From positions 43,272,332-43,336,331 of the forward strand of contig NC_091143.1 of the NCBI RefSeq assembly GCF_041381155.1: a stretch of 64,000 nucleotides of DNA. The letters run 5' to 3'. Made by a program: the position numbers and the translations under genes. Below the pieces are notes generated by a model that was not told the origin of the DNA, did no database searches, and was given only the letters and a program-made list of their open reading frames with translations. Position 1 is the stretch's first letter; each line of letters begins with the position of its first letter. Positions 1 through 64,000 of this stretch are shown here, in pieces. This DNA is from Argopecten irradians (Eukaryota; Mollusca; Bivalvia; Pectinida; Pectinidae).

Positions 1-17
1 GGTTTTTGTTTTTTTCG

Positions 18-100
18 CTGGTGGAGGAGTTAATTCCCAACCATCTACTCAAAAACGACATCTTGGAATGTAATCAAAGTCTTTCCGACGCTTATGATAG
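18..100 (+). CDS. Possible partial internal exon at the window edge
   Basis: An open frame runs in from the left edge and reads LVEELIPNHLLKNDILECNQ (ending in SLSDAYDR). It is followed exactly by a good splice donor (GATAG|GTAAGG, GT at 101). A T-rich tract at 3-15 followed by AG at 25-26 or 28-29 could be the acceptor. The amino-acid composition looks protein-like and there is no stop in this frame until after the donor. I do not recognise the family. It is too short to be certain, and the rest of the gene would lie left of the window. Confidence 0.3.
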
Positions 101-732
101 GTAAGGGATTGGATTGTATTTATAACAAGCGTTTCGGTGATGCCGCTAACATCAAAGATTCACGTACCTTATTCGTTCGTTACACGTTTTGCGAGAGTGC
201 GACTGAATTATTAGTGCTCGTAGTTAGATCGGTAGACACTCGACATTAAGCAAATTCAGTGGATTACCTGTTCTTAATATTATTTTTCTTGTAAAATAGT
301 CAGGGGCCCGCCGCGGCCACAAACGGCAGACAATCAGGGGGCCCGTAGCAAATTTAAGGGGCCTCGGGGCCCCCGGTCTTACGTTAGTGTCGATGGCTGC
401 ATATAATCTACTGGTAATTTTATGTGCGAAATAAGATCGTAGCGAAAATTGGGGCCCACCTCTTTTAGACCTACGTTTTAATAGAAAAATCATCTGTTAC
501 AAACATACGGAGACATGAAAAATACATGCAGATTAAAAGAAAAAAAATCAATAATTTACAAGTTGTGTCTTTTTGCCCCCCATTTTCGTCGACTGAAATG
601 TTCTCAAAATGCGCATTATAAAAATAAAAGAGGTCCTTCTGCACATTTTTTCATACTTCATTTTAGGGATTTTCATATTTATTTTGGGTTACACAACAAT
701 GTGCCGGTGGTATGAAAGCGGTATGTTCAGAT
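101..732. other. Non-coding stretch, no feature seen
   Basis: There is a GC-rich patch at about 300-385 in otherwise AT-rich DNA. The open frames here (89 and 66 codons) have no protein-like character and no splice context. Confidence 0.5.
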
Positions 733-849
733 CTAGTCCGCCTAAACCTGCCTATATTATTAGGCTTTTTTAATTTTATTTATTTTTTGCCTAATATATA
801 GGGAAAAACAACAACAACAACTAATATATAGGCAGGTTTAGCGGACTAG
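733..849. repeat. Small foldback element (about 117 bp)
   Basis: The ends are inverted copies of each other: CTAGTCCGCCTAAACCTGCC on the left and GGCAGGTTTAGCGGACTAG on the right, extending through TATATTATTAG to about 33 bp. The loop holds T-rich sequence and a short CAA run. It is a MITE-sized foldback. I see no clear target-site duplication. Confidence 0.7.
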
Positions 850-1823
850 TTCAAATCGAGCAGGGTTGCGTAATGATATGACGACATTCACAGTTATCAT
901 TATTTAATTGCAGGAATTTAAATTCGAAAAATTACCATGTTAAGAACGTTCTAAAGTCATCAAAATACATCGTATAACTCATCTCAGCAATCGTAAATAC
1001 ATTTAGTAATATTTTTCCTTCTCGGGGGAGACCTTAGGACCCCTAAAAAACAAAATATCTCGCCTTAAGCCCTTGCAAAATCATCATCGGTCTCCCCCAT
1101 AATGGTCAATAGGCTATCTAGTGTGCTGTGGTCTGTGCGTATACTTTTAAAATTTACTAAGGTCGACAGGTTTCTTATTTCCAAAACTACGCACGGTTAG
1201 AAAATATAATGAAGCGGTCTTGTAAATGATTTGTGTTTTATAAGAAATATATGTTGTTTCATGGTCCTGTGTTAGTTGAACTATTACATGTGTATCTTGT
1301 CCACGAGTACATGTCATCCATATTAGGTCATTGTATCTAGTATCTGTGTTTTGTGTCCCGTCTTTTTTATCGGCCGTACGTGTATTGTTACTACTGTACA
1401 TGTTATTCTATTTCGTACACATCAGTAAAAACTCATTATAGAACTTTAAGAAAAATAAATAAGTCTAGCCCTTTCTGTGCGGTGTTCTGAAGGATTAAGC
1501 TTCAAATAGGAAATATAGAGGTGTGCAGTACGTACATAAGGTGGGATAGGGGCACGTTTATCGCGGTATGATAGGGTTTTGTGATAGGGTATGAAGGGTG
1601 GCGTTTTTTTTTTTTTTTTATAAATATGCATTATATGTACATGTATGTGCATGTAGCATGTAGTCTCATTGTAATTTGGGTCCATTTTCTTGTAAAGTCA
1701 TATTTCTTCTTGTTGGTTTAACTTTAAAGTCTATGTTTTGAGTTTTAAGTTACAGACAAAAGTCAAGCGCAACCCCCCTGAACCTGAGTCCGTGACACAC
1801 ACGTACACGGTGTCAAATGGCTT
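850..1823. other. Non-coding stretch, no gene seen
   Basis: AT-rich with a T-run at about 1604-1619. Two minus-strand open frames of about 80 codons are low in protein-like composition and have no flanking splice signals. Confidence 0.5.
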
Positions 1824-2191
1824 TTAAAGATGCTCCACCGCCGACAGAGCATAAATGATATTCATCATTTGAACAATAATTGGTGTTTAATCGTGTTATA
1901 TATATGTCTAATTAACACAAACAATAATATAGAATAATTTATTTCGCTTTTGGTGCATGCGCAATCAGTACTTCATTCCATATAGGATATAGTAACACGG
2001 ATTTTTTTCGGGATGCAATTAATTATATTTCATGTTTTTTAACTTGAAGTAAAATTAGAAGCTCACAAACTGTTCAATGGTGGTAATGGTGTATAGTAAG
2101 TAACTTTTGTAACTGAAGAAAAATACTTAATCGTCTGCTCCTGTTTTTGATAGTTAAAATTTACCATTTGTTAGCGGTGGAGCATCTTTAA
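1824..2191 (+). mobile_element. TTAA-flanked 360-bp MITE, copy 1
   Basis: The element body is 1828-2187, bounded by TTAA on both sides (1824-1827 and 2188-2191). Terminal inverted repeats are AGATGCTCCACCGC and its complement. The interior has no coding capacity and matches two more copies in this window at 15.9 and 22.96 kb. TTAA duplication is the habit of piggyBac-type elements, but the termini do not start with the usual CCC, so the superfamily is open. Confidence 0.85.
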
Positions 2192-2635
2192 CATACTGAA
2201 CATAACAATTTTATAGCCCAGAATATGACGATAAGAATGAGTAAGCTATCGTTTTTATTATATCATTGTATGTTATAGATTATATATTATATACGGATTC
2301 ATTTCCACTATTCAATATAGCAACTACGCGTAGCGCGACTGTTTTAAATATCTATAATCGCCAATACCGCAACACTGCCCCATTGAGTTTCCCGGCTCTT
2401 GTCACAGCTGCTGGTCTCAGATGACGTCACGAATCTACGGCCACCTGGTGATATCAGGGGCGATAAGCGATGCAATTGTTCTAGACAACTGTCGTTGTGG
2501 ACTTCGTTTCAAGCACATTTTATGGAAATTACGTCAAATACAACCTGTATTTTTTTGTTGGAAATCATAAAGTGCACCACAATAAACAAATATCAACACA
2601 AAAAATAGGCATATTTAAAATCTGTTTTTATCACC
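2192..2635. other. Non-coding stretch, no feature seen
   Basis: There is a 69-codon open frame at 2399-2608 with no recognisable motif. Otherwise AT-rich intergenic sequence. Confidence 0.45.
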
Positions 2636-2685
2636 TTTAAATCGCTACTAGTCCCAGAGCTCTGCATGGATTGCAACCAAATTTT
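2636..2685 (+). repeat. Single fragment of a pearl-like core repeat
   Basis: The sequence around AAATCGCTACTAGTCCCAGA and TCTGCATGGATTGCAACC matches the core unit of the array at 6853-7398. It is a lone piece of about 50 bp joined directly to the SINE-like copy that follows. Confidence 0.7.
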
Positions 2686-2687
2686 AT

Positions 2688-2957
2688 AGTTTCTGCTCCT
2701 GCTTAGCGCTCACCATACATGGAGTGGGACGACTGGTTCGCCCGTTGTGTCATGTACGGGTGGGGTGTGTTGCTTGGGTCGGCGGCATGTTTTTAGTGAT
2801 ATAGCACTATATAAAGGGCAACAGCTATACAAGAAGACACAACACGAATCTCCAAAAAACGCACCTCGCACAACATACACGCAACACATTGCATACATGG
2901 GAGGCCGTCCTTACATGACCATAGCTGTTTAATAGGAAGTTAATTAATCAAACAAAC
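2688..2957 (+). mobile_element. SINE-like element, 5'-truncated
   Basis: This is the 3' half of the common SINE-like family (from TTTCTGCTCCTGCTTAGCGC to the AATCAAACAAAC tail). It lacks the head and internal promoter region. The (CAAA)n side is on the right. Confidence 0.8.
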
Positions 2958-3012
2958 TATTTTTGACATCGTCTATAACCAGATCGTGGTACATACCTGG
3001 AACCGGTGGCTT

Positions 3013-3520
3013 TTTGTTTGTTTGTTTGACTAATTAACGTCTATTAACAGCTATGGTCATGAAAGGACGCCTCCCATGTATGCGGTGTGTTGCGTGTATG
3101 TTGTGCGAGATGCGTGTTTTGGGAGACTGCGGTAAAATTCATGTTAAGTCTTCTTGTATAGTGGAACTATTGCCCTTTTTATAGTGCTATATCACTGAAG
3201 CATGCCGCCGAAGGACACCAAGCAACACACCCCACCCGGTCACATTATACTGACAACGGGCGAACCAGTCGTCCCACTCCCCGTTTGCTGAGCGCCAAGC
3301 AGGAGCAGAAACTACCACTTTTATAGACTTTGGTGTGTCTCGGCCAAGGGACAGAACCCAGAGCCTTTCTCACAGGGGCGAACGCTCAACGCAAGGCCAA
3401 AAGTGAGGCGGTGCCAAGGAAGGCATTAGGAAAGATAAAGTCAGTTAGGAAGAAAGATAAGATCCTAAATTTAGTCGCCTTTTACGATCATGCAATAGGG
3501 GCAGCAGGTACAATTCTAAC
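3013..3520 (-). mobile_element. SINE-like element, near full length
   Basis: A reverse-oriented copy running from the TTTG repeats (complement of the CAAA tail) through the CGGGCGAACCAGTCGTCCCA segment and the complement of the B-box-like GGTTCTGTCCC to the head at GCAGGTACAATTCTAAC. The 71-codon open frame inside it is a by-product. Confidence 0.85.
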
Positions 3521-3522
3521 AT

Positions 3523-3705
3523 ACAGCATACAGGGAGTGATATAGCACTATAAAAGGGTTTTAGTTCCACTATACAAAAAGATACAACACGAACATACCA
3601 CAGTCTCCCAAATTACGCACCTCGCACACACTGCATATATAGGAGGCCGTCTTTACATGACCCTGGCTGCTAATAGGACGTTGAAATAATAAAACAAACA
3701 AATTA
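3523..3705 (+). mobile_element. SINE-like element with internal deletion
   Basis: The copy starts with CAGCATACAGGGAGTG and then jumps directly to ATATAGCACTATAAAA. This removes the segment that normally lies between two AGTG motifs, so the deletion probably used that microhomology. The tail is AAACAAACAAA. It lies tail-out beside the reverse copy at 3013-3520, so the two share their head side. Confidence 0.75.
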
Positions 3706-4606
3706 TTAAGACCTAAGGTATATATACTGTTTGCGAATTTGACTGAATATACTTAAAACTCTATTAATTGTTCCTGAGTCGGGGCTGATCCACCCGGTGC
3801 CCCACTCGGTCATGTTAACAGCAATTGCTACAAAATCCTGAATAATTTCCTTAACTTTTACGTGATATTGATGTAAATATGAGAGAACAAAATTCTTAAC
3901 AGCATTCGTCCCTTATGTTTATATCGAGAATTCAGCAAAAAAAATCCAGTTAATTGATCAATTAGTGAAACCCAAAACGAGGCTTTGCACGCGGTACTAT
4001 CCTGATTTGCATACGGTTGGGTGCAGAAGACAATCGAGGAAAGTCACAATTTGTGTTCAGGTAAGTTATTACCGGAAAGTGTTTCGATTATTCAGTATCT
4101 GTAAAGGTGACCTTCCTGATTGGTTTACGTAGTGATCAAACCGTCAAAAAAATAAGATAAGATAAATAACCACTTTAAATCTGTTATTCGTCAAAGTGCG
4201 GTGGAAAAAAATAAAACAATATTTGAATGTAAGGTACTGGGTATAATTAATTTACAATATATACATTTGGTCAAACTCCAGCCGGATGTTTGTAATTTTC
4301 TTTCTTGAGAAAGTGTTATTTACAATCTTGCACCATATAAAACTACAATTTTGACATAATTTAATCCAAACTTCTAAAATTCATTTTAAAAGTAACATAC
4401 ATAGCATCACTAAGTATCATAATTTGTTCATTTATATCATGGTTATATAAAAACATAGCCGTTCTCGGGTTCCAGGGGTATACCCGAAGAATTCAATTCC
4501 AAACTCCAGCGGGATGTTTATATATTGAAATATGATATCTTTGCAGCCAGATATTTAGGAATATTAATTCTCAGATAAAAAAATAGATATATATATATAC
4601 ACACAC
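3706..4606. other. Non-coding stretch with one strong splice-donor-like site
   Basis: TGTTCAG|GTAAGTTATT at 4054-4070 is a near-ideal donor and could end a 5'UTR exon, but I find no partner exon. A short motif (AAACTCCAGC, then GGATGTTT) occurs twice, near 4275 and 4500. Nothing else is recognised. Confidence 0.4.
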
Positions 4607-5429
4607 TTAAACCCGGGATAAAAAAAAATCGGAAAGTTTCTTTTTTACCGTTCTTGCCAGGGACTCAATTTCATAATAGTTACATTCTTCTAACAACTCT
4701 TGCAGATGACACCGGGTTTCAGGAAGGAGCCTGACCTGTCCGTTAGTTTTAAAATCACTCTGAAATGTTTGTCATCACTGTCGAGAAAATATGTATATAC
4801 GTGATCCACTTCGTAGGGCTGAAAGGGATGCGTTTTCTTGAACATACCTGCCAGAATACCGGATGGGTCACTCTCCAGTGTTTAGCACTTGTTTCAAAGC
4901 GGTCTCCGCCAACGTTGACGATCACTCGCTGAGCCTGGTTGAGCACCATCCCTTTAAGCTTGACTTCATGCCTAGGTTTGCTGGTGGCAGTATAGATGAG
5001 GTCCGATGATTCCACGGAGTATGTACTTGGAGCGGTCAACGAGAGCTCATCATCCTTTGAGGTGCTGAGGTCAAGGACAACCACCTGGACCTCATCTACA
5101 AGAGAGGAACCGGCTCTGGTGGCTCGACCTATACCTCGGGGCAGTTTCCTTTTCTTGTTGTATGGTTTGCTTGGTTTTGTTTGGGCCCTTCTAAGTAGCA
5201 CAATCTGGGGTGCTTTTCGTTTAAGATCTTTATTAGCTGGCCTATCCTTAGGCTGGATCTCCTTCTTTTCTGCATTACTCTTCGCAGGGCGTCGAATGAC
5301 CTTGACATGCCTAGACCTCTCCGTCTTGTTGGGGGAACAGCATGTGTTTTGAGTGTCTTGTCTGCTGAGGATGGCATGGCAATCGCTACACTGAATATCT
5401 AGGTTTCTAACTAAGATGGTAAAGACCAA
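4607..5429 (-). pseudogene. T1/BTB-domain gene (KCTD or Kv-channel type), broken
   Basis: The minus-strand frame from 5429 starts with a Lys/Arg-rich region of about 165 residues and then enters a T1/BTB tetramerisation domain with the signature VIVNVGGDRFETSAKHW. The domain continues in two other frames: MFKKTHPFQPYEVDHVYTYF (then LDSDDKHFRVIL) at about 4845-4745, and GQVRLLPETRCHLQELLEEC (then NYYEIESLA) at about 4735-4650, ending at a stop at 4607-4609. In KCTD and Kv proteins this domain mediates subunit assembly, and the order of motifs is exactly that of the family. Two frame changes are needed, near 4863 and near 4745-4757. The gene is therefore either a pseudogene or carries sequencing indels. 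A GTATGT donor-like site at 4847 overlaps the first break, so an unusual splice cannot be excluded. No channel pore is present, which favours a KCTD-type protein. The start codon is uncertain: an AG near 5395 might be a splice acceptor. Confidence 0.7.
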
Positions 5430-5799
5430 TGATTTAGAAATAGAGGTAAGGATTAATTGTGTGTTCGATGTATGGTATCAATGCGTTCGATCCACGGTAT
5501 CACTACACCTAATAGAAATTAGAATGCATTTCGTGTACCCTCTAGCCTCATACACCATCAATATAGCTCAGAAAACATGTCCAATGTTTAAGTAAGAGTG
5601 TCATTTTAACGGAACAAGGCAATATAGTTTGTGAGCGTAGAATGGAAATATAAGCAAGACGAATCTGACGATTTATCCTTACTTATATACATGTATATTT
5701 GCATTTATATGTGTGTGTTCGAGATATGACGTCATATTCAGTATACCTGAACAGGTTATAATGAAAATATGGAAATGAATGTTCATTTCACGAGCTTTA
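5430..5799. other. Non-coding stretch between the T1/BTB gene and the transposase remnant
   Basis: AT-rich. No promoter or repeat family is recognised. Confidence 0.4.
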
Positions 5800-6342
5800 T
5801 TAAAAATGTGAAGTATAACAGTATGACTTATACCCAGAGACTACTTTGACAGAGTCTGATGACAGGTTTATGCCTGTTTCGTCTATGTTCAATATACGCT
5901 GTGGTTGGTCAACGAGGTTCTGCATGGTTAGCTCGTCCTTCAAAACATTGAAATAAGAACTAACGCGCTCTGGCTTCATCATCTTAAGCGCACACCCGCC
6001 GTTCCCTCCACTTTTCTGCGGGAATGTTTCCTTTACACTTAAATGTAACATCCCTCTTTTTAGCAAGGTGCAGCAGACCTTTTAAAATTTTGCTTACTAA
6101 ACCCAACACCATTTGGAATCGATGAGATGCCGTGTTTATGAGGAACTCATCCGCCTTTTCTAATACAAGGGCTTTTCCATTTATTGCCCCTTCTGGGACA
6201 CGCCCACTTACCATGTCCCCAAGACTTGACTTCGGGACATTATATTTTACTGCAGCCTGCCTTACACTGTTTCCGCTAAATTAACCTCATTGACGGCGAC
6301 ACTCGTGGATTCCGCTGTCCAATTATTACGTTTTGGTCCCAT
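5800..6342 (-). pseudogene. Degenerate pogo-like (Tc1/mariner superfamily) transposase
   Basis: Read on the minus strand from ATG at 6342 (MGPKRNNWTAES). A pipsqueak-type helix-turn-helix follows (VRQAAVKYNVPKSSLGDMVS, then GRVPEGA) at about 6270-6195. A linker comes next, then the start of a DDE catalytic domain with RILNIDETGINLSSDSVKVV at about 5900-5840, where IDETG contains the first catalytic Asp. The copy is broken by at least two frame changes: near 6265, just before VRQAA, and in the 5980-6070 overlap of two frames. It lacks the rest of the catalytic core, so it cannot be active. No terminal inverted repeats were identified. The identification rests on the HTH plus DETG combination. 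Confidence 0.75.
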
Positions 6343-6852
6343 TCTGTCAAAGTAAAACCAAACAACAGGTAGAAGTATAATCTAAATTTACATCAAAACT
6401 TAATAAAAGACAATTTCAACTAGTTTATATTTGCAAATTAATTGAATACGATTAACATCGTTCTCTGCTGCCATAAACTCAATATTGCATCTCTGCATGG
6501 GACCACTGATATTATTTTTTAATTTTGATGGTTCGTCTTTGGCTTTAAGCTAGACAAAGCCCAATCTGATTGGACAAAGCCATGTGCTATTACATATCGA
6601 AATATATCTACAATATCAAGTGTTTTTTCTCCCCTTTGCAAATATTTCTTCCCTTTCCTTTGTCGGCACAAATTGCAATAGCGTTTGTCGTACAGATTTT
6701 CCGCTTCATGTTTGACTTGTCCGATTTCAAGACTTCTTGGTCCCCAGTGGCGCATTCCTACAGCAATTCATACACGCCTATAATTATACTATATTTTCAG
6801 AAAAGAAATGAAGAATATCTTATATAAGGGTTAAATTGAATAGTTTTTTATT
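6343..6852. other. Non-coding stretch upstream of the transposase remnant
   Basis: A minus-strand open frame of 78 codons (6519-6755) includes the Cys-spaced string YCNLCRQRKGKKYLQ but matches nothing I know. It could be part of the same old transposon insertion. Confidence 0.3.
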
Positions 6853-7398
6853 AGCTCACCTGGCTCGAAGGGCCGGTGAGCTTATGTCATGGTGCGGCGT
6901 CCGTCCGTCCGTCTGTCCTTCCACATTTCCTTTAAATCGCTACAAGTCATAGAGTTCTGCATGGATTGTAACCAAATTGGCCACAAACATCCTTAGGGGA
7001 AGGGAAACGGAACTTGTATAAATTTTAGCTCTGAACCCCCGGGGGCAGGACTGGCGGGGCCTAATAGGGAAAATAAAGGTTAATCCTATAAATCGCTACT
7101 TGTCCTAGAGTTCTGCATGGATTGTGACCAAATTTAGCCACAAACATCCTTGAGGGAAGGGGAACAGAACTTGCATAAATTTTGGCTTTGAGCCCCTGGG
7201 GGCAGGAGGGACGGGGCCAAATAGGGGTATTAGAGGTCAATCCTATAAATCGCTACTTGTCCTAGAGTTCTGCATGGATTGTGACCAAATTTGGCCACAA
7301 ACATTCTTGGGGGAAGGGGAACAGAACTTGTATAAATTTTGGCTCTGACCCCCCGGGGACAGAAGGGGCGGGGCCCAATTAGAGGTAATAAATATTCT
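6853..7398 (+). mobile_element. Pearl-like element, truncated, with about 3 core units
   Basis: The head hairpin is AGCTCACCTGGCTCGAAGGG, with the complementary arm GGTGAGCT. It is followed by a (CCGT)n-like microsatellite (GTCCGTCCGTCCGTC) and then about three 155-159 bp core units, each carrying AAATCGCTACTTGTCCTAGA and TCTGCATGGATTGTGACC. The GC-rich tail hairpin seen in complete copies is missing, so the copy is cut at its right end. The 85-codon minus open frame within it is incidental. Confidence 0.8.
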
Positions 7399-8119
7399 TA
7401 TTCCTTCAAAAAGAAACAATGGACCTGTATTCAGAACATTACTTGGCATTACAAACCATGAGAGCGATACTGGGCCTCTTGTATTATGGATATAACACAA
7501 AAATAAGAATATATACTCTTAAATGAACCGTAATTTTTTTTACAGTAGGCTTAATAGGACGTTAATTTATCAAACGAACAAATATGTAACTATCACCTTA
7601 TGTCTGATATAAATTATGGTGACATTGAATTGGTATTTTATGATATTGCATGATTCTCATCAAGTTAATGTTAACTTCCATCATGGTTTTCTTTACCTGT
7701 ATACATGTATATATTACATAAAATACACCAAAACGGTATGAAAACATGTTATGAAATGGCTGATGAAATTAATTCTTCAGACATCTGAAAATGGTGATTT
7801 GTTTATCATTTTTTATACCTCTACATGAAATGTTTTGAGAAAAACACTTTATCATAGCCATATTTAGTACAAACTAAATATGGCTATGTAATTAATGTGC
7901 ATAATGTTATTAGTTTTCAATAGAAGAGTTTTCAGGTTTTTTTTCTGTGTTTCTAAAATTAATTTTAAAATGGCCTTAATCTGTCAATTAGTTTTACAGT
8001 TTAAGATAGACGATTGACAGTGACACAATATATTAAGAAAAAAATTATATACATATATATTAGCTATATTAAGACAATTGGTTGATATTTGTAGCGGTAT
8101 CAAACTGGGTCGATCATCG
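7399..8119. other. Non-coding AT-rich stretch
   Basis: Apart from the perfect hairpin at 7853-7888 and a scrap of SINE 3' end near 7550-7585 (GGACGTTAATTTATCAAACG), nothing is recognised. Confidence 0.45.
7853..7888. repeat. Perfect 16-bp inverted repeat with a 4-nt loop
   Basis: CATAGCCATATTTAGT, loop ACAA, then the exact complement ACTAAATATGGCTATG. It is too isolated to assign to an element. Confidence 0.8.
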
Positions 8120-8152
8120 GTGACCAGGTAGCTCAGTCAGTAGAGCACTAGA
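8120..8152 (+). other. tRNA-like A-box fragment
   Basis: GGTAGCTCAGTCAGTAGAGC is an almost ideal tRNA D-arm/A-box sequence. No anticodon arm, T-arm or B box follows, so this is not a functional tRNA. It is most likely the head of a tRNA-derived SINE that was truncated or overwritten by the SINE-like copy starting about 75 bp downstream. Confidence 0.55.
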
Positions 8153-8225
8153 TGCAATTATTTGGTCTGGCTGCTATAGTTTCTCCTCTCCTGTTACATA
8201 TATATCTCCTATCATAATGAAGTTT

Positions 8226-8763
8226 GATAATTTTAACGTCCTATTAACAGCTAGGGTTATGTAAGGACGGCCTCCCTTGTATGTAGTGAGTAGCGTGTGT
8301 GAAGTGCTAGGTGCGTGTTTTGGGAGACTGCGGTATGTTCGTGTTGTATCTTCTTGTAAAGTGGAACTGTTGCACTTTTTATAGCGCTATATCACAGAAG
8401 CATGCCGCCGAAGGCACCTGGCAATACACCCCACTGGTCACACCGACACCGGGCCAACCAGTTATCCCACTTCCTACAGTGTCTGGCCGTGCCGAGTTGT
8501 ATGCAGGAGCAGAAACTACCACCTGGTCACATAATACCGACACCGGGCCAACCAGTTATCCCACTTCCTGTGTGCCGAGTTGTAAGCAGGAGCAGAAACT
8601 ACCACATTTATAGACTTTGATGTGTCTCGCCCTAGGGGGACAGACCCAAAAGTCTTCCTCACAGGGGCAATCACTCAACCGAAGGTCAAATAATGAGGTG
8701 GTGTCAAGAGAGACATTAGGAAGAAGAATGTAAGTTAGGGAGAAAGAAAAGATAAGACCCTAA
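8226..8763 (-). mobile_element. SINE-like element with an internal tandem duplication
   Basis: A reverse-oriented copy from AACGTCCTATTAACAGC to AAGATAAGACCCTAAA. A segment of about 85 bp around GACACCGGGCCAACCAGTTA to AGGAGCAGAAACTACCAC is present twice in tandem (about 8436-8520 and 8521-8604). Open frames of 72 and 100 codons here are by-products of the repeat. Confidence 0.8.
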
Positions 8764-9074
8764 AAGAGAAGGGGCAATGAGGGGCAAATATTTTGCCCAA
8801 TCATGGATTTTCCTTACTTTCACACCATGATTACCTTAATATAGCGACGTTTATGAAAATTGCATTATGAATGAATTCTAAAGTTGCGTTCCATGGCATA
8901 TTTTTTTTTTACATATTCTTGTGTACTCTTAAGGTGTCTGTGATCGACATAATACTGAAATACGTCTTCTTCTTCTTCTTCTTAGAAATAATAAATATAT
9001 AACTGATATGTTCCCCTTTAGTGTATGTTAATGTATTTAGCGATGTATGTGTATCCTTATTTTAGCTTTTTCAA
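8764..9074. other. Non-coding stretch with a CTT microsatellite
   Basis: (CTT)6 at about 8965-8982. Nothing else is recognised. Confidence 0.5.
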
Positions 9075-9425
9075 TTCGTTTTTGTCCGTGGTCCGTCCGT
9101 TAACAATTCCCGTTATCGCTATTTCTCATAAAGTGCTGAAGCTATCTATCCCAAATTTCATATGTAGATGTAGGTTCCCCTCGGGCCCAAATTGTGCATA
9201 TTACATTTTAGGACCAATCTGTCAACAAGATGGGCCACCAAGGTAGCCATCTTGGATTTTGATAAAGTTTGTTAGCGCTATTTATCAGAAAGAATTTTAT
9301 GGATCATTCTTAAATTTCATATGTAGGTTCCCCTAGGGCCCTAATTGTGCATATTGCATTTTGGGACCGATCTGTAATCAAGATGGCCGCTAGGCAGCCA
9401 TCTTGGATTTAAATAGTTATCCCCC
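9075..9425 (+). repeat. Pearl-like core array, first two units
   Basis: The array starts with a short CCGT-type microsatellite (GTCCGTGGTCCGTCCGTT) and then two units of about 155 bp carrying TATGTAGGTTCCCCTAGGGC and the palindrome CAAGATGGC...GCCATCTTGG. It is the same family as 10540-10767 and 11549-13010. Together these appear to be one array broken up by later insertions. Confidence 0.75.
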
Positions 9426-9429
9426 GCCC

Positions 9430-9735
9430 AACAAAGATGGCGCGGGATATACAAATGGGTTCCGTCCATTGGTCTTATGGTCTAGTAGTGCCTTTTGCTA
9501 TTTTTAGGTTTTCATTTTGTGCTTTTTTTCTGTAACCATAGAAACATTGCTGAAAAATATCATATTTTTGTACCAGGATCGTTTCCGCAGCATAACTCTA
9601 AAACCAGCAGATATTTCCACGAAACTTCATAGACACATTCTTTTTATGGTCTTGTAGTACCTTTGCTATTTTTTTCTGCACTTTTTCCGTTACCATGGAA
9701 ACATTGCTGAAAATATCATGGTTAATGGTAAATGC
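9430..9735 (+). repeat. Two-copy tandem repeat
   Basis: Blocks near 9475-9555 and 9640-9725 share ATGGTCTAGTAGTGCC (or TTGTAGTACC), TTTGCTATTTTT, and AAACATTGCTGAAAATATCA. A third, weaker relative lies near 16750-16860 (GTGCCTTTTGCTATTTCAAA). Confidence 0.6.
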
Positions 9736-9819
9736 TACTTTGCAAAATTTGTGTATATAGTCTAATATAAATGTCAAGGCTGTATACCTGATTCAACAAT
9801 TGCAGCCTCGCTCTACTTG

Positions 9820-10436
9820 GCCCTGCAGGTAGGGCGTTAGAATTGTACCTGCTGCCCCTATTGCATGATCGTAAGAGGCGACTAAATTTAGGATCTTATC
9901 TTTTCTTTCTTCCTAAATTACTTTATTCTTCCTAACGTCTCCCTTGACACCACCTCACTTTTGGCCTTTAGTTGAGCGCTCGCCCCTGTGAGGAAGGCTC
10001 TGGGTTCTGTCCCCTGGCCGAGACACACCAAAGTCTATAAAAGTGGTAGTTTCTGCTCCTGCTTAGCGCTCAGCAAAAAGGGAGTGGGACGACTGGTTCG
10101 CCCGTTGTCAGTATAATGTGACCGGGTGGGGTGTGTTGCTTGGTGTCTTCGGCGGCATGCTCCAGTGATATAGCACTATAAAAAGGGCAAAAGTTCCACT
10201 ATACAAGAAGACACAACATGAATATACCGCAGTCTCCCGAAACACGCACCTCGCACAACATACACGCAACACACCGCATACATGGGAGGCCGTCCTTACA
10301 TGACCATAGCTGTTAATAGGACGTTAATTAATCAAACAAACAAACAAACAAACAAATTAACACAGATACATGGGAGGCCGTCCTTACATGACCATAGCTG
10401 TTAATAGGACGTTAATTAATCAAACAAACAAACAAA
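9820..10436 (+). mobile_element. SINE-like element, full-length reference copy
   Basis: Head CCCTGCAGGTAGGGCGTTAG, a B-box-like GGTTCTGTCCC at 10003-10013 within a Pol III-type context, the middle CAGTATAATGTGACCGGGTG, and the 3' part CATGGGAGGCCGTCCTTACA, ending in (CAAA)n at about 10333-10356. The last part (about 10357-10436) repeats the final 65 bp and the tail. The B-box-like motif and the CAAA tail support a SINE. No A box is visible at the expected place, so the tRNA ancestry is unproven. Confidence 0.8.
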
Positions 10437-10539
10437 CTTGAATTATACTCCATCTTTTTTTAGCTCAACTTCCTTTTTCCTGGGTTTTTTTCATACACAT
10501 AAGTCTCCACAATCAAACTTACTTTGATATCTCCATTGG

Positions 10540-10767
10540 CAGGGGATCTGAATGACTATGTGCTTGTTAAGTTTGTTATCGTTATTTCTTACAACTTACT
10601 GAAGGGATCTGTCTCAAATTCCATATGTAGGTTCCCCTAGTTATGCATATTGCGTTTTTGGTTTGATCGGTCAACAAGATCGCCGCCAGGCAGCCAATTT
10701 GGATTTTGATAGTTTAAGTTTGTTATCGCTATTTCTCAGAAAGTATTGAATGGATCATTCATATGTC
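10540..10767 (+). repeat. Pearl-like core array, middle piece
   Basis: About one and a half units of the same 155-bp core as 9075-9425. The piece ends where a SINE-like element is inserted in the middle of the unit (CATTCATATG joined to a TTTG tail). Confidence 0.75.
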
Positions 10768-11548
10768 TATTTGTTTGTTTGATTAATTAACGTCTTGTTA
10801 ACAGCTATGGTCATGTTAGGACGGCCTCCCATGGATGCGGTGTGTTGCGTGTATGTTGTGCGAGGTGCGTGTTTTGGGAGACTGCGGTATATTCATGTTG
10901 TGTCTTCTTGTATAGTGGAACTGTTGCCCTTTTTATAGTGCTATATCACTGAAGCATGCCGCCGAAGACACCAAGCAACACACCCCACCCGGTCACATTA
11001 TACTGACAACGAGCGAACAAGTCGTCCCACTCCCTGTATGCTGAGCGCTAAGCAGGAGCAGAAACAACCACTTTTATAGACTTTGGTGTGTCTCGGCCAT
11101 ACCAGCATACAGGGAGTGGAACGACTGGTTCGCCCGTTGTCAGTATAATGTGACCGGGTGGAGTGTGTTGCTTGGTGTCTTCGGCGGCATGCTTCAGTGA
11201 TATAGCACTAAAAAGGGCAACAGTTCCACTATACAAGAAGACACAACATGAATATACCGCAGTCTCCCAAAAACACGCACCCCGCACAACATACATGCAA
11301 CACACCACATACATGGGAGGCCGTCCTTACATGACCATAGCTGTTAATAGGACGTTAATTAATCAAACAAAGGAACCCAGAACCTTCCTCAAAGGGGCGA
11401 ACGCTCAACTCGAGGCCAAAAGTGAGGCATTAGGAAAGATGAATAAGTCAGTTAGGAAGAAGAGAAAAGATAAGATCATAAATTTAGTCGCCTTTTACAA
11501 TCATGCAATAGGGGCAGCAGGTACAATTCTTAAGCCCTACCTTCAGGG
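10768..11548 (-). mobile_element. SINE-like element interrupted by a second SINE-like copy
   Basis: The reverse copy runs 10768-11100 and resumes at 11371-11548 (GAACCCAGAACCTTCCTC to the head near 11545). The host element reads normally if the piece at 11101-11370 is removed. It is itself inserted in the core array. Confidence 0.8.
11101..11370 (+). mobile_element. Nested SINE-like element, 5'-truncated
   Basis: Starts at CCAGCATACAGGGAGTGGAA and ends in AATCAAACAAA. It lies in the opposite orientation inside the element at 10768-11548, so it is the younger of the two. Confidence 0.8.
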
Positions 11549-13010
11549 CTAGGTTCCCCTAGGGCCCTTGTTGTGCATATTGCATTTGAGGACCGATCGG
11601 TAAACAGGATGACCGCCAGGCAGCCATCTTGGATTTTGATAGTTATAGTTTGTTATTATTTCTCAGAAAGTACTGAAGGAATCTTTCAAATTTCATTTGT
11701 AGGTTCTCCTAGTTGTGCACATTGCATTTTTGGACCAATCTGTCAACAGGATAGCCATCTTGGATTTTGATAAAGTTTGTTATCGCTATTTCTCAGAAAG
11801 AATTGAATGAAATATTCTCAAATTTCACATGTAGGTTACCCTTGGGCCCTAGTTATGTATACTGCGTTTTTGGATTGATCGGTAAACAAGATGGCCGCCA
11901 AGCATCTTGGATTTGATAGTAAAAGTTTGTTATCGTTATTTCTAAGAAACTTTTGAAGGAATCTTTCTCAAATTTCATATGTAGGTTCCCCTAGGGCCCT
12001 TATTGTGCATATCGCATTTTGGGACCGATTTGTAAACCAGATGGCCGCTAGGCAGCCATCTTGAATTTTGAAAGTTAAAGTTTCTTATACTCATTTCTTA
12101 CAAATTACTGAAGGGATCTGTCTCGAATTCATATGTAGGTTCCCTTAGGGCTCTAGTTATGCATGTTGCGTTTTTGGTTTGATCGGTCAACAAGATCGCC
12201 GCCAGGCAGCCAATTTGGATTTTGATAGTTTAAGTTTGTTATCGCTATTTCTCAAAATTAATTGAATGGATCATATTCTCACATAAATCTATATATGTAG
12301 TTTTCCCCTATGGCTCTCGTTGTAGGATACGTAGCTGCATTTAGGACACCGATCAGGCAGCCATCTGCTTAGGTATATGATAATTAAAGACTTGTTATGT
12401 TATATCTCAGAAAGAACAGAAGGAAATATCTTTCTCAATTTCATAATTTTGGGTCCCCCTTGGGCCCTAGTCTAGTGGCAGTAAGCTTTATTGGACACTG
12501 ATCGCGGTAAACAAGATAAGCCGCTAGGCAGAGCACAAATCTTGATTTTGATAGTTAACAAGTTTGAAATCGCGTTATTTCTTACATCAAATTAACACTA
12601 CAGGATCTGTCTCCAAAATCCATATGAAGGTTTCCCCTATGAGCTTATTACTTAAGCATACTAGGGTTCTTTGGCTGTATCGGTACAGCGAGATTGCGGC
12701 ATAGGAATGCCCTCATAGATTTTGATACAGCTAAAAGTTTAGTTATCGTGATTTTCTTCAGAAAGTACTTGAAGGATATCTTACTCACAATGCGCAATAT
12801 GTAAGTGTTCCCCTAGGGGGGCCCTAGCTAGAGCAAAATTACATTTTGTGACCTTTTCCCCTACGGGCCCTAGAGTGTGCATATTTAGGCATATTGGGAT
12901 AGGGATGGGACCCGATACGTGTAAAACGGAGCTGGCCCGCCTGGAAAAGCCATCTTGGACTTTTAATATAATTTGTATAAAATTTGTTATCGCTATTTTC
13001 CTTTATCTCA
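11549..13010 (+). repeat. Pearl-like core array, main part (about 9 units)
   Basis: Units of about 155 bp each carry TATGTAGGTTCCCCTAGGGC, a GACCGAT...GTAAACAAGATGGC segment and GCCATCTTGGATTTTGATAG. Units up to about 12270 are clean. From there on they carry many one- to three-base insertions, which looks like raw-read error rather than biological decay. Confidence 0.8.
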
Positions 13011-14182
13011 GCAAGTCATCAGTTTTAGACTTCAATTCAAAACTCCTTAAATTAGAAATCATCCAGTATCTAAAGTTTTTGGGAATACCAACAATTTTTA
13101 CAAAAGTATACACATAGTACATTGTTTTTCCAAAACAGTCTCAAGATAAACCGATCAAGATGCCAACACCTAAATCGAGGACAGAGAAGTTACCATCAAA
13201 TTCAACATATCAAATGGTCATATCCAAGTTAATTTATTACTGATCAAAAACAAGTTCAGATGAGATTTGCAGTAGGAGTGGTCAATATTGTATCGCCAAG
13301 CAAAATGGATACACATGATAGTGTAACGTTAGAATCTAAAGGACTGAATAGCATGTGTGTTGTAACTTTGGTAGGTGAAACGACTACAATTGTAATTGTA
13401 TTATAATAGCCATAGCAAAACTATTGGGGATTCGATATCAGAGATTAACAGCTAATAACTATTTACATACAGATTACAGGGGGGGTGTGATATTACCTTC
13501 ATTAAAATCTAACACACATGTAACCTCAAGAAACGTTAAGTCCAAACTTGTAAAATACATTTAAGGAGTCGAAAAGCTTGACAAAAGAGGAGTAATAGTA
13601 CTTACGTGTACTACAGATAATGTAAGATAAACTTGTGCATTAGCATATTAAACTACGTCAATAAACAGATTCATAATTGTATCTGTATTTAAGTGGTGTT
13701 ACAGTTATTGCATTTTTTCACCATACAGACAAATCGATATAAACACTTTTAGAATTATAGACACTGTCCCCGTATCCCCTATTGTGCACTACGACTCAAC
13801 AAGAATTTTTGTTTTTTTATAGCAATTGAAATGCAATAAATGGGCATATAGTTAAGGTCAATCCACAACATTTGGTCCACAACTTTAATTCTTATTTTGA
13901 CAAATGCTCCATAGGTCTCAAATTGTATTAAAATGACTTCTTAAGATATTGTATTATGTAAAACATACATATAAACTAAGAAGTAGTCAAAGGATTCATT
14001 TAATATGGACCACTGCAGTTACAGAGTCTTAGCCTTACCTGTCGTCTTACACACTGTATCACTCCTATTGGTAACGGATCCGGCCCCGGTTGTTTGGTAT
14101 CTACTTCCGGAAACATTCGTACCCAAACAAAATGAGAGGGGTAACGTGCTAAATCGCTTTAAAAACCTCGATATTATTTAAT
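13011..14182. other. Non-coding stretch in a low-quality patch
   Basis: AT-rich. No repeat family or gene is recognised. It lies inside the error-rich interval of about 12270-14930, so weak open frames would be unreliable. Confidence 0.4.
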
Positions 14183-15126
14183 TTTGTTTATTGAAACCTA
14201 ACAAAATTAGAACAGTGAAACGCTTAACATTATAGATATGTCCCAAAACCATTGTATGTCGAAAATGAGAATAAAGTCTCGGTTATTGTAATTCAAACAT
14301 GTAACCTGGATGGGATTTCCTATGCAAATCTGAGAAAATTGCGTGAGAATATAGGTAGGGCGCTTAGAATTGTAGTACCTGCTGCACCCTATTGCATGAT
14401 CGTAAAAGGCGACTAAATTTAGGATCTTATCGTTTTCTTTTCTTCCTAACTGACTTTATCTTTCCTAATGCCTCCCTTGGCAAGGCAACCGCCTCACTTT
14501 TGGCCTTAAGTTGAGCGTTTCGCCCCCTGTGAGGAAAGGCTCTGGGTTCTGTCCCCTGGCCGAGACACAACCAAAGTCTATAAAAGTGGTAGTTTCTGCT
14601 CCTGCTTAGCGCTCAGTACACAGGGAGTGGGACGACTGGTTCGCCCGTCCTTTTCAGTATAATGTGACCGGGGAGGAATGTGTTTGCTTGGTGTCTTCGG
14701 CGGCATGCTTCAGTGATATAGCACTATAAAAAGGGCAACAGTTCTTCCACTATACAAGAAGACACAACATAAATATACCGCATTCTCCCCAAAACACAAT
14801 TACGCACCTCGCACAACATACACGCAACACCACCGCATGCATGGGAGGGGGCCGTCCTTACATGACCATTAGCTGTATTCATAGGACGTTAATTAATCAA
14901 ACAAACAAACATATCTCAAGATATCGGATGCATTTCTTTAAGGTAAGATGTTGAATGAAGAATAAGGATAGAACAAAAAACTATCTATCACTTCAAATGT
15001 ATCATAAATACATCATGTGTGCCATAATCGATGATGTTATAGTGAGCATGTGTTAACTAGAGTGTACGTGTTTGGTACGTACGAAATTCCGGTTTGGTAT
15101 TCATTAGTATATACGGGTTGGTTAAC
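14183..15126 (-). repeat. Left copy of a 370-bp inverted duplication
   Basis: On the minus strand it reads AATTCCGGTTTGGTAT ... ATGCATCCGATATCTTGAGA ... TCCCATCCAGGTTACATGTT ... GGTTTCAATAAACA. The same sequence lies on the plus strand at 16918-17272. This copy is split by the SINE-like insertion at 14354-14910. The AATAAA near the distal end suggests the segment may derive from a gene 3' end. Confidence 0.75.
14354..14910 (+). mobile_element. SINE-like element, full length
   Basis: Runs from GGTAGGGCGCTTAGAATTG to AATCAAACAAACAAAC. The paired copy at 16.9-17.3 kb lacks it, which gives a natural empty site. ATAT flanks it on both sides, so the duplication is short or blurred. The sequence carries extra bases relative to other copies, as does its surrounding patch. 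Confidence 0.85.
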
Positions 15127-15701
15127 AACCTGGTTAAAAATTTGAATCACAAATAAAAACATAGGATAACTTAATGAGAGTATTATCATTTTGTGCAGCT
15201 CAAATTAACATATTACACAGCAAGACCCGATACCATAATTACAATCATAGAAAAAAAAGTAAATTTATATACATGTAAGATTTGTAATCCTAGGCAGGTG
15301 TTTTGGCTAGCTTATAGATATATATATACTATACAGTATGTAGCTTCGTCATATCAAAAAATATATCGGGGAAAGCCGGGAAAAACACCGCACGCAATAA
15401 AATTATGCAACAATTAATTATTAAGCATTGTAAATACAAATCAAGTCTTAGAAACTTTTATACAAGTTTCCATACTCATGCGTAATGTTTACTCGTGGTA
15501 TTTTTGGGTTACTATGTTTTTTATTCACCCCCATTTGAGGAGACACATTTTCTCCCATACTTCGCAGGGATATCCCGCGGTTGCTAGGGAAAAGATAACT
15601 CTTTCTTACACAGGGGGGTTGTACGTGACATCATCAATACATGCGGGCGTAATAGCTCCGCGCATTGTAGTTGACATAAGTATGGGAGAAAAAGAATCAA
15701 A
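15127..15701. other. Non-coding stretch, no gene seen
   Basis: A 74-codon open frame at 15193-15417 is rich in Tyr/Ile/Lys and lacks a recognisable domain. Short inverted matches around GGAGACACATTTTCTCCCAT may belong to the hairpin that follows. Confidence 0.4.
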
Positions 15702-15838
15702 CATGGGTCTGTGAAGTAGATAGGGATATCACAACCCTCGTGAAAGATTTTGGCCGTCAACCTTCGGCAAGCTTCGGGTTGACCGGCCAAAATCTTTCGC
15801 TGGGGTTGAGATATCCCTGTCCACTTCACAGACCCATG
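15702..15838. repeat. Long hairpin with about 58-bp arms
   Basis: The left arm starts CATGGGTCTGTGAAGTAGAT and the right arm ends CCACTTCACAGACCCATG. The arms meet around a TTCGGCAAGCTTCGG loop. A few mismatches show it is not brand new. Probably a foldback MITE. Confidence 0.85.
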
Positions 15839-15896
15839 TAAGATTCTATTAATCTTTGTGTTCTATTTACAGATTCGCATTTCATTACATATAAAA

Positions 15897-16264
15897 TTAA
15901 TATTGATGCTCCACCGCCGACAGAGCATAAATTATATTCATCATTTGAACAATAATTGGTGTTTAATTGTGCAAATATATGTCTAATTAACACAAAAAAT
16001 AATATAAAAAGACTGATTTTCGCCTTTGGTGCATGCGCAATCCGTACTTCATTCTATATAGGATATAGTGCCGTGGAATTTTTTCAGGATGCAATTAATT
16101 TTTTTTCATATTTTTAACTTGAAGTCAAATTAAAAGCTCAAACTTTTCAGTGGTGGTAACGGTGTAAAGTAAGTAACTTTTGTAACTTAAGAAAAATACT
16201 TAATCGTCTGCTCCTGTTTTTGATAGTGAAAAAACACCATTTGTCAGCGGTGGAGCATCTTTAA
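15897..16264 (+). mobile_element. TTAA-flanked 360-bp MITE, copy 2
   Basis: Same family and interior as 1824-2191. The right end is canonical (GGAGCATCT then TTAA). The left end reads TTAATATTGATG directly before CTCCACC, and the same 12 bases TTAATATTGATG follow the right end. The left terminus therefore seems to have been replaced by flank sequence, or the duplication is longer than four bases here. Confidence 0.85.
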
Positions 16265-16476
16265 TATTGATGTCATGATATTTCTAAACCAATTTATTAA
16301 CAGTATAATCTCTCCCGTGATGTTATCTACATTGTTCAAGTGTTTATTTTTATGAAACAGCTTATATCCAATTCTCCATAATTTACTGGCTGTGGTGTCA
16401 TTTCAGTTGTTCGACTGCCCAATATCTATTTAAACAGCATTCCTATTGAAAAGAAAAAGGACGTATATGAAATCCT

Positions 16477-16563
16477 TGGAAAGACGTATCATCAGGAATC
16501 CCTCAAGGATCCGTGCTGGGCCCACTACTGTCCGTAATATTCGTGAACGATCTACCATTAATG
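16477..16563 (+). mobile_element. LINE reverse-transcriptase fragment
   Basis: Translation gives WKDVSSGIPQGSVLGPLLSV then IFVNDLPLM, the conserved palm region of non-LTR retrotransposon reverse transcriptases (usual form SGVPQGSVLGPLLF...INDL). The catalytic F/Y-x-DD box that should follow is missing and the frame ends soon afterwards. It is a short dead scrap. The clade cannot be told from so little. Confidence 0.85.
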
Positions 16564-16917
16564 TATATTCAAAATTATAAAATCATAAAATGTTTCGTAC
16601 GAAAATAGTCTGGTCAAACAAACAAAAAAGATTTCTTTCGTGCGTCCTTTTTGCTTGTTCGTTACTTTAAACGTTTGTTCGTTCCTTCAGTAAATCGGAT
16701 TTTACTATCCTCTGTGAAACGCGTTTTCTGTGTATATATCAGACAAGTGCCCTAGTTGTGCCTTTTGCTATTTCAAACCTTCCATTTTTGGTATTTTTTG
16801 TAGTCTTGGAAACTAGTCAAATTACCAAATTACTGTCTATTTTTGTAACCAGCTGGTTTTCTTTCAGTTTCACAATAAACGCATTAATAAATAACTCTTA
16901 CTAAGCGCAAGGGATTA
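16564..16917. other. Non-coding stretch with a weak repeat relative
   Basis: GTGCCTTTTGCTATTTCAAA and the following 60 bases resemble the two-copy repeat at 9430-9735. Nothing else is seen. Confidence 0.4.
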
Positions 16918-17272
16918 TGCCAACCAAACCGTATACAACAATTGAATATACCAAACCGGAATTTTTGTGCGTACCAAAAACGTACACTCTAGTTATAACA
17001 TGCTCGATAAACATCATCGACGATGGCAAAAAGGATGTATTTACGATAAATTTGAAGTGGTAGATAGTTTTTGTTCTACCCTAATTTGAAATGCATCCGA
17101 TATCTTGAGATATGTTCATATTTTCACGCATTTTTCTCAGTTTTGCACGGAAATACCATCCAGGTTACATGTTTGAATACAAATAAGGAGGCTTTATTCT
17201 CATTTTCACATAGAATTGTTGGATATATTAAATTTTTAAGCTTTCACTGTTCTAATTTTTGAAAGGTTTCAA
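16918..17272 (+). repeat. Right copy of a 370-bp inverted duplication
   Basis: Inverted partner of 14183-15126, uninterrupted. It ends at GGTTTCAATAAAC, directly before a SINE-like fragment. Confidence 0.75.
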
Positions 17273-17282
17273 TAAACAAGCT

Positions 17283-17420
17283 GACCGCTAAGCAGGAGTA
17301 GAAACTAACACTTGGTGTGTCTCGGCCAAGGGACACAACCAAAAGCCTACCTCACAGGGCCGAGCGTTTAACAGGAGGCCAAAAGTAATTCCGACGCCTT
17401 ACCTGCAGGGTGGCCGAAGT
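17283..17420 (-). mobile_element. SINE-like element, head fragment
   Basis: CTAAGCAGGAGTAGAAACTA through GTGTGTCTCGGCCAAGGGAC to CTTACCTGCAGGG, with an internal deletion of the AGGAAAGATAAAGTCAG segment. Confidence 0.75.
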
Positions 17421-18162
17421 TGAGGTGACAAATTTACAGGTTAAGTTTTTGCTAAAAAAATTTCTAAGAAAACCGCGACTACAAATCGTAATAATAATTG
17501 AACATAAATCCTAATGTTAGCGTCCATACTGGTTTCTAAAATTGGTGATTTTACCGAGAAAACATTTTGTTGTAGGTGCCGCGACGTCAATAAGTTGTAG
17601 TGCATGGGTGGTTTTGAAATGTAGCCTCTTCAGACGACATTAGTATCATATTGCATGAAATGAACTAGTTATACACTCGTAGGTATGACGCAAGGAAGTC
17701 ATTATTATAAGACTTTCTAAGCTATTTGGCATTATGCAGGGAGGTCATATAAGACTATCTAACTAGTGTTATGCAGGGAGATCATATATCAATTTCACTG
17801 TGCACATGTGACCACGATGCCGGCAAAATCAGTAAGTTTCGGTTTTTGGCTGATTGGTGGTTTTAGATGACGTTGATAGTATTCCATTGCTAATCGAAGG
17901 AAGAGTTTAACATGTTTTGTCTGAAAACCATATCAGTTTACTTTGAAAAGATATGCTTTTAACAAAGAAGGCGCAAGAAAAAAGATCATATATATTACGG
18001 AGGTCAGTGTAAGCACACTTAACTTGGTCGATCGCAGAACATGGATAGCTATAGCTTGATCATAAAAAGGATCCTGTCGGAGGAGATATTAAAGATGTCG
18101 CTTATTACGTTATGTTTTCTTTGGTTTGTTATATTTACGTTCTATTGTCATTTCAATATCGG
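17421..18162. other. Non-coding stretch with a short duplicated motif
   Basis: ATTATGCAGGGAGGTCATAT and TTATGCAGGGAGATCATAT repeat about 45 bp apart near 17735-17790. No gene is recognised. Confidence 0.45.
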
Positions 18163-18373
18163 ATGTGTTGCTTGGTGTCTTCGGCGGCATGCTTCAGTGA
18201 TATAGCGCTATAAAAAGTACAACAGTTCCACTATACAAGAAGACGCAACATGAATATACCGCAGTCCTCCAAATCACGCATCTCGCACAACATACACACA
18301 GCATACATGGGAGGCCGTCCTTACATCACCATAGCTGTTAATAGGACGTTAATTAATCAAACAAACAAACAAA
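18163..18373 (+). mobile_element. SINE-like element, 5'-truncated
   Basis: Starts within TGTGTTGCTTGGTGTCTTCG and ends in AATCAAACAAACAAAC. Confidence 0.8.
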
Positions 18374-18394
18374 TTCAGTATCGCTTCTCGCATA

Positions 18395-18657
18395 TGTGGC
18401 GTCTTGCACATGTGAAGTGCAAGTTTTTAGAAGATTGGTATATACATGTTGTGTATTGTAAAGTGGAATTCTTGCCCTTTATAGTGCTATATTACTTAGG
18501 CATGCCGCCGAAGACACCAAACAACACACTACATCCGGTCTTACGATGCAGACAACGGGCGAACCAGTCGTCCCTCTCAATCTCCGTTATGCTGAGCGCC
18601 GGGGTTAAAAGTGTCTAAGTAAGGCATGAGGAAGAAGAAAATTAGTAAGAAAGAAGA
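18395..18657 (-). mobile_element. SINE-like element, old and degraded
   Basis: Reverse copy with recognisable CATGCCGCCGAAGACACCAA, CGGGCGAACCAGTCGTCCC and, after a deletion, GGAAGAAGAAAATTAGTAAG. It is much more diverged than its neighbours. Confidence 0.7.
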
Positions 18658-18964
18658 GTGATTGTCATTATGGGAATTAAAATTAAATCTTATTCTTTAA
18701 TTCCTAACTGAGAGTCAGATATATCGTGTGCAGTTCTTTGCTGGCATACGTTAATTACACGCCACACGTATGGGAGACTGTCCTTGAATCAATAGAACAA
18801 ATGACTTATTAATCGTAGTATTTGACTGAAACAATTCTGAGCCATTCAATAACGAGATGGCGTCACATCAAGTAATTCATTTTGACAAAATCCTACTACA
18901 TTGTATACAATATACATTTCTCCCTCAGTATAATTTCCGTGTACAATGCTATATAATCAAAACA
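18658..18964. other. Non-coding stretch downstream of the minus-strand GY-rich gene
   Basis: A faint SINE tail piece (ACGTATGGGAGACTGTCCTT) near 18767. Nothing else is seen. Confidence 0.4.
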
Positions 18965-18987
18965 AAAATATTATTTTTTGCAAATAT

Positions 18988-19001
18988 TTTATTGTTTTAT
19001 T
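18988..19001 (-). terminator. Polyadenylation signals of the minus-strand GY-rich gene
   Basis: Two AATAAA hexamers on the minus strand (AAATAAAACAATAAAATA) lie about 65-75 bp into the predicted last exon, which starts at 19064 after a TTCTTTCTCATTGTAG acceptor. Confidence 0.7.
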
Positions 19002-19326
19002 TCCGGACTTGTGAAAGGAATCTCGGCAATATATAAGATGATAGATAAAGATGAATTAGTTGATCTACAATGAGAAAGAAATCCATTTTAGTAATTGATA
19101 AGATTAGCGTTTAGTCTATTTTCTATAAGAAAAAAAAAGATTGAAAAAAATACATTGCATTCGGACTATTTTAAGAACTTATCTCATTTATTCAGAATAT
19201 ATTTATTTTTTTATCAATTATTATTAACATGCAGATATATTTTCAATGAGTGGCACTTTAAACATGATACTTTTCATTATGTCATTATGTATAGCAAACA
19301 ATTGTTTACCTGGAATTTTTAAGGTT

Positions 19327-20067
19327 TCAATATCCCCCGATTACAGGACTCGGTCTCATAAATCTGCTTCCGTATCCACGTCCGAAACTTCCCAGTCCGT
19401 AGTCTCCGACGCCGCTGCCGATGAAGTTGGCTAATCTAGGCCTGTATCCATTATAGCCCGAAAATCCTAGATCTCTTCCGTATCCATAGTTAACAAATGG
19501 TCCAGGTTGATAGGAAATGGGATTATCTGATAAAGAATAGGCTGAACATGTATAAAATTATCTAAGGAGTGATACACATATACTAATATAACATAGGATG
19601 TTTAAAAAACACATATTTTTGTCGCGTTGCAAAAAGGCGACTTATCTATTACTTAATATTTGCTTTTATCGCCTCATGTTTTGCCATGATTTTAGCCTTT
19701 GGAAAAAAGGCTCCTGGTTCTGAACCCTGGCCAAGACACACCATAATTAATCTATAAAAGTGCTTCAAACCCAAGCCAACCAACATCATAAGATAACATT
19801 TTTTGACGATAATGGTTTTTTATTATTATTATAACGACATGGTTTCAGTCAGGTTATTTTCCTTCTAACGTTTGATCATACGCGACTTACGTGAGCGCCG
19901 CCGACGAGTCGAGAAGTTGACTAATTTTGATATTTGGATACAGTTGCTGTAAAGCTGTTAAGTATATATTGGGACAACGTTTGCAAATATCAAAGTGATA
20001 ACTTACCATCATAATGACATAAAGCACCGGCCACGAGACAGAACAGGAGGAACACTACTTTTATCAT
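19327..20067 (-). CDS. Secreted Gly/Tyr-rich small protein, paralogue A (86 aa)
   Basis: Two coding exons, 20007-20067 and 19327-19526, joined across a 480-bp intron (G|GTAAGT ... TTTATCAG). The first gives a 17-residue signal peptide, MIKVVFLLFCLVAGALC, followed by HYD. The second gives a body rich in Gly and Tyr with a conserved end: GSFGRGYGSRFMRPSPVIGG then Y and stop. A 5'UTR exon (about 20572-20617) ends ACGTTTAG|GTAAGT and splices to 20086 (TTCCAG|TCTCC). The body exon continues to a donor at 19310 in the 3'UTR, and the last exon starts at 19064. ATG at 20067 has a good context (CCGCCACC). Exon 2 is 80 bp, the same length as in the divergent paralogue at 22861. Small GY-rich secreted proteins of molluscs are often matrix, byssus or defence proteins. 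I do not recognise this one and assign no function. There are no cysteines in the mature part, so no disulfide knot. Confidence 0.85.
19640..19770 (+). mobile_element. SINE-like element fragment in intron 2 of paralogue A
   Basis: Contains the B-box-like GGTTCTGAACCC and CTGGCCAAGACACACCATA, then AATCTATAAAAGTG. Diverged, so an old insertion. It is antisense to the gene. Confidence 0.65.
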
Positions 20068-20642
20068 GGTGGCGGGTAAATGGAGACTGGAACAGATTTT
20101 TAAAATATCATATGGAAAAAAGAAAAAATACATAATTATGTCCCCCCCCCCCCCCAAACAAAGTGGGAGGGCATATTATTTTTGCTCGGGTTATTATTAT
20201 TATTATTTTCTTCCGCCGGAATGGTTTCCGACACTTTTCTCGGAACACAGAACCTCTACATAACTGATTAAATCAACATAAATCAACAAATTAACCAAAT
20301 GTACATGAAGATGAACCCGTCAGCAAGACTTTTATAGTACTACAATACAGCCATGATCACTACCAAACCAATTCCTCTGAAAATAGCGTGATATTAGGTA
20401 TGTACATTTTAGGAGACCCTGAATTCCGATATAAAATTACTTTATGATTAAATCCCTTAACAAGATGCTTACGCTTACAAAATGTATTTTACAAAGAAAA
20501 CTTAATACTAAAGCACTTGAGTGAAACACAATGATGTTCACTATCATCAAAGCAAAAATAGACACACTTACCTAAACGTCGATAGAGTATGGTTTTGAGT
20601 GAAGATTGTGATTGGTTTGCTGAAGTCTTCGTTTCATATTTA

Positions 20643-20649
20643 ATTTATA
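20643..20649 (-). promoter_or_regulatory. TATA box of paralogue A
   Basis: TATAAAT on the minus strand, about 30 bp upstream of the predicted 5'UTR exon. From here to the donor the sequence follows the same order as the promoter of paralogue B (TATAAAT, GAAAC, CAAACCA, TCTCAA or ATCTTCA, CGACGTT(T/C)AG). Confidence 0.7.
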
Positions 20650-22599
20650 AGAGTTCTTCAGAAAAAATCAGGAAATTCTTGTCAACTCTGATCCAAAAAA
20701 AATCCTTATTGTGAAGGTAACTGAGCTATGATGGTCGTGACATATTCACACTTCAGGTGCCCTGAGTACAGTAAATTACACATTCCACAACAATAAAACT
20801 GCCCGAGGGTATAGAACAACGCGCAGCTATAAAACACTTGGGTCATGTGTGTCATTGTCTTTCAATAAGAATCTTCAATCAGAAGATGAACTTTTTTGAA
20901 ATCATCCCATAATTGCATCTAGATTGTCTTTTTTCTTTAGTTTACACAAGCAATTGAGGATTAATATGCACGTTTTTTGTTTGTTTGTTTGTTTGATTTA
21001 TTAAGGTCCTATTAACAGCTATGGTCATGTAAGGACGGCCTCCCATGTAAGCGGTATGTTGCGTGTATGTTGTGCGAGGTGCGTGTTTTGGGAGACTGTG
21101 GTATTTTCATGTTGTGTCTTCTTGTATAGTGTAGTTGTTTTTTGACATTCGTTTGTTAAAGCTGCAGCAGGCATTCTTAAAAAATAGAATGAAAGAAAGA
21201 AAGGCCGATTGTAAGACAGATTTCCAAAGATGATATTTATCTTAATATTCCTTACGGTTCTCTTTCATTAAATTTAACGTTCATATTATCACCATGTGAT
21301 CTCTCATATCAACATTTTCTTTTACTCTTAATTTTCTATTTATATACGATGACACCGTCATTTATTGTCAGCAGCATAGAGTTCTATTACATGTCATGTC
21401 ATCGTGATGAGAAGAAAATGCACGTTTTGCATGAAATACATGAAAAGTGTACCTATACACTTTTTAGTCTGGTATTTGTTTCCTCTTACTCGTATTCATA
21501 TATTTATATTTTCTTGTAGTGTATACGTATCATCATTGAATTCAAATTTGTGTTAAAATCAAATTGGCATTGACTGACTCGGGCGACGGTTCAAAAGGGT
21601 TCAAAATGGCTGAAATTACCACAATGTTCTATTCAGTTCTTAGGTGTGATGCAATGGAAACATTTACTCTTACTCTTAAAGAGTTTACTATAACATAGTG
21701 TATATATTATGATAATCTCATTATTGTGCATGTTTTGTTTTCAATTTCCATGGGAAATGCGTTAATCTTCGTAGGAACAAGTGAGATCGTCTCTGGTTTT
21801 AGTCCCCTAGCCTAAGCAAACAAATATTTTTAAAGAACGCTTAGCACAAATGGAATGGGCCGACTGGTTGCCCGTTGTTTACTGTCCTAGTCTTTGTTAA
21901 ATTTGCATAACGTCAAAAAATATATACTAAAAATATCTTCAAAATTCGATCTGATCTTAAATCAGAATGATCAGAATGAAGGGTTCCAATCAATTTCTAC
22001 TTGAATACATCAAGCTCAGTGATATGAAGTATACATAAAGTCGTTCCACATTTGGTACCTGCTCGTTGATTTTTAGTTAATGTGATACTAAAAATAAACA
22101 CGCCATGCATCTTATATATGTTATGTAGACTGGTATGATAGCGTTTGCTTTTTTAAGTCTCCACAATGTATTTACACTTCATTTACTTAAATAATTGACT
22201 GAGGGCAACCATGTACTACTTCCTTTGCAAAATATTTGAAAACAAATATACAAGTATTTTGATACTTTAGGAATGCATAATCGGTATTCAATTGTATATG
22301 CGCGTTTCTTATATTCCTACTTGCTGTCTGATATTGAAATTTCAATTCCATTATATACATTCCTTGTAAAATGTAGTATAACACAGTCATAAATAGTTAT
22401 GTATGGTAACGAACTTTCCATACGCAAAAACAACGCTGGTCTACAGCCTCGGGCATCGTTTTGATCACTTGTTTATTATCATAACTCGCTGGGCACAGGT
22501 CACTGGATCGGCACTGGTCACTTCCCGTAATAACGACAATTTATGGCGTTTTTACGACTAAATTTCGACAAAAAATCCCTTAACTTCCAGTTGTATCAG
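20650..22599. other. Shared intergenic region between the two divergent GY-rich genes
   Basis: About 2 kb containing the upstream regions of both genes. It holds a reverse SINE-like 3' fragment at 20974-21131 (TTTG repeats to CTTCTTGTATAGTG) and a scrap near 21840-21885 (TGGAATGGGCCGACTGG). Otherwise it is AT-rich with no open frame of note. Confidence 0.6.
20974..21131 (-). mobile_element. SINE-like element, 3' fragment
   Basis: (TTTG)n then GATTTATTAAGGTCCTATTA and GGACGGCCTCCCATGTAAGC, cut at the CTTGTATAGTG point. It lies about 330 bp upstream of the TATA box of paralogue A. Confidence 0.8.
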
Positions 22600-22607
22600 T
22601 ATAAATA
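22600..22607 (+). promoter_or_regulatory. TATA box of paralogue B
   Basis: TATAAATA about 30 bp upstream of a 5'UTR exon (about 22630-22669) that ends ACGTTCAG|GTAATA. Its arrangement mirrors that of paralogue A. Confidence 0.75.
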
Positions 22608-22860
22608 TGACAGTGAAACTTCTCCAAACCATTCTCAATTTTCATTCTACATTGAATAACGACGTTCAGGTAATATCGACATCTCTTTCGTATTGTATTC
22701 ATCTTCTCATGATATTCATGTCGTTATCACAATAATGTTTCAGTTAAATGTAGCATATGATTGTTTTCTTATCAGTTATTAATTTTAGCATCATCTTTTG
22801 TTTGTTAACTAAAATTCCTATTACAAATAATTGTGTTACAGTCCTTGCCCATCTGTAACC

Positions 22861-23725
22861 ATGATGAAGGTAGTACTTATCCTGTCCTGTCTGTTGGCTT
22901 GTGCTTTCTGTCATTACTATGGTATGTAGTACCAAGTACTCTGTGATTGTTGACTTTACATCATTAAAGATGCTCCACCGCTGACAAATGGTGTTTTTTC
23001 ACTATCAAAAACAGAAGCAGACGATTTAGTATTTTTCCTTAGTTTTGGTTATTTTACACCATTACCACCATTGAACAGTTTGAGCTTCCAATTTTACTTC
23101 AAGTTAAAAATATGAAAAATAATAAATTGCATCCCGAAAAAATTCCGTGGCACTATATCTTATATGGAATGAAGTACTGATTGCGCATGCACCAAAGGCA
23201 AAATAAATTATTTAAAATTATTTTCTGTGTTAATTAGACATATATATATATATATATACATGATTAATCACCAAATATTGTTCAAATGATGAATATCATT
23301 TATGCTCTGTCGGCGGTGGAGCATCTTTAAGTAGACATATTGATTCAATTGACATAATATTTTAAAGCATAACACAAAATCACGAATTTAGGATACTATT
23401 TATTTCGTAACACGATGGAAATTCGACGGTGTTTTAAAACTTGAATGGGAAAGACCATATGAAATGAGTTGATTTTTGCTTGCGGTAGATACATAAGAAC
23501 TTTGTGTGTACAATTGATTTCATCTTTTTTACAGACACTTCGTATGGCTATGGCTTGGGACCAGTAATTGATGTTGGTTTTGGAAGAAATGCTGGCTATG
23601 GTGGACTTGTATCCGGAATTAGATATGGTAACAACTTCCCTGGGGTATACGGACAAGGCAGTTTCGGACGTGGATATGGAAGAGCGTGGCCGAGACAAAG
23701 TCCAGTTGTATTCGGTGGATATTGA
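22861..23725 (+). CDS. Secreted Gly/Tyr-rich small protein, paralogue B (83 aa)
   Basis: Coding exons are 22861-22921 and 23535-23725. The first encodes the signal peptide MMKVVLILSCLLACAFC plus HYY and is part of an 80-bp exon (22842-22921) whose acceptor is TGTTACAG. The second encodes a body with repeated GY and YG pairs, ending GSFGRGYGRAWPRQSPVVFG then GY and stop. The stop is followed by a 3'UTR donor at 23743 (ATTTCAG|GTAAAT) and a last exon from 24020 (TTTTGCAG) with AATAAA at 24085. Against paralogue A the signal peptide, the HY start of the mature part, GSFGRGYG and the P-(V/I)-GGY end are conserved, while the middle has diverged. Intron 2 hosts a MITE. Likely secreted; role unknown. 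The mature region is basic and Cys-free. Confidence 0.88.
22964..23330 (-). mobile_element. TTAA-flanked 360-bp MITE, copy 3, in intron 2 of paralogue B
   Basis: Body 22968-23326 with TTAA at 22964-22967 and 23327-23330. It is inverted relative to the copy at 1824 and its interior is well preserved. It accounts for more than half of this 613-bp intron. Confidence 0.88.
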
Positions 23726-24084
23726 GACCGGTGTCATTTCAGGTAAATTAATTGATTTCTTATTAAAAAAGTATTAGATTAGATTATTTTCCTTTGTGAA
23801 TAGCATATTCAAACACCGACAAACTCAAGCCAGGGTTTTACATATAAACTTCATTATGAACAAAGTCTGTAACAATTATTTTTTATCTTCTGTGTGAAGA
23901 AAAATATCGTGAATACACTGTAGAAAGTATTTTGTAGCTCATGCTTACGCATATCTTCAGTATGTTTAACATTGTCCTCATAATGTTATTTAACATGTCG
24001 TTTTACTTTTCTTTTGCAGAATCGCTTCATCAACGTATTTTTTCATATTTGCTAAAACTATCATGTTTGTTTACGGAATATTTC

Positions 24085-24090
24085 AATAAA
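24085..24090 (+). terminator. Polyadenylation signal of paralogue B
   Basis: AATAAA about 65 bp into the predicted 3'UTR exon that begins at 24020. Confidence 0.75.
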
Positions 24091-24114
24091 AATTTTAAGT
24101 TAATGGAAACGTGA

Positions 24115-25279
24115 TTTTGTTTTAATTTCAATTTAAGCGAAACGATTGAATAATATGCAAAAGAAATATCCTTAGTTGTAATGTACCTTATAGTTATATC
24201 GTATTAAAATTACATATTTTCAATCGCATGTAACTGAAATAGCTAGATTGTTCGCATTTCTACCCTCTCCCCGCCGATGTCGAGTTACCGAGTGTTTAGA
24301 CTGGTTGTATATGGTTACTCAACGAACTCAAATATAGAAATTCTTTGTATATTACGTAAAAGTTAGAATATATGTGATTTGACATTGTCTGGCCAAACGT
24401 GTGGATATATATGTGATTTTCGGTCACAATTTGACATTGAAAGAACAAAACAGTTTGTCACATGACATCGACAGGACAAAGGTGTGCAGTGATTATTTTT
24501 CGTTGATAGGACAAAATAAAAGTTTGGTACTGCATGTTACACAAGTCAAGAAAAGATTTTCATAGCCCATTAACACCAATATGTGTCGTTAGTATGAAGT
24601 AGATGTACAGGCAACGTAATCAATCTACATGCATATAGCTACATGTTAAAAACGAAAATTGAAAATATGTATTCTATACTATTATTCTATTTCTATTCTA
24701 TTTTATTCTATACTATATTCATGTATTGTAAGTGTGTATTTTTTAATTGACATGATTATCTTCGTCTGTTGCCACATTATTACCGAGTTTGAATCTGGTC
24801 ATAGACTGCATCCGTTTCTGAGCTACTCTAAGTTTCATCTTTGTTCTGTTTTTTTTACTGATGCTCAGGGAACGCAACCGATTGTATAGTAATGTACATT
24901 TGTATTTTATAGACATTCACATTAGTTTTATTTTGTCAGCTTCATTTTCTTTCCTTTTGGGCAAAGGGTATGATTTGCTGTTACCACAGGTTTACGATGC
25001 GCAAAAAAAAAAAAAAAAAAAAAAAAAATTACTAAAAATACTGAAAGGTTGTTTACTTAGCCCTGTATATCCCATCTCCAGAAAATGGGGTAATTAATTT
25101 TAAAATGCTCTGAACACCACAGAATCATCCGATCTATATATTTTTTAGCTTACATTGAAGACAATTCCTTACTGGTCACTATGGTATATGATATGATGGG
25201 ATTATGGGCGAATTTTATTTCATGTCGAAAGTTGAATTACGAGGATTCGTGTATAAATCTTTAGTCGGAAAAGTACACG
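24115..25279. other. Non-coding stretch with a poly(A)-tailed sequence
   Basis: CACAGGTTTACGATGCGC followed by a 26-base A run at 25003-25028. A similar junction (CACAGGTTTACGACGCGCGC plus A-run) occurs at about 63655-63688 and, inverted, at about 26746-26775. This suggests the 3' end of a retroposed family. Decayed repeats around TTTGACATT and GACAGGACAAA lie at 24380-24520. Confidence 0.45.
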
Positions 25280-25688
25280 CTACATCCCCAATCTGATTAA
25301 AATACAGATTTTATAACCACTCGTTATATAAAGGATCTGACAATATCCCGTAGGGGGTCACGTCCAGATGACCTTTGTACCAAACGTGGTCTTCATATCA
25401 GATACATTTTCTACACCTTGTCACATCCATTGTAAACGATATTTCGACCCAACATACATATACGATTAGCTCTATTGTGCTCTTTGGGCGAGATGACTAC
25501 GTAAACGAAAATAATTCTGACAGTTTTTCAATTATTTTGTCCCTGAAATTCACTGTCAAAATTTTGCAAGTAGCAATTTGATTGGCCATTTCCAAAGGTC
25601 ACCTCGACATGACCCCTAATGGGATTTTCTCAGATCCTCAAACGTAGTGATAATAAGGATCTGTATTTTAATCAGATTGGCTACATCC
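25280..25688. mobile_element. 393-bp MITE with 8-bp target-site duplication
   Basis: The element (25288-25680) begins CCAATCTGATTAAAATACAG and ends with the complement CTGTATTTTAATCAGATTGG. Further inward the inverted similarity continues (AAGGATCTGA, GGGGTCA). CTACATCC at 25280-25287 is repeated at 25681-25688. An 8-bp duplication fits a hAT-type transposase, though the termini are not the usual CAGGG. The 68-codon open frame inside is incidental. Confidence 0.85.
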
Positions 25689-25714
25689 CCAGGTCACGAT
25701 TCCCTAGTATTTTT

Positions 25715-26745
25715 AGGTCATCTGACCCGTCCGATGTCCGGCGTGCGTAAACCTTTCATTCAAACGACTTCTTCTTAATAACTGGAAGGCCCAGGGTACT
25801 CATATTTGGCCTGTAGGTTGCTGGGATTGAGGGCTACCAAGTTTGTTCAAATAAATGACCTTGACCTTCATTCAAGGTCACGAGGGTCAAATAGGCTAAA
25901 ATCTTTAAACGACTTCTTCTCAAGAACCAGAAGGCCCAGGGTACTGATATTTGGCCTGTAGGTTGCTGATAAGGATGGCTACCAAGTTTGTTCAAATGAA
26001 TGACCTTGATCTTCATTGAAGGTCACAGGGGTCAAATAGGCTAAAATACTTTAAACAACTTCTTGTGAATAACTAAGAGGCCTAGAGACCTGATATTAGG
26101 CCTCTGGCATGCTGGGATGAAGAGCTACCAAGTTTGTTCAAATAAATGACCTTGACCTTCATTCAAGGTCACAAGGGTCAAATAGGCTAAAATCTTTAAA
26201 TGATTTCTTCTCAAGAACCAGAAGGCCCAGGGTACTGATATTTGGCCTGTAGGTTGCTGAAAAGGATGGCTACCAAGTTTGTTCAAATAAATGATCTTGA
26301 ACTTCATTCAAGGTCACGAGGGTCAAATAGGCTAAAATCTTTAAACGACTTCTTCTCAAGAACGAAAGGCCCAGGGTACTGATATTGGGCCCGTAGGATG
26401 CTGGGACGAAAGGCTACCAAGTTTGTTCAAATAAATGACCTTGATCGTCATTCAAGGTCACAGGGGTCAAATAGGCTATAACCATTTAAACAACATCTTG
26501 TGAATAATGAAGAGGTTTAGGGACCTGATATTGGGCCTGTGGCATGCTGGGATGAAGGGCTACCAAGTTTGTTCCAATGAATGACCTTGATCTTCATTAA
26601 AGGTCACGGGGGTCAAATAGGCTAAAATCTTTAAATGACTTCTTCTCAAGAACTAGAAGGCCAAGGGTACTGATATTGGACATGTAGCATGCTTGGATGG
26701 AGGGCTATCAAGTTTATTCAAATGAATGACCTTGAGGTTTTTTTT
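25715..26745 (+). mobile_element. Pearl-like element with FTZ-F1/ERR-like core, 3'-truncated
   Basis: The head AGGTCATCTGACCCG is the same terminus as the element at 29408. It is followed by a short CCG-rich stretch and about seven core units of roughly 147 bp. Each core has TGACCTTGA...TCAAGGTCA and ACCAAGTTTGTTCAAA. This core belongs to the 27160-28968 family, not to the 29408 family. It ends abruptly at a TTTTTTTT-GCGCGC junction. Confidence 0.8.
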
Positions 26746-26821
26746 GCGCGCACGTCGTAAACCTGTGCTGTTACTTTTATAAAAATTGAATTATATTATG
26801 CATGTGTTGATGTGCTTTTAC

Positions 26822-27076
26822 CTGATTTCAGCGTCATCATTTGGTTCTTTCATTAGCTTTGATAACTTTGGTGAAAGTCTACTTTTCAATTGACTGGTAG
26901 TAGCAGTGTTGTACAACTCGCGAGCTGATACTGGAAACTGATTTTTGTTATCAATTATTTCGAATATAATTTCATCCCAAGAACAAGGATGTATTTGATA
27001 GGCTCGAAGATTTTTTTTCAGAGAATTTCCGGTCTTCCAAAAGGTACATTTTTGACGATCGCTTGCTTAAAATCAC
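26822..27076 (-). pseudogene. Left-arm copy of an internal coding exon, frameshifted
   Basis: Bounded by TTGCAG|GTGATT and ATCAG|GTAAAAG on the minus strand. It matches the right-arm exon at 63346-63601 except for about seven changes, including one A fewer in an A-run. This shifts the frame after about 10 codons and brings an early stop. The right-arm copy is open throughout. Either this copy is dead or the A-run length is a sequencing error. Confidence 0.65.
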
Positions 27077-27159
27077 CTGCAAGCATAGACAAGATATACA
27101 TGTATATGAAAGAAGTTAGCACACATACATGTACATTAGTATATGTAGTATAATTTTTA

Positions 27160-28968
27160 ACTCACCTGCCCGAAGGGCAAGTAAGCTTATGCTATGGTGC
27201 AGCGTCCGTCGTCCGTCCGTCGTCCGGTCCCGTCCGGCGTCAACTTTTCCATTTAAACAACTTCTTCTCCAAAACTTGGACACCTAGAGTCCTGAAATTT
27301 GAGTTATAGCATGCTGGGATGAAGGGCTACCAAGTTTGTTCAAATGAATGACCTTGACCTTCATTCAAGGTCACAGGGGTCAAAAAGGCTAAAATCTTTA
27401 AACGACTTCTTCTTAATAACCAAGAGGTCTAGGGACCTGATATTGAGCCTGATGCATGGTGGGATCAAGGGCTACCAAGTTTGTTCAAATGAATGACCTT
27501 GACCTTCATTCAAGGTCACAGGGTCAAATAGGCTAAAATCTTTAAATGACTTCTTCTCAAGAATCAGAAGGCCAAGGGTACTGATATTGAGCATGTAGCA
27601 TGCTGAGATGAAGGGCTTCCAAGTTTGTTCAAATGAATGACCTTGACTTTCATTCAAGGTCACAGGGGTCAAATAGGCTAAAAATTTTAAATGACTTCTT
27701 TTTAATAACCAAGAGGCCTAGGAACCTGATATTGGGCCTGTGGCATGCTGGGATAGATGGCAACCAAGTTTGTTCAAATAAATGACCTTGACCTTCATTC
27801 AAGGTCACAGGGGTCAAAAAAGCTAAAATCTTTAAACGACTTCTTCTTAATAACCAGGAGGCCTAGGGACCTGATATGGGGCCTGTGGCATGCTGGGATC
27901 AAGGGCTACCAAGTTTGTTCAAATAAATGACCTTGACCTTCATTCAAGGTCACAGTGGTCAAAAAGGCTAAAATCTGTAAACGACTTCTTCTTAATAACC
28001 AAACACGTCTAGGGACCTGATATTGAGTCTGATGCATGGTGGGATCAAGGGCTACCAAGTTTGTTCAAATGAATGACCTTGACCTTCATTCAAGGTCACT
28101 AGAGTCAAATAGGCTAAAATCTTTAAACCACTTCTTTTTAATAACCAAGAGGCATAGGAACCTGATATTAGACCTGTGACATACTGGGATAGAGTGCTAC
28201 CAAGTTTGTTCAAATGAATGGACTTGACCTTCACTCAAGGTCACAGGGATCAAATAACCAAGAGGCCTAGAGACCCGATATTTGGCATGTAACATGCTGG
28301 GATGAAGGACTACCAAGCTTGTTCAAATGAATGACCTTGACTTTCATTCAAGGTCACAGGAGTCAAAAAGGCTAAAAAAATTCAACGACTTCTTAATACC
28401 CAAACAGTCTAGGGACCTGATATTGGGCCTATGACATGCAGGGATCAAGGCCTAGTGCTACCAAGTTTCTTCGAATGAATGACCTTACCTTCAATCATTC
28501 AAGGTCAAAGGGGTCAGATAGGCTAAAATCTTTAAACAACTTCTTCTTAATAACCAAGAGGGCTAGAGACTGATATTGGGCATGTGATATGTTGGGATGA
28601 AGCGCTACAAATTTTGTTCAAATGAATGACCTTGACTTTCATTCAAGGTCACAGGGGTCAAATAGGCTAAAATCTTTAAAAGACTTCTTAAAAACCAAAA
28701 GGCATAGGGACCTGATATTAGGCCTGTGGCATGCTGGGATGAAGGGCTACCAAGTTTGTTCAAAAGAATGATCTTGACCTTCATTCAAGGTCACAGTGGT
28801 CAAATAGGCTAAAATCTTTAAACGACTTTTTTTTGATAACCAAGAGGCAAAGAGGCCTCTAATGTGCTTAGGGATGATATAAATTCTTATTTACTCTATT
28901 TGTTAAGTATGAACTATGTATAATTACCAGATTGCAGGTGAGCGATTCGGGCCCATTGGGCCCTTGTT
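27160..28968 (+). mobile_element. Pearl-like element, complete, about 11 core units
   Basis: Head hairpin CTCACCTGCCCGAAGGGC, CCGT/CGTC microsatellite, then about 11 units of roughly 147 bp with ACCAAGTTTGTTCAAATGAA, TGACCTTGA...TCAAGGTCA and GACTTCTTCTTAATAACCAA. The tail is CAGGTGAGCGATTCGGGCCC and then the complement of GGGCCC before CTTGTTT. The head GCTCACCTG and tail CAGGTGAGC are complementary. Its partner in the other arm is 62146-63262, with about 6 units. Confidence 0.85.
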
Positions 28969-29274
28969 TGTATATGAATTTTTATTTGATTTCTCTCTTT
29001 CCTTTTGTTTAAACAGTCTATGTTCTCCACTTCATTAATTTGTTTATTATATCAATGTAGTAGTGATTTGTATACCCGTCACCTATCTGTATAATTCACG
29101 TAACGACACGTGTATCAGTACGTGACACAAACGTGTGTTGCACGAGCGATTAAGAAGTTTTATACGTTGATATAAACATCATTTGAACGTCACTGTTTGC
29201 CATTCTTTCGTGAGTATACATCTTTTCCTACTTAAAATGTAAGTGTATTATGTTTATACCACAAAACGAACAAG
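28969..29274. other. Arm spacer, no gene
   Basis: Present inverted at about 61853-62145. Contains ACGTGTATCAGTACGTGACA, a near-palindromic stretch. No open frame of note. Confidence 0.5.
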
Positions 29275-29407
29275 AGGCCCAAGAAGCGTTGACGGTCACC
29301 TGAGTGCTGCTAGAGAAAGAGCATTGCACAAACTTGATTCAAATCTGTAAAAAGTATTTACGAATCAGAATAAAATTTTAAAGTTGAACCTCCGTATTAG
29401 AATTTTT

Positions 29408-31860
29408 AGGTCATCTGACCCGAAGGGTCAGGATGACCTATAGTCGTCATGTTTCGTCCGTCGTTGTCCGCCGTCCGCCGTGCGCCGTGCGCCGTCCGCC
29501 GTGCGTTAACATTTCACATTTTGAACTTCTTCTCAAGTTCTACCGGTGCGATTTAGCTGAAACTTGCATGAAATGATCGTGACATGGTCCCGACAAAGTG
29601 TTGTTATTTTTCGGGTCGATCTGAAATCCAAGATGGCCACCACAGCCGCCATCTTGAAAACACATTTTGAACTTCTTCTCAAGTTCTACCGGTGCGATTT
29701 GGCTGAGACTTGCATGAAATGATCCTGACATGGTCCCGACAAAGTGTTCTTATTTTTCGGGTCGATCTGAAATCCAAGATGGCCCGCCACAGCCGCCATC
29801 TTGAAAACACATTTTGAACTTCTTCTCAAGTTCTACCAGTGCAATTTGGCTGAAACTTGCATGAAATGATCCTGACATGGTCCCGACAAAGTGTTGTTAT
29901 TTTTCGGGTCGATCTGAAATCCAAGATGGCCGCCACAGCCGCCATCTTGAAAACACATTTTGAACTTCTTCTCAAGTTCTACCAGTGCAATTTGGCTGAA
30001 ACTTGCATGAAATGATCCTGACATGGTCCCGACAAAGTGTTGTTATTTTTCGGGTCGATCCAAAATCCAAGATGGCCGCCACAGCCGCCATCTTGAAAAC
30101 ACATTTTGAACTTCTTCTCAAGTTCTACCAGTGCGATTTGGCTGAAACTTGCATTAAATGATCCTGACATGGTCCCGACAAAGTGTTGTTATTTTTCGGG
30201 TCGATCTGAAATCCAAGATGGCCGCCACAGCCGCCATCTTGAAAACACATTTTGAACTTCTTCTCAAGTTCTACCAGTGCGATTTGGCTGAAACTTGCAT
30301 GAAATGATCCTGACATGGTCCCGACAAAGTGTTGTTATTTTTTCGGGTCGATCCAAAATCCAACATGGCCGCCACAGCCGCCATCTTGAAAACACATTTT
30401 GAACTTCTTCTCAAGTTCTACCTGTGCGATTTGGCTGAAACTTGCATGAAATGATCCTGACATGGTCCCGACAAAGTGTTGTTATTTTTCGGGTCGATCT
30501 GAAATCCAAGATGGCCGCCACAGCCGCCATCTTGAAAACACATTTTGAACTTCTTCTCAAGTTCTACCTGTGCGATTTGGCTGAAACTTGCATGAAATGA
30601 TCCTGACATGGTCCCGACAAAGTGTTGTTATTTTTCGGGTCGATCTGAAATCCAAGATGGCCACCACACCTGCCATCTTGAAAACACATTTTGAACTTCT
30701 TCTCAAGTTCTATTAGAGCGATTTGGCTGAAACTTGCATGAAATGATCCTGACATGGTCCCGACAAAGTGTTGTTATTTTTCGGGTCGATCTGAAATCCA
30801 AGATGGCCGCCACAGCCGCCATCTTGAAAACACATTTTGAACTTCTTCTCAAGTTCTACCTGTGCGATTTGGCTGAAACTTGCATGAAATGATCCTGACA
30901 TGGTCCCGACAAAGTGTTGTTATTTTTCGGGTCGATCTGAAATCCAAGATGGCCACCACACCTGCCATCTTGAAAACACATTTTGAACTTCTTCTCAAGT
31001 TCTATTAGAGCGATTTGGCTGAAACTTGCATGAAATGATCCTGACATGGTCCCGACAAAGTGTTGTTATTTTTCGGGTCGATCTGAAATCCAAGATGGCC
31101 GCCACAGCCGCCATCTTGAAAACACATTTTGAACTTCTTCTCAAGTTCTACCTGTGCGATTTGGCTGAAACTTGCATGAAATGATCCTGACATGGTCCCG
31201 ACAAAGTGTTGTTATTTTTCGGGTCGATCTGAAATCCAAGATGGCCACCACACCTGCCATCTTGAAAACACATTTTGAACTTCTTCTCAAGTTCTATTAG
31301 AGCGATTTGGCTGAAACTTGCATGAAATGATCCTGACATGGTCCCGACAAAGTGTTGTTATTTTTCGGGTCTATCCAAAATCCAAGATGGCCGCCACAGC
31401 TTCCATCTTGAAAACACATTTTGAACTTCTTCTCAAGTTCTACCTGTGCGATTTGGCTGAAACTTGCATGAAATGATCCTGACATGGTCCCGACAAAGTG
31501 TTGTTATTTTTCGGGTCGATCTGAAATCCAAGATGGCCACCACACCTGCCATCTTGAAAACACATTTTGAACTTCTTCTCAAGTTCTACCTGTGCGATTG
31601 GCTGAAACTTGCATGAAATGATCCTGACATGGTCCTGACAAAGTGTTGTTTTTCGGGTCGATCTGAAATCCAAGATGGCCGCCAAAGCCGCCATCTTGAA
31701 AACACATTTTGAACTTCTTCTCAAGTTCTACCAGTGCGATTTGGCTGAAACTTGCATGAAATGATCCTGACATGGTCCTGACAAAGTGACCCCATATGTA
31801 ATTAATTTTACTATTGCCAAGGTAGTCAGATGACCGTTGTGGCCCTTTGGGCCTCTTGTT
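29408..31860 (+). mobile_element. Pearl-like element (2453 bp) with YY1-like 146-bp core, precisely bounded
   Basis: Head hairpin AGGTCATC...GATGACCT, then CCGT/CCGC-rich microsatellite, about 16 units of 146 bp (AACTTCTTCTCAAGTTCTAC ... CAAGATGGC...GCCATCTTG), tail GTCAGATGACC and hairpin GGCCCTTTGGGCC before TCTTGTT. The right arm keeps the empty site: AATTTTT joins directly to ATTTTTTG. Insertion therefore made no target duplication, at most a 2-bp ambiguity of T. Lack of duplication, a T-rich target and a terminal hairpin fit a Helitron/Helentron-type mechanism. Confidence 0.85.
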
Positions 31861-32242
31861 ATTTTTTGTTTTTCATTTTGATAGTTAGTGTATTATGTTA
31901 CCTAACCTTATGCTTAAAATTCCAATTTGCTTTGCCAACGTTAAACAACAAAACCAAACAAGAAGTCAGCGATTTTACAAATTTCACTTTTTAATCTATG
32001 AAGATTATTTGGTTCCATCAACACTGTGAATTCAGAAGAAGATTTTTGAAATTTTAGCCATTTTGGCCCCGCCCCTCTGGCCTCTGGGGGTCAGTCAGGA
32101 CCAATATGGATATGGTGTTAAAATGCTATCTCAGGCTAATAATTCTAACCCAGATTAGCTTATTTTCTATGAAAACTAAGCAAATAATGTTAATAAATGT
32201 GTTCTCTCTTATATAAACTATATTAAATTTGACCCCCTTCCC

Positions 32243-32772
32243 TTGTTTGTTTGTTTGTTTGATTTATTAACGTCCTATTAACAGCTATGGTCATGTAAGG
32301 ACGGCCTCCCATGTATGCGGTGTGTTGCGTGTATGTTGTGCAAGGTGAGTGTACTGGGAGACTGCGGTATGTTCGTGTTGTGTCTTCTTGTATAGTGGAA
32401 CTGTTGCCCTTTTTATAGTGCTATATCACTGAAGCATGCCGCCGAAGACACCAAGCAACACACCCCACCCGGTCACATTATACTGACAACGGGCGAACCA
32501 GTCGTCCCACTCCCTGTATGCTGAACGCTTAACAGGAGCAGAAACTACCACTCTTTTATAGACTTGGGTGTGTCTCGGCCAGGGGACAGATCCTATAGCC
32601 TTCCTCACAGGGGCGAACGCTCAACTCAAGGCCAAAAGTGAGGCGGTGCCAAGGGAGGCATTAGGAAAGATAAAGTCAGTTAGGAAGAAGAGAAAAGATA
32701 AGATCCTAAATTTAGTCGCCTTTTACGATCATGCAATAGGGGCAGCAGGTACAATTCTAACGCCCTACCTGC
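32243..32772 (-). mobile_element. SINE-like element, full length, absent from the other arm
   Basis: From TTGTTTGTTTGTTTGATTTA to CGCCCTACCTGC. The right arm has the empty site (CCCCCTTCCC joined to AGGGGAAAATC). The head end has no obvious duplication. A 77-codon open frame here is incidental. Confidence 0.85.
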
Positions 32773-33561
32773 AGGGAAAATCTGAGATCCCAGGGCTATG
32801 AAATTCACAATTTTTGTAATGGGCATTAAGACCTTCCAATTTATGAAGAGTACTTGGTTCCATCAAATCTGTGAATTCAGAAGAAGTTTTAGCCTATTTG
32901 ACCCCATTTGGACCCGCCCCTCTGGTCCCTGGGGGTCAGCCAGGACCAATATGGATTTGGTGTTAAAATGCTATTTCAGGCTAATAATTCCAACCCAGTT
33001 CGGCTAATATTCTATGAAAAATAAGCAAATAATGTTCATAAATGTGTTAAAAGTTTTGAAGTTTTAGCCTATTTGACTCCTTTTGGCCCTGCCCTTAACG
33101 TCCCTGGGGGTCGGCCAGTACCAATATGGATATGACAATAAAATGCTATCTTAGGCTAAAAATTCTAACCCAGTTTGATTAATTGCCTATGAAAATCAAG
33201 CAACTAGCATTCATTAATGTGTGTTTTCCTATATAAACTAAAGTGAACTTGACCCCCTCCCCAGGGGGAAAAATGAAACCCCAGGGTCATATAATTCACA
33301 ATTTTTGTAAAGGACCTGAAGACCTCTCCATCTATGAAGAGTATTTAATTCTAGCAGTTCCGGAAATTTCAGAAGAAGATTTTTGAAGTTTTAGCCAATT
33401 TGACTCCTTTTGGCCCCGCCCCTAAGGCCCATGGGAGTCAGTCATGGAAAATTTGTTAATAGGATTCAATGGCCATTTCATTGGGATAATTCTGACAACA
33501 TTTAACTAATTTTCTGTAATAAATGACCCTGGTGAGGGAGTCAAATTTACTAGTTATATAG

Positions 33562-33672
33562 TTATACAGAGGACTCCACATAATCGAATAACGGTTATTC
33601 GAATATTTCGGTTATATGCATAAAATTCTGCGGTCCCGATTTTTTCTTCTTTATCTTTGTTTTTTTCAACTG
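33562..33672 (+). mobile_element. Short insertion of about 110 bp found only in the left arm
   Basis: Contains CCACATAATCGAATAAC and the complement GTTATTCG, then ATGCATAAAATTCTGCGGTC. The right arm runs straight from ACTATAACTTATATAGG. It is probably a fragment of a DNA transposon end; the exact edges are uncertain. Confidence 0.5.
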
Positions 33673-34068
33673 TATAGGAAAAACACATTTATGAACATTA
33701 TTATATTCTAGTTTTAATAGGAAATGAGTCAAACTGGTTAGAATTATTAGCCAGCCTGAAATAGCATTTTAACACCATATCCATATTGGTCCTGGCTAAT
33801 CCCCCAGGGACCAGAGGGGCGGGGGTCAAAATGGCTAAAATTTCAAAAATCTGAAGCTGACTGACTTCTATGTTTGGTTTTGTTGTTTAACGTTGGCAAA
33901 GCAAATGGGAATTTTAGGCATAAGATTTGGTAACATAATACACTAACTATCACGAAGGTTCAACTTAAAAGTTTATTCTAATTCGTAAATACTTTTACAG
34001 ATTTTAACCAACTTTGCAATGCTCTTTCTGTAGCAGCACTCAGGTGACCGTCAAGGCTTCTTGGGCCT

Positions 34069-34569
34069 CTTATTTTCCTACCTTTTTGATTAGAGATGTG
34101 TCACCTCTTTGACGAATCATATGAAAATCTAAGATGTGTATTCCTACGTGTGATGTCATCATTATCTATATAGATGCCAGAGCTTCACAGATAATCTTCA
34201 ATTGATCGGCAAATTCATTATGTGCTAGCGCGCATAAATGATTATTGCGATCTCAACATTAATGGGGCCATTCCAATTCGTGGGCTAATCTCCTGTTACA
34301 TAACCACGTACCTTAGATCTGACTTGTACCTTTTTATAGAGAGTTACAATGTCCCACGATTTGGCTGTCATTTATAGCACCCAACTTGATATTTGATTTT
34401 GGCTTGGTTAGTTATATATATTAGAAGTGGACAAGTAAATGTTAGATATTAAAATGTATCCTGCTGTGAGATCATATCGTGGTACACACGCGATAATGCG
34501 AATAAGATTTGTTTCATGAATTAGCTTTTTGCTTTGCTTTTCAAGCAAATGGATCACAGAAGAGGCGAG
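34069..34569. other. Arm segment in a low-quality patch
   Basis: Matches 59700-60100 inverted. From about 34190 it gains extra single bases relative to the partner (for example ACCACGTACCTTAGATCTGA against ACCACGACTTAGACTGAC). This pattern suggests uncorrected reads. Confidence 0.6.
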
Positions 34570-34950
34570 TGTCTTATTCTTACTAAAATGTGTCAGTACC
34601 ACCCACAATAATTTAGATATTTAACAGACAACTTTAATTGTTTGCCCTAGCCTTTTCCATAAATCACACAAATACATAAATGTCCAATGGCGATGTCCAG
34701 AACTGAAACATACATAAAACAGGACTAATTGGTTACAATTGAAAACCAACTGTCAGGGAAGGAGATGTGTTTAGTAACAAATGCATACGACACAAGGCCG
34801 CATTTGACATGATTGTAGTTTCGACCATACGTAAGACGATCAGACAAAGCTCTATCAAAAATTTCTAGAACTAACATTTACCCATGCTTTTTGTCCAATA
34901 GAAACCCGGGTGCACAACACTTCTTCATCCTCGATAACCCGTGTGACAGA
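34570..34950 (+). pseudogene. Left-arm copy of the exon at 59314-59667, not readable
   Basis: Sequence such as TTACAATTGAAAACCAACTG and AGGGAAGGAGATGTGTTTAG aligns to the right-arm exon but with many insertions and substitutions, leaving no long frame. Flanking arm DNA outside the patch is only a few per cent different. The damage is therefore more likely poor sequence than decay. Confidence 0.5.
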
Positions 34951-37900
34951 GACTAGAGACCGATTTCGCAGAACGATATTAAATGATGTGTTAAATGGAG
35001 TTTTCAAGTCTGGTCACCTGTCACTAATTTTGAAGAATGGCATCTCGCATACCTGTGAATAAAAAGAAATAAAGATCTACCATCTTGCTAAACTTTTATG
35101 TGGGGGGTGCCATCTTATGTTGAATTCCGCACCAAAAATTGACCAAAATATTCATGAAATTCTAATATTGATTACCTCCCCCTGTCAGACACACACTTGA
35201 CAGAATTTTAAAATTTCTTTATATATTTTACATCTACATGTATTGCCCAACCCACACATTAAACATTTGAAACTGATGCACCCTGGATACCCAATCAGCA
35301 GGGCTCCGAAACATTCACTCTCTATGAAATCTTGTGCCCAAAAGGGGATTTCCAGGAATCTATTTTTGGTTTGATTCTGCGGTCCCTATAGCATTTTACA
35401 TATTTTTCAAATTTACCATTTTTGGAAAGCTACATGTCCATAAGGTCTGATTCCAAAATGGGAGTTTGCTCGCTGCATGGGTTGGTCTGGTACTGCAAGC
35501 TGTGTACTCGTATCGACGATGAAGATTCCTGTAAGAAAAATTATGAGAATTGAAACAGTTTTGAAATAAAAGTTTAAATATTTCAATGAAATTTGAACCT
35601 AGACTTTTGACTTTTACTTATAACTATAGTATAGTTAGTGTACTACAGGGAAATATGACCAATTGAATTAAACTTGGAGGTCAGGGGGAGATAACTCATA
35701 TTCTTTACCCCCACCCCCCATTTTTGGAATTTCTAGCAAAAAATATCCAGAACTGAACAATTAAGCAAATCAAAGTTCCAGAACTGGCTCAATACTATAG
35801 ATATATAACTTAGTAAACAATAGAATATCATAAAGAAATGATTATAACATATTATGTCATAATATATCTGATATAACACAGAGAAATTACGGTGCAGCTA
35901 ATGAAATATGGATACAAAATAGCCCCAAAAATTTCAAATTTGCCCTGATTTTCTGAATCAGATGATTCTAAAATTACAAATGTATACCAATTGATGTAAA
36001 AAAGGGAATTATTAACCTCTGAAGGATTCCAAGGACAGATAAAAATCAAATCTAGAGCAACATTTGAACCCGAAAAAACTGGACAGAACTAAAGAATCGT
36101 GGCTATTAGAAAGAAAATGATTTTGAAAAATAGAATTAAAAACTTATCCTTCACTCGCATATTGATGTATACTAGTCAGTTACAAGATCTGGAAATGAAA
36201 GAATTACACAAGTCACCTCTAAATTTGCACCATCTCACTGCTAAAAAAACCCGTTTACCAGAGACCTACAAATGTACAGACAATGGAAGGGAGATAACTC
36301 GAATTTCACTCGACTATCCATCTCGAAGAAATTAATAACACTGATAATTGAACCAAAGAGGTATATGAGAGAAATGTATAGAGAAAAAAAACAAATTATA
36401 CTCACAATTAAATACTCAGGTCAATTATGGAAAGGTAACTCTGTCTAGTATTTTCATGAAATGAGTTAACTCCCCTTGGCGCTGTCTTCATGTCAGGAAA
36501 AAGCTGTTAAACTGGTCGGCCCAAAAGGTACCATGGTCAAAGCTCGGCTGAAACAGAAGAAATGTATAAATTAATAAATAAATGACTAAAATGAAAGAGT
36601 TAAAGTAGCTGATTAATGAACACAAAAACAGAAAGTGTTTTATATAGATCAATTAGGGTTCATGGCCATTTAAGGATGTGTCAATACTTGGAGGAACCCA
36701 GAGTATCAAAATAAAAACCACCGTCCTACAGCCTGAATCTATTACCTATTCCTGACCAGTCTTAAACATTTAATTTTGAAAAAGAAGACTATACTGTTTA
36801 TTTTACAGAACCAAACAACACTATATCCATTTGATGAATTTATATATAAAATATTTGACTTACATATACAGATAAATAGAATAGTAATTATGATAAATAG
36901 ATAAATACAGGGAAAGAGATTATTAGGCTTGAATAACTCCTAATCACAGAGTATCACGCGAATTCAGAGAAGTTTACTAAATATCATTGAAATACACATA
37001 ATATTCTAAATATTCTAAGTCACCAGACTTCTTACATGTACCCCCCCCGGGCCAGGACCCTAGCCCCTGTGTCATACTGCCCCAAGCCCCTGTGTCATAA
37101 TCGTGACAAAAACATCTTCTGTATAATCACTTTCTAAGATATTGGTTCATGTGCTAAGCTATATTAACAACATATGTGTAATGTGATTTTTTTCAACAAA
37201 ATCCACCAATTTACAGTGTCGTTATCAAGACAGAAAGGCCTCCGTACTAAAAATAGCTACCAAATATTTATAAAATACAAGCAAAATACCTTCAACACTC
37301 GATTTCCAGCCAAATACATGCAGATTGGGTTCAGTCAAATGGTGTCCAGGGACGCTGAATGACGGAAACGTCATATCCGGTTGTCATCCTATAGAGACCG
37401 CAGAACCAAATGATTTCGCTATATACGATATATTAACGTTTGCCGCTGTCAAGGTTAAATGGAGTTTTCAAGTCTGGTCACCTGTCACTAATTTTGAAGA
37501 ATGGCATCTCGCATACCTGTGAATAAAAAGAAATAAAGATCTACCATCTTGCTAAACTTTTATGTGGGGGGTGCCATCTTATGTTGAATTCCGCACCAAA
37601 AATTGACCAAAATATTCATGAAATTCTAATATTGATTACCTCCCCCTGTCAGACACACACTTGACAGAATTTTAAAATTTCTTTATATATTTTACATCTA
37701 CATGTATTGCCCAACCCACACATTAAACATTTGAAACTGATGCACCCTGGATACCCAATCAGCAGGCTCCGAAACATTCACCTCTCTATGAAATCTTGTG
37801 CCCAAAAGGGGGATTTCCAGGAATCTATTTTTGGTTTGATTCTGCGGTCCCTATAGCATTTTACATATTTTTCAAATTTACCATTTTTGGAAAGCTACAT

Positions 37901-40900
37901 GTCCATAAGGTCTGATTCCAAAATGGGAGTTTGCTCGCTGCATGGGTTGGTCTGGTACTGCAAGCTGTGTACTCGTATCGACGATGAAGATTCCTGTAAG
38001 AAAAATTATGAGAATTGAAACAGTTTTGAAATAAAAGTTTAAATATTTCAATGAAATTTGAACCTAGACTTTTGACTTTTACTTATAACTATAGTATAGT
38101 TAGTGTACTACAGGGAAATATGACCAATTGAATTAAACTTGGAGGTCAGGGGGAGATAACTCATATTCTTTACCCCCACCCCCCATTTTTGGAATTTCTA
38201 GCAAAAAATATCCAGAACTGAACAATTAAGCAAATCAAAGTTCCAGAACTGGCTCAATACTATAGATATATATAACTTAGTAAACAATAGAATATCATAA
38301 AGAAATGATTATAACATATTATGTCATAATATATCTGATATAACACAGAGAAATTACGGTGCAGCTAATAAAATATGGATACAAAATAGCCCCAAAAATT
38401 TCAAATTTGCCCTGATTTTCTGAATCAGATGATTCTAAAATTACAAATGTATACCAATTGATGTAAAAAAGGGAATTATTAACCTCTGAAGGATTCCAAG
38501 GACAGATAAAATCAAATCTAGAGCAACATTTGAACCCGAAAAACTGGACAGAACTAAAGAATCGTGGCTATTAGAAAGAAAATGATTTTGAAAAATAGAA
38601 TTAAACTTATCCTTCACTCACATATTGATGTATACTAGTCAGTTACAAGATCTGGAAATGAAAGAATTACACAATTCACCTCTAAATTTGCACCATCTCA
38701 CTGCTAAAAAAAACCCGTTTACCAGAGACCTACAAATGTACAGACAATGGAAGGGAGATAACTCGAATTTCACTCGACTATCCATCTCGAAGAAATTAAT
38801 AACACTGATAATTGAACCAAAGAGGTATATGAGAGAAATGTATAGAGAAAAAAAACAAATTATACTCACAATTAAATACTCAGGTCAATTATGGAAAGGT
38901 AACTCTGTCTAGTATTTTCATGAAATGAGTTAACTCCCCTTGGCGCTGTCTTCATGTCAGGAAAAAGCTGTTAAACTGGTCGGCCCAAAAGGTACCATGG
39001 TCAAAGCTCGGCTGAAACAGAAGAAATGTATAAATTAATAAATAAATGACTAAAATGAAAGAGTTAAAGTAGCTGATTAATGAACACAAAAACAGAAAGT
39101 GTTTTATATAGATCGATTAGGGTTCATGGCCATTTAAGGATGTGTCAATACTTGGAGGAACCCAGAGTATCAAAATAAAAACCACCGTCCTACAGCCTGA
39201 ATCTATTACCTATTCCTGACCAGTCTTAAACATTTAATTTTGAAAAAGAAGACTATACTGTTTATTTTACAGAACCAAACAACACTATATCCATTTGATG
39301 AATTTATATATAAAATATTTGACTTACATATACAGATAAATAGAATAGTAATTATGATAAATAGATAAATACAGGGAAAGAGATTATTAGGCTTGAATAA
39401 CTCCTAATCACAGAGTATCACGCGAATTCAGAGAAGTTTACCAAATATCATTGAAATACACATCATATTCTAAATATTCTAAGTCACCAGACTTCTTACC
39501 CCCCCCCCCCCCCCCCGGGCCAGGACCCTAGCCCCTGTGTCATACTGCCCCAAGCCCCTGTGTCATAATCGTGACAAAAACATCTTCTGTATAATCACTT
39601 TCTAAGATATTGGTTCATGTGCTAAGCTATATTAACAACATATGTGTAATGTGATTTTTTTCAACAAAATCCACCAATTTACAGTGTCGTTATCAAGACA
39701 GAAAGGCCTCCGTACTAAAAATAGCTACCAAATATTTATAAAATACAAGCAAAATACCTTCAACACTCGATTTCCAGTCAAATACATGCAGATTGGGTTC
39801 AGTCAAATGGTGTCCAGGGACGCTGAATGACGGAAACGTCATATCCGGTTGTCATCCTATAGAGACCGCAGAACCAAATGATTTCGCTATATACGATATA
39901 TTAACGTTTGCCGCTGTCAAGGTTAAATGGAGTTTTCAAGTCTGGTCACCTGTCACTAATTTTGAAGAATGGCATCTCGCATACCTGTGAATAAAAAGAA
40001 ATAAAGATCTACCATCTTGCTAAACTTTTATGTGGGGGGTTGCCATCTTATGTTGAATTCCGCACCAAAAATTGACCAAAATATTCATGAAATTCTAATA
40101 TTGATTACCTCCCCCCTGTCAGACACACACTTGACAGAATTTTAAAATTTCTTTATATATTTTACATCTACATGTATTGCCCAACCCACACATTAAACAT
40201 TTGAAACTGATGCACCCTGGATACCCAATCAGCAGGCTCCGAAACATTCACCTCTCTATGAAATCTTGTGCCCAAAAGGGGATTTCCAGGAATCTATTTT
40301 TGGTTTGATTCTGCGGTCCCTATAGCATTTTACATATTTTTTCAAAATTTACCATTTTTGGAAAGCTACATGTCCATAAGGTCTGATTCCAAAATGGGAG
40401 TTTTGCTTCGCTGCATGGGTTGGTCTGGTACTGCAAGCTGTGTACTCGTATCGACGATGAAGATTCCTGTAAGAAAAATTATGAGAATTGAAACAGTTTT
40501 GAAATAAAAATTTAAATATTTCAATGAAATTTGAACCTAGACTTTTTGACTTTTACTTATAACTATAGTATAGTTAGTGTACTACAGGGAAATATGACCA
40601 AATGACCAATTGAATTAAACTTGGAGGTCAGGGGGAGATAACTCATATTCTTTACCCCACCCCCCCATTTTTGGAATTTCTAGCAAAAAATATCCAGAAC
40701 TGAACAATTAAGCAAATCAAAGCAAATCAAAGATATATCCAGTAAACTGGCTCAATACTATAGATATAACACAGAGAAATAACGGTGCAGCTAATAAATA
40801 TGGATACAAAATAGCCCCAAAAATTTTCAAATTTGGTGCCCTGATTTTCTGAATCAGATGATATCTAAAAATTACAAATGTATACCAATTGATGTAAAAA

Positions 40901-42440
40901 AAGGGTTAATAGTATTAACCTCTGAAGGATTCCAAGGACAGATAAAATCAAATCTAGAGCAACATTTGAAAAACCCGAAAAACTGGACAGAACTAAAGAA
41001 TCGTGGCTATTAGAAAGAAAATGATTTTGAAAAATAGAATTAAAACTTATCCTGTCACTCACAATTGATTGATGTATACTAGTCAGTTACAAGATCTGGA
41101 AAATGAAAGAATTACACAATTCACCTCTAAATTTGCACCATCTCACTGCTAAAAAAAACCCGTTTACCAGAGACCTACAAATGTACAGACAATGGAAGGG
41201 AGATAACTCGAATTTCACTCGACTATCCATCTCGAAGAAATTAATAACACTGATAATTGAACCAAAGAGGTATATGAGAGAAATATATAGAGAAAAAAAA
41301 CCCAAATAAAAATCATACTAACACTCATTAAATAATCAGGTCAGTTATGGAAAGGTAACTCCTGTCTAGTATTGTCATGAAATGAGTTTAACTCCCTTTG
41401 GCGCTGTCTTCATGTCAGGAAATAAGCTGTTAAACTGGGTCGGGCCAAAAAGGTACCATGGTCAAAGCTCGGCTGATTGTGACCTCTGCACTCGGCTGAA
41501 ACAGATGAAACGTATAATTAAGGAATTAACTGACTAAAAATTGAACGAGTTTTAAAAGTAGCTGATTAATGAACTCAAAAACAGAAATGTGTTTTTTATA
41601 GATCGATTCATTAGGGTTCATGGCCATTTAAGGATGGTGTGTCAAATACTTGGAGGAAAACCCAGAGTATCAAAATAAAAACCACCGTCCTACAGCCTGA
41701 ATCTATTACCTATTCCTGACCAGTCTTAAACATTTAATTTTGAAAAAGAAGACTATACTGTTTATTTTACAGAACCAAACAACACTATATCCATTTGATG
41801 AAGATTTATATATAAAATATTTGACTTACATATCACAGATAAATAGATTAGTAATTTATGATAATATGATAAATACAGGGACTAGTGATTTATGAGATTA
41901 TTAGGCTTGAATAACTCCTAATCACAGAGTATCTCACGCGAACTTCAGAGAAGTTTACTAAATATCATTGAAATACACATAATATTCTAAATATTCTAAG
42001 TAACCAGACTTCTTACATGTCCCAACCCCCCCCCCCACCCACCCCCCCCCCCCCCCCGGGCCACCGGACCCTAGCCCCTGTGTCATACTGCCCCAAGCCC
42101 CTGTGTCATAATCGTGACAAAAAACATCTTCTGTATAATCAACTTTCTAAGATATTGGTTCATGTGCTAAGCTATATTAACAACATATGTGTAATGTGAT
42201 TTTTTTTTTTTCAACAAAATCCACCAATTTACCAGTGTCGTTATACAATCAGAAAGGCTCTCCGTACTAAAAAATATACCAAATATTTATAAAATACAAG
42301 CAAAATACCTTCAACACTCGATTTCCAGCCAAATACATGCAGATTGGGCCTCCCGTACTTGGTAAAAATAGCTACCAATAATTTTATAAAATACAAGCAA
42401 AATACCTTCAACACTCGATTTCCGTCAAATATCATGCGGA
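34951..42440 (+). repeat. Left tandem array: three copies of a 2.47-kb unit
   Basis: Unit boundaries, set at the TCATCC|TATAG junction, are about 34951-37389, 37390-39857 and 39858-42440. The first two are almost identical. The third carries many small insertions and a partial duplication of about 100 bp near its end. Each unit has a C-tract (8, 18 and an interrupted run) before GGGCCAGGACCCTAGCCCC. Open frames of 60-95 codons recur because the units are alike. The intergenic look and lack of a shared reading frame argue against a plain protein gene, but see the splice-like sites noted in the findings. Confidence 0.85.
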
Positions 42441-45400
42441 TTTGTCATTGTGTCAAAATAGTACAAGATAATCATTTTGACCCATTTCCACCCATTTGTT
42501 TGATTTTATAAAACCTAGGTCCCCCTTAGGGAGTCATCGAAACGGATATGGATGTTAAAATTATTTACGGAATCTTTGTATATAATTCTAATCAAGTTTA
42601 CTAATATTTCATTCAAGAAACTGAAAATTGTGGCAAATAATGTTCACAAATATGTTTCACTAAGTATATGAAACTAACGGAAACTCCTGTAAAATAGGGA
42701 TCCCCAGGGGGTAATACCCAAGTCATAATAGTTTCACAATTTTTTTATTAAACACCTTAAGAATTTCCATAGAGTATACAAATTTGATTCTATTATATCC
42801 AGAATTTTGAAGATTTTTCAAATTCATTCTCCTATTTGACCTATGTAGCCCCGAAAGTAAACATTCCCAGGGGTGTTCAAGACTAATGGATATGATATTA
42901 AAATGCTATACCATTAGGCTAATTAATCAATAAACCAGAAAGTTTTGATATGGTCCAACGAAATATTAAATAATGAAATGCCATTATGGATGTAAATATT
43001 TTTCCTATATAAACTATAGTAAAAGTATTGACCCCTGTCCCCAAAAACACATGTCCTATACCACATTACATATAATTTATTTTATAACTTTTACTTTTAA
43101 GACCTAAATTCAATCTATAAATGTATTCAATACCTCCATTCTCTCCTCCAATTTTAAAAGAAATTTTTGAATTTTTACCATTTGTCCAATTTAATTTTAA
43201 ACCCCATGCAACACATACCAAAATCCAGGTAGTCAAAACATAATTACTAATACTTCATTCTGGGTAATAATACTAACCAAATGTAATAAACTTTTTTTCC
43301 AATAAATTGATAATTTTGAAGTTTTAGCGCCAAGCTATAGACTTTGAAACTCATTTCATGAAAATCCGATTGGGAACCTGTTTAAACTTTCTGCCTCATA
43401 GAAAATTGAATGTTAAAATGTTCGAAGTGTTTTATCTATCAAAAATGTATTATAATTTGAAAAGTTTTGATTTTATTTCCATTACAAATGAGCCAAATAA
43501 CGCCGTCCTTTAAAAAGCAATTTCGTGGAATAATTGATTCATAAACTTATAAACTGATAAAGTAAAAATTCTTACTAGAATACCCAAGCATATGACTTAT
43601 CCTAAAAAATGCAAAATAACTGGAAATATGTACATAGTCCCATTATTAAATAAATATGAGAATGATTCTAAAACTTATGTGAGGAAAAGGGTTTACTTTG
43701 ATATTGACCACCAAGTAAGATGAATTTATGGAGCGTAACTGCGATTTGGTAAGTATATATATAAATTAAAAATGCCCTTAATTTTAACCATACCAATACA
43801 TTGATGATTCTGAATATAAAGGTCGTTTTACATATTTATTTTTCTGAACCATGATGTTAATCAAATCATCTACATGTATAAGCAATGTCATTCGGTTATT
43901 CTAAAATAGTTTATATTGTATAAACAATCGTAAATATCTAGTCAACAAATGCTTGAATGTTACAGTGTTGTTTTATCTGTCAGTAGTACAAAATGTGATT
44001 ACTCCCCCAATGGTTTAATTAAGTGATTGCAAGAGAAAAATATAAAGGGGTAATAAAATATTTCATTTATCTCAAGACATTTTTCTGTCTCAAATAACTC
44101 GAGATTGTAATGGACATTGCATATCAATAAATTTGTCCAAGATTTCATTTGTCCTAGCCAAAGACACATAGTTTACAAATACATAACAGATTAATCTCAT
44201 AATGCGTATTTGTGAGGATAAAAACTTGTTTTTGACAAACTTTTAATCGGTATATCACTAATATTTTAATCTTACTAGAAATTTAAATATTTCATTTCGA
44301 ATTGTTCCCACTTATACAAATGCAAGTTTGCATGAACAATCAGATTAAAATACAATACAACCTACATGTTCTAAGATTTTACTTCATTTGATTGTTTTTT
44401 ATAGTAAATAAGGAACAAGAATTCAATATCAAAATATTTTGGGTTAAACATCTTCTCATACTCGTAACATACTTCAAATTATCCTACTCCTTTTGAAACA
44501 TACATAGAAATATTCATATTAGTAAAATGTGCCAGTAATAACCTATGACAAAAGTACTGTGTTTGTATAAAAGAAATGTTTACAACGTAATTTTGAATTA
44601 GTTCAGGAACGTCTGATGTTTTCCATTTATGACAGTCAACAAAATGGTAATGTATTTGTTAATCTTAAATAATTAAATGACCTATTACAAATTCGTTAGG
44701 TAGAATATATATTTAATATATCACGTACAAACTCCCTTAATTATATTTAAAACATATTTATGTTCACCTTTTACATGAAATGCCGTGTTAGGTAATCAAA
44801 CACCTCAAATAATTTTGCAATTATTAATGTTATAAAGAATTCAAAAGATGGTAAAATAACCATTCTTGGACTATGTCAGTTAAACCATAGATATTTAACA
44901 CTCCGAAAAACTTATTCAATACAAAGTATATGATGGTACTTCAATATTTATTAATAGTACTCTTCAATACATTTTTAGGATGGGTTTCTAGTAAAATTTA
45001 TTTAATATACTAACCTGAATACTAAAAATGGAATGTTTCAAAGAATTTTGAATTCTTCCGTTTTGACATTCTTTTACCAAAAATTTTATGGGGGAAAAAA
45101 TCCATTACTGAACATCAATTTTACTAATCGATGTTACTTAGTCTTTGAAACTTGTATACCACCAGGGTCATGGAATTAATTTCTGGACACTTCCATCTAT
45201 GAAGAGTATTTTATTTTCCTGTATATGAAACTCGAGAAGGGGATTTTGAAGTAAACGTGAATGTGATCCCTTTTCGCCCCCCCCCCCCTCATCGAGAAAG
45301 GACCACCTACCAAGAAAATAAAAATATTTCGACTTTGGCCATGGAGGGGGTTTCTATATTTTTTGTAGAAGTCGAAAAAATATAAACTGTTTATGAATGA

Positions 45401-45491
45401 CAATGACTGAAAAAAGTTAATTGCAATACGAATGCGAGTTAATGTTGAAATTAGCGAAAGTCACTATTTTACCATTGTTGGACGTCTTACA
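42441..45491. other. Central spacer, left part, error-rich
   Basis: The first 850 bp are a blurred relative of the CCCTGGGG-type tandem repeats at 46300-47345 (GGATATGATATTAAAATGCT, TCCTATTTGACC). The rest is AT-rich, without repeats or open frames, and looks degraded by insertions up to about 45.2 kb. No gene can be supported. Confidence 0.55.
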
Positions 45492-45612
45492 ATTCCAGTT
45501 AGAATGTTTAAGGAGCTCCAATCCTCAAGTGACCACGCAAATATCGCGCGTGACTACAGTTATTTGCGTGGTCACTTGAGGACTGGAGCTCCTAAAACAT
45601 TCTAACTGGAAT
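45492..45612. repeat. Hairpin with 52-bp arms in the central spacer
   Basis: The left arm begins ATTCCAGTTAGAATGTTTAA and ends CCACGCAAATA. The right arm begins TATTTGCGTGG and ends AACATTCTAACTGGAAT. The loop is 17 bp (TCGCGCGTGACTACAGT). Nearly perfect pairing indicates a young foldback MITE. Confidence 0.9.
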
Positions 45613-45855
45613 CGGATTAAGATAGCACAGTACAATACATGTACCTTAATAAGGAAATTTCTTACCGTATATTTACAGTATAAGTGTATTTATAGGGTGA
45701 TTATATTACTGACACATTGTATATCTACATGTAACATCGTAGCTTAAATTGGATGTCTTTGACGACGAGCATATGGAAATAATTATCATTACAAAATTTG
45801 ACATATCTTATCTTATAACAAGAAATCAAATACCCGTAAAATCTAGCTGCTGGTT

Positions 45856-46185
45856 TTATTGGTAATCTTTGGCGTCAAACTGCAACGTAGCACAGATTTC
45901 AACAATTGTTGAGATATACGCTTTTCGATGGCGCCACAGCATTCCGATAACACGGTAGATTTTCATACTGCGTATGACATGTTCTACTCTAACCCTGTAT
46001 TTACTCAAAATATTATTGAAACATTGGCATTTTCGACGCTGTCTAACATTTCTGTTCAACATCTGCTGTTGTCTGTATGATGTGATAAATGGGTATCTGT
46101 TTGGAAAATTTTTGTCTCCGAGTATTACACAATCATTCGGAAAGTCCAGCTCCATGTTTGCACCTATATTGGGTAAAAAATTCAA
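45856..46185 (-). pseudogene. PIF/Harbinger transposase, C-terminal part
   Basis: The 109-codon frame has NMELDFPNDCVILGDKNFPN, then YPFITSYR, and RVRVEHVIRSMKIYRVIGML. This is the DDE_4 nuclease pattern: Asp in LGD, Glu in RVEH, and an I..IC.TL helix at the end. The first catalytic Asp and the N-terminal half are missing and no complete element is visible, so this is a remnant. It lies in the spacer between the inverted arms and is not duplicated in the window. A 72-codon plus-strand frame over it is its shadow. Confidence 0.8.
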
Positions 46186-46299
46186 AATTTGAGCGTCATT
46201 TTGGTGACCTGGAAACCAACTTCTTACAAAACCGAAGAATACAATTATTATCTATGATAACTATCATGTTGATACAATGACAGTGCCTGTGACCACTAT

Positions 46300-47345
46300 A
46301 GTATAGGGCCAATCACAATTGTGAATTATATGGTCCCCACCCTCCAGGGGGCTGTGGGAGGGGCCAAAAGGGGTAAAATTGAATAAAATTTCAAAAATCT
46401 TCTTCTCTACTCACAGATGTGGTAGAATCAAATACTCTTCATAGATAGAAAGGTCTTAAGGTCCTTTACAAAAATTGTGAATTATATGACCCTGGGGTGT
46501 CTAATTTCCCCCTGGGGAGGGGGTTAAGTTTATTATAGTTTATATTGGGAAAACACATTTTTGCGCATTATTTGGTCATTTGTAATAGGAAATGAGTCAA
46601 ATGTTGTCAGAATTATCAGTATGTGATGGCCATTTAATCTTTTTAACAAATTTTCTATGACTGACCCCCAGGGGCCTTCGGGCGGGGTCAAAAGGGGTCA
46701 AATTGGCTAAAACTTCAAAAATCTTTTTATTGGAAACAAGTCAAATTTGGTTAGAATTATTAGCCCGAGATAGCATTTTAATATCATATCCACATTGGTC
46801 CTGGCCGACCCCCTTGGGGCAGAGGGGCGGGGCCAAAAAAGGTCAAATAGGCTAAAACTTCAAAAATCTTCTTTTAAAATTCTGGAAATGGAGTAATCAA
46901 ATACACTTTATAGATGAAAAGGTCTTAAAGTTTGTTTATAGAAATTGTAAATTATATGACCCTGGGGTCTCCTGTTTCCGCTTGGGGAGGGGGTCAAGTT
47001 TACTATAGTTTATATAGGAAAAAGACATTAATGAGCATTTTTTGCTCAATTTTCGTGGGAAATGAGTCAAACTTGGTTAGAATTATTAGCCTGAGATAGC
47101 ATTTTAATATCATATCCACATTAGTCTTGGCCGACCCCCTGGGGGCAGAGGGGCGGGGCTAAAAAATGGTCAAATAGGCTAAAACTTCAAAAATCTTCTA
47201 AAATTCTGGATATAGTAGAATCAAATAACTATAGATGGAAAGGTCTTAAGGTGTTTTATAAAAATTGTGAATTATATGACCTTGGGGTCTCATGTTACCC
47301 CCTGGGGAGGGGCCGAGTTTCCTTTAGTTTATATAGGAATAGCGA
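46300..47345. repeat. Internal tandem repeats of the double-tailed element, isolated piece
   Basis: Units of roughly 140-330 bp carry CTTCAAAAATCTTCTT, GTGAATTATATGACCCTGGG, CCCCTGGGGAGGGGGT and ATGAGTCAAA. The family is the same as inside 60103-61850, but without its terminal inverted repeats. It runs directly into the right array at a CTATAG junction. Confidence 0.75.
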
Positions 47346-47372
47346 AATTTTTGGTTCATGTAAAATGCTATA

Positions 47373-47711
47373 GGATGACAACCGGATATGACGTTTCCGT
47401 CATTCAGCGTCCCTGGACATCATTTGACTGAACCCAATCTGCATGTATTTGGCTGGAAATCGAGTGTTGAAGGTATTTTGCTTGTATTTTATAAATATTT
47501 GGTAGCTATTTTTAGTACGGAGGCCTTTCTGTCTTGATAACGACACTGTAAATTGGTGGATTTTGTTGAAAAAAATCACATTACACATATGTTGTTAATA
47601 TAGCTTAGCACATGAACCAATATCTTAGAAAGTGATTATACAGAAGATGTTTTTGTCACGATTATGACACAGGGGCTTGGGGCAGTATGACACAGGGGCT
47701 AGGGTCCTGGC

Positions 47712-47744
<33 letters not shown>

Positions 47745-50700
47745 GTACATGTAAGAGGTCTGGTGACTTAGAATATTTAGAATATTATGTGTATTTCAAT
47801 GATATTTAGTAAACTTCTCTGAATTCGCGTGATACTCTGTGATTAGGAGTTATTCAAGCCTAATAATCTCTTTCCCTGTATTTATCTATTTATCATAATT
47901 ACTATTCTATTTATCTGTATATGTAAGTCAAATATTTTATATATAAATTCATCAAATGGATATAGTGTTGTTTGGTTCTGTAAAATAAACAGTATAGTCT
48001 TCTTTTTCAAAATTAAATGTTTAAGACTGGTCAGGAATAGGTAATAGATTCAGGCTGTAGGACGGTGGTTTTTATTTTGATACTCTGGGTTCCTCCAAGT
48101 ATTGACACATCCTTAAATGGCCATGAACCCTAATCGATCTATATAAAACACTTTCTGTTTTTGTGTTCATTAATCAGCTACTTTAACTCTTTCATTTTAG
48201 TCATTTATTTATTAATTTATACATTTCTTCTGTTTCAGCCGAGCTTTGACCATGGTACCTTTTGGGCCGACCAGTTTAACAGCTTTTTCCTGACATGAAG
48301 ACAGCGCCAAGGGGAGTTAACTCATTTCATGAAAATACTAGACAGAGTTACCTTTCCATAATTGACCTGAGTATTTAATTGTGAGTATAATTTGTTTTTT
48401 TTTTCTCTATACATTTCTCTCATATACCTCTTTGGTTCAATTATCAGTGTTATTAATTTCTTCGAGATGGATAGTCGAGTGAAATTCGAGTTATCTCCCT
48501 TCCATTGTCTGTACATTTGTAGGTCTCTGGTAAACGGGTTTTTTTTAGCAGTGAGATGGTGCAAATTTAGAGGTGAATTGTGTAATTCTTTCACTTCCAG
48601 ATCTTGTAACTGACTAGTATACATCAATATGTGAGTGAAGGATAAGTTTAATTCTATTTTTCAAAACCATTTTCTTTCTAATAGCCACGATTCTTTAGTT
48701 CTGTCCAGTTTTTCGGGTTCAAATGTTGCTCTAGATTTGATTTTATCTGTCCTTGGAATCCTTCAGAGGTTAATAATTCCCTTTTTTACATCAATTGGTA
48801 TACATTTGTAATTTTAGAATACATCTGATTCAGAAAATCAGGGCAAATTTGAAATTTTTGGGGCTATTTTGTATCCATATTTCATTAGCTGCACCGTATT
48901 TTCTCTGTGTTATATCAGATATATTATGACATAATATGTTATAATCATTTCTTTATGATATTCTATTGTTTACTAAGTTATATATCTATAGTATTGAGCC
49001 AGTTCTGGAACTTTGATTTGCTTAATTGTTCAGTTCTGGATATTTTTTGCTAGAAATTCCAAAAATGGGGGGTGGGGGTAAAGAATATGAGTTATCTCCC
49101 CCTGACCTCCAAGTTTAATTCAATTGGTCATATTTCCCTGTAGTACACTAACTATACTATAGTTATAAGTAAAAGTCAAAAGTCTAGGTTCAAATTTCAT
49201 TGAAATATTTAAATTTTTATTTCAAAAACTGTTTCAATTCTCATAATTTTTCTTACAGGAATCTTCATCGTCGATACGAGTACACAGCTTGCAGTACCAG
49301 ACCAACCCATGCAGCGAGCAAACTCCCATTTTGGAATCAGACCTTATGGACATGTAGCTTTCCAAAAATGGTAAATTTGAAAAATATGTAAAATGCTATA
49401 GGGACCGCAGAATCAAACCAAAAATAGATTCCTGGAAATCCCCTTTTGGGCACAAGATTTCATAGAGAGTGAATGTTTCGGAGCCTGCTGATTGGGTATC
49501 CAGGGTGCATCAGTTTCAAATGTTTAATGTGTGGGTTGGGCAATACATGTAGATGTAAAATATATAAAGAAATTTTAAAATTCTGTCAAGTGTGTGTCTG
49601 ACAGGGGGAGGTAATCAATATTAGAATTTCATGAATATTTTGGTCAATTTTTGGTGCGGAATTCAACATAAGATGGCACCCCCCACATAAAAGTTTAGCA
49701 AGATGGTAGATCTTTATTTCTTTTTATTCACAGGTATGCGAGATGCCATTCTTCAAAATTAGTGACAGGTGACCAGACTTGAAAACTCCATTTAACCTTG
49801 ACAGCGGCAAACGTTAATATATCGTATATAGCGAAATCATTTGGTTCTGCGGTCTCTATAGGATGACAACCGGATATGACGTTTCCGTCATTCAGCGTCC
49901 CTGGACACCATTTGACTGAACCCAATCTGCATGTATTTGGCTGGAAATCGAGTGTTGAAGGTATTTTGCTTGTATTTTATAAATATTTGGTAGCTATTTT
50001 TAGTACGGAGGCCTTTCTGTCTTGATAACGACACTGTAAATTGGTGGATTTTGTTGAAAAAAATCACATTACACATATGTTGTTAATATAGCTTAGCACA
50101 TGAACCAATATCTTAGAAAGTGATTATACAGAAGATGTTTTTGTCACGATTATGACACAGGGGCTTGGGGCAGTATGACACAGGGGCTAGGGTCCTGGCC
50201 CGGGGGGGGGGGGGGGGGGGGGGGGTACATGTAAGAAGTCTGGTGACTTAGAATATTTAGAATATGATGTGTATTTCAATGATATTTAGTAAACTTCTCT
50301 GAATTCGCGTGATACTCTGTGATTAGGAGTTATTCAAGCCTAATAATCTCTTTCCCTGTATTTATCTATTTATCATAATCACTATTCTATTTATCTGTAT
50401 ATGTAAGTCAAATATTTTATATATAAATTCATCAAATGGATATAGTGTTGTTTGGTTCTGTAAAATAAACAGTATAGTCTTCTTTTTCAAAATTAAATGT
50501 TTAAGACTGGTCAGGAATAGGTAATAGATTCAGGCTGTAGGACGGTGGTTTTTATTTTGATACTCTGGGTTCCTCCAAGTATTGACACATCCTTAAATGG
50601 CCATGAACCCTAACCGATCTATATAAAACACTTTCTGTTTTTGTGTTCATTAATCAGCTACTTTAACTCTTTCATTTTAGTCATTTATTTATTAATTTAT

Positions 50701-53700
50701 ACATTTCTTCTGTTTCAGCCGAGCTTTGACCATGGTACCTTTTGGGCCGACCAGTTTAACAGCTTTTTCCTGACATGAAGACAGCGCCAAGGGGAGTTAA
50801 CTCATTTCATGAAAATACTAGACAGAGTTACCTTTCCATAATTGACCTGAGTATTTAATTGTGTGAGTATAATTTGTTTTTTTTTCTCTCTATACATTTC
50901 TCTCATATACCTCTTTGGTTCAATTATCAGTGTTATTAATTTCTTCGAGATGGATAGTCGAGTGAAATTCGAGTTATCTCCCTTCCATTGTCTGTACATT
51001 TGTAGGTCTCTGGTAAACGGGTTTTTTTTAGCAGTGAGATGGTGCAAATTTAGAGGTGAATTGTGTAATTCTTTCACTTCCAGATCTTGTAACTGACTAG
51101 TATACATCAATATGTGAGTGAAGGATAAGTTTAATTCTATTTTTCAAAATCATTTTCTTTCTAATAGCCACGATTCTTTAGTTCTGTCCAGTTTTTCGGG
51201 TTCAAATTTTGCTCTAGATTTGATTTTATCTGTCCTTGGAATCCTTCAAAGGTTGATAATTCCTTTTTGTTTACATCAGTTGGTATACATTTGTAATTTT
51301 AGAATCATCTGATTCAGAAAATCAGGGCAAATTTGAAATTTTTGGGGCTATTTTGTATCCATATTTCATTAGCTGCACCGTAATTTCTCTGTGTTATATC
51401 AGATATATTATGACATAATATGTTATAATCATTTCTTTATGATATTCTATTGTTTACTAAGTTATATATCTATAGTATTGAGCCAGTTCTGGAACTTTGA
51501 TTTGCTTAATTGTTCAGTTCTGGATATTTTTTGCTAGAAATTCCAAAAATGGGGGGGTGGGGGTAAAGAATATGAGTTATCTCCCCCTGACCTCCAAGTT
51601 TAATTCAATTGGTCATATTTCCCTGTAGTACACTAACTATACTATAGTTATAAGTAAAAGTCAAAAGTCTAGGTTCAAATTTCATTGAAATATTTAAACT
51701 TTTATTTCAAAACTGTTTCAATTCTCATAATTTTTCTTACAGGAATCTTCATCGTCGATACGAGTACACAGCTTGCAGTACCAGACCAACCCATGCAGCG
51801 AGCAAACTCCCATTTTGGAATCAGACCTTATGGACATGTAGCTTTCCAAAAATGGTAAATTTGAAAAATATGTAAAATGCTATAGGGACCGCAGAATCAA
51901 ACCAAAAATAGATTCCTGGAAATCCCCTTTTGGGCACAAGATTTCATAGAGAGTGAATGTTTCGGAGCCTGCTGATTGGGTATCCAGGGTGCATCAGTTT
52001 CAAATGTTTAATGTGTGGGTTGGGCAATACATGTAGATGTAAAATATATAAAGAAATTTTAAAATTCTGTCAAGTGTGTGTCTGACAGGGGGAGGTAATC
52101 AATATTAGAATTTCATGAATATTTTGGTCAATTTTTGGTGCGGAATTCAACATAAGATGGCACCCCCCACATAAAAGTTTAGCAAGATGGTAGATCTTTA
52201 TTTCTTTTTATTCACAGGTATGCGAGATGCCATTCTTCAAAATTAGTGACAGGTGACCAGACTTGAAAACTCCATTTAACCTTGACAGCGGCAAACGTTA
52301 ATATATCGTATATAGCGAAATCATTTGGTTCTGCGGTCTCTATAGGATGACAACCGGATATGACGTTTCCGTCATTCAGCGTCCCTGGACACCATTTGAC
52401 TGAACCCAATCTGCATGTATTTGACTGGAAATCGAGTGTTGAAGGTATTTTGCTTGTATTTTATAAATATTTGGTAGCTATTTTTAGTACGGAGGCCTTT
52501 CTGTCTTGATAACGACACTGTAAATTGGTGGATTTTGTTGAAAAAAATCACATTACACATATGTTGTTAATATAGCTTAGCACATGAACCAATATCTTAG
52601 AAAGTGATTATACAGAAGATGTTTTTGTCACGATTATGACACAGGGGCTTGGGGCAGTATGACACAGGGGCTAGGGTCCTGGGGGGGGGGGGGTACATGT
52701 AAGAAGTCTGGTGACTTAGAATATTTAGAATATGATGTGTATTTCAATGATATTTAGTAAACTTCTCTGAATTCGCGTGATACTCTGTGATTAGGAGTTA
52801 TTCAAGCCTAATAATCTCTTTCCCTGTATTTATCTATTTATCATAATCACTATTCTATTTATCTGTATATGTAAGTCAAATATTTTATATATAAATTCAT
52901 CAAATGGATATAGTGTTGTTTGGTTCTGTAAAATAAACAGTATAGTCTTCTTTTTCAAAATTAAATGTTTAAGACTGGTCAGGAATAGGTAATAGATTCA
53001 GGCTGTAGGACGGTGGTTTTTATTTTGATACTCTGGGTTCCTCCAAGTATTGACACATCCTTAAATGGCCATGAACCCTAATCGATCTATATAAAACACT
53101 TTCTGTTTTTGTGTTCATTAATCAGCTACTTTAACTCTTTCATTTTAGTCATTTATTTATTAATTTATACATTTCTTCTGTTTCAGCCGAGCTTTGACCA
53201 TGGTACCTTTTGGGCCGACCAGTTTAACAGCTTTTTCCTGACATGAAGACAGCGCCAAGGGGAGTTAACTCATTTCATGAAAATACTAGACAGAGTTACC
53301 TTTCCATAATTGACCTGAGTATTTAATTGTGAGTATAATTTGTTTTTTTTTCTCTATATATTTCTCTCATATACCTCTTTGGTTCAATTATCAGTGTTAT
53401 TAATTTCTTCGAGATGGATAGTCGAGTGAAATTCGAGTTATCTCCCTTCCATTGTCTGTACATTTGTAGGTCTCTGGTAAACGGGTTTTTTTTAGCAGTG
53501 AGATGGTGCAAATTTAGAGGTGAATTGTGTAATTCTTTCACTTCCAGATCTTGTAACTGACTAGTATACATCAATATGTGAGTGAAGGATAAGTTTAATT
53601 CTATTTTTCAAAACCATTTTCTTTCTAATAGCCACGATTCTTTAGTTCTGTCCAGTTTTTTCGGGTTCAAATGTTGCTCTAGATTTGATTTTATCTGTCC

Positions 53701-56700
53701 TTGGAATCCTTCAGAGGTTAATAATTCCCTTTTTTACATCAATTGGTATACATTTGTAATTTTAGAATCATCTGATTCAGAAAATCAGGGCAAATTTGAA
53801 ATTTTTGGGGCTATTTTGTATCCATATTTTATTAGCTGCACCGTAATTTCTCTGTGTTATATCAGATATATTATGACATAATATGTTATAATCATTTCTT
53901 TATGATATTCTATTGTTTACTAAGTTATATATCTATAGTATTGAGCCAGTTCTGGAACTTTGATTTGCTTAATTGTTCAGTTCTGGATATTTTTTGCTAG
54001 AAATTCCAAAAATGGGGGGTGGGGGTAAAGAATATGAGTTATCTCCCCCTGACCTCCAAGTTTAATTCAATTGGTCATATTTCCCTGTAGTACACTAACT
54101 ATACTATAGTTATAAGTAAAAGTCAAAAGTCTAGGTTCAAATTTCATTGAAATATTTAAATTTTTATTTCAAAACTGTTTCAATTCTCATAATTTTTCTT
54201 ACAGGAATCTTCATTGTCGATACGAGTACACAGCTTGCAGTACCAGACCAACCCATGCAGCGAGCAAACTCCCATTTTGGAATCAGACCTTATGGACATG
54301 TAGCTTTCCAAAAATGGTAAATTTGAAAAATATGTAAAATGCTATAGGGACCGCAGAATCAAACCAAAAATAGATTCCTGGAAATCCCCTTTTGGGCACA
54401 AGATTTCATAGAGAGGTGAATGTTTCGGAGCCTGCTGATTGGGTATCCAGGGTGCATCAGTTTCAAATGTTTAATGTGTGGGTTGGGCAATACATGTAGA
54501 TGTAAAATATATAAAGAAATTTTAAAATTCTGTCAAGTGTGTGTCTGACAGGGGGAGGTAATCAATATTAGAATTTCATGAATATTTTGGTCAATTTTTG
54601 GTGCGGAATTCAACATAAGATGGCACCCCCCACATAAAAGTTTAGCAAGATGGTAGATCTTTATTTCTTTTTATTCACAGGTATGCGAGATGCCATTCTT
54701 CAAAATTAGTGACAGGTGACCAGACTTGAAAACTCCATTTAACCTTGACAGCGGCAAACGTTAATATATCGTATATAGCGAAATCATTTGGTTCTGCGGT
54801 CTCTATAGGATGACAACCGGATATGACGTTTCCGTCATTCAGCGTCCCTGGACACCATTTGACTGAACCCAAATTGCATGTATTTGACTGGAAATCGAGT
54901 GTTGAAGGTATTTTGCTTGTATTTTATAAATATTTGGTAGCTATTTTTAGTACGGAGGCCTTTCTGTCTTGATAACGACACTGTAAATTGGTGGATTTTG
55001 TTGAAAAAAATCACATTACACATATGTTGTTAATATAGCTTAGCACATGAACCAATATCTTAGAAAGTGATTATACAGAAGATGTTTTTGTCACGATTAT
55101 GACACAGGGGCTTGGGGCAGTATGACACAGGGGCTAGGGTCCTGGCGGGGGGGGGGGGGGTACATGTAAGAAGTCTGGTGACTTAGAATATTTAGAATAT
55201 GATGTGTATTTCAATGATATTTAGTAAACTTCTCTGAATTCGCGTGATACTCTGTGATTAGGAGTTATTCAAGCCTAATAATCTCTTTCCCTGTATTTAT
55301 CTATTTATCATCAATCACTATTCTATTTATCTGTATATGTAAGTCAAATATTTTATATATAAATTCATCAAATGGATATAGTGTTGTTTGGTTCTGTAAA
55401 ATAAACAGTATAGTCTTCTTTTTCAAAATTAAATGTTTAAGACTGGTCAGGAATAGGTAATAGATTCAGGCTGTAGGACGGTGGTTTTTATTTTGATACT
55501 CTGGGTTCCTCCAAGTATTGACACATCCTTAAATGGCCATGAACCCTAATCGATCTATATAAAACACTTTCTGTTTTTGTGTTCATTAATCAGCTACTTT
55601 AACTCTTTCATTTTAGTCATTTATTTATTAATTTATACATTTCTTCTGTTTCAGCCGAGCTTTGACCATGGTACCTTTTGGGCCGACCAGTTTAACAGCT
55701 TTTTCCTGACATGAAGACAGCGCCAAGGGGAGTTAACTCATTTCATGAAAATACTAGACAGAGTTACCTTTCCATAATTGACCTGAGTATTTAATTGTGA
55801 GTATAATTTGTTTTTTTTTCTCTATACATTTCTCTCATATACCTCTTTGGTTCAATTATCAGTGTTATTAATTTCTTCGAGATGGATAGTCGAGTGAAAT
55901 TCGAGTTATCTCCCTTCCATTGTCTGTACATTTGTAGGTCTCTGGTAAACGGGTTTTTTTTAGCAGTGAGATGGTGCAAATTTAGAGGTGAATTGTGTAA
56001 TTCTTTCACTTCCAGATCTTGTAACTGACTAGTATACATCAATATGTGAGTGAAGGATAAGTTTAATTCTATTTTTCAAAACCATTTTCTTTCTAATAGC
56101 CACGATTCTTTAGTTCTGTCCAGTTTTTCGGGTTCAAATGTTGCTCTAGATTTGATTTTATCTGTCCTTGGAATCCTTCAGAGGTTAATAATTCCCTTTT
56201 TTACATCAATTGGTATACATTTGTAATTTTAGAATCATCTGATTCAGAAAATCAGGGCAAATTTGAAAAATTTTTGGGGCTATTTTGTATCCATATTTTA
56301 TTAGCTGCACCGTAATTTCTCTGTGTTATATCAGATATATTATGACATAATATGTTATAATCATTTCTTTATGATATTCTATTGTTTACTAAGTTATATA
56401 TCTATAGTATTGAGCCAGTTCTGGAACTTTGATTTGCTTAATTGTTCAGTTCTGGATATTTTTTGCTAGAAATTCCAAAAATGGGGGGTGGGGGGTAAAG
56501 AATATGAGTTATCTCCCCCTGACCTCCAAGTTTAATTCAATTGGTCATATTTCCCTGTAGTACACTAAACTATACTATAGTTATAAGTAAAAGTCAAAAG
56601 TCTAGGTTCAAAATTTCATTGAAATATTTAAACTTTTATTTCAAAACTGTTTCAATTCTCATAATAATTTTTCTTACAGGAATCTTCATTCGTCGATACG

Positions 56701-59335
56701 AGTACACAGCTTGCAGTACCAGACCAACCCATGCAGCGAGCAAACTCCCATTTTGGAATCAGACCTTGAAATGGACATAGTGACAGTGACCAGACTTGAA
56801 AACTCCAAAAACCTTGACAGCGGTAAATTTAAAAATATATGTAAAATTTGGTAAAATGCTATAGGATGACAACCGGATATGACGTTTCCGTCATTCAGCG
56901 TCCCTGGACACCATTTGACTGAACCCAATCTGCATGTATTTGACTGGAAATCGAGTGTTGAAGGTATTTTGCTTGTATTTTATAAATATTTGGTAGCTAT
57001 TTTTAGTACGGAGGCCTTTCTGTCTTGATAACGACACTGTAAATTGGTGGATTTTGTTGAAAAAAATCACATTACACATATGTTGTTAATATAGCTTAGC
57101 ACATGAACCAATATCTTAGAAAGTGATTATACAGAAGATGTTTTTGTCACGATTATGACACAGGGGCTTGGGGCAGTATGACACAGGGGCTAGGGTCCTG
57201 GCCCGGGGGGGGGGGGGGGGTACATGTAAGAAGTCTGGTGACTTAGAATATTTAGAATATGATGTGTATTTCAATGATATTTAGTAAACTTCTCTGAATT
57301 CGCGTGATACTCTGTGATTAGGAGTTATTCAAGCCTAATAATCTCTTTCCCTGTATTTATCTATTTATCATAATCACTATTCTATTTATCTGTATATGTA
57401 AGTCAAATATTTTATATATAAATTCATCAAATGGATATAGTGTTGTTTGGTTCTGTAAAATAAACAGTATAGTCTTCTTTTTCAAAATTAAATGTTTAAG
57501 ACTGGTCAGGAATAGGTAATAGATTCAGGCTGTAGGACGGTGGTTTTTATTTTGATACTCTGGGTTCCTCCAAGTATTGACACATCCTTAAATGGCCATG
57601 AACCCTAACCGATCTATATAAAACACTTTCTGTTTTTGTGTTCATTAATCAGCTACTTTAACTCTTTCATTTTAGTCATTTATTTATTAATTTATACATT
57701 TCTTCTGTTTCAGCCGAGCTTTGACCATGGTACCTTTTGGGCCGACCAGTTTAACAGCTTTTTCCTGACATGAAGACAGCGCCAAGGGGAGTTAACTCAT
57801 TTCATGAAAATACTAGACAGAGTTACCTTTCCATAATTGACCTGAGTATTTAATTGTGAGTATAATTTTTTTTTTTTCTCTATACATTTCTCTCATATAC
57901 CTCTTTGGTTCAATTATCAGTGTTATTAATTTCTTCGAGATGGATAGTCGAGTGAAATTCGAGTTATCTCCCTTCCATTGTCTGTACATTTGTAGGTCTC
58001 TGGTAAACGGGTTTTTTTAGCAGTGAGATGGTGCAAATTTAGAGGTGAATTGTGTAATTCTTTCACTTCCAGATCTTGTAACTGACTAGTATACATCAAT
58101 ATGTGAGTGAAGGATAAGTTTAATTCTATTTTTCAAAATCATTTTCTTTCTAATAGCCACGATTCTTTAGTTCTGTCCAGTTTTTCGGGTTCAAATGTTG
58201 CTCTAGATTTGATTTTATCTGTCCTTGGAATCCTTCAGAGGTTAATAATTCCCTTTTTTACATCAATTGGTATACATTTGTAATTTTAGAATCATCTGAT
58301 TCAGAAAATCAGGGCAAATTTGAAATTTTTGGGGCTATTTTGTATCCATATTTTATTAGCTGCACCGTAATTTCTCTGTGTTATATCAGATATATTATGA
58401 CATAATATGTTATAATCATTTCTTTATGATATTCTATTGTTTACTAAGTTATATATATATCTATAGTATTGAGCCAGTTCTGGAACTTTGATTTGCTTAA
58501 TTGTTCAGTTCTGGATATTTTTTGCTAGAAATTCCAAAAATGGGGGGGTGGGGGTAAAGAATATGAGTTATCTCCCCCTGACCTCCAAGTTTAATTCAAT
58601 TGGTCATATTTCCCTGTAGTACACTAACTATACTATAGTTATAAGTAAAAGTCAAAAGTCTAGGTTCAAATTTCATTGAAATATTTAAATTTTTATTTCA
58701 AAACTGTTTCAATTCTCATAATTTTTCTTACAGGAATCTTCATCGTCGATACGAGTACACAGCTTGCAGTACCAGACCAACCCATGCAGCGAGCAAACTC
58801 CCATTTTGGAATCAGACCTTATGGACATGTAGCTTTCCAAAAATGGTAAATTTGAAAAATATGTAAAATGCTATAGGGACCGCAGAATCAAACCAAAAAT
58901 AGATTCCTGGAAATCCCCTTTTGGGCACAAGATTTCATAGAGAGGTGAATGTTTCGGAGCCTGCTGATTGGGTATCCAGGGTGCATCAGTTTCAAATGTT
59001 TAATGTGTGGGTTGGGCAATACATGTAGATGTAAAATATATAAAGAAATTTTAAAATTCTGTCAAGTGTGTGTCTGACAGGGGGAGGTAATCAATATTAG
59101 AATTTCATGAATATTTTGGTCAATTTTTGGTGCGGAATTCAACATAAGATGGCACCCCCCCACATAAAAGTTTAGCAAGATGGTAGATCTTTATTTCTTT
59201 TTATTCACAGGTATGCGAGATGCCATTCTTCAAAATTAGTGACAGGTGACCAGACTTGAAAACTCCATTTAACCTTGACAGCGGCAAACGTTAATATATC
59301 GTATATAGCGAAATCATTTGGTTCTGCGGTCTCTG
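47373..59335 (-). repeat. Right tandem array: five copies of the 2.47-kb unit
   Basis: Boundaries at CTATAG|GATGACAACC are 47373, 49861, 52345, 54808 and 56864, giving units of 2488, 2484, 2463, 2056 and about 2472 bp. Unit 4 lacks about 410 bp near 56770-56860. G-tracts of 30, 24, 13, 14 and 16 bases sit at 47714, 50202, 52681, 55147 and 57205. The units are nearly identical to each other and to the left array. Confidence 0.88.
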
Positions 59336-59667
59336 TATACACGGTTACGAGGTGAAAGTGTGTGCTCCAGGGTTTCTCTTGGCAAAGCATGTGAAATGTT
59401 AGTCAAAATATTTGTTAAAGTTTCTGACGTTTCCCCGGTCGACTCAAACAATTCAAATGGATGGTCAGCATATATAGTAAACACATCTCTTCCCTGCCAG
59501 TGGTTTTCAATGTTACCAAATAGCCTATTTCTTATGTTTCTGATAAGATCCGTGGGAATTTGGTTGATAAGGAAAAGGAAGGCAACCAAAAGTTGTCTAA
59601 AATCTACATATGGTGGTGGTACAGACACAATAGTAAGAAAAGACCCTGCCCTTCTTGGATCCATTTG
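59314..59667 (-). CDS. Coding exon of an unrecognised gene, ending in the tandem array
   Basis: The exon opens after a strong acceptor (GCTTTTGCTTTGTTTCAG, exon base 59667) in phase 0 with QMDPRRAGSFLTIVSVPPPY. It continues through VDFRQLLVAFLFLINQIPTD, NRLFGNIENHWQGRDVFTIY and FESTGETSETLTNILTNISH to LSPRNRVYRDRRTK and a stop at 59314. About 117 codons with convincing protein composition. Its last 20 or so bases are array sequence: other units read CTATAGAGACC where this reads TATACAGAGACC. The gene therefore either ends in the repeat or was cut by it. Upstream exons would lie at higher coordinates and were not found. I do not recognise the family; it has one hydrophobic stretch (LLVAFLFLI) but no clear domain. 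The left-arm copy is unreadable. Confidence 0.6.
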   Translation of the reverse strand, partial: QMDPRRAGSFLTIVSVPPPYVDFRQLLVAFLFLINQIPTDLIRNIRNRLFGNIENHWQGRDVFTIYADHPFELFESTGETSETLTNILTNISHALPRETLEHTLSPRNRVYRDRRTK

Positions 59668-59699
59668 CTGAAACAAAGCAAAAGCATTTATGAACAATC

Positions 59700-60102
59700 T
59701 TATTCATTATCAGTGTCCACGATCTGATCTCCAGCAGGATACATTTTAATATCTACATTTACTTGTCACTTCTAATATATAAACTAACCAAGCCAAATTC
59801 AAATATATGTGGGTATAAATGACAGCCAAATCTTGGACATTATAACTCTATAAAAAAGACAAGTCAGTCTAAGTCGTGGTTATGTAACAGAATTAGCCTC
59901 ATTGAATGGTCCCATTAATGTTGAGATCGCAATAATCATTATGCGCGCTAGCACATTATGAATTTGCCCACATGAAGATTATCTGTGAAGCTCTGGCATC
60001 TATATAGATAATGATGACATCACACGTAGGAATATACATCTTAGATTTTCATATGATTCGTCAAAGAGGTGACACATCTCTAATCAAAAAGGTAGGAAAA
60101 TA
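59700..60102. other. Arm segment upstream of the exon, no gene
   Basis: Clean version of 34069-34569. AT-rich, and probably intron or 5' flank of the exon at 59314-59667. Confidence 0.45.
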
Positions 60103-61850
60103 AGAGGCCCAAGAAGCCTTGACGGTCACCTGAGTGCTGCTACAGAAAGAGCATTGCAAAGTTGGTTAAAATCTGTAAAAAGTAATTACGAATTAGAATC
60201 AACTTTAAAGTTGAACCTTCGTATTATAATTTTTTATTTTTTGTTTTTCATTTTGATAGTTAGTGTATTATGTTACCAAACCTTATGCCTAAAATTCCCA
60301 TTTGCTTTGCCAACGTTAAACAACAAAACCAAACTAGAAGTCAGTCAGCTTCAGATTTTTGAAATTTTAGCCATTTTGACCCCGCCCCTCTGGTCCCTGG
60401 GGGTTAGCCAGGACCAATATGGATATGGTGTTAAAATGCTATTTCAGGCTGGCTAATAATTCTAACCCAGTTTGACTCATTTTCTATTAAAACTAGAATA
60501 TAAGCAAATAATGTTCATAAATGTGTTTTTCCTATATAAGTTATAGTAAATTTGGGTCATTTATCATAGAAAATTAGTTAAATGTTGTCAGAATTATCCA
60601 TATGAACTGGCCATTGAATCCTATTAACAAATTTTCCATGACTGACTCCCATGGGCCTTAGGGGCGGGGCCAAAAGGAGTCAAATTGGCCAAAACTTCAA
60701 AAATCTTCTTCTGAAATTCTGGAACTGCTAGAATTAAATACTCTTCATAGATGGAGAGGTCTTCAGGTCCTTTACAAAAATTGTGAATTATATGACCCTG
60801 GGGTTTCATGTTTCCCCCTGGGGAGGGGGTCACGTTTACTATAGTTTACATGTATATAGGAAAACACACATTAATGAATGCTAGTTGCTTGATTCTCATA
60901 GGAAATTAATCAAACTGGGTTAGAATTTTTAGCCTAAGATAGCATTTTATTGTCATATCCATATTGGTCCTGGCCGACCCCCAGGGACGTTAAGGGCGGG
61001 GCCAAAAGGAGTCAAATAGGCTAAAACTTCAAAACTTATAACACATTTATGAACATTATTTGCTTAGTTTTCATAGGAAATTAGCCGAACTGGGTTAGAA
61101 TTATTAGCCTGAAATAGCATTTTAACACCAAATCCATATTGGTCCTGGCTGACCCCCAGGGACCAGAGGGGCGGGTCCAAATGGGGTTCAAATAGGCTAA
61201 AACTTCAAAAATCTTCTTCTGAATTCACAGATTTGATGGAACCAAGTACTCTTCATAAATTGGAAGGTCTTAAGGCCCATTACAAAAATTGTGAATTTCA
61301 TGGCCTTGGGATCTCAGATTTTCCCCTGGGAAGGGGGTCAAATTTACTATAGTTTATATAGGAAAAACACATTTATAAACATTATTTGCTTAGTTTTCAT
61401 AAGAAATAGGCTAATCTGGGTTAGAATTATTAGCCTGAGATAGCATTTTAACACCATATCCATATTGGTCCTGACTGACCCCCAGAGGCCAGAGGGGCGG
61501 GGCCAAAATGGCTAAAATTTCAAAAATCTTCTTCTGAATTCACAGTGTTGATGGAACCAAATAATCTTCATAGATTAAAAAGTGAAATTTGTAAAATCGC
61601 TGACTTCTTGTTTGGTTTTGTTGTTTAACGTTGGCAAAGCAAATTGGAATTTTAAGCATAAGGTTAGGTAACATAATACACTAACTATCAAAATGAAAAA
61701 CAAAAAATAAAAATTCTAATACGAAGGTTCAACTTTAAAATTTATTCTGATTCGTAAATACTTTTTACAGATTTGAACCAACTTTGCAATGCTCTTTCTC
61801 TAGCAGCACTCAGGTGACCGTCAACGCTTCTTGGGCCTCTTGTTCGTTTT
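60103..61850. mobile_element. Double-tailed inverted-repeat element, uninterrupted copy
   Basis: Ends AAGAGGCCCAAGAAGCC...GACGGTCACCTGAGTGCT on the left and the complement ending GGGCCTCTTGT on the right. The terminal inverted repeats are about 250 bp and include TTTTTTGTTTTTCATTTTGA and AACGTTAAACAACAAAACCA. The interior tandem repeats carry GTTAGAATTATTAGCCTGA and CTGGCTGACCCCCAGGGACC. There is no open reading frame, so it is non-autonomous. Confidence 0.85.
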
Positions 61851-62145
61851 GTGGTATAAACATAATACACTTACATTTTAAGTAGGAAAAGATGTATACT
61901 CACGAAAGAATGGCAAACAGTGACGTTCAAATGATGTTTATATCAACGTATAAAACTTCTTAATCGCTCGTGCAACACACGTCTGTGTCACGTACTGATA
62001 CACGTGTCGTTACGTGAATTATACTGATAGGTGACGGGTATACAAATCACTACTACATTAATATAATATAGCATGCTTAATGAAGTGGAGAACAAAGACT
62101 GTTTAAACAAAAGGAAAGAGAGAAATCAAATTAAAATTCATATAC

Positions 62146-63262
62146 AAACAAGGGCCCAATGGGCCCGAATCGCTCACCTGCAATCTGGTAATTATACATG
62201 GTTCATACTTAACAAATAGAATAAATAAGAATTTTTATCATCCCTAAGCACATTAGAGGCCTCTTTGCCTCTTGGTTATTAAAAAAAGTCGTTTAAAGAT
62301 TTTAGCCTATTTGACCCTGTGACCTTGAATGAAGGTCAAGGTCATTCATTTGAACAAACTTGGTAGCACTCTATCCCAGTATGTCACAGGTCTAATATCA
62401 GGTTCCTATGCCTCTTAGTTATTAGAAGAAGTCGTTTACAGATTTTAGCCTTTTTGACCACTGTGACCTTGAATGACGATCAAGGTCATTTATTTGAACA
62501 AACTTGGTAGCCCTTGATCCCAGCATGCCACAGGCCCAATATCAGGTCCCTAGGCCTCTTGGTTATTAAGAAGAAGTCGTTTAAAGATTTTAGCTTTTTT
62601 GACCCCTGTGACCTTGAATGAAGGTCAAGGTCATTTATTTGAACAAACTTGGTTGCCATCTATCCGAGCATGCCACAGGCCCAATATCAGGTTCCTAGGC
62701 CTCTTAGTTATTAAAAAGAAGTCATTTAAAATTTTTAACCTATTCGACCCCTGTGACCTTGAATGAAGGTCAAGGTCATTCATTTGAACAAACTTGGTAG
62801 CCCTTCATCTCAGCAAGCTACATGCTCAATATCAGTACCTTGGCCTTCTGGTTCTTGAGGAGAAGTCATTTAAAGATTTTAGCCTTTTTGACCCTTGTGA
62901 CCTTGAATGAAGGTCAAGGTCATTCATTTGAACAAACTTGGTAGACCTTCATCCCAGCATGCCACAGGCCCAATATCAGGTCCCTAGACCTCTTGGTGAT
63001 TAAGAAGAAGTCGTTTAAAGATTTTAGCCTTTTTGACCCCTGTGACCTTGAATGAAGGTCAAGGTTATTCATTTGAACAAACTTGGTAGCCTTCATCCCA
63101 GCATGCTATAATTCAAATTTCAGGACTCTAGGTCTCCAAGTTTTGGAGAAGAAATTGTTTAAATGGAAAAGTTGACGCCGGAGGGCCAGACAGACGGACG
63201 ACGGACGGACGACGGACGATGCACCATAGCATAAGCTCACTTGCCCTTCGGGCAGGTGAGCT
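62146..63262 (-). mobile_element. Pearl-like element, complete, about 6 core units
   Basis: Inverted partner of 27160-28968: tail AAACAAGGGCCC...GGGCCC, six cores with TGACCTTGAATGAAGGTCA, a GACGGACGACGGACGGACGA microsatellite, and head hairpin GCCCTTCGGGCAGGTGAGCT. It is shorter only because it has fewer core units. Confidence 0.85.
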
Positions 63263-63345
63263 AAGAATTATACTACATATACTAATTGTACATGTATGTG
63301 TGCTAACTTCTTTCATATACATGTATATCTTGTCTATGCTTGCAG

Positions 63346-63601
63346 GTGATTTTAAGCAAGCGAACGTCAAAAAATGTACCTTTTGGAAGACCGGAAATTC
63401 TCCGAAAAAAAATCTTCGAGCCTATCAAATACATCCTTGTTCTTGGGATGAAATTATATTCGAAATAATTGATAACAAAAACCAGTTTTCAGTATCAGCT
63501 CGCGAGTTGTACAACACTGCTTCTACCAGTCAATTGAAAAGTAGACTTTCCACAAAGTTATCAAAGCTAATGAAAGAACCAAATGATGACGCTGAAATCA
63601 G
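63346..63601 (+). CDS. Internal coding exon of an unrecognised gene (right-arm copy, open)
   Basis: Exon between TATGCTTGCAG and ATCAG|GTAAAAGC, 256 bp, entered and left out of phase with codon boundaries. The product reads DFKQANVKKCTFWKTGNSPK, KNLRAYQIHPCSWDEIIFEI and ARELYNTASTSQLKSRLSTK, then LSKLMKEPNDDAEI. It is charged, probably alpha-helical at the end, with no known motif. The exon lies between a pearl-like element and an A-tailed junction. The left-arm copy (26822-27076) is one base shorter. Because only the sequence between the splice sites is well kept, I treat it as a real exon of an unidentified gene. Confidence 0.55.
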
Positions 63602-63654
63602 GTAAAAGCACATCAACACATGCATAATATAATTCAATTTTAATAAAAGTAACA

Positions 63655-64000
63655 GCACAGGTTTACGACGCGCGCAAAAAAAAAAAACCCCCAAGGTCAT
63701 TCATTCATTTTTGAATAAACTTTGATAGCCCTCCATCCAAGCATGCTACATGTCCAATTCCAGTACCCCCCCCCCCATTGGGGCATTCTAGTTCACTTGG
63801 AGAGGAAGAAGTCATTTAAAAGATTTTAGCCTATTTGGACCCCCTTGACCTTTAATGGAAGATCAAGGTCATTCATTGGGAACACAAACTTGGTTTGCAC
63901 TTTCATCCCAGCCATTGCCAGGCAGGCCAGGTCGCTATTGACTTGTGGTTTTTTAAATGAAATTTGATATCAGGTCGCTATTGCCTTTTGGTTTTTTAAG
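63655..64000 (-). mobile_element. Start of a further core array, cut by the window edge
   Basis: After CACAGGTTTACGACGCGCGC and an A-run the sequence is the core family of 25715-26745 in reverse (GGTCATTCATTC, AACTTGGT, CATCCCAGC). It has many extra bases, so this end is low quality. Confidence 0.65.

Follow-up and report, generated by a model that had tools for sequence, protein, structure and literature searches.

The terminal part of scaffold C10 of the Argopecten irradians assembly is laid out as two long arms in opposite orientation, which raises the question of whether it is a natural giant palindrome or a product of assembly. We addressed this in a 64,000-nucleotide stretch (the window; G000:C10:43272332-43336331) of an assembly of 845.8 Mb in 1508 contigs. 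Taken at face value, this scaffold end would imply a fragile giant palindrome and doubled genes. With a probability of roughly 73%, however, we regard it as an assembly artefact, produced when two copies of the same locus were linked head to head where the scaffold ends. The joined copies are most likely two haplotypes, two near-identical paralogues being less likely, and the back-to-back arrangement is probably not a real giant DNA palindrome.

Comparison of the window with itself confirmed the giant inverted repeat with arms of about 16 kb that had been noted in a preliminary description, the left arm (26534-42348) mirroring the right one (47330-63928). The reported order of parts, repeated in reverse, was likewise recovered as a series of collinear mirrored blocks. 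These inverted blocks paired 26534-28157 with 63928-62263, 28277-29408 with 62833-61708, 31859-32242 with 61710-61328, 32774-33529 with 61325-60554, 33673-33952 with 60536-60254, 33952-37490 with 60222-56778, and the array block 34990-42348 with sequence within 59334-47330. The bit scores of the listed pairs ranged from 459 to 10166, far beyond chance. The outer clean part of the left arm (26534-34190, + strand) contained 145-bp-repeat elements, a transposon side piece that mirrors 63220-63660, and two insertions, and the outer clean part of the right arm spanned 60223-63660 (+ strand). Both insertions were found in the left arm only, namely, a 146-bp array of ~2.45 kb with TTA at both edges (~29409-31858) and a piece of ~0.53 kb (~32243-32773), and the right arm was uninterrupted at both places. 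The clean left array (34990-40722, + strand) held ~2.3 units of ~2.47 kb and was followed by a noisy partial one, versus ~4.8 units of ~2.48 kb in the right array (47330-59334, − strand); thus, the two insertions and the difference in array size had been described correctly.

The distance between the arms was then determined by global alignment. In the outer clean blocks, substitutions amounted to 1.8-3.1%, with 1.83% for 31859-32242, 2.49% for 26800-27240, 2.56% for 28860-29408, and 3.05% for 32774-33529, each against the right arm, and the left and right arrays differed by 0.3-0.5% (0.32-0.49% in two stretches). The exon divergence of about 3% given earlier agreed with 63220-63660 (2.5% substitutions) and did not hold for the pair 59338-60010 and ~34200-34985, which showed 7.5% substitutions and 109 extra letters in the left copy versus 2 in the right. 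Among the matches listed, two outer pieces, 63225-63670 and 61843-62258, were 97% alike between the arms, and four relatives reached 88-91% over most of their length; the short dispersed tails of the two queries matched many places at 90-98%. For both pieces the arms were each other's closest match among those listed, at a distance that appears allele-like. For the piece labelled exon A (59338-60230), the left arm reached 85% and four relatives 87-88% among the matches listed, and the value between the arms is this low because the left patch is noisy.

The two "exons" of the preliminary description, 45856-46251 and 59314-59703, proved instead to be parts of one PIF/Harbinger-type transposase frame, since sequences matching both form a single open frame of 346 codons on C6 (L003). 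The 45856-46251 piece matched PF13359 DDE_Tnp_4 with an E value of 6.8e-10 and 39.2 bits, above the curated cut-off of 24.8, and neither the 59314-59703 piece nor the 63.4-63.6 kb piece had a Pfam match above the curated cut-off. The clean transposase 3′ part with its flank occupies 45160-46310 (− strand), and the clean right copy of the 5′ piece (exon A) with its flank occupies 59338-60222 (− strand). In relatives on C5, C6, C8, and C15, the DDE part, exon A, and the outer pieces lay on one strand in an unchanged order within a few kilobases, and a shorter relative of exon A at 86% was found on C7. In the window, the middle of the frame is replaced by a dispersed repeat, X (46303-47339, + strand), and by the array (47330-59334). 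The window pieces belong to one DDE_Tnp_4 transposase frame, as in PIF/Harbinger DNA transposons, to which we assign them by transposase domain; in the window, this frame is split by X and the array. Another transposase-X-array order, with one partial array unit, lies at C10:27514690-27522292 (L002, L030), and 45160-46300 differed from this copy at 27.516 Mb by 0.79% substitutions.

In the left arm, too, exon A is interrupted by the array, and at the same point (34990), which indicates that the arms descend from one already broken copy. Both arms have in common this array-broken transposase, the 145-bp-repeat elements, and, in mirrored position, an X-type repeat, and these shared features identify them as copies of one locus. 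The proposal that the arms have separate histories is sound for the substitutions and the two left-only insertions.

Both X and the array unit are also found elsewhere in the genome. The first part of X (46303-46498) was found in at least 34 places at 98%, and the 2.47-kb unit occurred as single elements on C7, C8, C9, C11, C13, and C433 and in arrays on C133, C180, and C1140. The ranges of several outside copies of this unit imply direct repeats of ~463 bp at both ends. An LTR-like reading based on these repeats was considered and dropped, because the unit termini look inverted (AGRGACCGCAGAA), and the unit was left unclassified.

Three patches with an excess of extra letters were detected, at 34.2-34.99 kb and 40.76-42.35 kb on the left and at the right tip (63661-63928). 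Left exon A (34191-34989, + strand; start placed by eye from the alignment) is an unpolished-looking transposase 5′ piece. Relative to the right arm, left 34000-34989, of which the first ~190 bases are clean, had 72 extra-letter events of at most 20 letters each (112 letters in all) plus one of 41 letters, against 2 events (2 letters) on the right. The insertion-rich last left array unit (40763-42348, + strand) had 46 extra events comprising 87 letters, and one further event of 23 letters, whereas the right arm had 7 (8 letters). Under a different scoring and with a different unit as partner, it showed 126 extra letters, 1 missing letter, and 65 mismatches in 1460. The stretches between its extra letters matched without error, which fits partial polishing. 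At the noisy tip (63661-64000, + strand), which mirrors the right part of a dispersed 145-bp-repeat element at 25727-26735, the excess lay in the right arm, with 18 extra events (41 letters) in 63661-63928 versus 1 (2 letters) in the left.

To which arm the extra letters belong was examined by comparison with outside copies. Left exon A had 77 extra events against 8 with both outside copies used (L003 and L005), and right exon A had 3 against 1 with the same two. The last left unit was clearly one-sided against three of five outside units, with 46 to 49 events against 5 to 9 for L016, L017, and L018, and the right unit had 5 against 0 to 5 with these three. The last left unit was not one-sided with L022 (48 against 38) and L030 (46 against 40); however, the clean right unit was also short of letters against L022 (8 against 33) and L030 (6 against 45), indicating that these two outside copies are themselves longer. 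Six comparisons of clean sequence gave few events (7 versus 4 twice, 2 versus 10, 2 versus 0, 2 versus 2, and 0 versus 2). Most outside copies thus assign the extra letters of both left patches to the left arm. Raw PacBio reads typically show surplus inserted letters, and judged by their letters the left patches look like unpolished long-read sequence.

The centre (42349-47329), previously taken for a plain spacer of about 5 kb, was found to be composed of a degraded mirrored X-type copy, an unmatched stretch, the transposase 3′ part, and X. Directly after the last left unit, 42350-42440 is by eye a second copy of the unit end that precedes it. The X-type copy (42349-43700, − strand) aligned mirrored to 47523-46392, and four pieces in 42600-43700 gave mirrored z values of 20.0, 31.9, 17.3, and 6.2 against 60 shuffles. 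Eight pieces from 43600 to 45159 gave only −0.2 to 2.7, and the longer pieces 43600-45159, 43600-44400, and 44400-45159 gave 3.2, 0.0, and 0.6, respectively. A probabilistic model whose parameters were taken from the aligned part gave z values of 2.0-4.1 against shuffles beyond 43.56 kb. Genomic controls, 60 for each piece, reached the mirrored score in 2 cases for 43700-44200, in none for 44200-44700, and in 30 for 44700-45150, and 44200-44700 read forward also scored fairly high (z of 1.4-1.8 versus 2.4-3.0 mirrored). In a rotation test, 43700-44420 exceeded all 87 rotations, whereas the score of 44420-45140 was reached or exceeded by 44 of 88. Thus, the mirrored signal beyond 43.7 kb is weak and ends by ~44.4 kb. 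The remaining stretch, 43701-45159, had no listed genome match elsewhere, with weak mirrored signal to 44420 and none after. The composition of 43.7-45.1 kb, by dinucleotides and a fourth-order model, did not mark it as random letters, and 43.7-45.16 kb could be real unique DNA. The idea that 43.6-45.4 kb folds back on itself as an independent hairpin was rejected: it scored 365.6, whereas 60 shuffles averaged 359.5 and reached up to 392.0.

Clean sequence did not run through the centre. The left side was insertion-rich at 34.2-34.99 and 40.76-42.35 kb and degraded at 42.35-43.7 kb, the mirrored similarity fell off towards the centre, and clean sequence was back by 45160. A poor consensus, taken alone, is also compatible with a real centre. 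The argument from noise is least secure for the X-type copy at 42.66-43.56 kb; this copy had 39 to 44 extra events against 28 to 34 with four outside X copies, and 4 of 12 outside loci scored 401-426, above the 385.5 of the right-arm X, the other 8 scoring lower. This copy may be natural and old, or it may have been badly read. On the clean right side, a short inverted repeat was seen at 45492-45612, which L002 matches in the inverted sense.

The surroundings of the repeat were also examined. The preliminary description had the repeat extending off the right edge; within this assembly it does not, as the last window base (43,336,331) is the end of scaffold C10, whose length is 43,336,331 bases, and the right arm stops because the scaffold stops. 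The window contains no N, and a 28-N gap at C10:43270794-43270821, 1.5 kb to its left, was the sole gap in the 50 kb checked leftward, so that the terminal gap-free piece of C10 amounts to 65.5 kb. Nowhere in the window did TTAGGG occur twice or more in succession, and (TTAGGG)5 gave 1053 forward and 369 reverse overlapping matches elsewhere in the genome. One TTAGGG array, at least G000:C2:1512495-1512740, lies 1.5 Mb inside scaffold C2 and is either interstitial or a sign of wrong scaffold order. Across the hits, sixteen large scaffolds (C1-C16) were represented, a number that would suit a scallop. Rfam yielded no match in the window at gathering scores and none up to an E value of 1 in 47330-50200, and ARAGORN with the bacterial code found none.

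The head-to-head joining of two haplotypes, which had been put forward earlier as an alternative, is favored by the scaffold end, the insertion-rich left patches, the noisy right tip, and the allele-like differences. The following course of events would account for them. Well-supported left sequence would end near 34.2 kb, and from there to ~45.1 kb the scaffold would rest on one or few raw long reads, where the repeated nature of the array between the patches presumably allowed it to be polished. At ~45.15 kb, a further contig representing this locus would then have been attached in reverse. Such a join explains together the scaffold-end position, the allele-like differences, the left-only insertions, the array counts, the poor centre, and the noisy tip. 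As in false haplotypic duplications at contig or scaffold ends, the window has, at a scaffold end, two allele-like copies of one locus that meet within repeats and sequence of poor quality; unlike in these, the copies lie head to head and not side by side. PMC7090048 describes scallop drafts for which Platanus, GapCloser, PBJelly (to fill gaps with PacBio reads), and Pilon were used, and by analogy a pipeline of this type could leave raw-read fills in an assembly such as this one. If this interpretation holds, the right arm is best disregarded as another version of the locus, and it would be wrong to take the noisy left-arm patches for decayed genes.

Large genomic palindromes are inverted duplications with near-identical arms, and the inverted arms of ~16 kb with a short centre resemble them. 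A real palindrome would have arisen by inverted duplication of a locus in which the transposase was already broken and the array already present, followed by 2-3% divergence, array expansion, and two insertions in the left copy. The window would then hold a young duplication of a transposon-loaded block beside a small secreted Gly/Tyr-rich gene family, with arrays of the 2.5-kb element flanking the centre. Many blocks of the arms are indeed collinear and mostly differ little, no gap separates the two arms, and the scaffold stops before the right arm has come to its outer end. Unlike in known palindromes, however, they are 1.8-3.1% apart in clean outer blocks and the left side of the centre is degraded; moreover, sequence quality is poor in the centre and in left exon A, similarity on the left side fades as the centre is approached, and the tip of the right arm, where the scaffold stops, is noisy. 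We consider this origin, in whole and in its steps, unlikely. It keeps some weight because inverted duplicates can themselves degrade long-read quality: according to PMC7229812, nanopore reads drop in quality past the junction of real inverted duplicates. The drop described there consists of miscalled and missed bases, whereas the window gains letters. A further point against the join is that, where two real copies are nearly identical, a polisher can correct just one of them.

Slightly less probable again is a fold-back (hairpin) chimeric read from one molecule that was incorporated at the end of the scaffold, in which case the right arm would be the same allele reversed. Noise near the turning point and the lack of a clear unique centre agree with such a read, but the clean outer blocks of the arms are 1.8-3.1% apart in substitutions, and the arms also differ in two insertions and in the number of array units. 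Such differences would not arise from a single molecule that was read twice, and a fold-back read therefore needs later polishing from the other haplotype. It is very improbable that the right arm is a misplaced near-identical paralogue from elsewhere on C10, such as the 27.5 Mb cluster. This cluster holds the closely similar transposase-X-array copy at 27.516 Mb with its one partial unit, as well as outside matches of two exon-like pieces of the left flank; its copy, however, comes without exon A or outer-arm sequence among the matches listed.

Beyond the arms, the unplaced contig C1395 (1-6763) was collinear with the left flank at 18862-25000, at 82-86% identity and with ~10% more letters, and this collinearity indicates that a second version of the neighbourhood is present in the assembly. 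C1395 is probably a second version of the left flank, which may be noisy or may be naturally different. It was absent among the matches listed for 25001-25726 and 25001-27300, where repeats dominate. The flank also contains a small two-part gene on the − strand (19327-19557 and ~19990-20068), with a signal-peptide-like start and a Gly/Tyr-rich piece, whose product (19327-20068) we take to resemble secreted shell or byssus proteins. Apart from hits in the window and on C1395, the exon-like pieces 19306-19413 and 20001-20107 had matches just at C10:27.513-27.550 Mb (5 among the matches listed), where two of the piece pairs are in opposite orientation.
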